A DNA stretch of 64,000 bases from Onthophagus taurus. Lineage: Eukaryota > Arthropoda > Insecta > Coleoptera > Scarabaeidae. The position numbers and the translations under genes are program-made. Shown here in pieces: positions 1 through 64,000 of the stretch. The stretch covers positions 2,542,001-2,606,000 of the forward strand of contig NC_091967.1 of assembly GCF_036711975.1 (NCBI RefSeq). The letters run 5' to 3'. The notes under the pieces are model-generated. The model did not search any database and was not told the origin of the DNA. It saw only the letters and a list, made by a program, of their open reading frames with translations. Numbering within the stretch: the first letter of the stretch is position 1; each line of letters opens with the position of its first letter.

Positions 1-258
1 GGACAACCTGGTGGACAGCACGGTGGGCAACAGGGTGGGCAAGGGGCGCAACACGGTACGCAAGGAACGCAGCAAGGGGCTGGCTTTGGTGGTGGGCAAG
101 ACATCTTCAATAAGATCAGTGAGGTAAGGACCGTAAGGTAAACCAGAAAATTTTGAAATAATTTAAAAAAGTCGAGAGCAAAAGATACGCGTGTTTCTTG
201 AAGGAAGGTGCGAAAAAAACTAAATGATTTTGTTGTTATTACCCAGGGATCTTTTTAA
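1..258 (+). CDS. 3' end of a Gly/Gln-rich low-complexity protein (partial)
   Basis: Frame 1 is open from the window edge to 123. It encodes Gly/Gln/His-rich low-complexity sequence and ends in ...GGGQDIFNKISE at a GTAAGG donor (124). The best acceptor is the CAG at 244-246, preceded by a pyrimidine-rich tract, which adds codons G-S-F and a stop at 256-258. A second acceptor at 309-310 would instead add P-P-L-K and a stop at 323-325. Both stay in frame, and a canonical AATAAA follows at 351-356. I do not recognise the family. The neighbouring Cys/Pro-rich genes suggest a small structural or gonad-expressed protein, but that is inference. Confidence 0.55.
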
Positions 259-350
259 ATTTTGTTTTTCCAAAGTACTTTGATCGAATTATATTTTTGT
301 GTATTTATAGCCTCCTTTGAAATGAAATAGTAAAACAAAAATATTATGTA

Positions 351-356
351 AATAAA
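351..356 (+). terminator. Polyadenylation signal AATAAA
   Basis: A canonical AATAAA lies 26-93 bases after either predicted stop of the Gly/Gln-rich gene and before the next gene at 440, so it is well placed to end that transcript. Confidence 0.5.
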
Positions 357-382
357 CACATTTGACATTAATTTTCTTTTTG

Positions 383-396
383 ACATCTCAAAATTT
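383..396 (+). promoter_or_regulatory. Possible 5'UTR element resembling the Mst(3)CGP translational control element
   Basis: ACATC, three bases, then AAATTT stands 44 bases before the ATG of the Cys/Pro-rich gene at 440. Drosophila Mst(3)CGP sperm mRNAs carry a 5'UTR translational control element of the form ACATC-N-AAATTT. The match here has a two-base spacer difference and lies in AT-rich sequence, so chance is a real possibility. Confidence 0.25.
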
Positions 397-439
397 AAAG
401 TTAAATTTTTAAAGTTAAAATAAAAATACAAATAAAAAA

Positions 440-762
440 ATGTCGCATTACGAACCATGTTGCCAACCAGAACCACCGCCAGTTTTGGCACCACCTGGTG
501 CTCGTATCTGTTCAATGATCCCCATCCCTGTTTGTCCTGGTCCACCACCACCAGTGTGCCCTTTGGATCCCATTCCAGTACAGTGTTGCCCTGAGCCTGT
601 CTTAAACATAATTTATCCCGTAATACCACCCTGTATACCGACGTGTCCCATTTGTCCACCACCCTATCCACCAAAGGTAAATAATAAAAATTACATCTAT
701 AGATTTTTTTATAACACTTTTATTGATTTTTTTTCTAGGGTTATCTTCCATGCAAACTTTAA
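440..762 (+). CDS. Small Cys/Pro-rich protein, Mst(3)CGP-like (86 aa, two exons)
   Basis: Exon 1 is 440-676 and exon 2 is 739-762. The 62-bp intron has a GTAAAT donor and a TTTTTCTAG acceptor, in phase 0. The protein is dominated by Cys and Pro (CCQPEPPP, CPGPPPP, CCPEP, PTCPICPPP) and ends in GYLPCKL. There is no signal peptide or membrane segment. If the intron is not removed, the frame continues into a poor AT-rich tail, so splicing is clearly better. Cys/Pro repeat proteins of this size are known in insects as sperm-tail (Mst84D/Mst87F-like) components. Here that function rests on composition and on the similar gene at 7309, not on clear homology. An ATTAAA at 882-887 could end the transcript. 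Confidence 0.65.
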
Positions 763-882
763 TGGAAATGTATGAATTTATGTTTATCTGAAACGTGAAA
801 AAAAGAATAAGATATGTTATTTTTGTTGAATATTAATGTAAAAAGGGGATTTTTAAGTATGTAATTTTTTATTTTGAAGTTA

Positions 883-1146
883 TTAAATGTGATTCGACAT
901 TGATTTGTTATTGATTGTTAGAATTATATCATTAATAATAACAAGAAGGAACATTTTTATCTTAAAGTTCTTCAACGATGTTTTCAACCACTCTTCGAGT
1001 CCTAAAGAATAGAATGGTTTCATAAAATCATCTCCTACCAATACAGAGAGAAATCTAAATGTTGACTCATAAACTGGCTCTAGAGGAGGAATGTTAGAGA
1101 TCAATTGGTTATAAAATGGAATATTTCTTATCCAAAACTCTTCCAT
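883..1146 (-). CDS. Hypothetical protein (87 aa), uncertain
   Basis: An ATG-to-stop frame with a natural-looking first half (MEEFWIRNIPFYNQLISN..., PLEPVYE, PFYSLGLEEWLKT) and an AT-rich, lysine/isoleucine-rich second half. I do not recognise it. No convincing upstream exon or splice site joins it to anything. It could be a decayed terminal exon of an unrelated gene or a chance frame. Confidence 0.22.
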   Translation of the reverse strand: MEEFWIRNIPFYNQLISNIPPLEPVYESTFRFLSVLVGDDFMKPFYSLGLEEWLKTSLKNFKIKMFLLVIINDIILTINNKSMSNHI

Positions 1147-1569
1147 TAGTACCTATTTTATGCCGTCAAAACCAGATTGTGAAAGTGCTTATAATTCCAG
1201 AAGAAAGCTGCACTTCGGTGAGATTTTGATATGTTTTTCGTCAACAGCCCCAATACAGGTTGTCACAAAAAACTGGAACTGTGTTCGTTTTTGTTGTATG
1301 ATGTGAAATTTTACTCTATCGTTGTCACTGTGTATACAGGTTGGTCCATTTAACGTGAGACAAGCGATTATCTCGAAAACGGTTCATTTTACATAAAAAT
1401 CAACCAAATGAAAGTTGTTCTGTGTGAAACCATATAACGATAGAATTTTTTGACTTTGACCTTATTTTCAAGGTCATGTGAAGGTCACGGCCAATTTTTT
1501 AAATGGTACCCTATGTTTTTGATTGCAAAATCTAAATCTATGGATAAAAGTAAAATAATTAAAAAAATA

Positions 1570-2959
1570 CACTGTTGGAAATAATTCACGAGCACACCTG
1601 TATAATCTGAACGCGTGTGTCTAGCGCAATAAAATTTGGTATGGAACTAGTACTAAAGTAGTGTAACTTACTCTTACATGGAGAGCGGCACAACTCTGCT
1701 GGGAGGAGAAACATCAAGAGCGAGAGTATCCCCCGTGAGCTTCGCGTACCATCGCTACACGACGTGGCATGGAGTCTATAAGTCGCTGTATTGTAGCAAG
1801 AGGGATGGCCAACCATGCCACCTCAACTCGCCTCCATAGCTCTTCAACGTTAACCGAGGAAGCCGGATAACGTAGAAGTCTCCGACCAGCCATGTTCCAA
1901 ACATGTTCGATTGGATTCAGATCCGGAAAACGAGCTGGCCTAGGAAGCATTCCTATACAGTGCTCTTCCACAAAGGTCTGTACAATACGCCCGATGTGCT
2001 GTCCTACGTTGTCGTGCATGTATAGCAGACCTGGGAGCCGCTGAACGTAGGGAAGCACAACGGACCGTAGCACCTCATTTACGTATCGTTGACCCGTCAT
2101 GGTCTGCTATACACGCAGCAGACGTGTACGTCCACCATGTGTAATAGCACCCCAAACCATAATGCTCGGTTGTCGGTGGATAGGGCATTCTTGCACGCAC
2201 TGCTCGAGTAGACGACCACCACGTCTCCGACGAACTAAAATTCGCGCATCACCGATGCTCAATTCGAATCTTGATTCGTCGGAAAAGCGTTGACCCATTC
2301 GTGACGTATGCTGCGGTGCTCGGATGTTACTGGAATCCGCTGTTTCGCATGACGCACGCGCAGTCCACTATCTACCAAACGCCGCCGTACAGTTCGCGTA
2401 GTGAGTGCACCTTCCCCTGCCGGTGGCCAAACAGCTCCAAGTTGCCTTGAGGAGGACTCACACAACGCTAGAGCGCTGAGCACAAGAGTGCGATCCTCGT
2501 GTGCTGGGGTCACGCAGGGCCCTCCCGGCCGCGGCTGAAGGTACCTACGTCCTACCTCAGACCATTCTCGCCATACCCGTTGCACTGCCGATAACGACCG
2601 GTCGAGACGACGCGCAATTTCACGGAACGATACACCCTCAATGTGCATACCCTCAACCATTCCTCGCTCAAACTCGCTTAAGTAACGCGATCGCCCATCC
2701 ATTGCGCACAGAGTACGATAACAATGTGGTTCCTCACACCACACTAAAGACGACCGGTATTTTCCATCCACTTCGGTCTCCATAGCGACGGAATGTTCCA
2801 CTTGGAAGAGCGACTCAGTCAACAATGCCGCGACGGAACAACTCGAAACTCGATGAATAAACTCGTCTACAGTAAACCTTTGTGCTCCGCAAATATCATG
2901 GATTTATCTTCACGCGTTCAGATTATATAGGGTGTGCTCGTGAATTATGTCCAACAGTG
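1570..2959 (-). mobile_element. Complete but inactivated Tc1-like transposon with TA target duplication
   Basis: Inverted repeats of about 47 bp (1570-1616 and 2913-2959) begin CACTGTTGGA and differ by few bases. Both outer ends abut TA (1568-1569 and 2960-2961), the Tc1/mariner target duplication. The element is about 1390 bp, normal for Tc1, and holds one broken transposase on the minus strand. It landed inside an older mariner-type copy. Confidence 0.9.
1714..2702 (-). pseudogene. Tc1-like DD34E transposase, broken
   Basis: An N-terminal bipartite helix-turn-helix region starts at MDGRSRYLSEFERG. Then come FSDESRF (first catalytic Asp), LLYMHDNVGQH (second Asp) and DLNPIEHVW (catalytic Glu), with 34 residues between the second Asp and the Glu. 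The frame shifts by one base near 2260-2300, where about 20 residues of the usual spacer also seem to be missing. An in-frame TAG at 2107-2109 then interrupts it just before MTGQRYVNEVLR. Both lesions prevent a full-length enzyme. Confidence 0.88.
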
Positions 2960-2970
2960 TATTTCCCCAC

Positions 2971-3657
2971 TCACTTCAATACATTTATTAATCCTTCCAT
3001 TAAAACTTTCTTACATCTTAAAAGGTTTTCTTGGCTACTATTTCTGCATGCATTTCTTATCTGCTCTTTCATGTTTTCTGGCGTAGTCGGATAAACATTA
3101 TCCTTAAGGACGCACCAGAAAAAAAATCAAGAGGTGTTAAATCAGGTGATATGGCCAGGAAACTGGATCTCCCCTTCCAATATGTGAAAAATGTGCTGGA
3201 CAAGTATCATTTTGCAGCCACATATTTTGTCTTTCTTCCCTGTTCAAATGCACAAGTAACGTTGGTAAGACGTCATCTAAAAAATTCCGGTACTTCTCGC
3301 ATAATTTATCACCAATTATGCCACACCAAACATTAATCGACCAAGGTCGTTGATGTTCTACTTGACGCAACCATCTCGGATTTTCAACGCTCCAATAGTG
3401 CATGTTATGGTTATTGACTTGTCCTTTGTTTGTGAAGGTGACTCATCCGAAAATAGCACGTTACCAAAGAAATTGACGTCCATCCGCATTCGTTCTTGTG
3501 CCCATTGACAAAATATTAATCGATTTTCAAAATCACCTCGGTGATACTTGTTGCGCTTTAATATTCTTAAAATGCTGGTCTTCGATATTCCGGCGTCAAT
3601 TACCAAAGCCGCTTGAGGCCGAAGCACTGCAATATCTGTGGCAATATGAGTTTCAGG
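2971..3657 (-). pseudogene. Mariner/IS630-type (DDD) transposase remnant
   Basis: Minus-strand pieces read in order: a helix-turn-helix end (ISKTSILRILKRNKYH), VLFSDES (first Asp), HYWSVENPRWLRQVEHQRPW and NVWCGIIGDKL, QNDTCPAHF (second Asp), then after a frameshift near 3150 SPDLTPLDFFFW (third Asp) and a C-terminus ending at 2971. There is a frameshift near 3400. The usual stretch of about 17 residues between PAHF and IGRG is missing. It resembles transposases common in insect genomes and is dead. Confidence 0.78.
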
Positions 3658-3756
3658 TAGAATTTTGGATAAGGTTAGTTTTGTTTACAAATGTCAACCA
3701 TCCTCCCGGGAATGTTGCAGTCAGTTTTCTTTTGAAATGTTAATCATCCAGGATAA

Positions 3757-4205
3757 AGAATGTTAGGTTAGGTTAGTTTTGTTTTGAAACCATAATTATA
3801 GCGTGAAGGAATGTCGGTTTTCTTTTGTACCCCAATTAAAGCGTGAAGGAATGTTAAGACAGGTAGTTTTTTTTTGCAACTCCAATTAATGCGTGAAGAA
3901 ACCCTAATTAAAGCGTGAAGGAATGTTAGGATAGGTCGGTTTTGTTTTGAACCCTAATTATAGCGTGAAGGAATGTTAAGACAGGTAGTTTTCTTTTGCA
4001 ACTCCAATTAAAGCGTGAAGAAACCCTAATTAAAGCGTGAAAGAATGTTAGGACAGGTCAGTTTTGTTTTGAAACCCTAATTATAGCGTGAAGGAATGTT
4101 AAGACAGGTAGTTTTGTTTTTAAACTACAATTAAAGCGTGAAAGAATGTTGGGATAGGTAAGTTTTGTTTTGAAACCCTAATTATAGCGTGAAGGAATGT
4201 GAGCG
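3757..4205. repeat. Degenerate minisatellite, about 60-75 bp unit
   Basis: About seven imperfect copies of a unit containing GCGTGAAGGAATGTTA, then a pyrimidine/T-rich TAGTTTTGTTTTGAAA block, then CCCTAATTATA. Units vary by short deletions. No gene is visible here, and 4206-4440 is also empty. Confidence 0.75.
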
Positions 4206-4557
4206 TGATAGGTCAATTTCCTACGAAGGAACTGGGATCTCAAACCACAAATGACTCATTGGGCCTACGTAGCAATAATCAGACCCATGTTCAGATCCAT
4301 GGCCAAAAACAAAACATAAGACAGCACAACAACAACTGGCACAAATCCAGCGGTTAGCATGTCTTAACATAAGGGGTCCTCAAGTACCTATACCAGTAAA
4401 TCCTCAAGTACCCATGTCTAAATCACCTGATTGAAATTAAAATGGATCTTATACCGACAGAATACAATTTCAACCAGCCGTATAAGGTCATATTTAGAAG
4501 CAGGGATCATTGGGCGAAGGGAGGGCCTCAACTAAAAAAGAGGAGCCCTAGCCTGGC

Positions 4558-5837
4558 CAGTGATGGGCGCTGGGTAAATACCCGGCGGGTAGGTATTTCT
4601 AAAATGGGTATTTATCCGGGTATTTACCCCGGCCCAAGGTAAATACCCAAACAGTGGGTATAAAAGTGATTCCAGTAAAAATATATCAAATTCCAAAAAA
4701 ATATGAAGAGGGAGATGATGAGGGCGTTGAAGACGAGGAATTGTCAACAATCAAAGACGTATTATCATTAGACGAATCTGTCGTAATTTAGATTAGATCA
4801 AGTTACTATGATTATTATCATCAAGCAGCCCTCTGCGTCCATTGTTGGACATAGACCTCCACTATTCTGTGCTGTCTGAATCCAATTGTTGGTTATTCTT
4901 TTGACGTCTACTTAGTCTGTTCGCTCGCGGTCTCCACTCAAGTAACCGTTTTGCTCAGTTCCACTTAAGCTTTGCCACAATGTTGATCACATCATTTACG
5001 CCAATTCTTCTTCATAGGTCTTCATTTCGTATGTAGTCCCTCAGAGTTAGAACCAGGATCGACATCTCTATCTATCTTTGCGTTACTTGGATCCTCCTGG
5101 TAGTGGCTACCGTTAATGTTAAAGTTTCGGAGCCTTATGTCATAACAGGAAACACGTATTGATTGAAAGCTTTTCTTGGCCTTTTCTCTTGAAGATGTCT
5201 CTAAGTTTCCCGTAGGCTGCCCATACAAGTGCGATCCTTCTGTTCAGTTCGCTTGTTTGATTATCTCTCGATACACGAACCGTTTAGCCAAAATATACAT
5301 AGCTGTCAACCCTCTCAATCAAATTATCCCCAATGTTGATGTTTGAGCTGGGAACAAGATTTATCATAAATTTTGATTTCGCCTCGTTGATATTTAGCCC
5401 AACTCCTGCACACCGCTATCCGGTATAAGAACTATATCATCCGCGTAGCGCAAATTACTTAAGCATTTGCAATCAATGGTTATGCCTTTTTGGTTGCAAG
5501 CTTGTTGTTTAAATGCACTCTGAGGACTGTGATGAACAATTTGGGTTCAATAGTGTATCGCCTTGTTTTACTCACAATCAGTACTTCACTACTTCTACTC
5601 TCTTCAGTACTTTCATGCAATTTTACCGGCATTGTAGCATTCTTGTAGATGTTATAAATAAGTTTGGTATATCGATAATCGACCCTTCATTCTTCAAGTG
5701 CTTGCAAAACTGCCATCAACACAATTTAAATTAAATTTTATAAATACCTCAAAATACCCATCTTGGGTAAATACCCCTAGGTATATATCCAGGAAATTTA
5801 CCCTTGAAAATAAATACCCGGGTATTTAACAACACTG
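4558..5837. mobile_element. hAT-like non-autonomous element with 8-bp target duplication
   Basis: The ends are CAGTGATGGG and AACAACACTG, which fit hAT termini (CAGTG...CACTG). The flanks are AGCCTGGC (4550-4557) and AGCCTGGT (5838-5845), an 8-bp duplication with one mismatch. Subterminal GGGTATTTA/TAAATACCC motifs recur on both strands near both ends, as hAT transposases often require. No hAT transposase remains. Most of the interior is an RTE fragment. Confidence 0.75.
4806..5720 (-). mobile_element. 5'-truncated RTE-type retrotransposon fragment inside the hAT-like element
   Basis: The minus strand reads a decayed reverse transcriptase. YADDIVLI is at about 5430-5447, preceded by ITIDCKCLSNLR and followed by LGLNINEAKSKFMI, then RRIALVWAAYGKLR. 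The tail has VYVQQWT near 4838-4855 and an imperfect GATGAT-type 3' repeat at about 4806-4822, as is usual for RTE elements. It contains many stops and internal deletions. Confidence 0.72.
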
Positions 5838-6261
5838 AGCCTGGTACATCGATGCTTCAAAGACAGTTAGATCCGGAGTTGGTATGGACATCAGTGGACC
5901 AAATAGCCACATTAAACTGCTCCTCAGCTCGGACATAACAATTTTCCAAGCAGAAGTTCTTGCTATAAACTTCTGCACCGCTTTGAACCTAGAGAAGGGA
6001 CAGAAAGGTGCATCCATAAACATTTTCACAGACAGTCGGGCCGCGTTAAAGGCAATTCAGGCCTACACGTCTGACTCCGCACTGATAAGAGAGTGTACCA
6101 GCAACTCGCTAGAAAGAATTATTCACGACAACTCAGAAATTCTTCATTGCTGCACGACCAATACCAAGACCGAAAATTGAAGAGAAGGAAACCGTATGAT
6201 CTTGTGTAATGTGCAAGCTTCAGAAATAACGTTCGTAGCTTTCCCATATATTTTATATAGT

Positions 6262-7116
6262 AGCTGTGTTTGGTACACTTGCTATAAATACTCCTAGTGT
6301 AGCAAGTGTAGTGCAGTTGACAACTCTCAGTTTTCAACACATTTTCAAAGTGCATAAGTGTAACAATTTTAGGTGTTTGGTAAAACGGATTATTATGACA
6401 GTTATAGGTTATGTAATCTTTATTATTTCTGTAGGAAGTTGAATAATTTATTATTGATCAAAGAATCAAGATGAATAAATCAAAAAAGGAAATGTTGCCT
6501 GTAGTGACCCTATTAGAGTCTGACACCGAAAGTGAAGACAATGATATGATTTTTGAAGAATTGGACAGCGATGATGAAGAAAATGTATTTTTACTTTTAA
6601 GTAAAAAAGATAAAAGAACTTGAATCGATAAATACTTTGAGGATGTAGTTCCCAAATATTATGATGTACAGTTTAAAAAATCTTACTTACTCTCTATGTT
6701 TTGTGCCAATACTTGGCTACCGTCATCACTTTTTACATATTTCCCTCCTTTCAATTTTAGCCATTATATTTAACCGGAGAACTTCCTATTGGGTTTTTAC
6801 TTTTAATTGAATAGAACGTTTTTTACAAATCAAACTGTTATTTATTGTTTTTACTAGCTTACAATATTTTATTTTTGTTTAAATAAATCTAACTTTGACA
6901 CTTTCAAAAAACTAAATGTCTTAAAGGTTATGTCGACTTACACTACACTTCCTACACTTGCCGGTGAGTTGGTGTGAAAAGTGTCTGCACTTTTAAAACT
7001 CAATCGCTTACCAAACGCGGCGGCACTATCTACACTTGTTTGCACCAGTCTACCAAACACTATTTTTAAGAAAAGTGTGCACTGGTGTACGTTAGTGCAA
7101 GATACCAAACAAAGCT
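6262..7116 (+). mobile_element. PIF/Harbinger-type deletion derivative
   Basis: The terminal repeats AGCTGTGTTTGG (left) and the reverse complement of CCAAACAAAGCT (right) are flanked by AGT on both sides (6259-6261 and 7117-7119). A 3-bp duplication is typical of PIF/Harbinger. Inside, 6471-6718 encodes an N-terminal transposase fragment: acidic SDTESEDND, then a stop, then YFEDVVPKYYDVQFKK. It is a dead internally deleted copy. Confidence 0.68.
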
Positions 7117-7308
7117 AGTATACATTATAAAATAAAAAATGTATAGTTACCATAGATATTATTTATATATTTACAAAAATGTTTAAAACAAAATCCTAAA
7201 CAACCTTTCAAAATTCACGTTTTTTAATATCATTTTTCGGCCCCAAAAATTATAATTTCTATTAAAATTATTAGTTTTGTTTAAATTGGCTGTCACAACA
7301 GGATCACG

Positions 7309-8514
7309 ATGCCGAACAGAGCGAGTCTTCTCGGTCAGCTAAAAACGCTTGTAGATGCAATCGACGATTGGTATTTTCTCATTTTTTTAATTTTATATTT
7401 ATTTGTTACAATAATTTATGCTTTTAGTTGTGGTCCTTGCTGTCCTGCACCACCATGTGGACCGTGTCCACCTTGTTGTCCACCGAATGGCAACTCCAAT
7501 AACGATAAAGAAGATGATGATTTTACCAAGAGACCATTTGCTCAAGTGTGTTTTTCCTGTCCTCCACATGGACCATTACCCACAGTACCACAACCAGTTA
7601 AACCATTATGTATGCCCTGTCTAAAAGGACAGCCACCAACACCAGAGGTTTGTATTCACTTAATTAATTATATTTATAACAGATCAATTAAGAATGTGGT
7701 CTTAATTGATTTGTACAAATATGTTTAGAATAAAACATTATTGTTGTAGATCTTGATAGAATTGAGGAAGCTTATTGACTCTTTATAACACAACAATATC
7801 TCAAAAAAAAAAAATTATAATACTAATAAGTTAAGTTTAAAGTTTGTTTTTTGAATAATTCATATCCTGTATCTTATTTATATCAAAAATAGAACGTCTT
7901 AAATTTTCATTTTCTTTTTATTCAACAAATTATATTTTATTATATAAATAATAAATCTAACTAATATTAATATATGTATTTAACTTTAAATTCAGCAAAT
8001 GGCCCAAAAAGAACGAGAAACCAACCCAGGCAGTCGTTACGATAATTTCTATAACAACTTCAACGTTGATTATCATCAACAAGCTATGTCTGATGAAAAG
8101 GGAACTCCACCGAGAACAGGACACGAAGGTCCTTGCGGTAGAGATGGGAAGAGACCGTGTGCTGATTACAAAAAAATCAAAATAGAGCCGAGAACTCATT
8201 ACGATAGTGGGTGTCCAACCGGGTTTAAACCTTGTCAAATGAGATTATGCCCGCCACCATGTTGTAATCCGATCGGTGTTTGGAGAGCACAGGTTATGCC
8301 ATGTCCGCCGGGAGGTAAGAAAGATATAAGTGTACCTAATCTTTTACCGCCTCCGGAGTGTTGTACACGACCCGGATGTAAGCATTGGAAACCTCCCGGG
8401 GGACCTTGTTTATATGAAGCTCCATGTAGAGCTCATTGCTTTAACCATCCCCCAGGGATGAAACCTTCCGGAAGAGCTTGTTGCACTTTACCACCATCAA
8501 TGTGTCCTGATTGA
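7309..8514 (+). CDS. Cys/Pro-rich protein, Mst(3)CGP-like N-terminus (266 aa, three exons)
   Basis: The preferred model is 7309-7370, 7428-7647, 7996-8514. The 57-bp first intron (GTATTT...CTTTTAG) is a multiple of three and has no stop. Splicing it joins DD to CCGPCCPAPPCGPC, a composition matching the rest of the protein. Retaining it would insert a hydrophobic WYFLIFLILYLFVTIIYAF segment. The second intron (GTTTGT...TTCAG, phase 0) joins PPTPE to QMAQKERETN. The long last exon is soluble, with scattered Cys-Pro pairs (CPPPCC, CPPGG, PECCTRPGC) and ends in CPD. AATAAA follows at 8601. CGP repeats recall Drosophila sperm-tail proteins, and the C-terminal exon is unfamiliar. The function is inferred from composition only. 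Confidence 0.65.
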
Positions 8515-8889
8515 AATCATTTTTAATAAGTTAAGGCGAGTTATTTTCTTTTTATTATATGAATTTTACCTTTTATTTGTTGAATCTAACATGAAATTTA
8601 AATAAATAAATAAATAATAAATTTTCATTGTTTGAATCAACTTTTAGAAGGTAACAAACTTAATGTTTAACACAAAAATGATGAATTAAAATTTTGTTTT
8701 AGATATTACATTGCTGTTTTTTGAAATACGTTTAATTACTTGTTTTTTTCTTTTGTCTGTGGAATCTTTTGTATTAGTTTATGCGATGTATACTCTGTGA
8801 TAATAAATGTCCAAACTTTTTTTGTATTTACTTTGCGTTTAACTATTTTAGTTTAATTTGGTGGAAAATAAAATGACAAAATTTGTAAC
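8515..8889. other. 3' flank of the Cys/Pro-rich gene, no gene seen
   Basis: AT-rich sequence with overlapping AATAAA motifs from 8601 that probably end the upstream transcript. Nothing else is recognised. Confidence 0.4.
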
Positions 8890-9540
8890 TTATAATCAAG
8901 GAAAGTCTTTAAAGAGTGCTTTAAGTCTTACGAAACGTATTTTTTATGCTATTTTTTCTAATTCGCGTTTTTATTCTTTTTGTTTAAAAAAAAACATAAT
9001 AAATTTTGACAATGTAGGGAAATAGGTATGAAGCAGTTGGTAACACTTGAAAATAGAAATTTGAATTGACAATTAGAATTGTCAAAACACAAAATGTATT
9101 CACCTGAAAAATATGTTTCATCCCGAAATAAGAGAAATTGCTCAGAGTTCTATTATACTCAAACGGGTGCTGTGTCAGTACAGCATCCGATACTGTAATG
9201 ACATTTTAGTAACATTTTATGGATCCAGTTGAAGTTGGTGACGTTACGTCATTAATTTTTCTAGTTGTCAATGTGACAATTTGAGATGTGGATATAATAA
9301 AATATAAAAAACTTCAATTCACTTAAATTTTCTTCTCTGGAAGTAGTGTTATTGAAATTGATTCCATAAATTTATTATTTAAATAAATTTTTGAATAAAG
9401 TTTAAACGTCAATGTGACACAAATTCAATGTTACTAACTGTAACCAACTTCACAACAATTTGTCAAAATTGAATGTCAATTTTATAAAACGTCGTTTTCT
9501 TTACGAAAATTAATTAATTTATGCTTAAATCATACGAAAA
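8890..9540. repeat. Dispersed foldback-type repeat (family shared with 34.2, 35.2 and 36.6 kb)
   Basis: 8900-9150 is the reverse complement of the right half of the copies at 34.5 and 35.5 kb (around CTATTTTCAAGTGTT and GGTGAATA). 9155-9290 repeats their left half in direct orientation (ACTCAAACGGGTGCTGT, TTGTCAATGTGACAATTT). 9340-9540 is the inverse of 36.64-36.83 kb. No coding capacity is visible. Confidence 0.65.
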
Positions 9541-9803
9541 AAGTGATTTTTCGGTAAGTTTTACACTTTTCCGTACTTTTTTTTTTATTTGTTACGTGTT
9601 TTAAGGTAATTAAAAAAAAATCGTCGATTTTTAAGCCACATGATGATTCTTGACTTTTTCCCGCTTTAATCAATGAATTCAGTTTACATTAATAACCGCA
9701 AATAATCCCAAATGTTTCTAGTTCTAGGTCTAATGTTTAAAGAAAACATTTCAAATTTAAGAAAATGATATATTTTCATACCTTTTTGACATAATTTTCT
9801 AAA

Positions 9804-12800
9804 TTAACAACCAGGCATAATATAAGCAACATGATCCAAATTGGTTAAATGTTCTTCTGGAGTAATACATCCTTCTTGTAACTCAGGAATAAGTTGGGTT
9901 AAGCACAACAAAGGCCCCAAACAGCAAACCAATGAGTCCAATAGAACTGATAAACTCCCAGAAACAGCAATTTGTCCCTAAAACGTAAATTGAATTTACA
10001 TTTTTTCTTTTTTTATAGCATTTAAGGTTATTTACATCATGTTCCATCAATCGTACTCCAATTAAAGTTAAATTTTCGCCAAGTAGTTTCAAATGAGCTG
10101 CAACGTCGATGGGTTTAATTCCAATTGCTTTTCCTGAAGAGTCTTTACCTTTTGGGCTTGGAGGCGATGCCGTTGAGTGCCCCACTGTGGGTAAACCAAG
10201 CTGAAAAGATGCTAGAGGGGCAGGCGGTGATTTTTGAGGAGATTTTTTTGTTGTACTGGGTTTACCTTTTGCCCCAGATTGTAATTGATCGGATTTACCT
10301 AGAAAAATTTGCTATTCTTAATTTTTTAATTTTAGTTTAGACTTAATAAAGAAGCAAGGAAAAAATAATTGAATAAATCGTCTATCTACAACCAAGACTA
10401 CTAAAGAATTAAAATAGTTTTGAGACAATAATACCTGGCCCTTTTTTAGCAATTGAGTACTGAATAATTATTTTTTGGGGGTTAGTTCATTTCCATAAAA
10501 AATCCTTTTTTACCCACCTTTTTGTCCTTTCCGACCTACAATTTTACCGTCTCTTATAATGAGTCGTTTTTTCTTTTTTTTGTCCGAATACAAACTTTGA
10601 CCTGTGGGACCCTCGTCTAACCGTCGAAAACCCGTTGCGGTCTCTTCGTTGTCATAGTCGCTATCGGAATCAGCAGATTCCTCACTCGATTCGGTTCGAC
10701 CTTCGAATTGAGACGCATCAAATTCCGAACCAGAATCTTGCATGAACGAATCGTCGTATTCCATTGAAACATTTTCTTCCGGCATTGATTCTTCTTTCGG
10801 AGACACAAAAACTTTCTCTTTTTGTTGACGCGCTTGAAAATCATGGGATTCTTGTTTCCTTTGTATTTGTTGTCGTTTAAAATTTTTATCGATTTCATCT
10901 GGAGATTCAAAATCCATTAATTTTGAGGATTTTTTACGAACTCTTCCACTTCTTGAAACTCCAGTTACTTCCAAATCTAAAATTTTTAAGATTATTTTAT
11001 CGTTTAGAAGAAAATATTTTTTGGGGTAGACTTGGATTGGGATGATGTATATATTATGTTACAGGGAAAGTCGATTCTGTAGTACAAGTTGACTCTGCCT
11101 GGGTAAAATCGATACTTACTGCTCTTTCAAGTGTTGAATTTTGATCAACATTTACTAGTCAGAGTTGAGTATACCTAAGGAAAGTATACTCTCACTATCC
11201 TGAGGTAGTAAAAGTTGACTTTTTACAAGGACTAGCTAACAAAAAACACATAAAAAGACAAAACCTTTATTAGTAGACATTAGCTTTGTTCGTTGGGACT
11301 TCCCTACTCTACACGACATAGCACTAATATGGCGTCATAGTGCAATTAAGTGTAAGTGCACGGTTGCAGGTTAGAAAAGTGTGTAGTATATGCGAAGGGG
11401 CAGCCATGGGATCACCTCTGTCTCCTGTGATAGCCAATTTTTACATGGAGATGTTTGAAGAGGAAGCGTTAAAGAAGAGTCCTTGGAACCGACGCTATGC
11501 CTCCGTTGCGTCGATGACATTTTCGTGATCTGGCAACATGGAAAAGAGCAACTCCAGGAATTTCTAGACCACCTCAATTCACAGCACCCCATGATAAAAT
11601 TTACCATGGAAACAGACACTGCAAAACAGTTGCCATTCCTGGATGTGTTAGTCACTAGGAAGACAGATGGGGGCATGAAACTGGGAGTATATCGAAAGAA
11701 GACGCATACGAATAGGTATTTGCAGGCTACATCCCACCACCACCCACAACAGAAGAGGTCCGTGATTCAAGCCTTATTCCAGCGAGCAGAGAGGATCCTA
11801 GAAGATGTGCTGCAGAATGATGACTCGGTAAGTACGACATCAGCCGGTTTTATCTGCCTTCCTTATATTTCAGGTGTGACAGAGCGAATTGCGAGGCGTC
11901 TGAAGAAGAATAATATCGTGGTACGATACGGTACGGTACGGCAAAATACAAAACGCTCTTCCGAAAGCCAAAGACAAACTAACCCTATTAAAGGAAGCGC
12001 GAGACTGGACATAACATCGAGTGCAGCATCAAGGAACATGAGAGGGACGTCCGACTAAGGAAGATCCAACAATCTGCAGTCACAGAGCATTGCCACAAAG
12101 GAGGACACAGCATAGAGTTCGACAAAACCAAAGTGCTAACAAGAAACGGACATTACTTCCAAAGATTGACGAGAGAATGAATAATATTTATGAATAATAT
12201 TATTATACTAATATTTATTGTATATAATTCAGAAAAAAATCTCGTTTCAAATTCCGATATAAAAAATGGGGTTGGATTTAAAAAATTTGAAATATACACC
12301 AAAAAATTTTAATCTTTAGACCCATTTCAGCGATTTTTTCATAAATTATCCGTTACTTTTGAAACGCACTGTATGTTCTTACGGGATGGAGTTTGTATTT
12401 CTTGAATCACCACTTGGTCAGTTAAATTGATTGGAGGTTCTGTTACTGTTGGTGTAAAGCATCTTTCGGCTTCAGAAACTGAAACGTTCAATTTGTTCAT
12501 CTTCTATGCATTCTTCTATTGCACAATCTGGTTTTCGCTTTTTTTCAATAATATCAACGATATTCTCTATTGGCGAGCTCCCTAAGGTACAAATGGGTTG
12601 TATAGAGTGACGCTTTGCTAAAATATCCTCTAATTCCCTTTCATATGGGCAGGATATTTTACCTCTTCCAGTTTTCTTTGATGTTAAGAATTTGTTTTTA
12701 TAGCCTCTTTCAAGACTCTTCCAATTGTACTCTATTTGGAGAGGAGATGCAATGTACTGAAGATTTCTTTTCTTTATAGAGATGCAGCAATAATCTTATT

Positions 12801-15800
12801 TTGGCATCATCCCAATCAATTTTTTTATTTTCTTTATTCGCCCATCTTCAAAACTATAAAATTCTTGTCCTTTTTCTACTGGGATTGAATGTACAGGGTG
12901 TCCCAATTTCGATGTCCGCATAGGCTATCTCCGAAACTAAAAAAGATAGAAAAAAAGTAGCTTACATGTCATGATCTCGTTTTTTGAGAAAATGCTAATG
13001 CCGAAAACTCCGAACAGCTATCGTCTTTTGTTTTCGCCCTATCGGCAAAAACTGAAAATTTTGCAAAAACGACAATCGCGAATATCTCACTTATTATCAA
13101 AGATGGAGTATTATAAATAAAACATTATATGGGCAACTTTTTACGAAGAATTCAGTGGCGTAGGTAGAATTTTTTTCCCATCTTTTATTTTCGAGATTTT
13201 AGACGTAACTTTATTTTTTTAAATGGAAACCATAGTTGGCTATGACTTAAAATATTTCTTATTTTAGAAGTTAGTTTTTAGAAGTTATTTTCTTCTGATA
13301 ACAAATATATATAGTTTGTGGGGTATATTTCTTATAGTTATTGAATAATTAACAAAAATTCATTTTGTTCCATCTAAATCTAATGTATGTATTTAAAAGT
13401 TAATGTTGCTATGGTGATAACCATACATACTATGATGGAACATAATGTATCAATTTTTTTTGTTCTTTCTAAAACTATTTATGTATTTAAAACTTAATGT
13501 TGTTATGGTGATAACAATGCCACGATGGAAAACATTGGGTACGTTCAGCAGGTGTCAACAGTTGAATTAAATCAGTCAGCTAGTTGTATGAGCTTTAATA
13601 CAGCGGAACGAAATCGGCTGAACAAGCAATTGAGAATTAGCAGTTCAGCATAACCTAAAACTATGGCCAACAATAATATTTTTGAAAATTTTGTGTTATT
13701 ACAAGAGATAATGGATGATGATGTTGATTTTAAGGCTCATTTCATTTTATACAGTTCTGCCAGTTTTCAAAATTAATGGGGAGAAACAAAAAATATTAAT
13801 CCTAACCTAGAATTTCACAACCGCTGACAAACTAAGCGCAGATTACTTACGCTGAGATATTTACTAAACTGCTGCGTAACAGCGCTGACTTAGCATATCG
13901 TTCAGCCGCGACTGCTAATATAGCAACTTAACAGTTGACACCGGCTGAACGTGCCCATTGTTTCCAATTATTGCCAAAGTTTGTAGTAGTATTTAAAAAT
14001 TCACTGACAACTCTGGCATTATGTGCTGGTGCTCCGTCATATTAAAAATATATCATTTGAGACTTATTTAATGGCAAATTGTCGACCAAAGGCACAATGT
14101 GCTGCCTTGATATATTGAGGTATTACCTGAGTTTAAGTTTTTATGGTAGATACTATATGCCAACATTCTATTATCTAAAAGGGCACACCATACATTGAAC
14201 CTCAACCTTCTTTGAACACTCAGAGACTTCATTGGTCCAGATGACATTTTGAACAAACAGCAGATTATTTAATTTTTCTAAACATCATCTACAAAATTCT
14301 AATCTTAGATTGACATCTCCTGCACGTAAATAATGAGTTAGGCCCGCTTTGGATGGTTTATACATATTTTTCTTTCATATTCGGAAGCAGCGGTTTTTGG
14401 GTCAGACGTCTTGTTCAATTTCTCTGCAAGATGTTGATGGATTTATCGCAAGTGAAGCCAACACATTGACTTCATCCTCTTGCAGGCCATTTTGGTATGT
14501 TTTTGCACGTGGTTTGGGGATGGACCAAAAATCTATTAAATTTTCTGCTAACCGGCTGAAGGTTCTTACGTGCGGTTGTCTTCTTTCTGAATACCTTGTG
14601 AAATATAATTCCGCGGCTAACGTCGCATTCTTATCTGATAACATATAGCATTCCATCATGTTACATTTTCATAATTTTCGAAGTTCATTGTAAAGTTTTA
14701 TTTAGTTTTGTTATACTTTGACACCTAACATGCTGGTGCATCATACCAGCTCATAATGCCAGAGTTGTTATCGAATTTTTAAATACAAACTTTGGCAATT
14801 ATTTGATACATTATGTTCCATCATAGTATGTATGGTTATCACCATAGCAACATTAACTTTTAAATACATACATTATGTTTAGATAGAACAAAATGAATTT
14901 TTGTTAATTATTCAATAACTATAAGAAATATGCCCCACAAACTATATATATTTGTTATCAGAAGAAAATAACAAATTATTTTAGGTCATAGCCAACTATG
15001 GTTTCCATTTAAAAAAATAAAGTTACGTCTAAAATCTCGAAAATAAAAGATGGGAAAAAATTCTACTTACGCCACTGAATTCTTCGTAAAAAATTGCCCA
15101 TATAATGTTTTATTTATAATACTCCATCTTTGATAATAAGTGAGATATTCGCGATTGTCGTTTTCGCAAAGTTTTCAGTTTTTGCCGATAGGGCGAAAAC
15201 AAAAGACGATAGCTGTTCGGAGTTTTCGGCATTAGCATTTTCTCGAAAAACGAGATCATGACATGTAAGCTACTTTTTTTCTATCTCTTTTAGTTTCGGA
15301 GGTAGCCTATGCGGACATCGAAATTGGGACACCCTGTACTGTGTTCTCTAATATAACCTTATAATATTAATTATTATAAGGTTTTATTTCTTAATATTTA
15401 ATATTATTACAAAACACGCTTCCAAATATTCCGCCATTTTAGTTACACTTAATTACACTGCACCTATTACACTGCAACAAAATCTGCACTAACTTGCACT
15501 AGCTGCACGAAATTGCACTGCGCGTGGTCCAACGAGCAATATGAGTACAACTGCACTAAACTACACTATCCCCAACGAACACACAACATCTGCACCAAAC
15601 TGCTTAGTGCAAGTAGTGCAGTCCCAATGAACAAAGCTATGTATTACAGCAAGGCAAAAATTTGTGACACTTTCTTCATACACTTGCACTTCATGGATTT
15701 GCATTTAGTGTTGCAAAAGCATTTAAAAAATCCTTGTCCACTTCCAAGTGATTGTGAAGTTGCAACAATCCTCACAGCTATTGTTTTATCCATAGGAACT

Positions 15801-17349
15801 TCATTTTCCAAAAAGTTTGAGTGTGCGCACAGAGCAGCATTTGTGAAACAACTTTTACTAAACTACAGCAGGCATAGTTAACTTTTCCTAGCAAAAGTTG
15901 ATGTTTTTTTTTAAATCAACTGTTACTGATACTTTTAGTAAGAGTTGACTCTTACTAACAATCTCACTTTCCCTTGCACCATTATAACATTATAAAAATC
16001 ACTGTAATTTTATTTATTTTTTTTTTATTATTAAAAATAACAGTCATATAAAAAAAATCAATTTTTATTCTTGATCCCATCCATCAGCATCGCTTAAAAA
16101 TCGCCTTTTCACCGTCGTATTCATAAAAGGCCTCAAAACCCATTCCGTATCAGCTGAATTAATAGCATCCAAAGTGCCCAATTTGATTTGATAAAGTTTT
16201 AACTGAAATCTAGGTCCAACTTCATCCAATTCAATCTAAAATTCAAACAAAAACATCATCCTCCAACAAAACTTACTCAAATCTTACCTGATTATCTCTT
16301 TTTTTATAAGTATGATGTCGAAAACTAATGTAATCATCATGATTGGCGAATGTTATAACCCTTTTTGAATCTTCCTTAGGCACAGGGAACAAATATTTCA
16401 AAATAGATGTAACCCTATCACCCAAAGTACTCTTAAAGTTATGGAAAATTAAATGTGGATATTGTTCAGACATGGTCCCTATATCTGGGATATCATGCCT
16501 CATTACAACATCCGATAAATTGAAATACGCCGTAGGTCCATAAGGTAAATGGCAAATAACTAAACCATCGGGAACTCCACGATGTTCATGAACGATGATA
16601 AAATCAGTAACATCATTCGCGCGACAAGCACTGATTAACTGTTTCATCTCGTAATTCCCCCTGTTCATACGTTGCGCGTTTGGAAAAATTAACCTAACCT
16701 CTTTCACAAATTGCTTTAATCGTGAACTGGGATCCCTCGATGTTGTAATAACAATTTTTGGATCTTCAACGCCAGCGTAACGGTATTCATCGTCTTGAGA
16801 ATTAGCGAAAGTACCGCCACTTTCACCGCCGATTTTTACGGCCGCTTCAGGACCCTCGTCTTCCCATTCGAGCTTTTTCTGATAATGGAGAGCTTTCTTT
16901 TGAAGGTCACCATGTATGGTTGTGTTATTTTCCAAACTCTTTTTAATTCGATTCTTTTTATCTTGTATACTTTTTTGTTTGTCCTCGATGGTTTTTCTAT
17001 ACAGGTATTCTCGACGTAAACGAGCTTGTCTCCGTAACATTTTTATTACACTTTTTAACACACTAACTTTAAAAAATAATTTAATTTTAGGTTAACCACG
17101 CGTATTTGACAAATTTGACGTTTAAAGTCCGCGTGAAGTTAGCAATAAATAAAGATTTTTTTTTATTAATAATTATTATTAATTTAGTAAATTATCGGTT
17201 AAATTGAAGAATAAACAATGTAAATACGTTTAAAAACACAATTTTATAAAAAATTCTTGAATTAAAACAGTGGTCCGGGACTTAACCTCAAAAAAATTTT
17301 TTGGTAACTCACCTTCATTTTTTGGTTTTTTAGAAGAAAATCCGTCCAT
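9804..17349 (-). CDS. HMGXB4: HMGXB4-like nuclear protein, lacking a visible HMG box
   Basis: Exons in transcript order: 17349-17313, 10976-10518, 10298-10036, 9977-9804 (310 aa). Exon 1 ([12 protein letters not shown] plus one G) joins the next exon in phase to give ...[21 protein letters not shown]. The middle is acidic and Ser-rich and ends in basic [19 protein letters not shown]. The C-terminus carries the family signature: [22 protein letters not shown], then [13 protein letters not shown], then a DHVAYIMPG-type end. Vertebrate HMGXB4 has an HMG box between these parts. Here that interval is a 219-bp intron without one. The 6.3-kb first intron contains transposons and the whole IMP4 gene. 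Exon 1 is assigned from phase and sequence fit, so it is less certain than the rest. Confidence 0.82.
11362..12179 (+). mobile_element. Penelope-like retroelement fragment (reverse transcriptase plus GIY-YIG)
   Basis: It reads [20 protein letters not shown] (RT), then after a frameshift near 11500 [10 protein letters not shown] (catalytic box, with Cys where Tyr is usual), then [11 protein letters not shown] and THTNRYL. These are typical Penelope RT and thumb motifs. The 3' part (11990-12179) reads [10 protein letters not shown], then [11 protein letters not shown] and a C-terminal end, which is the GIY-YIG endonuclease side with its N-terminal half deleted. It is dead: 5'-truncated, frameshifted and internally deleted. 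Confidence 0.82.
12405..12880 (-). pseudogene. Myb/SANT-like ORF remnant of a PIF/Harbinger element
   Basis: The minus strand reads a [11 protein letters not shown]...LY type Myb/SANT helix, then [34 protein letters not shown] and a charged tail, with frameshifts. PIF/Harbinger transposons encode a Myb-like accessory protein beside the transposase, which fits the enclosing terminal repeats. Confidence 0.5.
13537..13956. mobile_element. 420-bp MITE nested in the foldback element
   Basis: The ends GGGTACGTTCAGC and GCTGAACGTGCCC are inverted and flanked by ATT on each side. Further GCTGA/TCAGC motifs recur internally. It interrupts the transposase remnant right after the codons for NNWK. Confidence 0.68.
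13960..14659 (-). pseudogene. Mariner/IS630-type transposase remnant
   Basis: The N-terminal part (14659-14402) resembles the DUF4817-type helix-turn-helix ([16 protein letters not shown]). Further down are [15 protein letters not shown] and [16 protein letters not shown] (second catalytic Asp). The first catalytic region is deleted and stops are present. It is enclosed by the long inverted repeats. Confidence 0.65.
15639..16064. other. Intronic or transposon-derived sequence, no gene supported
   Basis: The left part holds the unplaced plus-strand frame noted with the outer element. The right part (15880-16064) is AT-rich and precedes the 3' end of IMP4. Confidence 0.3.
16065..17040 (-). CDS. 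IMP4: U3 small nucleolar RNP protein IMP4 (307 aa)
   Basis: Exon 1 is 17040-16288 and exon 2 is 16235-16065. The small intron runs from a GTAAGA donor to a TTTTAG acceptor, in phase 0. The start at [16 protein letters not shown] matches the usual IMP4 N-terminus; an in-frame ATG 21 bases upstream is disfavoured. The Brix domain follows, with [47 protein letters not shown] and VMRHDIPD. Exon 2 adds [20 protein letters not shown] and ends in GWDQE. IMP4 works with IMP3 and MPP10 in the U3 snoRNP for early 18S pre-rRNA cleavage in the nucleolus. Length and motifs are complete. It lies wholly inside the first intron of the HMGXB4-like gene, on the same strand. Confidence 0.95.
17313..17349 (-). 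other. HMGXB4: Proposed first coding exon of the HMGXB4-like gene
   Basis: ATG (17349-17347) in a short frame [12 protein letters not shown] plus one G, ended by a GTGAGT donor at 17312. Only phase 1 fits the downstream exon at 10976, which starts AT TTG GAA, and the junction gives NED-LEVTG. It lies 273 bp upstream of the IMP4 start. Confidence 0.65.
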
Positions 17350-17622
17350 TTCTTCGAAAAAACTTAATCGAGAATCTTATCTTACTTTTAAATATGATTA
17401 ATTAACGAAAAACTGTGCTTATTGATTGTTTATGTCGGATTGAACTAAAACGCTTTGTTGGTTGCCTAACCCACAAAATATAACCTCAAAAATTTTAAAG
17501 AGGAACAAAAAAACGTTATTTCTACTCAATTATCAGTTTATTATTAGTAATTTCACGTAACTTTATTAAAATGGTGTTTCTAAGCACTAAATACAATTTG
17601 ATATTTGAATTTAAATGTAATC

Positions 17623-18590
17623 TTAAATTTCTTCTCCGACTACTCTCATTACAATTTCAGGTAACTAAAAATATGAAACAAAGGTAATAATGAACCCATT
17701 TTTGTAGTAACAACGATTATTATAGGATTACTTGACAATGCGGTTGCGTGGAAAGCACAAAAGCACAGACATCAGCAACATCTTCTGATTTTAACATTGG
17801 GATTTCATCACTAACCATTCCGTCAGTATCTGAAGAGTCATCAACTGCTAATAAATCGGTAGCCACTAAACCTGGGGCGATGTACTGATAAGATATAAAA
17901 GAAAAAGAATTTAAATACTTTTTTTTTGTTAATTTTTCTTACTGTTGTTCGTATTTTGGATTTGTAGTAGCGCAATTCTCTTCTTAAAGTCTCTGTAACA
18001 GATCTTAAGCAGAATTTTGATGATGAATATATGTTCAAAACAGGCGGATCAACGTATGGAACATAATAACCAGAAATACTTCCAATATTAATAATTTGAC
18101 CATCATCAATATTGTGGGATTTCATTGATTTTATAGCTAGTTTTGTACAAATACAAGCAGCTAGAACATTTAAATCGGTGGTTATTCGCCAAGAATTAGA
18201 ATCCCCATCTAAAAATTGATCAAAAAACTTTATTTATGTTCTATGTTTTATTTCAAATTTGTTTTTTTGTTTAAGTTTACTTATAATAGTTGTTGGCATA
18301 TAAACTCCTGCATTATTAACCATAATTGATATTGGACCCACGTTATCTTCTATCCATGAAAAAGCTTGCAAAATATTTTCTTCTTTAGACATATCACACT
18401 GTAACGGATAAAACTTTGCGTTTAAATTGGTGTTTTGAGATATTTTCTCAGATAATTTTTCAAGTAAATTCATTCTTCGAGCTAATCCGACGACGTTTAT
18501 TCCCAGTTTGACAAATTTTTCGCTTATAGCAGCCCCAATCCCAGAACTTGAGCCCGTTACTATCGCTGTTTTTCCAACCCAACGTTCCAT
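17623..18590 (-). CDS. Short-chain dehydrogenase/reductase, DHRS11/farnesol dehydrogenase-like (256 aa)
   Basis: Exons: 18590-18281, 18208-17943, 17884-17732, 17664-17623, all with GT-AG borders and matching phases. The start at MERWVGKTAIVTG has a good context (AAAATGG) and the family's usual length. An upstream in-frame ATG at 18686 would add 32 residues. Visible motifs are the nucleotide-binding TGSSSGIG, NNAG, the catalytic Ser in IGSISGYY, and YSSSK (Tyr and Lys), then APGLVATDL. The last exon encodes LPEIVMRVVGEEI. It is an NAD(P)-dependent oxidoreductase of the classical SDR type, cytosolic by prediction. Substrates in the insect members include farnesol and other alcohols; the real substrate here is unknown. 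It is divergent from enolase. Confidence 0.9.
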
Positions 18591-18686
18591 TTTATCAAAT
18601 TCGTTAAATTTATGATTCCTCGGTGAATGTGATGAAGGAAATAAATCATTTCGTCCGTACAATTCGTTTTTAAAGGGATCAAACAT

Positions 18687-19393
18687 TTAATGAACTTGTG
18701 AGAATTTGAACAAATGTTGAACTTTGTTTGACTACGAACACAATAATTTTCTTACTAAAACGACAAAGTGTGAAGTTTAATTATAAAACAGTTTGAGAAA
18801 TAGTTTCCAATTTTCCAGGTGGGTTTTAGTTAAATTGTTTTGAATAAGAAATTTTGAAGGTTTTCATAGAAATGGATTCATCAAAATGGATTAAATATTT
18901 ATATATTGATTTTTCTGTTCTGGAAGAAACCGTTTTTTGAAATTAAGTTCAAAAATTCCTGAAAAATGTATTTCTTAAAAAAATAATCTAAAATGTCTCA
19001 ATATAGCAGAGAAAAATGTCTAATTTTTAGTGGATGAAACCGTTTTAAAATAACTAATAACAGATTTGTATTAATTCAGTATTTTTTTAATATGTTTTAA
19101 ACTAAATTTAATCACAATTTTTTTAAACGCCATCTATGATCGAGTAACCCAACTACATAACTAATCCAAGAAATCCACAATTTCAATTTATTATAAGATA
19201 TACTGAAAGTTTGGAAATTTCTTGTTTGAAACTTTTAAAGCTGTTTTAAAACGTCAAAAAATGTCTCAATTTATTACAAAAATATTTACGAAAACGAAAT
19301 CTTATGAAATCCTGATTTTTTTAATAACATTCCAGATGACATTGACAAGACCTTCAAACGTCACTTGAGTACTTTAAAAAGGTCAAAATTCGG
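18687..19393. other. Divergent intergenic region between the SDR gene and enolase
   Basis: AT-rich, no coding frame of note. It should hold the promoters of both genes. Nothing more specific is recognised except the Inr-like motif described separately. Confidence 0.4.
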
Positions 19394-21111
<1,718 letters not shown>

Positions 21112-21173
21112 AATGATTTAAGGGTTTCTTTTTATGTAAAATTTAAGTAATTTTGTAATATGATATATTTGAA

Positions 21174-21179
21174 AATAAA
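21174..21179 (+). terminator. Polyadenylation signal of enolase
   Basis: AATAAA 63 bases after the enolase stop, in AT-rich sequence. It is the only canonical signal close to the gene end. Confidence 0.6.
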
Positions 21180-21189
21180 TATAAATCAT

Positions 21190-22184
21190 TCGTTATATGC
21201 ATAAATATAAAAATTGTTTTAATTTTATCTTAAAAGATTTAAGGATGCCATATTATAGTGAGTTACCGAGGTATGTTGCTATTACTACTTTTGGTTATTT
21301 TCTGTGCCAAAGTCCGCTGAGTATTGGTTATATGGAATTTATTATATTCGGATTTAGCTGCACGTCTCTTAAGACTTATTGGGGTATCATTTAAGACGGC
21401 TAAACCCGAATGATTCTGGGTCTAGCACTGCATAACAATTAAATAACTAACACACATTAAATAACTATATAAAACTAACACTATACCTACCTAGAACTAG
21501 AATCATTTGGGTTTACCAGACGTCTCTAAAGACGGATACGTTCATAGTATAAGGTTATCAAACTAACTTTATACAGTATGTTTACTCAACGGACCTTGAT
21601 TCTGTGCTTTTAGTACAGCTTCCGATATATCTGGTGGTTTTTATGACTTAATTGCAGTCATAAATATAACAAACAAAGACGGTATTGTAAACGGGTAGTT
21701 TACGAACCCCAAACGCCCCAAACTATGGCGTGAATTGTTCAGGTCCGTATTAACGAAAATTACAAAAACATAATATCCTTGTTAATAGATATTGTGCTGT
21801 TTTACTTGTGTGATGTTTTATACACAAGTTATTAATCTATAAATTTGGGTTTCTTTAATTTTAAGAGACTCTTATTAAAAACTCAGGGTTTCGGGCAAGT
21901 TCAGGTTCAAAAGAATATTAATCAGGTTCGACAAAAAATTCATTTAATTAATACAAAATCAAATTAACTCGTTTTATGAGTAACAACAAAAAAAAAATTG
22001 TTTTCCTAAATTAACTTTAATAACACTGCTTATTTACGAGAGATAAATTTTTAAAATAAAATAGATAACTGCGGTTATCGACTGAAATATCGATATTAGA
22101 GAGAACCCGTTTATTATTTGAGAGAGAGAGTAGGATAAAACTAGTTAGAACCCACAGTGACCCACAGAGTATACTCAGAGTATA
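21190..22184. repeat. Repeat-derived region between enolase and a transposon, no gene
   Basis: 21243-21280 repeats sequence at about 57360-57395 (CCATATTATAG-GAGTTACC). 21350-21545 is a decayed member of the foldback repeat (GATTTAGC...GACGGCTAAACCCGAATGAT) that also forms the arrays at 29.6-31.7 and 57.8-58.3 kb. The rest is AT-rich without recognisable features. Confidence 0.5.
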
Positions 22185-22866
22185 CCATATATATACTATC
22201 TCCTATATCGCTGACTCCCTATCTAAGCAATGAGTGGCGAGCGTTTCCATCAAAAGCAGACGGAATGATATATGTTTTGTCTTTGTCGTGCCCCCATATC
22301 GCGAAGGCGCTTGCGCGAATCGTAAATTTTTAAGAGTTTGAAGTGTTTCGCGCGTATTTTATGCAGCTTTGAAATGCAATTATTGTAGATAGTTGACTTT
22401 AATTATAAATTATCGTAGATGCATCAAATAAATTAGAAAATATGTACTTTTGTGTGAAATTGACGTTGAATATTGCTTTAAATATCAACTTTATGTAGGT
22501 TGTTCATTAAACATTATATTCTTTACTTTTGTTTAGGCAACCCAAATAACAAACCAAATTTTATGTAACCATGACAATTTTGTCGATTTCAAATGTTATA
22601 AATAAAACAAGAAGCCATTATTGTATTAGATTTTAGGTTATGTTTATGTCAAACATTTATTTGGTGTTTTATAAACATCAAGGTCATCAGCTGCTATTAA
22701 TTTTTAATTCACCGTCCAATAAGATAAAAGCGTACTCACCACGTGTTCACGCATGTCTCTTGTGTAGACGGGGGCACGACCGAGACAGATATATATATAT
22801 CTGCACTGTAGTGTTTACACTCTTTTGCTGCCTTAGTCAGCGATATAGAAGATAGTATATATATGG
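22185..22866. mobile_element. 682-bp inverted-repeat element, copy 1
   Basis: The ends CCATATATATACTATCTCC and the inverse of GATAGTATATATATGG are flanked by AGTATA on both sides (22179-22184 and 22867-22872). The interior, without coding capacity, is shared almost base for base with the copy at 55605-57170. The superfamily is unclear; a 6-8-bp duplication would fit several. Confidence 0.7.
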
Positions 22867-24999
22867 AGTATACTCTGTGTTAGAACCGTTCTTTGAAAAT
22901 AACAAATGGCCGATGTCTTAAGTTGTCATCAAACTCATTAAAAAAAAATAGAATTAAATAAATGAACGTTATTCAAGAAAAACTAATAAATCTTTACACA
23001 CAAGTAAGTATTGATCAAAATTATAGGAAACTCTTGTGAGTTGTTCTTTGAGTTTGATTCTTTGAATTTTCTTTTTGTAGGTTATGTTAAATAATAAAAT
23101 AAAATTATCATCCGACTCACTGTATAAAAGAAAGGATTGGAGTTCAATGTGGTATCTGGATTATGGAATTGTCTCTTGTGTTCGGGGCACTAACTAATTT
23201 TCTGGATTGTCTACAGGATTCTTCTTACGGGTAATTGCACTGTTTGTTCTTCGGAAATAGGGTCTTGGATGATCTCGAAGAAGTATCGGTAATTCTCGGA
23301 ATACGTTGTAGGATGATTCTCTTTTATTTTAATATTGTAAGTTGGTTTGACTTTTTTTTTTAAAAATTATCTTAAATTTTCGAGGTTATCTCTTCAAAAA
23401 TTCTTCTATCTGACGACGTGGATTCGACGCTGGTCCGACGACGACTCTCTCACTCCCTGTTCGCGATCTCCTTATATACCCCGGCACTCCAACTGTTTTT
23501 TCCTCGTTTCTGATTGGCTCTTAGCTTCGCGCCCTTTTCAAAATTCAAAATTCTTGCTTCGAAACTAGCGTCATCTCTTGATTTTTCTCGGAATTAACCT
23601 TCAAAATTTAATTCTTTTTTCGTTGATTTCTCCCTTATTCCTTTATGAAACGTAATAAAACTTCGTATTCAACGTTGTCTTTTCTTGTTTATAGACATAC
23701 ATTGGAGTACACGCCAAATTTCAACAATGAGTAAAGTTAGAAAAATTCAAATTTAAATCAAGGATTTCTTTCTCAAAATAACGTTAAAACCTCAAAAGAT
23801 GGATGAAAAATGTGCTTTAGGAGCTGAACTATAATAATTGATACATTTGGAAGTAAACAAAACGGTTTAAGATAAGATTTACACCAACAAAAAAACTCTC
23901 TGTCACAAATTCTAGGTTATGTTCTCTCGGTGAACTAAGAGAATGTTAAAATTATTACAATATGTATATCTATAAACAAGGATAATATTTAAAAACTTAA
24001 ATACTATTACTTTGTGTGAAAAAACAAAAATTAATTTAAAATTTGTATTTTTCGAATGTAAACAATAATTCCACACTAATTCTGAGATAACTATAAAAAA
24101 TATGATTTAATTTTTATATTATTAATTACACTGTGCTGTATTTCTTATTGTTTTAGAATAAAGCTAAAAATAAACTTTTTTTTAGTGTCGTCAAAGAAAT
24201 TAAATTTACAGTTTCCTGTAAATTACGGTACTATAACTAAAAATTATACTACTAAAAATTTATATAAAATTATCTTTATTTTCTAATGAATGTTATAAGA
24301 ATGTTATATACATTCTAACATATTAAACTTTTCGTAATTTTTCATCTTAAAAAACAGGATTTTTAATTTGACACTTGTTTATTTGAATTATAAAAAAATA
24401 TATGAGCGCCATCTATCAATAATTTATTAAGTCATTTAATAATAAGAACTTAGAGACACTTTAAAGAAATAGCTTGTGGTTAAAAACCATGGTTTAATGG
24501 TTTTCTCGGTTAATTTAACTTTTGTTTTCGTAAAATTCAATAAATTTAGGAAGAAATGTTATCACAACTTTTAAATGTCAAAAATACTAAGATTAATATG
24601 GGTGATTAACGCTAGATGGGGTGAGTTTATCACATGACGTTCACCATCGCGGAGTTAATTTGATTACAGATTCTTACAAAAAAGGTTATAATTAAAAATC
24701 TTTCTTAATTTTAATCGCGTCTTTATTTTTAAAAACATTCACATTCTTCAATATCATATAGTTCAAAATCGTATAAATCCTCACAAATAAAATAATAAAA
24801 ATTACAGAGTATTCATTTTAATCAAATCACTAGGTATTTTTCTTTATCATTTTTAAATGTTATCTCTTACATAGCTTAAATAATTATTATCGCTAAATTT
24901 CTTTTCTTTTTCTAATCATTTTTATCATCTTCATTAATTAAAATTGGCACAAATACAAGAGGAAAAAAAAGAAAAAAATACAAAGTAAACAAATACTAT
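22867..24999. other. Intergenic stretch between convergent enolase and CDR2, no gene seen
   Basis: Mostly AT-rich. 23090-23560 is less AT-rich with a TATAAAAG (23124), a TATATACC (23473) and a GATTGG (23512), perhaps remains of an LTR or promoter, but I find no matching ends. 24135-24260 matches the foldback element at 36.1-36.5 kb. The distal part includes the probable 3'UTR of the CDR2-like gene. Confidence 0.35.
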
Positions 25000-25096
25000 A
25001 CAAATTAAAATCAAAAAAATTAAAAAGAAGATAAAAAATACTTTCCGTATATACAAAAAAAATGCTTCTTTTTAATTCTTTCTTTTTTGAATACTT

Positions 25097-28000
25097 TTAA
25101 TTGGGTCGTCTCCAAAGTCCGTTATTATCCTTTTTCCTTAAAACATCAGCGTATGTTCTTTCCAATGTTTTTAATTTATGTAGTTCTTGTGATGCAGGAC
25201 TTGGTTTAAATTCAAAAGCGTGTTCATATTTGTAAGTTCCACCGTTGTTTCTATCAGGATTTGGACTCGGAGATTGCATACTTCTGTTATAAAAAATTGC
25301 TGTATTTCCTTTCCAAACATCTTTATTTTCCAGCATCCTTCGACGCCTTCCATTTGATTTATTCGAAAAAGTCACTTTTGGAGACCCAACGATATGAGTT
25401 ACTGGAGAATCAGAACGTTCCGCGTACGGTTTCTTCTTTCTAGAGGAAGATCTTTTTCTTACATTAACTTGAACTGTTATAGATTCCAACGGTGGTCTTA
25501 TTAAAGGTGTTAAAACTCTTTCTTGAGGTTCATTTTGTTGTGTTTGCGATTGTGGTTTTGAGTCAACTTGGTTTTCTTCCGATTTCGGGTTGTTTTCAAT
25601 TAAAGTAACTTCTTCTTGTTGGCTGGAAGATGAAAAGATGCTTTGAGTATCATCAGTTAAATTATCGGGGAAATCAGGAAGTTGTTCCACGTTTGGTGTA
25701 ACTGGTGGAACTTTTAAAACTTTCTCTTCGTTATCATCATCTAAAATTAAAAATCCTTCATCATCCCTTTTATTTTTCGATGCTTTATTTAAAACGCCAA
25801 AAATTTCTTTGAATAACTCCCTATATTCAGGTCGATTTCTAAAACGGCTTTCAATTGGAGATGTTGTATCGTCATAAATACGAATGCAATCATTTCCATC
25901 GCCTATTGTACATAAAAATGATCCAGGTTTTAGTCTCATTTCGTCCGTTTGAGTTGCTTTTGTAAATGTTTCATCGCAAAATCCCGAAGAACTTGTTTCG
26001 GCTTCTGAAAAATCTGTTGGGGTTGTTCGTGAAAACGGTGTTTTTCGCTGTTTTTGTGATGACGATCGTTTCATACAATCGCAATTTCCACTTTCTTCAT
26101 CGGTATCTTTCGTGTTTTGGTGATTTTGGAATTCCCCCGACATTTGGAGTTCTTCTTGTAACGATAGGTTAGGTTGTTTCTTCGGGATACGATGAACTTC
26201 TAATAAAGCTTGGTATTTTTGAACTAAATCTAAGTATAATGTGCTGTTTGCTTGACTCGTTGGTGTTGAGGATTTGTTGTAGTCCTTTAAAAAAGAAGAG
26301 AAAAAGATTTTTTTAAGTTTTTTTTTGTAGGTTAGGTGATTACTTACATTTTCGTTTTTATTAAGAATTTAATCGAAAATAAAAAGGATAAAGAATAAAT
26401 AAATTGAATAAAATTAAAATTTATTGTAACAAAATTAAAATTATAACAGAAAGTATTAAATCTAAATTAACCTAACCTCACTTTTTCTTCAAAAAGAAAT
26501 TTCTCAAAATTTTTTGTACTTTATGGGTGAATTATGATATATACTCATATCTAATTATGAAAAAATGATTATATTCGATATTTGATTATGATGTAACCCT
26601 TTCTTTCTTAAATTATCACTTTAAAAATAGATAAAAAGAATCTTTTCCTACTAACTTTGTATTTAAAAGTAATTCTTTCTTTAAATTCTAAATCTTTTCT
26701 CTAAATCTTTGTACTTTTAGTATAAAATAAACTGTTAAAAGTGTTTTTTAAACTTAAATTATATTAGATGGCAAGTGTAAAAAATATATATAAATCTAAC
26801 CTTTAAAATATGAATTTTATTTGGTTTGTTTCACTAAGAAATGAACAAATAAGAATGAATACTTCCAAGATTTAACTAAAATTGGCATCAAATATCGATC
26901 TTTAATGTATAAACAGAATTCTATGAGCAATGATAAAAACGTTGTTGCCGGCATCATCCACAAAACGGTGATTTCGCTGTCTACAAGTTCTTCTGTTGAA
27001 GTATCGGTTAAAGAAGGAATTTGCGGCTGTGCAGACGACAACAATTGTTGAAATCGTCTCTTTGTTATCGCTTCTTTCTCAACTAACCGCTTAAAGCTAT
27101 CGCGCCTTTTTTTATTATTATTAAAAGTATAAGCGGAAGTGGAAAAAATGCTATGACCAGGCCATAAAGATTGGAAACCTCTCAACATCCACATTAGTAA
27201 TGTTATCGTCTATAGCAACAAAAATATTCTAAATATTTTCTTTTTCATCAATAATTTTTAATTAAGCCATATTCTTTAAAAGCACTCTTTAAACAGCAAA
27301 GCTAAACAAACAATTTCTTATTTATTCTTTAAAAACATCTTAAAAACCCTTTAATAAAATAAATAATTTGAGGTTATGATAAACGTCACTTTGAAAATAA
27401 AATAAATAATTTGAGGTTATGATAAACGTCACTTTAAAAATAGGTTATGTAACCCATAATTTGACATTCAACACCAAAATTTAATAACTTCACAATTTCT
27501 TTTTATTTTAACCTTTATTTTATTTTGCTAAAATGTACAAAGCACCTCAAAAACCAAAAGGAAAGAAATAGACAAACAACCAAAAAGAAAATTACAAAAA
27601 GCACGGTAATAAACTGAAAAAGCCCAAGCTACGGACAAGAAGTCTCTCTCTCACCTGGACGTCTATTGAATAAGATGTCCGGAATTGTGAACGCTCATTT
27701 AATGCTTCGAACATGCTGGAATCGTCATCGTCGCAAGCACTCAATGACATGTTGTCGTCACCGTTCATGTTCCCTAAACATTTACTACAAAGTTGTCCCA
27801 TTCTGCCACAAAAGAAGATAATTAGAATTAATTAATTTATAAATTTAACGTTAAACTCACCTAACTTCCTCCAAAGAACTCAATTCGTCTTGAACACTCT
27901 TAATTTCTTCGTCTTTGATGTGGTACTGACTCAATTGCCTCTCTAAAATCTTATTCTGTTCCTGCATAATCTCCAATTGCTCCTCAACTTCCGTTATTTT

Positions 28001-31000
28001 TCTTTGATCCCGAGCACATTGCGTTTCCTTTTCCCTCAATTGAGACATTAACTGGGAAATTTGTTCCAATTCTTTACCCTCTTCGTTGTTCTCCTCTTTT
28101 TTTGGCGTTGTTTGAGTTTCTTGACATTTATCAGATTTTCCAATAACACGTTCTTCCTATAAAAGAAATTCAACATCAAATTTTAATTTAAAAATTTTTT
28201 TTTAAATAAAATTACATTTTTTATTCGTGTATTTTCTGAATCTGATTCATTTCCTTTCGTGGCATCTTCAATTAATTCATTTCTTTTATTAGTGGTCGTG
28301 GTAAATCCAGTGTAAGACGTTTGACGTTGAATAAAATGTTGAGTTCGTTGAGATTTTCGCCTCTCCACTTCCAATTGGAGCGTTAACTCGTCGATGTTGC
28401 TTTGTAATTGTTCGCATTTTGTCTCTAATGTTTCAATATTTGAAGTTAAACTTTTAATGTGCTTTCGATCGGAAGCGTTTTCGACAGCCAAGCGGTGATT
28501 AGCTCGCTCTAAATCTTGAATATTTACTTCTAACTGTTCGTAAATTCTTAAACGGGAATCATTTACTTCTCTTAATGCTACGGTTTGTTTGGTTAAGTAC
28601 TGAAATTAAAATAAATTGTAAATAAATCATGAAATTAATTTAACGTTCTAACCTCAATTTCTTGGGATTGATCTTCGATAATGTTTTGTTGGTGCTTCAA
28701 CGAATTTTCAAGTTCTTTATTGCGTTCTAATAAAGTTTTTCCTAATTCAGCCGCTAAATGTAAATCTGTAATAAAATAAAATTTGTCAAAAATTGAGTTT
28801 TGTGAGGTTATGTGATTATATTGTTTAAAATGAGGTTAAATTCTAAACCGTTAATACTTTAAATTAGACTACAATACCTTATAAATTTGAATTTACGATT
28901 AAATCCTTCTTATAACGGGATTAATAAAAAAAAACTAACTGTCTCTGGGAAGAATCTGGATAATTTAATTTAAATAAACTAAAAAAAAAATGAGCTCAGT
29001 AAATATAATTCAAACAATATTGTTATTTTTCCCGTTAGAATTTCACACCAAAACGAGATATTATTTCAAACAGGAAATAACATATTAGAGTTAAGATAAA
29101 ATCGTTAAAAAGGATATTGTTATCGCGATGTGAATTAATTTTTTGGAAAGTAAAAGTCTTCCAGAATGCTTTCTATCTCACAAATTATTATCATTATTTT
29201 TTTAAAGTTTTATTTTTTAATTAAATCCGGTGGAAGTTGATTTGAAACAAACAATTAAAAGAGAAAGTTTAATTTTTTGACTTTTTATAGCAATTTTAAG
29301 GTTAGAAATTGATATGAAACTGTCATTTCGAGTTATTAATGTCGATAAAATAGATAACTTTGTTTTCGTTTTCCTCCTAAATACATCAATTTATATTTTT
29401 CGAAACTTATTATTTACTAATAATAATAAACAAATTAAAATTATAAATTATTTTATGAAGATTTTAAACAATTATTAGCAATAATAATGAGATTTTAAAA
29501 AAATAGATTTTTTTTTAGGTGTAATGTTGGTTGTCTATCTTTATAATGTAACATATAAATAGAAAATTACCTGTCCAAAGTAAAAGAAAGAAATAGTGTT
29601 AATAAAATATTAAAAAGTATATAAAAAGTATCGGGTTAGTCTAGTGGTTTTAGGGAGAAATGGTTCAAGTTCTAGGTATAGTTTTAGTTCTAGTTTGACA
29701 CTTACAGTGGCACTAGAACTAACATTAGGCTTAGAATTAGAAACATTTGGGTTTAGCCGTCTGAAGAGACGTACGGCTAAACCCGAGTGATTCTAGTTAT
29801 TGGTCTAGTGTTAGTCCAATAAAAATATACAGCAATCTAGCACTGTACAACAATTAAAACTAGAACTAACACTAGAACTAAAACTAGAAAGTTTCGGGTT
29901 TAGCCGTGCGTCTTCAAACGCTTTCTAGGTCTAGTGTTAGTTCTAGTTTTACATTAGCACTCTTACTATGTACAACTAATACTATACCAGTCTATACCTG
30001 GAACTAGAATCATTTGGGCTTAGCCGCACGTCTCTAAAGACGGCTAATCCCAAATGATTCTAGTTCTAGGTATAGTGTTAGTTCTAGTTTGACACTTACA
30101 CTGGCACTAGAACTAACATTAGACTTAGAATTAGAAACATTTGGGTTTAGCCGTCTGAAGAGACGTGCGGCTAAACCCGAGTGATTCTAGTTATTGGTCT
30201 AGTGTTAGTCCAATAAAAATATACAGCAATCTAGCACTGTACAACAATTAAAACTAGAACTAACACTAGAACTAAACCTAGAAAGTTTCGGGTTTAGCCG
30301 TGCGTCTTCAAACGCTTTCTAGGTCTAGTGTTAGTTCTAGTTTTACATTAGCACTCTTACTATGTACAACTAATACTATACCAGTGTATACCTGGAACTA
30401 GAATCATTTGGGCTTAGCCGCACGTCTCTAAAGACGGCTAATCCCAAATGATTCTAGTTCTAGGTATAGTGTTAGTTCTAGTTTGACACTTACACTGGCA
30501 CTAGAACTAACATTAGGCTTAGAATTAGAAACATTTGGGTTTAGCTGGTATAGTATTAGTTGTACATAGTAAGAGTGCTAATGTAAAACTAGAACTAACA
30601 CTAGACCTAGAAAGTGTCTGAAGACGCACGGCTAAACCCGAAACTTTGTAGTTTTATTTCTAGTGTTAGTTCTAGTTTTAATTGTTGTACAGTGCTAGAT
30701 TGCTGTATATTTTTATTGAACTAACACTAGACCAATAACTAGAATCACCCGGGTTTGGCCGTACGTCTCTTCAGACGGCTAAACCCAAATGTTTCTAATT
30801 CTAAGCCTAATGTTAGTTCTAGTGCCAGTGTAAGTGTCAAACTAGAACTAACACTAACTATTGGTCTAGTGTTAGTCCAATAAAAATATACAGCAATCTA
30901 GCACTGTACAACAATTAAAACTAGAACTAACACTAGAACTAAACCTAGAATGTTTCGGGTTTAGCCGTGCGTCTTCAAACGCTTTCTAGGTCTAGTGTTA

Positions 31001-33658
31001 GTTCTAGTTTTACATTAGCACTCTTACTATGTACAACTAATACTATACCAGTCTATACCTGGAACTAGAATCATTTGGGCTTAGCCGCACGTCTCTAAAG
31101 ACGGCTAATCCCAAATGATTCTAGTTCTAGGTATAGTGTTAGTTCTAGTTTGACACTTACACTGGCACTAGAACTAACATTAGGCTTAGAATTAGAAACA
31201 TTTGGGTTTAGCCGTCTGAAGAGACGTACGGCCAAACCCGGGTGATTCTAGTTATTGGTCTAGTGTTAGTTCAATAAAAATATACAGCAATCTAGCACTG
31301 TACAACAATTAAAACTAGAACTAACACTAGAAATAAAACTACAAAGTTTCGGGTTTAGCCGTGCGTCTTCAGACACTTTCTAGGTCTAGTGTTAGTTCTA
31401 GTTTTACATTAGCACTCTTACTATGTACAACTAATACTATACCAGTCTATACCTGGAACCAGAATCATTTGGGCTTAGCCGCACGTCTCTAAAGACGGCT
31501 AATCCCAAATGATTCTAGTTCTAGGTATAGTGTTAGTTCTAGTTTTACACTTGCACTGTCACTAGAACTAATATTAGAGCTAGAACGAGAAAAATGGGGT
31601 TTAGCCGTGCGTCCGAATGTTTCTAGTTTCAGATCTAGTGTTAGTTCTAGTTTTAGTTCAATAAAAATATGTATCATAGTGATATTTTATGCTAACTAGC
31701 ACTACCAGCCGTCTTAAGAGACGTTTTAGCAAGTATTCAAATTGAAATGGGAAAGAAATACATTATAAATGCACGTCAAGCAATGAGAGACGATAAATGG
31801 GAACATTTTTTTAAAGCAAAAAGGTAAAATCGTTGAACGTGAAAGGCAGCATGAACCAAATTTAATAGGTTCTATTTTTACTACTCTTAATTCATCCAAT
31901 AAGTGTGTAATAAGTATAAGATACAATTCCTTTTTCACTTTAATTTTATTAATTGCCTTAAATCGGTTCGAACCAGTTATCAGATTGTTCTTTGACTATA
32001 AATAATAGTTTAAAAGATAATGGATTTAATATTGCGTTTATGGAATGTAACATAACGCAAGTATTAACTGTTTATGTATCCCCATAAGGAATTTAATACA
32101 TCTTTCATTTCTATGTATTACTGCGAACTTTTAAACCTTTACAACACATACTTTCTAATATAAACATCTCTTTGGCACACAGAATTAATTTAAAAGTAAA
32201 AAAATTAAATTGTTAGGTAATATGTGGAAATAACTAGAAAAAGAACAAAATAATCTTTTTTAATTAGCTGTTTTAAATGAATCATTGGAATAATTTGTCT
32301 TAATAATAACCAAGTGTTTCTTGGATCACTTCTGTTTTTAATTAGCCATGTATTAATGTAACATGAGTAGAATATTTTCAAATGACACGCTTTTCAGATG
32401 CCAGTTTCTCTCAACATTGCGACGTTTATACAAACGGAAGTATATAAAAGGAATTAATACATGTTAATTACAAGGAAACTTCGTTTTAATAGCATTTCTA
32501 TGTAATTTTGCAAAATGATCACTTCTATTTGAATACATTAAGTTGGATATCTAAGTAGGTCCCACTTAAAACCGCATTTTATCCATCGTATAAATCTTTT
32601 TGCTACGCACTGTATATTTTATATAATTTTTAAATTATTTATCTATAAATTTAACCAAATCTAATAAAATAAATTACGTTTTATTTAATTACAAAATTGA
32701 TCGATTAAAATATAAAAACAAATTTAGTTAAAAAAGTGTTAAAGTACAATAGGTTAGAGGAGAGAGATAAAAATCATCAAGTACTTCACCGAGGTGAATA
32801 AAAAAATTTAATAATCTTGTATCTATAAAGGGTATAAAGTGTAATTTGTAATTCGTTTCTGGCGTGATTGGGTCAATAGTACAAAAATTTATTATACTAT
32901 AAAAAAAGCGATTAAAGAAAAAAATGTTTGAACATCATCAACTTGTCGGAGTCGAATTGAACATTAATTTTCGAGTAACTCTACGTTACGCAATGAAAAC
33001 GACCTCAATAGCAACTGTGCATAGAATTCCTTCGAGTGAAATTTAGGCTATACAAGATACAAGCCGACTGCAACAAACATACAATAAGGTAGCCGGAGGC
33101 TACTTTTAATGTTATATAAGGAGAAGTCTCTTCCGTTATACCAATATTTAAATAACAAGAAAAAAAATCGTTAAAGAAAAAGTTCCTCATTATTTTTATC
33201 ACTAATTTTAGATAATGAATCAGCTCAAATTTACATAAACTTTAATTTATTTTTTTAATATAAAAAGTTAATGTTTCTTAAGTGTTATTAATTTACCTTT
33301 CACTTTAAAGGTGTAAGAAAAATAACTGTTTTGTGTATAATTTAATAAATATCAAAATAAATAAAAAAGAGGCAAAAAAAATCGAGATAAATCATCTACA
33401 ATAGGAATGGTTATTAATCTTATCTAATAATAAAAACCAACGTAAATTTATCGCGCTACTCTATTAGAACAATATTTTTATCATCATATTTAATTAAAAA
33501 AGGATTGTTTCGCATCAAAAAATAAAACGAATTTCCTAAAAAATGTTAGGTATTTTTTTTCAATGTAGCTCACCTTCACTACCTTGCAAACATTCCAACT
33601 CGATACCATAGTCCCCCCAACTGTCCACCAAAGTACTTAAACCGGATGACTCAGCCAT
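25097..33658 (-). CDS. CDR2/centrocortin-like coiled-coil protein, isoform with the 33.6-kb first exon (737 aa)
   Basis: Exons: 33658-33574, 28765-28653, 28599-28216, 28156-27861, 27802-27655, 26284-25097; all borders are GT-AG and all phases agree. The signature DLHLAAELGKTLLERNKELE opens the second exon, then IEYLTKQT...YEQLEVNIQDLE, the coiled coil of the CDR2 family. More heptad-rich coil follows (ISQLMSQLREKE, LEIMQEQNKILERQ). The long last exon has LYLDLVQKYQALLEVH, ATQTDEMRLKPGSFLCTI and PEYRELFKEIFGVLNKA, the conserved C-terminal block, then a Ser/basic tail. Drosophila centrocortin is a centrosome and actin-furrow protein; vertebrate CDR2 is the onconeural antigen. The role here is inferred from family. 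Two further first exons (52.8 and 62.1 kb) can replace this one. The intron 28766-33573 holds the foldback array. Confidence 0.9.
26817..27194 (-). CDS. Hypothetical small membrane protein nested in a CDR2 intron (125 aa)
   Basis: An ATG-to-stop frame inside the intron between 27655 and 26284. The first half is basic and polar (NNNKKRRDSFKRLVEKEAI, then KRRFQQLL). The second half has one membrane-like stretch (VLWMMPATTFLSLLIEFCLYI), then aromatic and hydrophobic residues to KQTK. An AATAAA overlaps the stop codon. I do not recognise a family. Composition is better than most chance frames in this AT-rich DNA. An alternative terminal exon of the host gene is also possible. Confidence 0.35.
   Translation of the reverse strand: MWMLRGFQSLWPGHSIFSTSAYTFNNNKKRRDSFKRLVEKEAITKRRFQQLLSSAQPQIPSLTDTSTEELVDSEITVLWMMPATTFLSLLIEFCLYIKDRYLMPILVKSWKYSFLFVHFLVKQTK
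27357..27435. repeat. Two-copy tandem duplication, about 40 bp
   Basis: The motif AATAATTTGAGGTTATGATA followed by AACGTCACTTT occurs twice in a row with a short spacer, in a CDR2 intron upstream of the small nested frame. It may mark a promoter but has no known meaning. Confidence 0.6.
28766..29639. other. First part of the large CDR2 intron, nothing recognised
   Basis: AT-rich, with many short poly-A/T runs. No coding frame, RNA gene or repeat is visible. Confidence 0.4.
29640..31690. repeat. Foldback repeat array, about 390-bp units, with GACGGCTAAACC hairpins
   Basis: Direct copies of a unit of about 390 bp begin near 29808, 30196, 30862 and 31252. An inverted part lies at about 30540-30850. 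Each unit alternates CTAGAACTAACACTAGA runs with short palindromes such as TTAGCC...ACGTCTCTAAAGACGGCTAA flanked by AATCATTTGGG and its inverse. On either strand an RNA would fold into a series of stem-loops. No protein is encoded. Related pieces are at 21.35-21.55 and 57.8-58.3 kb. Confidence 0.85.
31691..33573. other. Remaining large-intron sequence before the 33.6-kb first exon
   Basis: AT-rich and unique-looking; no gene, tRNA-like fold or transposon end noticed. Confidence 0.4.
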
Positions 33659-34250
33659 CGTTATTCAAAAAAAATGACTTATATTTTTTGTTAAGAAAAC
33701 CCCAAAATCCAATCGATTCCCCTCATTTTATTTTTTGATAAAAAAATGTAAATTTGCAACCCCTCAATTCATCAAATCCCAAAAACTAATGTTGTAACAC
33801 CGCAAAAAATGTCAACACGTCTCAACCGCACCGAGTTCAAAACCGAACTGAATCCTGTTTCGTCGATCGTTCGTTTCGTTCCCTCACTCACTCGCTCATT
33901 CAACTAAAAGTACTTACTATAAAATATTTTCAAGGTGGGATAACAACTAACCTGTCGCTTAAAAATAAAGTGGAGGCAAAGTAAAAAGTGGAGAGGAAGC
34001 GATTATAAAATTTCCATTTATTGCGGTAGTAATTAATTAAAAAATTATCCTGTCAAAATATTCATTTTTTTTTAAATTTATTGTGCAATATTTTCCAAAT
34101 TATTAAGTTATTACTTTAAAATGATTTATAAAAAAATTAATTAATGCAATCAACCTTGGCTTTCGATTAATTACTTCAAAACATTTACAAAATAAAGTAA
34201 TGATTTGCATCAAAATATATTTATAACTTAATCAAACGAAAGAGTACTTT
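33659..34250 (-). promoter_or_regulatory. Probable promoter region of the 33.6-kb CDR2 first exon
   Basis: 33780-33910 is CpG-richer than its surroundings (repeated CGTTCG, CGATCG and CTCACTCGCTC blocks) just upstream of the ATG at 33658 on the minus strand. It is bordered by AT-rich DNA. No TATA box is clear. Confidence 0.35.
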
Positions 34251-34751
34251 TTGTAATTCGCTACGGTAATGGAAGCTATAACAGTACTCAAACGGGTGCT
34301 GTAATGAGACTCCTTACAGCATCCGATGCTGTAATGAGATTTTAGTAACATTTCATGGAAGCAGTTCAAGTTGGTGACATTGGGTCATTAATTTTTCTAG
34401 TTGTCAATGTGACAATTTTTGTCTATGGATGTTTAAACACGTTCTTAGCATCGAATACAATGATGAGGACATTGACTCTGAGCAATTTCTCTTATTTTGG
34501 GAGGTGTACATCAAACATTTTTTTCAGGTGAATATATTTTGTGTTTTGACAGTTTCTAATTGTCAATTCAAAGTTTCTATTTTCAAGTGTTCCGGTGTTA
34601 CCAACTGCTACATAGCTATTTCCCTACATTGTCAAAATTTACTTTATTTTTGTTAAAAAAAAGTATAAAAACGCGAATTACAAAAAATAGCATAAAAAAC
34701 ACGTTTCATAAGACTTAAAGCACTCATTCATTAAAAAACTCGTGGCTTTTT
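34251..34751. repeat. Dispersed repeat, copy A
   Basis: Runs from TTGTAATTCGCTACGG to a segment with ACTCGTGGCTTT. It contains ACTCAAACGGGTGCTGT, GTTGTCAATGTGACAATTTT and AATAGCATAAAAAACACG. A direct copy follows at 35234 and a rearranged copy is at 8.9-9.5 kb. An apparent plus-strand frame across part of it is not a credible gene. Confidence 0.7.
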
Positions 34752-35233
34752 AATCGCTTTTTAATATTTTTTTCTAATCGGTGTGTTGTGCAGATAGATA
34801 GGAAGCTTTATGACTTAATTAAAGTGTCAAGTCAAAAGAGACTGCAGCTTGGAATCCAAAGGAATCAGCCGACCACAGAATCGGGAAGAGATACCGGTGT
34901 TGGCAGGAAAGATCGAACTAATGCGTAAGTCATTTTATTAAGAACCTAAGAAGGTGGCAGAAATTACTATGCAACCCTGGACCCTAGATTACAAAAGAAA
35001 TGAAAATCCAATAGCTGTTTTATCAAGAGTAACAACCTGGATATTGTACAGAGAGTATACGCCTTTATTTAATAATGCCGAAGTGCTATAATCGACACCA
35101 TATCAACACAATATTAGATAGCACATCTTACAAAGCAAGCGAGCTGGGATTAACTTGCAGTGAAAGAGTACAATGTCGATTTATTAAATCGAGGCGCTCC
35201 AAGATCCGTTGTTAATGCTGTATAAATGTTTTT

Positions 35234-35731
35234 TTGTAATTCGCGACGGTAATGAAAGCTATTACAGTACTCAAACGGGTGTCTTTACAGCATCCGATGC
35301 TGTAATGAGATTTTAGTAACATTTTATGGAATCAGTTCAAGTTGGTGACATTGGGTCATTAATTTTTCTAGTTGTCAATGTGACAATGTTTGTCTATGGA
35401 TGTTTAAACACGTTCTTAACTTTCAATACAAGGTCCACAATGATAAAGATATTGAACACTGAGCAATTTCTCTTATTTTGGGAAGTGTACATCAAACATT
35501 TTTTTTCAGGTGAATACATTTTGTGTTTTGACAGTTTCTAATTGTCAATTCAAATTTCTATTTTCAAGTGTTACGGTGTTACCAACTGCTACATACCTAT
35601 TTTCCTACATTGTCAAAATTTATTTTATTTTTGAGAAAAAATAAGGATAAAAACGCGAATTACAAAAAATAGCATAAAAAACACGTTTCATAAGACTTAA
35701 GCACTCATTCATTAAAAAACTCGTGGCTTTA
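35234..35731. repeat. Dispersed repeat, copy B (direct repeat of copy A)
   Basis: Nearly identical to 34251-34751 with small indels. The 480 bp between the two (34752-35233) has no recognisable gene. Two same-orientation copies of an element flanking unique DNA could arise by segmental duplication. Confidence 0.7.
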
Positions 35732-35833
35732 CTACTCGTTTTTCAACTTGAATTCGTGCATTTCAAACGTGTCTTACGAAACTTGTTTTTTAATATACTA
35801 TTATCAATTATAACACATGGAGCCACCTGTATA

Positions 35834-36106
35834 GGGTGGTTCAAATTCGATGTCCGAATAGGCTATCTCGGAAACTATAAGAGTTAGAAAAAAAGTGGCT
35901 TATTTATGTCTAGATCCCTTTTTTTAAATAAAGAGAGATCTTGAACTGAAATAAACAGAGAATTTGATGACGTAGTCAAAAACATTTTTTCGGTTTTAGA
36001 TTTTGAAATATTATCACAATTTTCGTTTTTTAAATGGAAATAACCATTGATTATTCGCTTATTAAATTCGTTATTTTTTTCTGATTACAAAAATATAGGG
36101 TTCGAC
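35834..36106. repeat. Single terminal fragment related to the 12.9-kb mariner-type element
   Basis: AGGGTGG..CAAATTCGATGTCCG..TAGGCTATCTCGG matches the end of the element at 12894 at many positions. Only one end is seen and the copy fades out near 36100. Confidence 0.5.
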
Positions 36107-36115
36107 AGGTTTATA

Positions 36116-36475
36116 TCTTATTGTTTTAGAATAAAATTAAAAATAAACTCTTATTTTAGGGTCGTCGAAGAAATTAAATTTACAGTTTCCTGTAAATTAC
36201 GCTACTATTGCTAAAAATTAAAAAAACATATTTCTCCAATCCAAAACAATGCAATTCATTAAATATTTCCGTATTAACAGTTGGTGTAATAAACATAATT
36301 ATTTGTTTTTAAATACCAGAAAAATAATACCGCCTAATTTAAATACCAACCCGTAATTTACAGGAAACTGTAAATTTAATTTTTTCGACAAAACTAGATT
36401 TTGGAGGAATATTATAAAAAAAGTTATTTTATTCTATTATTTTATTCGTTTTACATTTATTCTAAAACAATAAGA
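36116..36475. mobile_element. Foldback MITE, about 360 bp
   Basis: TCTTATTGTTTTAGAATAAA at the left is inverted at the right end, and TTACAGTTTCCTGTAAATTA appears inside both arms in opposite directions. Half an element is present at 24135-24260. Confidence 0.55.
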
Positions 36476-36639
36476 ATTTTGTACACGACTACCTTATAAT
36501 ATATACCTTATGAATGAGTTTTCTAAAACAAAATGGTTGTCATTATTCACGGAGTGAAAAAAAAACGTTCAAAAAACGTCAATTTAATTCAATTTTTTAG
36601 GAGTTTCTAAATGTTTGACATTAAAAAAACCTAAACAAA

Positions 36640-36830
36640 TTCCTTTTTTTATATGATTTAAGCATAAATTAATTAATTTTCGTAAAGAAAACGACGTTTT
36701 ATAAAACTGACACTTAATTTTGACAAATTGTTGTGAAGTTGGTTACAGTTAGTAACATTGAATTTGTGTCACATTGACGTTTAACCTTTATTCAAAAATT
36801 TATTTAAAAAATAAATTTATGGAATCAATT
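36640..36830. repeat. Inverse copy of 9340-9540
   Basis: TTCGTAAAGAAAACGACGTT, GAAGTTGGTTACAGTTAGTA and TTTGTGTCACATTGACGTTT are the reverse complement of the repeat at 9.3-9.5 kb. No coding capacity. Confidence 0.6.
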
Positions 36831-36861
36831 TTAATAATCGTGGACAAAGTATAGTATTCTA

Positions 36862-36966
36862 CTCGTATATAATGAGCTATTATTCACTCAGGTTAATTAT
36901 GCCACTCGCTACGCTGGTGACATAAACTTAACCTTCGTGAATAATAGCCCTCATTATATGCTCATA
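36862..36966. repeat. Near-perfect 100-bp inverted repeat (long hairpin)
   Basis: AATGAGCTATTATTCAC...AGGTTAATTATG pairs with CATAAACTTAACCT...GTGAATAATAGCCCTCATT around a central CACTCGCTACGCTGGTG. The stem is about 45 bp with few mismatches, flanked by ATAT on both sides. It looks like a tiny palindromic MITE. Confidence 0.7.
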
Positions 36967-37439
36967 TAATAATATACTATTTTTTGTTTGGTAACTAAAT
37001 TATAATACTTGATTACATATTTCTGGTAAATAACATAATAAAATTTCCATATTTAAAATATTTGAGAAAAAGAGAGTTAGAAAATCTGAAACTAGAACTC
37101 TTTCTTTTAAGATGAGTACCAATAAATACATTAAATATTTCCGTTTGAGAAGAAAATGTGGATAAAATGTCATCGAAAGGAGAAGCCATTTCCAATAAAG
37201 ATTGGATACAACGAAAGCTAATGTATTGTGGTTTACCACTTTTAATTGTTTCTGCGTGATTCCTAAAAGGCTTCGTTAACGATTGCGCGGTATCAACACG
37301 AAGAAAGATTCATCATCTAGTTAAGTTTTACGTTTTTCGAAATTATTTAATTGTGGTCTGCGATTTTGATACAAAGTGAAAACTTAAAAAAAATGGACCG
37401 CAAGCAACATCGATTTAATAAAATAACATCGTATTTATC
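36967..37439. other. Intronic stretch, no gene supported
   Basis: AT-rich. A minus-strand frame at 37000-37239 has a hydrophobic composition without a recognisable domain and is most likely chance. Confidence 0.3.
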
Positions 37440-38188
37440 ATCCTAAGCCGAGGTTGGCCGCCGTCGAGGTATAACACTGTGCTGATATTAAATGTGGCGC
37501 CTCGGCCATAAGTGACCTTGACTTAATAAAATAACATGGTATTTTTCACCATAACTAACGATAAGACAAGATCACTTGCAGCCGAGGAGCTACAATTGAT
37601 ATCATATTGAACATCACACAGGCCCACTTTTACTACCTCTTGATAAATTTATCCGATAGATAAATCCAGCTCTTAACCAATGAGCCGTAACCATGGCAAC
37701 TATCCTCTAGATAGTTTATCAGGAGGATGGTAAAAGTGGGCCGCAGTGTAATATTTCGGCCTTACCTACCTCGGCTTAATAAAATTAATAAAACCCAACC
37801 CAACCCAAGGTCACTTGCGGCCGAGGACACATTTAATACCAGCACATAGTGTAGATAACTGAAAGTATCAAATTACAATAATTGGTATCATATTAAATAT
37901 CATACACTGTGATGCCTCGTCCGCAAAAGATCTACAACTTCACCTGATAAAGCCGAGAAATAACAGTGATAATTCTCGTGCAACAATTTAAATTGTCAAA
38001 GTTTATTGCGCCTTATTTAAGCTTTTCACTAAATTCACTTAGTTACAGCTGTTTTAAACACTCTCATTGATTAATTGATACATTTCTATCAGATCAATTT
38101 AACACAGAGAGTTAGGACAAGATCTAGGTAATCAATTACGGGGTTATAAAGTCTGTAGGGTTTACAAATGTTTCAAATTTTTATTTAA
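37440..38188. repeat. Cluster of GCCGAGG-motif repeats with a nested 120-bp palindrome
   Basis: Short G+C-rich blocks of the type AAGCCGAGGTTGGCC, CCTCGGCCATAAGTGACCTT and TCACTTGCGGCCGAGG recur in both orientations, separated by about 100 bp of AT-rich DNA. 37622-37741 has inverted ends GGCCCACTTTTACTACC and GGATGGTAAAAGTGGGCC. Related GCGGGCGAGG blocks recur at 55.28, 58.5-58.7 and 60.4-60.5 kb. Confidence 0.5.
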
Positions 38189-40416
38189 CCCTTTGTGTCC
38201 CGACGGTACTTTAAAGTACCGGTAATTTTAAACACTCATTTTAAACTGTAGTTATCTATTCGGCGTATTTAGAGCTGTCGGTACTTTCTACTATACAAGT
38301 GTATACAAGAAATAATCTGTATAAAAAACGTCGCATTCCGCACTGTAGGATTTTTAGGTACACTTTAAACTTATTCATCCAGATGTGAGGTTAGAAGTTT
38401 AGTGAAAAGTGGTGCTGTTGAATTTTGTTGTTCAAGAAGGTATTTCTTTGATAAATGGTTATTAAGTGTGATTATTACAGATCATTTTAAAAAGAAAACG
38501 TTGAGCTTAAATTTAAAATAAGTCCCATTCCTTAATTTCAATAAACATGGTTTCTAAGAATTTTTAAATTAGCATCTTTTTTGACTCTTTTAAATGTAAG
38601 TGTTGTTTCAACATTTTTTTTCTTAATATTTTTCCAATCCAACCCAATAATTATTATACATCATTTTAAAGAGAAAGCTTTGAGCTTTAATTTAGAATAA
38701 GTCTCATTCTTTAATTTCAATAAATACGGCTTCTAGGAATTTTTTAAATTAACATCTTTTTTGACACTTTTAGGTTATACGAAAATGTAAGTTTTGTTTC
38801 AACATGTATTTTGTCAATATTTTTCCAATCCAACCCAACAATTATTATACATCATTTTAAAGAGAAAGCTTTGAGCTTTAATTTAGAACAAGTCTCATTC
38901 CTTAATTTCAATAAATACGGCTTCCAGGAGTTTTTAAATCAGCATCTTTTTTGATAGTTTTCGGTTATACGAAAATGTAAGTTTTGTTTCAACATTTTTT
39001 TTCTCAATATTTTTCCAATCCAACCCAACAATTATTATACATCATTTTAAAGAGAAAGCTTTGAGCTTTAATTTAGAATAAGTCTCATTCCTTAATTTCA
39101 ATAAATACGGCTTCCAGGAGTTTTTAAATCAGCATCTTTTTTGACACTTTTAGGTTATACGAAAATGTAAGTTTTGTTTCAACATGTTTTTTGTCAATAT
39201 TTTTCCAATCCAACCCAACAATTATTATACATGATTTTAAAGAGAAAGCTTTGAGCTTTAATTTAGAATAAGTCTCATTCTTTAATTTCAATAAATACGG
39301 CTTCCAGGAGTTTTTAAATTAGCATCTTTTTTGACACTTTTGGGTTATACGAAAATGTTAGTTTTGTTTCAACATGTTTTTTGTCAATATTTTTCCAATC
39401 CAACCCAACAATTATTATACATCATTTTAAAAAGAAAGCTTTGAGCTTTAATTTAGAATAAGTCTCATTCTTTAATTTCAATAAATACGGCTTCCAGGAA
39501 TTTTTAAATTAGCATCTTTTTTGACACTTTTGGGTTATACGAAAATGTTAGTTTTGTTTCAACATGTTTTTTGTCAATATTTTTCCAATCCAACCCAACA
39601 ATTATTATACATCATTTTAAAGAGAAAGCTTTGAGCTTTAATTTAGAACAAGTCTCATTCCTTAATTTCAATAAATACGGCTTCCAGGAGTTTTTAAATC
39701 AGCATCTTTTTTGATAGTTTTAGGTTATACGAAAATGTAAGTTTTGTTTCAACATTTTTTTTCTCATTATTTTTCCAATCCAACCCAACAATTATTATAC
39801 ATCATTTTAAAGAGAAAGCTTTGAGCTTTAATTTAGAATAAGTCTCATTCTTTAATTTCAATAAATACGGCTTCCAGGAATTTTTAAATTAGCATCTTTT
39901 TTGACACTTTTGGGTTATACGAAAATGTTAGTTTTGTTTCAACATGTTTTTTGTCAATATTTTTCCAATCCAACCCAACAATTATTATACATCATTTTAA
40001 AAAGAAAGCTTTGAGCTTTAATTTAGAATAAGTCTCATTCTTTAATTTCAATAAATACGGCTTCCAGGAATTTTTAAATTAGCATCTTTTTTGACTACTT
40101 TACTTACTTTATTGAGTTTTACTCAATACTCTTTTTCTCAATATTTTTTTAATTCAACCCATCTATTGTTATACATCGGTTTAAACAGAAAGCTTCAAGC
40201 TTCAATTTAAAATAAGTTTTATTTCTTAATTTCAATAAACACGGTTTCCAGGAATTTTTGAATTAGCATCTTTTTTGACACTTAGACTATGCGAAAATAG
40301 GGGGAATGCATATTTTGCTAAAATTTTATTCCAAAGGCCTTTACTGAGTGTATTTTGATAGCGTTTTAATTCTGTCACAAAGTTTCAAAATGTTTGACTT
40401 CTTGGGACACAAAGGG
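38189..40416. mobile_element. piggyBac-like non-autonomous element carrying a satellite array
   Basis: The ends CCCTTTGTGTCCC and GGGACACAAAGGG are perfect inverted repeats of 13 bp, flanked by TTAA on both sides (38185-38188 and 40417-40420), as in piggyBac insertions. There is a subterminal palindrome GGTACTTTAAAGTACC. Most of the 2.2-kb interior is a 190-bp tandem repeat. No transposase is present. Confidence 0.85.
38450..40290. repeat. 190-bp satellite array inside the piggyBac-like element
   Basis: The landmark TTTTCCAATCCAACCC starts at 38630, 38821, 39011, 39201, 39391, 39581, 39771 and 39961, a spacing of 190 (first interval 191), with a degraded copy near 40145. Inner copies are nearly identical; outer ones diverge. 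Each unit has TTATACATCATTTTAAA and ATACGGCTTCCAGGA segments and no coding frame. Confidence 0.92.
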
Positions 40417-42366
40417 TTAAATAATAAAAAAATAATAGTAATAAATGAGGCCCGGACGACTTTCACCATCTCTTCTAACTGGCTATAAATGCTATTCCGT
40501 ACGCCACACGACGACGTTTAAAGATGTTTTAAGAGATTTAAGACATTTAACCGAGATGATATTTAGACATTCCCAGGCGAGATTAGTCGATTTCTAAGAC
40601 ACGATTTGCGTCAAATGGTCATATTAAATGCTAAAGTTGATTGGAAACACATAATTCAACTTAATTTTCTACGATTTCTGCGCGAATACTTGCAATATCC
40701 AATAAATTCTAATTGACAAGATAAAAATCTTTCCAAGAATATGAGTTTGAATTTGACATTTAAAAGCTGCCGTTTAAAAAATTCGCCTAATTTACAAAAA
40801 CAATCAACTATTAATTAAGAAAGAATTATATTCACATAGTTGTATCGTGAAAATAACCAATTAAATCCATTTTAAAAAGTATCTAAACGTTCCTATCTAT
40901 CACACTCTAGTTAGCATTCGGGTAACAAAACGAAAATCACTTTTTTTCTCGCTCCATGTAAATTAACGTGTATCTAAAGTGCTCCTTTTTGATTAATCAA
41001 AATCACAAGATCAACGAAATGAGTTAGTTTTAACTTTCTCCGTTTAAACGTCAATTTAAAATTGTGTTCCTCCTTCGTTTTCAGTTCGGGTTCAAACGTT
41101 AAAGACCAAAAACGACTTGACAGGGTCAAACATTTAAACAACAGGTTTCGGTTGAACGATTCCGCAAATTATCTCGTATACAAGAATCGAAGCCCACCAC
41201 CGCTGTTACTCTTCCTCGGTGGTTTTGAAAATAAAAAGTTTTTCCATCGGATAAGTAGTGATCCTGTTGTCCCGTTGTGCACGTTGGGGAAACGCGACCC
41301 GAATAAATACATCACACGACGTGAAAGTGCGCCTTGCCGAAGCGGAGAGCACCTTTTAGGGTTTTATTTAAAAAGGGGTCTACTTGATAGCACACTTCTT
41401 TTCATATAACGGTCTCGCAAATTCCAATCAATAAGAATCTTTTAATTAACAAGTATGTGATTCAATTTAATTAATTAAACTAATTTACTAATTAATAACT
41501 ACTTCATTTTGATTTAGGCGATTAATTCTGATTCATTTTTGCGCTAAAGGTAAATACCCTTTTGAATATACCCAGAAAACAAATCAGGTCATAACCAAGT
41601 AGAGAAGGTACACACCCAAAAATACCGAAGAACCGTCGAGTTCCAGGTCAGTAACGTTTCACAAAATAAAAATCGCGAAAGAGATTGCAACAAACGTTCA
41701 AACCAAATCAATCCATTCATTTCTAAATACTACGACTTGTAAAGAAAACCACGATTTAATACAAAGATTAATGTTAAAAGCAAAAAATTCGAACAAAAAA
41801 GAAGGTAAGATCAACGACCTGACATTAAACCCCTCGACTTCTTCGTCTTGGTTCTCTTTTACTATTACTGTGCTATTACTACGTCTCGCTCGTTCTTTGA
41901 TTAAAAACTTTTTCTTCGTCGTGAGCGGGCGAACTTACGATGACTCATCGCCCGGTTATGAATGAACTTTTAAGTTTTAGTTTTATGAGAACTTACAATT
42001 AACGATATAATTATATAATAATTTAAATAACTAATTGTAATTTGTGAGATTCGCGTTAATTTTTTGATGAGTGTTTTAATTCGAATGAAACGTTTTGTGC
42101 ATTTTAAAGATTTTGATTAGATTTGGTTCTCTCTTTCTCAAGATCGTTTTTCCCCTTCTACCGGAGAAACACGAAATCTAATAATTTTCGATCGCTTTTA
42201 CCAATTACCAGCAACCTTTCCCATTGTATCTTTCGAGAGTGAACGCTTTCAATCTACAATAACGATCCGAAAAGAACGTCTGCGTTTTTTTTCCTTATTC
42301 TTCTTCGTCTTTGCAAGGTGTCAAGTTTTTTCCAGTCATTTTTTTCTTTTTCGTTTTTAATCCGAC
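40417..42366. other. Unique intronic region with CpG-richer promoter-like patches
   Basis: 41040-41420 and 41780-42330 are richer in CG dinucleotides than the surrounding DNA. A plus-strand frame (41062-41409, PPPLLLFLGG...) shows no known domain. On the minus strand, ATG AGT CAT C followed by GTAAGT (41948-41939) is a possible fourth CDR2 first exon in the required phase, but it encodes only three residues. I consider this a possible promoter region. Confidence 0.25.
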
Positions 42367-42513
42367 ATGTTACGTTCTCTGCGTTCATTCTTTGTCGTAC
42401 TCCTTCTTCTCATGTAAGTAGAGTTAAGGTTCTCAAGACCCGTACCTCATGTATAATACATGATGATTTTAACGACCTTATGCAGAATACCGTGGGATCG
42501 GAAGAAGGATTAA
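42367..42513 (+). CDS. Candidate signal-peptide exon or tiny secreted peptide, uncertain
   Basis: ATG at 42367 opens MLRSLRSFFVVLLLL, a good signal-peptide core, and ends in a strong CAT|GTAAGT donor after 42413. The nearest acceptor (TTATGCAG, 42485) gives a 72-bp intron and a stop at 42513, a 24-residue product ending IPWDRKKD. The exon could instead belong to a longer gene with a distant next exon. There is no homology to lean on. Confidence 0.25.
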
Positions 42514-43149
42514 AAAAATTGTTAAAGGTTCAGCTTTGAATAGTGAGTTTTATTAAAAAAATTGTATATGTGCAATTACTAAGAACCCCCCGCTGAAAAT
42601 ATTAATTATATTTGACAGGAGTTAACTTAAGAGTATAAAAATTGGTCAAGATCAAATATTAAATATTTAAAATTTATGGTCTTTTGTAATATTTGTTTTT
42701 AATGTAAGAATGAGTAAAAAACTTTGAAAAGGTAATAAACCGCTCAAAGTACACATTCGATGGTTTAACGAGTAACGATTTAAGCATATCGCGATAAAAA
42801 GAGTAATTCATGCGAAACTTAATGTAGTATAAACCATAATTGCAGCAAATCTGGATATAACGTTAGAAATAACCATAAAGGATACTAGATTTGAGCCATC
42901 TAGTTTCAATGATTCAATTTATTGAGATATTTTAGATTGTATTGCACAGATTTATTAGGGTCTTATAGCTATGAAGATCACCAGTTTTGAAGAGAGTGGC
43001 CGGAGACTGAGACGATTGAAGCATCGAGAAGGTCAATAACGATACCATAAAATATATTTCGATAAGACAAAAATACTTGCAAGAGCAGCCACATCATCAT
43101 GTATGAAGTTATCCGAACCTAAAAGATTTGACTGGACTGGCATACCGAT
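42514..43149. other. Intronic stretch, nothing recognised
   Basis: AT-rich, no coding frame or repeat end noted; 43020-43149 leads into the tandem repeat. Confidence 0.3.
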
Positions 43150-45290
43150 CGCGGCAATTAGCGAATAGTAGTTAGTTAAAAGTAGTAATTGCTGCTGTAA
43201 GGAGTTCAAAATTGAGTTAATTACAAGATCCAGTTAATGCAAGAATTTTGTCATTGTGCAAAATTTTGCCACTTGTATGCAGAAGATAAGATACTGCTTG
43301 TAGAAGACAAGATTTTTATTGGAGAAGACCATAATATGCTAATAAAAGATACTACTTGGAATAGACTCCATATTGCTTGAAGAACACTGGATATTGCTTA
43401 ATGAAGGTACTGCTAATAATAGACAACATACAAAATTCTCATTGTTGAAGTCTAAATATAGATACTGTTAATAAAAGAACAAATCTAAATGTTGATCAAA
43501 GACTATACGCTGTTTGACACCTTGAAGAAGATCACATATTACTTGAATATGCAAAAGACTAGAGTTGCTGTACACTGTTTAACGCTTGACTAAGATCACA
43601 TACTGCTTAAACTAAATAACATTTATTATTTGATAATTGAATACTCATTACAAAATACTTGAATTTGGTAATAATAGAGTACAGACAGCTTGAAAATCAC
43701 GAATTTATCATTGCAAAAGACTAGATACTGCTATTAAAATACTAGATACTACTTGAAGAAGACTAGGTACTGCTTGAATAATGCAGAAGACTAGATGAAC
43801 CTTGCAGAAACGTAAGTGCTGCTCTACACAATATACTAATCGCGGCAATTAGCGAATAGTAGTTAGTTAAAAGTAGTAATTGCTGCTGTAAGGAGTTCAA
43901 AATTGAGTTGATTCGTACACAGCAATTGCAGCTTTGTCGCAGCTTAAGAGGTTACAAGATCCAGCTAATGCAAGAATTTGGTCATTGTGCAAAATTTTGC
44001 CACTTGTGTGCAGAAGATAAGATACTGCTTGTAGAAGACAAGATTTTTATTGGAGAAGACCAAAATATGCTAATAAAAGATACTACTTGGAATAGACTAC
44101 ATATTGCTTGAAGAACACTAGATATTGCTTAATGAAGATACTGCTAATAATAGACAACATACAAAATTCTCATTGTTGAAGACTAAATATAGATACTGTT
44201 CATGAAAGAACAAATCTAAATGTTGATCAAAGACTATACGCTGTTTGACACCTTGAAGAAGATCACATATTACTTGAATATGCAAAAGACTAGATTTGCT
44301 GTACACTGTTTATCGCTTGACTAAGATCACATACTGCTTAAACTAAATAACATTTATTATTTGATAATTGAATACTCATTACAAAATACTTGAATTTGGT
44401 AATAATAGAGTACAGACAGCTTGAAAATCACGAATTTATCATTGCAAAAGACTAGATACTGCGATTAAAATACTAGATACTACTTGAAGAAGACTAGGTA
44501 CTGCTTGAATAATGCAGAAGACTAGATGATCTTGCAGAAACGTAAGTGCTGCTCTACACAATATACTAATCGCGGCAATTAGCGAATAGTAGTTAGTTAA
44601 AAGTAGTAATTGCTGCTGTAAGGAGTTCAAAATTGAGTTGATTCGTACACAGCAATTGCAGCTTTGTCGCAGCTTAAGAGGTTACAAGATCCAGCTAATG
44701 CAAGAATTTGGTCATTGTGCAAAATTTTGCCACTTGTGTGCAGAAGATAAGATACTGCTTGTAGAAGACAAGATTTTTATTGGAGAAGACCATAATATGC
44801 TAATAAAAGATACTACTTGGAATAGACTCCATATTGCTTGAAGAACACTGGATATTGCTTAATGAAGGTACTGCTAATAATAGACAACATACAAAATTCT
44901 CATTGTTGAAGTCTAAATATAGATACTGTTAATGAAAGAACAAATCTAAATGTTGATCAAAGACTATACGCTGTTTGACACCTTGAAGAAGATCACATAT
45001 TAGTTGAATATGCAAAAGACTAGATTTGCTGTATACTGTTTATCGCTTGACTAATTGTAAGATCACATACTGCTTAAACTAAATAACATTTATTATTTGA
45101 TAATTGAATACTCATTACAAAATACTTTAATCTGGTAATAATAGAGTACAGACAGCTTGAAAATCACGAAATTATCATTGCAAAAGACTAGATACTGCTA
45201 TTAAAATACTAGATACTACTTGAAGAAGACTAGGTACTGCTTGAATAATGCAGAAGACTACACAATATACTACTAATTCATTAAGATCGT
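43150..45290. repeat. Three-copy tandem repeat, 690-730-bp unit
   Basis: The block CGCGGCAATTAGCGAATAGT starts at 43150, 43841 and 44571. Copy 1 lacks about 40 bp (GATTCGTACACAGCAATTGC...) that copies 2 and 3 share. Copies are about 95% alike. Each is itself built from degenerate short repeats of the GAAGACTAGATACTGCTT type. Apparent small frames repeat with the unit and are not genes. Confidence 0.88.
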
Positions 45291-46051
45291 GTATCGATTG
45301 AATATTGTCAAAAAGTGTACGCTTATTGCAGAACACTAGAAACTACTAATAAAGGACTAGATATTACTTGTAGAAATCGAGATTCTTATTACAGAAGATA
45401 TATACTACTAATAAAAGATTAGATACTACTTGAAAAAAAAATAGGTACTGCTAGAAGAAGAGTACACGTAGATTGTTGCTTATTGAAGACCACATATTGC
45501 TTCAGTAATGCATAAGATTAGATTTTTATTGCAGAAGATTAGATACTGCTTGCCGAAGATTACTTGACTAATAAAGAATGGCTCCCAAGTGTCACATACT
45601 GAAAAATTTGAACTTTTATACAGGGTGTCACACAAAAAACGCCCCAAGCTGTAACTCTGTCATTTATATTCCGATTTTCATGACCGAGGCATCAAATGAA
45701 ATGGTTTGATGAATACTATGGTTCATGCTACAAATAAATTTTTTTCAAGGCCATCTTCAATTTTAAGCGATTATTACCTATTGTTTTTCAAATTGCTCCG
45801 TATATTTTTCTTCACGTCATTAGATAGAGACTGTTTTGCTGAATACACTGATGTGCAATACATCCACATTCTAAATCCAACGCCATCTTCGATTTCAAGC
45901 GATTATCAACTTTTTATTTTCAAATTGCTCGGTATGTTTTTCTTCACGTTATGGGAGAGACTTTTTTCTGAGCCCATCGATCTACTACATTAACATTAAT
46001 TGTAATTTTAGCATAGAAAAACAATTAAAACATTTTCCGAACATTGTCTTA

Positions 46052-49000
46052 CAAGGGAAGTGTCACAACTGTGTCTCACCGATTTCGATGCAATTTGGTA
46101 CAGTCATAGAATGGGCCAAAATAAGGTTCGCACATTTTTTTATACGTGCGGTAAAAGCCCCTGGGGCGAGTTATAGGGGTTGAAAGTTTGGAGAAAAAGT
46201 ACGTTTTCACTTATATTTTGAAAACGAAAAGTGCTATCAAAATTTGGTAAATTGTAACTGATATTCATTTTAAAAGAGCTTTCTTTTGATGTGTCACACA
46301 TATAGCAGAGGGTTAAAAAGGGCGAACTACCCCTATTTTTTTGGAATTATTTAAAAACCACCCTATCGATTTTGGCGGCATTAAGTATACTTCTAGTGCG
46401 TTCAAAAATATTAGTTAAGGGTTTTTTCCCATTCGCCCTAGATCAACCCCAGCGAAGTTACGGGGGTTAACATGTAAGCACTTTTCGTAAGAATGATGTG
46501 ATAAAATTGTCAGGTATTTTGAAAATACTTTAAACAAAACCGTAAATTAGTCGCACAATAAAATGTTTAGTGTAAAATAAGGCATAATACACCATATAGG
46601 GGTTGTTGGGGTTATCCACCCCCTTAAAAATTAATTCTATCCCGGGCGTTATTTGTCGATTACGGCGAAATTTGGTACTGTGTTTGTTTTATATTTGAAG
46701 TAAAAATTTTTGAAAATGGTTATAAGGGTTACAAATTAGGGGTAGTTTTTTGTTTATACCTCGAAGATGAAAACTGCCATCGTAACTGTGGTATTGTTTT
46801 TTAAAAATCTATCTATCGATGTTCCACGAGGTAAACTACCCTCATTTTCTTTAAATAATAAATATAAAACTACTAGATAAATAAGATATTTTATTTATTT
46901 ATGAGTTAAAAAGCAACTGACAAAAAAAATAGTTCAATATACCAAAGAAGTTTATTCTACATTACTAATTGACGTTTTTTATGTATTATATTAATTTTCA
47001 ATATTAAATTTATTTTTATTCTACGTAGTGTTGGCAAAAATGAAAGTCGTGGAAAAAATGTTTTAAACATAAGGATTTTTTACACCATGCACATGTTATG
47101 ACCGCTATATCCCCACAGATATCACACGTTGGCTTCTCACTCGAAAAGCAAACTTCCACGGGATTTTCAAAATGGTCTGGTCTCTCCTCTATATAGCCAC
47201 TTGCAAACCATGCGTATTTAAAAACATTTATAAACCGAGGGGAAGCCAACTGGTTATGCGTCAACGATTGCAATTTTAATATGTTATCCCTCTGATGTAA
47301 ATTGACATCATACTGGTAAAGAATAATCTGATCAGAGAATCTTCTAATAAAATTTTTCCATATTCTGAAACCAAATACATCTAGGGGCTGTATTTGACCT
47401 GTTGTCCCTGCAGGTATAGATAAATGTTTAAAATTAGTACCTGATGGAGTTATTTCACTAATAACTTCAGGACAATGGCCACTCCAAGAATCTAATAATA
47501 ATAATGATTTAGAACCAGTATTTGGAAAATATACATTTTGGAGCCAATTTTTCATGTGTTCTGAAGTTAACTTTCCAGATTTTGATGCCAAAACGTATAT
47601 ATTGTCTGCTTTAAACATTGTATTTGCTACCCTCGGTCCAAAGCTGCCAGAGGGTTCTTTTAAAACAATAAAAAGTGGAGAAAGAAGTTTCCCATCAGCA
47701 GATATTACGGGTTGAATTGTGTAACTGTGCGTTGTAGATGACACCGACTGGACCACACTTTCTACGGTTTTAACTCCTAAATCGCTTAATGTTCTTCCCG
47801 AATGGAATTCCAAGTTAAAACCGCTCTGATCCGAATTGTAGGTGTTTTCAGGTCCATATATTTGGATTTGTAGCTTTGCCTCTTTAACGAAATCTTTTGC
47901 TAAAGTTTTTACTCGATCAACATTTCCAATTTGTTTTTGGGATAGAAATTTTGTTATTTTTCGGCTTACTAACCGATTTGCTTTCTTAAAACGTTGCACC
48001 CAGCTATGAGATGCTTTGAACAGTTGAGGAGATAAATTCTTTTCATTTCTAGCTTGTATAGCCCATCTGCGTATATCAATATCATGTAGTGGCAATTTAT
48101 TATCTACGGCGGCTCTCGCTTGATTAATTACAAATTCGGTAATTTCTGCTAATTTTTCTTTGTATGTCCCTCTTTCTTCAATATATTTAGACCATCTGTG
48201 CAATTGGGTCTTTGACGTTACTTTTCGGTATTTGTTTTTTACGGTTTCTAGTTTCAAATAACCTTTCTTCCCACTTGTCCAGTAATTTACCGCCTCTAAT
48301 TTGTACTCGTAGTCGATGTCATCCTTCAATGGACAATGAGCATCAGTATCTTCTACAAACCTGTCAGTTGTATCCTGGTCTTCAATAATTTGCTGACCGT
48401 CATTGATGCCATTGGATGAATCGAAAATTAATACAGTTTCGTCTTCAATTTGCATATTGTAGTCTTCCATACTTTCCATTAAAATACGCTGTATATTTTC
48501 TTTTAAACTAACTTCTGCTTCATTTACAGGAGTCTGGGGAATATTCATAACAGTAAAAACTGTCATTAGCAAATTTAAAACGTTTATTGGGTTTATTGTA
48601 ACCATTGCTTCTGTCAGTTGCTCTGAAACTAAAATCTACCCACTGGGCACACGTTCTTTTATACTAGAAAAAACTATTTTGAGAAATGACCTTTAGCAAG
48701 CGGCACTAAAAAAACAAATATTGTGCCAAAATTTTTTTGGTAGGTGTATTTTTGGCAACATTATGTAGAATAAAAATAAACTTAACAATGTTAATGATGT
48801 GATAGAGAATTTCTATTTATTCTTTCATTAATTTTCCTTTATTAATAAAGGAATTTTATAGAAGATAGGAAAAAAGTGTTAAATTAATGAAAGAATAAAT
48901 TTAACATTGAACATAAAAAACGTCAATTAGTAATGTAGAATAAACTTCTTTGGTATATTGAACTATTTTTTTTTGTCAGTTGCTTTTTAACTCATAAATA

Positions 49001-49843
49001 AATAAAATATCTTATTTATCTAGTAGTTTTATATTTATTATTTAAAGAAAATGAGGGTAGTTTACCTCGTGGAACATCGATAGATAGATTTTTAAAAAAC
49101 AATACCACAGTTACGATGGCAGTTTTCATCTTCGAGGTATAAACAAAAAACTACCCCTAATTTGTAACCCTTATAACCATTTTCAAAAATTTTTACTTCA
49201 AATATAAAACAAACACAGTACCAAATTTCGCCGTAATCAACAAGTAATGCCCGGGATAGAATTAATTTTTAAGGGGGTGGTTAACCCCAACCACCCCTAA
49301 ATGGTGTATTATGCCTTATTTTACATTAAACATTTTATTGTGCGACTAATTTACGGTTTTGTTAAAGTATTTTCAAAATACCTGACAATTTTATCACATC
49401 ATTCTTACGAAAAGTGGTTACATGTTAACCCCCGTAACTTCGCTGGGGATGATCTAGAGCGAATGGGAAAAAACCCTTAACTAATATTTTTGAACGTGCT
49501 GGAAGTATACTTAATGCCGCCAAAATCGATAGGGTGGTTTTTAAATAATTCCAAAAAAATAGGGGTAGTTCGCCCTTCTTAACCCTCTGGTATATGTGTG
49601 ATACATCAAAAGAAAGCTCTTTTAAAATGAATATCAGTTACAATTTACCAAATTTTGATAGCACTTTTCATTTTTAAAATATAAGTGAAAACGTACTTTT
49701 TCTCCAAACTTTCAACCCCTATAACTCGCCCCAGGGGCTTTTACCGCACGTATAAAAAAATGTACGAACCTTATTTTGGCCCATTCTATGACTGTACCAA
49801 ATTGCATCGAAATCGGTGAGACACAGTTGTGACACTTCCCTTG
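46052..49843 (-). mobile_element. Apparently intact pogo-like transposon with about 0.95-1-kb terminal inverted repeats
   Basis: The outer ends are CAAGGGAAGTGTCACAACTG and its inverse. The left flank is TA (46050-46051). The arms 46052-47040 and 48738-49843 pair closely; the right arm carries an extra palindromic insert of about 120 bp (48785-48905). A 529-codon transposase frame on the minus strand fills the space between them, and its stop codon lies within the left arm. Confidence 0.82.
47016..48605 (-). CDS. Pogo/Tigger-like DDD transposase with C-terminal zinc-finger-like cluster (529 aa)
   Basis: The frame is open from start to stop. Residues 100-145 (YKLEAVNYWTSGKKGY...LHRWSKYIEE) look like a helix-turn-helix, and 180-220 (WAIQARNE..SWVQRFKKAN) like a CENP-B-type HTH. 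The catalytic core has NSDQSGF (Asp259), LLLDSWSGHCPE (Asp372) and GQIQPLDVFGF (Asp409), with 36 residues between the last two. The C-terminus has CDICGD, then CAWCKKSLCLKHFFHDFHFC, a Cys/His cluster. It would cut and paste DNA at TA. The start at the first ATG is uncertain, since a nearby MNIPQ start would remove 20 residues. With a complete core and matching ends it may be, or recently have been, active. Confidence 0.88.
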   Translation of the reverse strand: MVTINPINVLNLLMTVFTVMNIPQTPVNEAEVSLKENIQRILMESMEDYNMQIEDETVLIFDSSNGINDGQQIIEDQDTTDRFVEDTDAHCPLKDDIDYEYKLEAVNYWTSGKKGYLKLETVKNKYRKVTSKTQLHRWSKYIEERGTYKEKLAEITEFVINQARAAVDNKLPLHDIDIRRWAIQARNEKNLSPQLFKASHSWVQRFKKANRLVSRKITKFLSQKQIGNVDRVKTLAKDFVKEAKLQIQIYGPENTYNSDQSGFNLEFHSGRTLSDLGVKTVESVVQSVSSTTHSYTIQPVISADGKLLSPLFIVLKEPSGSFGPRVANTMFKADNIYVLASKSGKLTSEHMKNWLQNVYFPNTGSKSLLLLDSWSGHCPEVISEITPSGTNFKHLSIPAGTTGQIQPLDVFGFRIWKNFIRRFSDQIILYQYDVNLHQRDNILKLQSLTHNQLASPRFINVFKYAWFASGYIEERPDHFENPVEVCFSSEKPTCDICGDIAVITCAWCKKSLCLKHFFHDFHFCQHYVE

Positions 49844-49846
49844 TTA

Positions 49847-50005
49847 GTCACATCTGTAATACTGCAGTGTGCCATGGAAAAAAATAACACGCAAAACTGA
49901 TAACAGTCATTAAATGCTATGTCAATGCCCGAAGCAGTTGTAAATGATACTTATAAGTTGTTTTTTCATTTATCCCATGGCACACTACAGTATAATACAA
50001 GTGAC
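49847..50005. mobile_element. Small MITE at the right border of the pogo-like element
   Basis: GTCACATCTGTAATACTGCA and CCATGG at one side pair with CCATGG...ACAGTATAATACAAGTGAC at the other. Removing it leaves CCCTTG next to TAAGAGAATG, restoring a TA flank for the pogo-like element. Confidence 0.6.
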
Positions 50006-50570
50006 TTTAAGAGAATGTTCAGAAACTATTTTAATGTTTTTCTATGCTACAATTACAATTAATGTTGATGTATTGTACATTAATGGATTCAGAAAAAAAA
50101 ACTCTATCCAATAGCGTGAAGAAAAACATACTGAGCAATTTGAAAATCAAATGTTGATAATCGCTAGAAATTGAAGATGGCGTTGGAAAAAGTTTATTTG
50201 TAGCACGAATCATAGTATTCATCAAACCATTTCATTTGATAGCTAGGTCATGAAAATTGGAAGGTAAATGACAGAGGCGTTCTTGTGTGACAACCAACTA
50301 AACTTATATTCAAAATGGATGTAATGCATATCAGTGGATTCAGAAAAACAATCTCTATCCAATGACGCAAAAAAAATATATAGAGCAATTTGAAAAGCAA
50401 AAATTAATAATCGCTTAAAATTGAAGATGGCCTTGGAAAAAATTTATTTGTAGCATAAATCATAGTATTCATGAAACCATTTCATTTGATACCCCGCTCA
50501 TGAAAATCGGAATGTAAATGACGGAGTTACAGCTTGGGGCGTTTTTTGTGTGACACCCTGTATAAATATA

Positions 50571-51567
50571 CAGTGTGTCCCCGGATAGGTGAAACGACTC
50601 TTATAAAATGTAAATTTTTCTCGATATTAGCTGTCATCTTTTGGGGTTCAGGCCTGCTTGATTAAAGACTAATTTTGAACATATTTTAAAATTTTAAAAA
50701 ACAAGTGAGTGTTGATACTGAAGCTAAAACTTCTTGTGTGTCAGGTAAAGTACCTTTTCTGTTTACAGTATGGTAAAATGTTACTAAAAAAATTTATTCA
50801 GAATGAAAAGTTATGGCCATATGCAAATGTTCATCAGCCTACTTTGATAAAACCCATTATTTAATATTTTCGTTAATAGTACTTTATTACGACTTTTTGT
50901 TTTGAGATTCAGATATTATTTATTAAATTAAGTGTGTGTTCGCCCACAAAGGAAAACAGTTAATCATAGTTAATTAGTTTCATCATAATTTTTTTTTCTT
51001 AGAGTGAATACTTCCTGCTGTAAGAAATCTTTTGATTAAACGCCAACAAGTACTTCTTTTAATTCCAGTATTTGGAAATTTTTCACAAAATAAAGCAATA
51101 ATCGGTTTTTTCCCGGTTCCATAACACTGAATCACGTAAACTTTTTCCTCTAATGTTAACATTCTGTTTAAAAAACACTTTAAGTTTACTAAATTACAGT
51201 TTGAGAGATTAACAGTGACAGGAAAGCAATTTTGTTTTTCCATGGCAGTCTTTGTTAGAAATAAAATTGTTTGATATGGATTTTTCAAAGTAGGCCGATC
51301 AATCCGAAAATTTGCATATGCCCATAGTTTTTCATTCTGAACAAAACTTCTTAGTAACAATTTCACATACTGTAAACAGAAAAGGTACTTTACCTGCCAC
51401 AAAAAGAGTTTTTCTTTCACTGTCAAGGCTCACTTGTTTTTTAAAAATTGATAATATGTTCAAAATTAGTCGTTAATCAAGCAGGGCTAAACCCCAAAAG
51501 ATGGCAATTAATATCGAAAAAATTTTACCTTTTATAAGAGTCGTTTCACCTATCCGGGGACACACTG
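50571..51567 (-). mobile_element. Mariner/IS630-type deletion derivative with TA duplication
   Basis: The ends CAGTGTGTCCCCGGATAGG and its inverse are both flanked by TA (50569-50570 and 51568-51569). The terminal arms pair over about 150 bp. The minus strand retains an N-terminal helix-turn-helix, MLTLEEKVYVIQCYGTGKK then CEKFPNTGIKRSTCWRLIKRF, of the kind found in insect IS630-type transposases. The catalytic part is gone. It abuts the palindromic element with only TATAAATATA between. Confidence 0.78.
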
Positions 51568-51569
51568 TA

Positions 51570-52754
51570 GAGACTAATGATCATCGTGTTCGTCGCAAAT
51601 TCAGAGAATGAGTCCAAAACGAGATTAAACCTCATTTTCCCAACATTTTAGTTTGATAAAAGTTTATTAAAACAAATCTACATAAGTTATATCGTAATTA
51701 TCGATAATAATACTACATATCCTTTTTTTTTCGGTATTATCCGGAAATTTAAAAAACCGGTAATTTTGCAAATCCAAGTAGATAATTTCATTGGTTTCAT
51801 TCCTTGCTTATTAAACGCACGCATTAAAAAAAGTTAAACTTTTCCTGTAATTTATTTGTATAGCAAATAAGTAACTTTATTGAGAAGTCCTATAAATTTT
51901 TTAAAACAAGTATTTAATTACGATCTTCATTCTCATGATGTAATTCAAAACAAGCACATTTTAAAGGATTCTTATCGAATTTTTTGTTTGTTTTCAACAT
52001 TGTGTCGCATATTCAAAAGATACACAATCAAGTATTAGGTTGTTGAGTTGGTTTTAACAGTTAAAATCCATCAAGAGAGCTCGGTGTCAGTTCTACTCCA
52101 AATGTCCGGGTAATTGTCGATTTGCATTATTACGATTAACAGTTTTCGACCTACAATTCGCTTTTCAAAGTATCAAGGAGAAACGACACGGTCGATTGGT
52201 AACTTTGCAAAGTGTACATAATAATTTATTGCTTATCGGATGGGAGAGGTATTTAGAGCATTTAATGGTGTTCAAACGAGAACAATCCATTTTAAAACTA
52301 TGTAGATACTTAAATTACATCTCTATTTATCTTTCTCTCTCTTCTTTTAGTTTTATTCTTTTTCGCTTAAGCTGTTATTACTTAAATAACTCCGCTCTCG
52401 AAATTTAGAACCGTAAAGAGAGTAAGAGAGAGTATAAAGTGTATGTGGTGTGTAATTTAAAACGCGACAACAATGCATAAACAAATTACTAAGGAGTTAC
52501 ATAATTACTCGTTTTACGCACGTGTCCTTTTTCATAAAATCATTGTAAATAAAAATAGAGTGTAATACAATTAAAGTTCACCCTTAAATCTCAAGGGGTG
52601 TATATTTAGATACGATGACGTCATTGCGGCACTATGGAGGGTCAAGTAAAACCAAAATCGATACCATCACAATAGCAACCAAACAAAAAAAGGAACAAAA
52701 CGAATCTAAATAAAAAGACATAATACTAGTTAGAAAAATCATTATTTTACATAC
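51570..52754. other. Intronic region downstream of the 52.8-kb CDR2 exon
   Basis: No coding frame supported. A perfect palindromic CRE-like TGACGTCA is at 52616-52623, which may be chance. 52330-52440 has CT/GA-rich tracts. Confidence 0.35.
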
Positions 52755-52812
52755 CATCCAAAACATTATAATCGTCGTCGATGAAATCGTCGCAACCATT
52801 TAGAACGCTCAT
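52755..52812 (-). CDS. Alternative first coding exon of the CDR2/centrocortin-like gene
   Basis: The ATG at 52812 opens MSVLNGCDDFIDDDYNVLD plus one G, ended by a GTATGT donor at 52754. The single leftover G joins AT at 28765 to code Asp, giving ...NVLDD-LHLAAELGK. Acidic, as are the other two candidate N-termini. The 230 bp upstream is CpG-rich (GCGTCG, CGATCGACG, CGCGACGGCGCGG), as expected of a promoter. The product would be 728 aa. Its intron to 28765 is about 24 kb. Confidence 0.6.
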
Positions 52813-53319
52813 CGTGATCGAAGATTACACCCCTAAATTTCTTTTCCCATGCAGAAACTAGTTTTAAAAATGAAAATATTGTTAAATTTAATTTGCAAAA
52901 TAATGTTTTTATATTTACCGGTTTCAAAACGATGGTTAAACAATACTATAGTATACTTGCATGCGTCGTTCTTGGTTAAAAACTGACGATCGACGTCCAA
53001 AACAAAACGAAATCGCGACGGCGCGGTTTTAGTTTAAACTCCGCCTACTAAATATACTAATATCGATCGTCTTATAACGTAACCTTCAAAATAAGTACGA
53101 TAAAGCGCCATCTATTGGTAATTACAACAAGTGTTACTATTTTAACCAATGCGAAGTTAGCCCCCAATTAAATAGGATTTTATATGTATAGTATTTTGAT
53201 TATTCGAGTATTTTTGGCCACTATAGTTGAAATATGAGAAGTTCTGGGAGTTTGGTGAGCTAATTCAAAGTGTCTTAAGGACTGACATATCTGACACTCT
53301 TCAACATATCACTTGAATA
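52813..53319 (-). promoter_or_regulatory. CpG-rich promoter-like region of the 52.8-kb exon
   Basis: 52950-53060 is CG-rich for this window and lies just upstream of the exon on the minus strand. No clear TATA box; 53100-53319 is AT-rich without features. Confidence 0.35.
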
Positions 53320-53650
53320 TGTTATGAGAGAAACTGGAGTCGATCTAAACGCAACTTTGATGAACTAGTCGAAATGGCAGATGATTTTAACATCCTTAGC
53401 AGATCAATGCAGGTATGCAGTATGAAATGCAGATACATGCTAGAGACACGAGCTGCAAAGGAAATGTTTCTGAGACAACCAGGAGGAAGACGCATGACTG
53501 GTAAACCAAGAGCAAGATGAGAGACAAGGTGACCAAGGGCGCTGAGGAGATTGTACGGATGAGAAGCTGGAAGAGAGTGGCTGGAGATCAAGATTTCGAT
53601 GAACATCTTATTCCAAAGCTTAATCCTTGGCCAATACGAATGTGGTAATG
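53320..53650 (+). mobile_element. 3' remnant of a non-LTR retrotransposon
   Basis: Broken frames read RQPGGRRMTGKPRAR and then, shifted, W-rich and R-rich pieces ending DEHLIP. A GRP..RW-like tail of this form is typical of RTE-type retrotransposon C-termini. It is short, frameshifted and dead. Confidence 0.5.
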
Positions 53651-55311
53651 CCTGATTCAAAACTTCTTCCAACATGTTGCTAAGACATCAAAATATTTAT
53701 TATCAAGCATTTTGCAAAGAAAACAGTTCCGAATATGTCATAGAAAATAAGGCATATGTATAATTAAAAATAAAAAATATTAAAAAAGGTAGACATTAGT
53801 AGAAAATGAATCAAATAGGGATTAGTTGATTTTTGGACATTCTCCAAATGAAGAAAAAGAACCTGTCGCATTATAAATCGTTGACATTGACCTCGGACTA
53901 TGTACAGCGTCGAGGAGCGTAAGCAATTTACCTTCACCGCGAGAGTCCCACCGAGTTAGAGAGGCCGCGTTTATTTTTAACAGTATCTTATAGTATATTG
54001 CAGAAATTGCAACTCGCACAAAAGCAAAACCAATATCCTATCTAAAAGGTAGATTTTAAATTTGAAAAAAAGACGCCGGCCGCGAACCGCGCGAAATAAC
54101 GAGGAGAAAAGCAATGCAAAAAAGGACTTAATAGAAAGTTTCGTATCAACTCGACATCCGCACCTAACGACATCTATTTTGCCAACAAACAAAATGCTAA
54201 ATCAGTTCCAAGTTACATTCTCGAAATTAATTGCATATATTATAGTTCAACATAAATACAACATTAAAAACGTTTTTAAAAAAAATTATGTTTTTAGAAA
54301 ACTAATTAATTAATAATATGTCAAAAATGACATAAAAAACTAACCTTACTTTTATAAATAGTTATGACATTCAAAGTAAATTTAAAATGGTTACCATGGC
54401 AATAAACTTATAGTACACTGAATTACCAATGAGAATGTGTATGTGGTTATAATTCATAGCCTGCTAAGGTATTCAAAGAATCGAGTTGGTTTGTTTAGCA
54501 TATAAGCAGCAAGCAAAAACGGTTAACATACCAAAGCGGTTGCGTTCAAACCGGTACATTGTCGAAATAAAAGATCATGTTTTTGAACGGTAAATAAAAA
54601 TGCGTTTTATAAATTAAAGCTTAAATAAAGTTATTATTCTCGTTGAAAAGTGAGAGTTTAAAAACACCCACGTAAACCGTGGCGAATAAATGACCTTTTC
54701 TGATCGCCGGCCGCATAACGATCCTTATCCGACAGGATATATAACGCACTTTCAGCAGGTGCCTTATTCGGAAGAAAGTGATCGGATCTAACCGCTATTT
54801 TTTTTGTTTCCTATTAAATACTTTCTAATGCTAAAATATATCCTAAGGGGTTAACTCTATTTTTTTTTAAATTTTTCAAAACGTCATTATGTATTATTCA
54901 TGTTCAGGCAATAACATTTTAAATTTTAATTTGGAACTCGTCCAGAAAGAAGAAAAAGGTTAAAAAAAAAGGTTAGAAATTCACATGAAATCGTCTTCAC
55001 TTTGAGATGTTATTAAATTGATGAAAGTGAAAGGACCGTTAACAAAATGTTGTTGGTCACCAAAAGCGGAAGTGATGGAATCCGTAATCGGTTTCTTCAA
55101 TCGATCAATCAATGCCTCTTTCTACTGCGTATCTCTGGATATAGATTTTTATGAAAACATGACCTCAAAAACGTGAATTAAAAGTGAACGGAAAAAAAGA
55201 AACAACTGGAGTGAAAAAAATATCATTTAAAATTTGTCTACTTTACTTGGAGAATGATAATTAGAGATATAGATGGATGAAGCCGAGGTTGCTTGCGGGC
55301 GAGGTCCTATA
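53651..55311. other. Intronic region, some promoter-like patches, no gene
   Basis: 53930-54090 has G+C-rich blocks (GAGGCCGCG, GCCGGCCGCG). A minus-strand donor at 53932 would have the CDR2 phase but lacks an ATG in frame. 54500-54790 includes GATATATAACGC followed by a less AT-rich stretch. 55281-55300 has the GAGGTTGCTTGCGGGCGAGG block. I see no gene. Confidence 0.3.
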
Positions 55312-55392
55312 CAGGTGTCCCGTATCTTTCGCATCAGAGTATTATACGGTTGTAGGATACATTAATCTGAAGCGATCTTTACGGGACACCTG
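55312..55392. mobile_element. 81-bp palindromic MITE with TA duplication
   Basis: CAGGTGTCCCGTATCTTTCG at one end, inverted as TCTTTACGGGACACCTG at the other, with TA on both sides. An inverted partial copy is at 57645-57718. Confidence 0.65.
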
Positions 55393-55604
55393 TATATCTT
55401 GTAAAGGCAAAGATTAAAGAGTAAACAAGATGCGACGCTTCATGTCGACACCTTTGATGTAGGGCTGCCATTTTTATGACCTTGAACGCTATGGACCTTT
55501 AAATTGGAATGGTTTGTTATTGTCAGGACATTTAAATTGGTCTTCTATCTTTTTTCAAAAATAGAGTTTCTCACTCTAGCGTCGCATCTTGTATATGTTA
55601 GAAT

Positions 55605-57170
55605 CATATATATACTATCTCCTATATCGCTGACTCCCTATCTAAGCAATGAGTGGCGAGCGTTTCCATCAAAGGCAGACGGAATGATATATGTTTTGTC
55701 TTTGTCGTGCCCCCATATCGCGAAGGCGCTTGCGCGAATCGTAAATTTTAAAGAGTTTGAAGTGTTTTACGCGTATTTTATGCAGCTTTGAAATACAATT
55801 ATTGTAGATAATTTACTTTAATTATAAATTATCGTAGATGCATCAAATAAATTAGAATATATGTACTTTTGTGTGAAATTGACGTTGAATATTGCTTTAA
55901 ATATCAACTTTATGTAGGTTGTTCATTAAACATTATATTCTTTAAAATTAAATTAATACATATACAGGGTGATTTATAACATACGGAGCAGACTAAAAGA
56001 GTAGGTAGTGGAGATAAAACTGAAGAGATTTTCTTAATAATGTTTTGTTAAAAACTTAATAGTTACATAGATATCGCATGTTAATTTTTTAAATAATTGA
56101 ACGTCCATTTTTGAGAACCGCTGATATTCAGTAAAGAATAATTAAAATACTTGTCCGTTGCTAAGTAACCAAATCAACTGGATTGGCAGCAATAAAAACA
56201 TGGTATCAGCGGTTCTCAATAAACAAACACCACCGTTTGAGCGTTTTAACAAATTTTTAAATAGCCGTAACTGCTATGTTATAAAGATTTTATTATTTTT
56301 ATTAATTATGCATTGTTTAAGTAACCCCGAAATATTCGCAGTTTGAATTTAAGCGTAGTGTAATACCGTATATGGTAAGAAATGCTCGGCCATTACTTCA
56401 ACTTTAACGTTCTATATCTTTGTGATTATTAAGTTGTGGTCAAAATTTTATTAGAAAAATATCTTCAATTTGGCTCCTAGTACCTACCCTTTTAGTCTGC
56501 TCCGTATGTTATAAATCACCCTGTATACATAGTAATTATTAAAAATGTGTACCAAAATATAGTTATTAATTTTTAACATAATTTGTGAACTCACGCCCTT
56601 TAATGAAGTTGTTACATTAATTAAAGATATAAAATATGTACTTAGGGTACTTATTATTTAATGTACATAATATTCTATCATAAAATTTTCATCATATCGA
56701 TGTAATTATTAATTAAATTTTTAAGAAAAATGTCAACCAATTTTCTCAACCAATTTTTAGGCCCCAAAAATATCTCCCCTACTCTTTTTCTTTTTTATTT
56801 TACTTTTAACAAATTTTCTTCACTTTCTTAACAAATAATAATTACATTTTAAATTGCTTAGTCCTAAAATATGTTAATAATTATGTTATTATGCACATGA
56901 AACCTATAATATACATAACTAAATATTTAGATTTTATGTTATGTTTATGTCAAACATTTATTTGGTGATTATTTATAAACATCAAGGTCATCAGCTGCTA
57001 TTAATTTTTAATTCACCGTCCAATAAGATAAAAGCGTACTCACCACGTGTTCACGCATGTCTCTTGAGTAGACGGGGGCACGACAGAGACAGATATATAT
57101 ATATCTGCACTCTAGTGTTTACACTCTTTTGTTGCCTTAGTCAGCGATATAGGAGATAGTATATATATGG
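55605..57170. mobile_element. Inverted-repeat element, copy 2, enlarged by a nested MITE
   Basis: Same ends and interior as 22185-22866. It is flanked by TTAGAAT on both sides (55598-55604 and 57171-57177), a different target from copy 1, so the two moved independently. It is longer because of a MITE at 55965-56523 and about 380 bp of other AT-rich DNA. Confidence 0.72.
55965..56523. mobile_element. 559-bp Tc1/mariner-type MITE
   Basis: CAGGGTGATTTATAACATAC and its inverse GTATGTTATAAATCACCCTG are flanked by TA on both sides (55963-55964 and 56524-56525). No coding capacity. Confidence 0.8.
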
Positions 57171-57829
57171 TTAGAATATACCAACTGTCACATTTGTAGG
57201 TTCGGTTTGGTATTGTCAGGACATTTAAATTGGAATGTCTTCTATTTTTTTTCAAAACTAGAGTTTCTCACTCTAGCGTCGCATCTTGTTTACTCTTTAA
57301 TCTTTGGTAAAGACACAGAATAACCAGAAGTGACAGTGGCAATATCCCGCCAAATCTGACGCCATATTATAGCGAGTTACCAAGGTATGTTGCTATTGGT
57401 GGTAAAGATTTGGCGGGATACCGCTAGTGTCCATTATGCCCATTATGTATGGAATATAGCATATATCTTGGTAAGTATCAACTTTATAAAAAAACATTTT
57501 ATACAAAAGTTGTTTAATATTTTATTTGGCATAATAAGGCTGCATTCAATTGTTTTTATTTCAGAAAACAAATGAGCAACGAATAACACTTGATGTTTTT
57601 TAAATGGCAATGTATTATAAACATTTCGAAAAAATTTTATTAGAAAGATCGCATCAGAATAATGTATCCTACAACCGTATAATGCTCTGATGCGGAAGAT
57701 ACGGGACAGCCTGTATACTATATTCCATACATAATGGGCACCCTGTATAATCTAATATACGTACTTTTCTAATACGTATATTTAACGTTTCAACTACTTT
57801 AATAAAAATATACAATAATCTAGCGCTTA
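57171..57829. repeat. Repeat-derived stretch after copy 2
   Basis: 57205-57290 is a direct copy of 55515-55595 (GTCAGGACATTTAAATTGG, CTCACTCTAGCGTCGCATCT). 57360-57395 matches 21243-21280. 57645-57718 is an inverted copy of the 81-bp palindrome. No gene seen. Confidence 0.55.
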
Positions 57830-58290
57830 ATAACAATGAAAACTAGGATTAACACTAGACCTAGAACTTGAATCATTTGGGTTTAGCCACACGTCCTTAA
57901 AGACGGCTAAACCTGAATGATTCTAGTTCTAGGTCTAGTGTTAGTTCTAGTTTTACACTAGCACTATTACTATGTAGAACTAACACTATACCTAGAACTA
58001 GAATCATTTGGATTTAGCCGCACGTCTCTAAAGGCGGCTAAACCCGAATGATTCTAGTTCTAGGTTTAGTGTTAGTTCTAATTTTACACTAGCACTATTA
58101 CTATGTAGAACTAACACTATACCTAGAACTAGAATCATTTGGATTTAGCCGCACGTCTTTAAAGACGGCTAAACCCGAATGATTCTAGTTCTAAGTATAG
58201 TATTAGTTCTAGTTTTACACTAGTACTATCACTAAAAGTAACACTATACCTAGAACTAGACTCGCACGTCTTTAAAGACGGATACGTTTA
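57830..58290. repeat. Second foldback array of the GACGGCTAAACC family
   Basis: About three tandem copies of a unit of about 120-130 bp. Each holds ATCATTTGG-TTTAGCC, ACGTCT..AAAG-CGGCTAAACC and CTAGTTCTAGGT, plus TTACACTAGCACTATTAC. The same building blocks form the larger array at 29.6-31.7 kb in a different order. Confidence 0.8.
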
Positions 58291-60993
58291 CAACAACAGC
58301 GTTCATAGGGAGTTGGATAAAGCTTATACAGTATATTTACTCAACGGACCTTGATTCTGTGCATTTTGGTACCTCGTGATAAGATGGCGGATTTTAAATC
58401 GAGGTCACAAAACAAGATGCCGCCAACATCAAACGAATCGACGTCAGTGTCATTTCTGGTTATTCTGTGGTAAAGATGACAAGTCGCTTGTGGTAGAGTC
58501 TTTCAAAGCAACCGTTTTTTGATGATATATCAAATCTACCGCCTCGGCCGCAGGCAACCTTGGCGATTTGAAGCGAAATCGTTCTTCATATAACTTGGTA
58601 AAGATACAAAATCTTTTATAAGAAATATTTACGCTTACTCCGCCAAGGTTGCTTGCGGGCGAGGCGTTGGAATCCTCTAAAACTGATGATTAGGCGTAGA
58701 TATATCAAATGCAAGCGACCTCGGCGATTTGTGGCGAAATTATTTAAGATGTAGTCTCTAAGAAGACATTTATCCTTAAACAGGCAAGGGTGAGAAAATC
58801 TTGAAAAGTTACAGTAAGATTATCGATATATACTTCTTGGGATTAAAACCACTTAGAATCTTGTACTATTATTAAGGAAAAGATTCAATTTTAAGATAAG
58901 TTTTAATTTTTTTCCAACTCTTGGAGAATTTAACCTACAAAATAGCAAAAGATCACAATAATCTTGGTAATCAAAAAGTGAAGTGAGTGAACGGAAGAAA
59001 ATACTAATAATAATAAGAAAACGTTTCGCGATTTCGTGCCTGATCAAGACCCGGTTTTTGATTAATCTCGAAAGCCTCCCGGGTGGGAAGCAATCTATTT
59101 ACCAAAGTGTCAAGATTTTTATCTAATAATAACCGGTATTAAAGACAATTTCTTTCTAGAAATTTAAGAGAATGAAAGTTTCCGTTTTAAATCATGAAGC
59201 GGAATTTCATAGGAAAAATGTATTTTTTCTGCATCAAGTCGCGGATAACTGTTATTTTAAGCTTTTGCCTCTTAGGTGTGTACAGAAACGAACGGTTCAA
59301 AGATATTCAGTAAAACGGAACGATTTAAAACCTGTTGCGAGTACACGGCTCGAGGCATAAATTACCCTTCCAACCGTTTTGCACATTAATTTCAGTTAGA
59401 AATTCCAAACGAGTTTGTTATTTATCGAGTTCTATATCGTTCAAAGTGGTGTGAGTAATAACATGACAGAGTAAAAATATGTTTTACGCAAGACGCGAAC
59501 CGATTCAAGAGTAAAATTGAATGAGAATATTTGACCTGGTTTTCTTGTGTATCTCGTCAATCTTTGAAAGAATTACGGTGGTAATTATTATTACATATTA
59601 TAGATAAATAATAAAATAAGTTAAAAAAAACTAAAATAGAACGAGACAATTTTGCAATCAATTTTGCTTTCAAAACACTAATAATGTGATTATTCGCAGT
59701 TCTTTTTTAAGTAAATCGTTCTGTTTATTGCTAACTTTATTTAACCTCTATGGAGAGACCTTTCACTCTTAATAGAAACATTCACATAACAAGTTTTTTT
59801 TTTCTGCTAATATTTAAAACACCTGGATTGTGTCCATGTAATATTTACACATATGCAAATTAAATGATTCACTCTCTATATCTATATTTAGTCGTTTTTT
59901 ATTAACAAACTTTCGTTTGGAATTGACATTTATTTTAAATGAAAAAAACATTAATACATCGTTTTGCTTTTAAGGGAAAAACAAAAAAAATATTATTTAA
60001 AAATCGTTTAAAGAAATCTAAGAACCGAAACGAAGTTGTTACATAATTATTAAGGATATCTAACAAAACGGTTACAGAAACATGAACAAGTAGATCAACC
60101 ATCATTAAATACCACGTCTATAATAACTACAACTTAATAGTGTAGAGTCCGGTGTTAAAGGTGTTATTAAATTGAAATCCGTTCGTCTGGAGTTGTTGTG
60201 GTGAACGTTTTCAAAATGGTAGGAGGTGCACCTCGTCTCATTGTAGGACATCCGAAGTAAAAGGTGTTTTATAAAATAAGAAGTCATTATTAACGTTGTA
60301 TCAAAATTCTGTACAACCTTTGTTTTGTATTTATGAAACATATATGAAGATAGGCATTTACCCATAAATGGCCCTAGCTGTTAATGTAATTACAATCAAA
60401 TCGCGTCATTGGCACCAAAATATATAAAATCTTCGCCTGTAAGCGACCTCGGCAATATACTTATAAGAAGACATTTACCCTCACTTGCGGGCGAGGTGCT
60501 GAATTCCTCTAAAACTGATGATTATGACAACATTAATTCCTGCTGGGGCGTTTTCAAACGCTGGGTAGCTTTGTTTTGACATGATGTCAATTGCAGGGCT
60601 TCGGCTTAATTAGGTAAATAAAATCCAACGTCATCTGTTGTTGATTTGGCCGAGGTTATTTCTTGTTTGGACGTTTCCAGCCGATGGACAGCAATCAAAT
60701 GTATAGAGTCCTAGAAGAGTAGTTTGCAGAGCATGTTCTGGCTTTAAGGTATTGAGAGGTCATCGTTTATCGGTTCTAATGTTGCTCTTCCTTTATCCGA
60801 ATATTTCTTGAATGAAAATTTGAATGAAATATATAATATATATTAATGTCTTGATTCAATAAAAAAATCTTTATATTTGTTTCCCCTTTTTTCAAAGAAG
60901 ATGAAATCTTTAACAATTATGATTATTTATGTGTGTCTTAAATCTTCTCAATGCTTTTGATATCACCTATACAATCAACGAAGTAATTGTCAA
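58291..60993. other. Intronic/intergenic stretch upstream of the Na,K-ATPase beta gene
   Basis: 58540-58740 and 60420-60510 contain GCGGGCGAGG-type blocks in both orientations, each near CCTCTAAAACTGATGATTA. 58400-58480 is partly the inverse of 57310-57340. The remainder is AT-rich. No gene is supported; the plus-strand frame at 59172-59360 lacks any recognisable domain. Confidence 0.4.
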
Positions 60994-61050
60994 ATGTGGC
61001 AGTTATTAACCTCCTCTTTTATCAACTTTATCAATAACACCCATCAAAAA

Positions 61051-61929
61051 ATGAGTTTTTTTAATCGTTGGCGATACTCTTGCAAAGAAAACTGGTTAAA
61101 ATGTTGTAAATTTACTTATAACAAAGAAACGGGTGAATGTTTAGGAAGATCGTGCAAGAAATGGTTATCATTATTGGCATTTTACCTGTTATACGTCTTA
61201 TTCACTTTAAGCGGTTTTTTTGGAATTTTATTCGTAATGGTACATATCATGGAGGAACAGGGTTTGGATTCCTTAAAAAGTAAATTAACTTTATTTACCG
61301 GCGCTTGTCCTGGATTAGCGATCATACCGAAATTATCGTTACAAAAAGCACCACTTTTGTGGTACAAATCGGACGATCCGAAAACGCAAAATGAATACGT
61401 CGAAAAAATCGATCAATTTTTAGCCAAATATGATGGTAATAAAACAGGAAGTAACGTTTATGTGGATTGTTCGAAAACGAAACGAAGACGTGGACAATAT
61501 TGTACTTTTACTAGAAACGATTTGGGACCATGTGGTAATTCAAGTTATGGTTATGATAGTTTTCAACCGTGTTTTTACATAACATTAAATAAAATTATTG
61601 GTTGGGATCCAAAAGATTATCGACCTGAAGGAAGCTCTGATTCTGATCGTATTGAAAATGAAATAATTATGGTCACTTGTAAAGCGATTCATCATTATGA
61701 TGCAGAACATCTTGGACCAATCAAATATTATCCTACCAATGGATTTCATGAGTATTTCTTCCCTTACGATGGTTCTGATTTGTATCTTCCCCCTGCCATA
61801 GCTGTACAATTTCCGGAAATGAAAACCGGTTATGTTATTGGTATTAAATGCCTAAGTTATGATGTTGGAATCAATCGAGATAATGAGGCTTATTACACCG
61901 ATACCGTTTACATGTATATTAAAAACTAA
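61051..61929 (+). CDS. Na+/K+-ATPase beta subunit, intronless, nervana-like (292 aa)
   Basis: A single uninterrupted frame starts at MSFFNRWRYSCKENW, with A at -3; an upstream ATG at 60994 would add 19 residues. A short cytosolic N-terminus (FTYNKETGECLGRSCKKW) is followed by one membrane helix (LLAFYLLYVLFTLSGFFGILFV). An extracellular domain comes next with PGLAIIP, NKTG and NSS glycosylation sites, Cys pairs (DCSKTKRRRGQYC, GPCGN..QPC and a late KC) and the family end YTDTVYMYI. As a type II protein it would stabilise and deliver the pump's alpha subunit to the plasma membrane. Insect nrv genes usually have introns, so the intronless form suggests a retrogene. It lies antisense within the CDR2 intron of the 62.1-kb isoform. 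Confidence 0.9.
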   Translation: MSFFNRWRYSCKENWLKCCKFTYNKETGECLGRSCKKWLSLLAFYLLYVLFTLSGFFGILFVMVHIMEEQGLDSLKSKLTLFTGACPGLAIIPKLSLQKAPLLWYKSDDPKTQNEYVEKIDQFLAKYDGNKTGSNVYVDCSKTKRRRGQYCTFTRNDLGPCGNSSYGYDSFQPCFYITLNKIIGWDPKDYRPEGSSDSDRIENEIIMVTCKAIHHYDAEHLGPIKYYPTNGFHEYFFPYDGSDLYLPPAIAVQFPEMKTGYVIGIKCLSYDVGINRDNEAYYTDTVYMYIKN

Positions 61930-62061
61930 GATTTAAATAAATCAAAAAATTAATTGTCTTGTTAGGTTAAAATTTTTGACACTTAAACGTCAAATGTCAT
62001 TTTGACGTTTAATACTGAAAATTATATTTTGGCGAAATTTTTTTAATTAAAAAAAACTTAC

Positions 62062-62140
62062 CTGTTAAAGTCCATTCGTTTCGAGATGAATTGTCACAAA
62101 GTGTTGACCAATCTAGTTCTAATTCATCAAAAGACGCCAT
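62062..62140 (-). CDS. Most upstream alternative first coding exon of the CDR2/centrocortin-like gene
   Basis: ATG (62140-62138) begins MASFDELELDWSTLCDNSSR and runs to NEWTLT plus one G. A strong GTAAGT donor follows at 62061. Phase 1 is exactly what the AT-starting exon at 28765 requires, giving ...WTLTD-LHLAAELGK and a 735-aa protein. It is acidic like the other two N-termini. The intron would be about 33 kb and would contain the Na,K-ATPase beta gene. A separate small gene with an unseen partner exon is the alternative. Confidence 0.55.
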
Positions 62141-63033
62141 ATTTTCGATAAACCCACAAAAAAAATGTTAAAATTTTCAAAAAAAATTTGTTCACTCAAA
62201 ATACTTGTTTAAACCATCGACTCCATATGGGTTTTCGAATATTTGTTGATTAATTAATTAAAAATAAATTGTTAATGGAGATGATTCTTGAAAAAGAATG
62301 TTAAGCACATGGTTTTCACGAAGACCGTTTTTCGAAATGAGTGAAATAGTGTCCGACCACAGAACGTACTCCGGTCGAAGTTATCCATAGAACTGGCTCC
62401 GATACCTGTTTTGAGCCGAGTTATAACCACAAAAAACCGATTTATCACGCGCAGGTCAATCATTCTCTCTTTTAACAAAAATCTTCGAGGGGACATCTCA
62501 AAAACGATCTATTTTAATCGTATTACTTCTAAAACTATAAAATATTAAGTAAAATTCGAATTTTGATTTAAAAACGTTACGATTAACACACTCATTTCAA
62601 AACAACACCACCATCTCTACTTAACAGTATTCAACATCTAATTTCAGATTGATATAACATACTTAAATTTAAAAGTGATTATTAAACATTATTTAAAATA
62701 AAACTAGATTAATTTAAATGGAAAATATAGTTATGTTTAAATTATATACAAAATTTTAAAGAAACTAAATTTATGAAAAGAAAAATAAAATAAACCAAGA
62801 GGTGGCGCTGTTATAAATTAAAATTTAGCGATTAAAACATAAATATTTAAAATACAATTACAAAACATTTGTTAATTAAAATTAAATTATGTAGTACTTT
62901 CTAATAATTCATTTAAAATATGTATTAAATTCGACCAGAACTTGTAACTAACTTAACTCAAAACTGTTAATTTACATCGATTGACAGATAAGAAATTTCT
63001 AACCTAACTTTTTTGTATTAAAAATCGCTTAAA
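62141..63033. promoter_or_regulatory. Divergent promoter region between the CDR2 upstream exon and PRPF31
   Basis: 890 bp separates the two opposite-facing ATGs. 62290-62480 is less AT-rich with several CG dinucleotides (GACCG, ACGAAGACCG). The remainder up to PRPF31 is AT-rich with no TATA box in an obvious place. Confidence 0.4.
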
Positions 63034-64000
63034 ATGTCTTTAGCTGATGAATTATTAGCGGATTTGGAAGAAAACGATGATCAAGATGATTTTGAAGATG
63101 GTATCGAGCAGGAGATTCCTGATTTTAAGCCGGAGGAAATCAAAAATGAGGTTATGGAACAAGACACAACCGATATTTCTAGTGTACGTGAATTGTGTAA
63201 ATTAAGAGATTCGGATCATTTGAAGAGTATAATAAACCAAGTGAGATTGTTTGCTAATAAAGTTCGAAAATCGTCGGATATAATAGGACCGGTTGAATCA
63301 GATCCTGAGTACCAATTAATTGTTGAAGCAAATAATACAGCCGCTGATATAGACAATGAAATTGTGGTTATACACAAATTTGTTAGGGATAAATATCAAA
63401 AACGGTTTCCTGAATTAGATTCTTTAGTTGTTGGTAGTTTGGAGTATGTTAAAGCGGTGAAGGAGTTGGGTAATGATTTGGATCAAGCAAAAAATAATGA
63501 AATTTTGCAACAATTTTTAACACAAGCAACTATTATGGTGGTTTCTGTTACTGCTTCTACAACACAAGGGTAGAATAATATAAAATAAACTTTTTAAATG
63601 TAAAATTCATCTTTATTTTTTAGAATCTATTTATCACAAGTTGAACTTGATCAAATAAACGAAGGTTGTGACATGGCAATTGAATTAAATAATTACAAAA
63701 CTCAAATATATGATTATGTTGAAAGTAGGATGGCTTTTATAGCGCCAAATATCTCAATTATAGTTGGAGCATCAATTGCTGCTAAAATGATGGGAGTTGC
63801 TGGAGGTTTAACAAAACTATCAAAAATCCCTGCTTGTAATGTACAACTGTTAGGACAACAAAAAAAAACTGTTAGTGGATTTTCACAAGCTGTGACAACA
63901 TTACCACACACAGGATTTGTTTATTATGCGGAAATTGTTCAAAATACTCCACCAGATTTGCGAAGGAAAGCATCAAGATTAGTTGCAACTAAATGTACCT
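63034..64000 (+). CDS. PRPF31: Pre-mRNA processing factor 31 (PRPF31), 5' part
   Basis: Exon 1 is 63034-63569 and exon 2 is 63624 to the window edge. The 54-bp intron has GTAGAA and TTTTTTAG borders and the GG plus A junction makes Gly. The N-terminus is MSLADELLADLEEN with an acidic run, then a helical region (KLRDSDHLKSIINQVR). The start of the Nop domain follows: EGCDMAIELNNYK, VESRMAFIAPNISIIVGA and AAKMMGVAGGLTKLSKIPAC, then PPDLRRKASRLVATKCT. PRPF31 is a U4/U6 di-snRNP protein that bridges U4 snRNA and U5 for tri-snRNP assembly in the nucleus. The 3' end of the gene is outside the window. No defects seen. Confidence 0.96.

Follow-up and report, generated by a model that had tools for sequence, protein, structure and literature searches.

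Three candidate alternative coding first exons for one CDR2/centrocortin-like gene in Onthophagus taurus

Introduction

The window analysed here, a 64,000-nt stretch of the Onthophagus taurus genome, raises the question of where a coiled-coil gene on its minus strand begins, and whether the encoded protein has one N-terminus or several. CDR2, CDR2L and Drosophila Cen presumably share a coiled-coil start of the DLxLAAELGKTLL type that is preceded by a short and acidic N-terminal leader, which is also the arrangement found at this locus. We take the N-terminal segment of the CDR2/CDR2L/centrocortin family to be DLxLAAELGKTLL(D/E)RN, a start of the kind carried by exon 2, and we likewise assume that a block of the PEYxxLFKEIF type lies in the C-terminal part of the family, to which RPEYRELFKEIF in exon 6 would correspond. 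On the basis of these family sequences the product appears to be CDR2/centrocortin-like, although it would differ from CDR2, CDR2L and Cen, as compared, in that three leaders stand on one gene. Pfam, which holds no model for CDR2, gave no family above the cut-off for exons 2, 3, 4 and 6, and Rfam gave no match in 24-64 kb. No relatives were found in collections of genome contigs or plasmids, and the single match in viral contigs (35 residues, 46%) was set aside as a chance coiled-coil match; as these collections are not eukaryotic, nothing about orthologues follows from the absence. A member of the family would be expected to localise and act at the centrosome or ER. The function of Drosophila Cen is described in PMC9210305 and PMC8595238, the former of which contains none of the words isoform, exon and promoter.

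Results

The constant body of the gene, exons 2 to 6 (28765-25097, minus strand), forms a single open frame with consensus-like acceptors and donors, and three ATG-bearing exons upstream of it are all in one phase with its acceptor. The features are as follows.

33658-33574, minus strand: exon A, candidate proximal coding first exon, 85 nt, donor AAG/GTGAGC
52812-52755, minus strand: exon B, candidate middle coding first exon, 58 nt, donor ATG/GTATGT
62140-62062, minus strand: exon C, candidate distal coding first exon, 79 nt, donor CAG/GTAAGT
28765-28653, minus strand: exon 2, first common exon, acceptor TTACAG, opening with the CC1-box-like DLHLAAELGKTLLERN
28599-28216, minus strand: exon 3, coiled coil, gene model with the frame kept
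28156-27861, minus strand: exon 4, coiled coil, gene model with the frame kept
27802-27655, minus strand: exon 5, gene model with the frame kept
26284-25097, minus strand: exon 6, last coding exon including the stop codon, gene model

Each of the three upstream exons runs from its ATG to a single G ahead of a usable donor, and this G combines with the AT at 28765 to form the Asp codon of DLHLAAELGK, in frame in all three cases; the preliminary description of the locus was correct in the coordinates, orientation and phase that it gave for them. It had also described the encoded peptides as short and acidic, and this was borne out: before the terminal G, exon A encodes MAESSGLSTLVDSWGDYGIELECLQGSE (28 residues), exon B encodes MSVLNGCDDFIDDDYNVLD (19 residues) and exon C encodes MASFDELELDWSTLCDNSSRNEWTLT (26 residues), with six D/E in each tip and 0, 0 and 1 K/R, respectively. 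An in-frame stop lies 9 nt (A), 15 nt (B) and 30 nt (C) upstream of the ATG. Since exon 2 lacks an ATG and the constant part has its first Met only in exon 5, a full-length protein requires a coding first exon, and the proteins predicted from the starts in A, B and C comprise 737, 728 and 735 aa, each with one terminal stop. Splicing to the acceptor at 28766/28765 would span 4.8 kb from A, 24.0 kb from B and 33.3 kb from C. When the 290.8-Mb own genome was searched with the 115-aa core, the matches were its own two exons only, and no second copy was found. That exon A is a first exon of this CDR2/centrocortin-like gene we regard as nearly certain.

Promoter-like sequence upstream of the three exons comprises an Inr with a DPE at A, an Inr with a CpG peak at B and no clear core motif at C. 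The matches are as follows.

33822-33851, minus strand: core-promoter match for exon A, Inr TCAGTT (A at 33849) with DPE AGACG at +28
52979-52986, minus strand: initiator-like TCAGTT (A at 52984) for exon B, within a CpG-rich block

The Inr of exon A sits 191 nt before the ATG of that exon, and of the window's 20 minus-strand TCAGTY only those at 33849 and 13053 have RGWYV at +28. The TCAGTT of exon B lies 172 nt before the ATG and is without a DPE; the 400 nt upstream of B have a CpG observed/expected ratio of 2.26, which is at the 99.7th percentile of the window and makes this the sole outstanding block. No TCAGTY occurs within 700 nt upstream of exon C, where one TCATTT without a DPE was found. 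CpG-richer blocks had been claimed just upstream of both nearer exons, which holds for B but not for A, whose upstream 400 nt (84.0th percentile within the window) are no richer than those of C (92.9th percentile).

Several other elements were seen in and around these leaders. Upstream ATGs precede all three start codons on the minus strand (33658-33849, 52812-52984 and 62140-62400), with two short uORFs for A, two for B, and four upstream ATGs for C that include a 38-codon uORF, counted from an assumed start at 62400. Other genes may start at two further TCAGTY matches with AGACG at +28, at 13053 (minus strand) and 15177 (plus strand). Next to the promoter-like block of exon B, about 150 nt from the Inr on the upstream side, is the terminal part (53131-53203) of a dispersed repeat.

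Exon 2 ranks first among the exon candidates entered in phase 1 on the minus strand between about 62 and 28.6 kb (total score 35.8, against 19.3 for the next; coding score 21.0), in a search that required an acceptor of at least 5 and a coding exon of at least 30 nt and that is blind to shorter or noncoding exons. The second-best score belongs to a 48-nt acidic stretch at 35874-35827 (VSEIAYSDIEFEPPYT), which is in phase 1 on entry and exit; it was rejected as a fourth candidate, being a high-copy repeat (1188 first-look genome candidates, of which the best 40 were scored) with no in-frame ATG after its upstream stop. A Pfam scan covered 31 of the 34 minus-strand ORFs of at least 60 aa in 33.7-62 kb, the other three being antisense to the Na/K-ATPase beta ORF, and the sole sequence to pass the cut-off was a Tc5 transposase, the only recognisable gene body among them on that strand between C and exon 2. 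Exons A and C each have a single match in the genome, namely themselves, and the 39 other matches listed for the region of exon B (the best 40 of 614 first-look candidates were scored) all fall at 53203-53131, none touching B. There is no sign of a common origin of A, B and C in local alignments, which scored 13-15, or 21-28 with flanks, without a shuffle control, though this does not disprove one.

These results bear on the alternative that survives best, in which A is the first exon, whereas B and/or C are genuinely transcribed but belong elsewhere, for instance to short peptides or noncoding RNAs. Exon C, in particular, might be an upstream antisense transcript of a divergent Nop-domain gene, which we take to be Prp31-like and whose ATG (63034) is only 0.9 kb from the exon; divergent promoters often yield short transcripts. 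Without splicing, the ORFs at B and C would comprise 21 and 43 codons, respectively, and the coding score of C is weak. Against this, both B and C have phase-1 donors, an agreement that chance would produce in one case in nine once A is given, and no exon candidate outside repeats comes near the score of exon 2 within the limits of the search described above. We consider this alternative unlikely.

The three-fold agreement in phase and orientation had been put forward as an argument against chance, and in that role it fails. On the minus strand between 28.8 and 63 kb there are three phase-1 candidates with a donor of at least 8.05 bits, whereas 200 dinucleotide-shuffled versions of this sequence average 1.285 (P(>=3) = 0.18); at a donor of at least 11 bits there are two, compared with 0.18 (P(>=2) = 0.025). 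Phase and donor counts alone are weak evidence and do not set the locus apart from chance. The donors score 11.1 bits (A), 8.1 bits (B, the weakest of the three) and 13.2 bits (C, above all of the 756 random candidates described below), and the coding scores fall at the 99.3rd (A), 99.1st (B) and 88.6th (C) percentiles among the same 756. Among the window's phase-1 candidates no longer than 120 nt, a small codon model ranked A 3rd, C 10th and B 37th, and the majority of the other candidates fall in known coding stretches. The coding score of exon B depends on the model, with values of 1.6 (small codon model), 9.8 and 8.6 in three scorings.

Acidity is more discriminating against same-genome controls. 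Chance peptides in A+T-rich noncoding DNA are basic on average (net acid fraction -0.069, sd 0.108). A filter for stretches of 52-100 nt in phase 1, with a donor of at least 8 and a net acid fraction of at least 0.19, these thresholds being post hoc and placed at the weakest of the three exons and the donor matrix being drawn from general knowledge, passes A, B and C and no other candidate on the window's minus strand, and nothing on its plus strand. It passes none of the 756 candidates from eight arbitrary 10-kb places in the same genome, taken on both strands (160 kb of strand sequence). When 30-200 nt were allowed, 3 of 794 candidates passed in the stretch (0, 3 and 0 in phases 0, 1 and 2) and 3 of 5168 at the random places (1, 2 and 0), the latter being two 10-residue peptides and one 52-residue stretch that is apparently a real coding exon; about 0.43 phase-1 passes would be expected per 34 kb, for which our own arithmetic gives a Poisson P of about 0.01. 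With the donor lowered to at least 6, the stretch gave 15 passes (3, 8 and 4 in phases 0, 1 and 2) and the random places gave 2, 3 and 0; sorted by donor site, the passes in the stretch are A, B, C and four sites within the Tc5 transposase ORF (acid fraction of at least 0.15). Given the post hoc thresholds and the origin of the matrix, these results serve as supports and not as clean P values. They argue for the coding status of A, B and C, and by themselves do not tie B and C to this gene.

It might be proposed that A alone is real, and that at B and C an open stretch merely happens to end in a donor and was noticed because such exons were being looked for. The shuffles, which yield about 1.3 such stretches each, and the modest donor of exon B would agree with this proposal, but it must also accommodate the absence of any pass among the 756 random candidates, and on the antisense strand at these thresholds, the position of exon B in the block most extreme in CpG observed/expected ratio together with an Inr, and a donor at exon C that exceeds every random one, and we judge it improbable. 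Transcripts that begin further upstream might use A or B as an internal exon, in addition to or instead of its role as a first exon, so that the products would not be simple alternative N-termini. An acceptor-like AG (AACTAG), noted by eye in the 5' leader ahead of exon B, favours this idea, yet it is very improbable, since translation entering those frames from upstream would end at the stops that lie 9 nt (A) and 15 nt (B) ahead of the ATG.

The introns themselves contain a number of other elements. Just before the common acceptor, intron 1 holds a dispersed repeat (29650-31680; 5186 first-look genome candidates) with nested inverted repeats, including 312-nt arms that are 100% complementary and 277 nt apart; once transcribed, this repeat could fold into long hairpins close to the splice site. 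The high-copy repeat at 35827-35874 (minus strand) provides a 48-nt stop-free stretch with an acceptor and a donor and phase 1 on both sides, which would be a ready-made cassette exon if it were ever spliced in. The putative introns of isoforms B and C both enclose, in sense orientation, a Tc5 transposase frame of 539 stop-free codons (47019-48635, minus strand), with HTH_Tnp_Tc5, DDE_1 and Transp_Tc5_C in Pfam. Nested in that of isoform C, on the opposite strand, is also a Na/K-ATPase beta-chain gene (60961-61926, plus strand; Pfam 3.2e-50) that apparently has no introns.

The N-terminal coiled coil of exon 2 includes the AAxxG of a CC1-box (DLHLAAELGKTLLERN, compared with DLVLAARLGKALLERN in BICDR1 and QAAEYGLAVLEE in BICD2). 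A 40-aa query matched four BICDR1 sequences, aligned from DLVLAARLGKALLERN, at E values of 0.5-0.7, which are not significant, as well as one designed protein (E value 5.6). Exon 2 resembles BICDR1 112-148 from its first residue, at the level of a motif (E value 0.5), and BICDR1 was not among the matches listed for the longer 115-aa query. Like the CC1-box adaptors BICD2, BICDR1, Spindly, TRAK and HAP1, the predicted protein has AAxxG and then LL in an N-terminal coiled coil; unlike them, it has no significant similarity to BICDR1 outside the box, and the LIC-helix binding and dynein-dynactin activation of such adaptors would be putative for it. Drosophila Cen reportedly acts with dynein, and our literature search found no such report. 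According to excerpts of the published work, the CC1-box of BICD2 comprises residues 39-53, EKIQAAEYGLAVLEE (PMC7655957), its conserved Ala and Gly bind the dynein LIC helix (PMC7655957, PMC5841405), HBS1 and Spindly motifs lie downstream in CC1-box dynein adaptors (PMC7615804), and CDR2 has itself been called a dynein adaptor (PMC13231004, citing Teixeira et al. 2025).

Discussion

Phase, donors, acidity, single-copy sequence and the lack of any other recognisable acceptor gene on the minus strand make promoter-switched first exons the best reading of A, B and C, and the core-promoter matches at A and, more weakly, at B also support it. The minus strand thus probably carries a single CDR2/centrocortin-like gene whose three alternative coding first exons are distributed over 33 kb. 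Several points speak against three starts, namely the weakest donor at B, the weak coding score, missing TCAGTY and 38-codon uORF of C, and the presence of an opposite-strand gene and transposons in introns of 24 and 33 kb.

In the proposed arrangement, each of the three first exons would be under its own promoter, at 33.7, 52.8 and 62.1 kb, and a transcript from any of these starts would have its first exon, including B and C, spliced to the acceptor at 28766/28765. Each isoform would then have an acidic tip of its own, 19-28 residues long, immediately ahead of the point where the constant coiled coil opens with its CC1-box-like segment. Because the splice junction adjoins the box, the tips would be three interchangeable caps ahead of a putative docking segment, and we infer that they may modulate the place or the strength of the protein's engagement with dynein. 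Promoter-switched N-termini on a centrosomal coiled coil, as originally suggested, therefore stand as the best reading without the phase argument and the CpG block at A, whereas "centrosomal coiled coil" needs widening: with a constant part that opens at a CC1-box-like segment, variable tips on a putative dynein adaptor are the more pertinent inference. Only tentatively do we suggest that promoter choice swaps the residues before the CC1-box and so gives three dynein adaptors that differ in motor engagement, regulation or targeting. If this were true, the isoforms could be, for example, germline/embryo, neural and general forms, each tip would cap the docking helix at its N-terminus, and a motor adaptor would be tuned via the choice of transcription start.

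With several ATG-bearing first exons of the same phase and one common acceptor, the locus is like alternative-promoter genes with coding first exons, although, unlike in the known examples, its promoters are predicted from promoter-like sequence. Alternative starts and alternative first exons are common and of a known kind, so a three-start gene would be a sound finding of an ordinary kind; its sole unusual part is the position of the presumed switch, adjoining a putative motor-docking motif. If real, the three forms would be natural variants within one gene and would allow a clean test of the effect of the leader of the CC1-box on dynein recruitment. Moreover, single-promoter models of centrocortin/CDR2 genes may then overlook isoforms that begin tens of kilobases upstream, with first exons located beyond transposons and opposite-strand genes.
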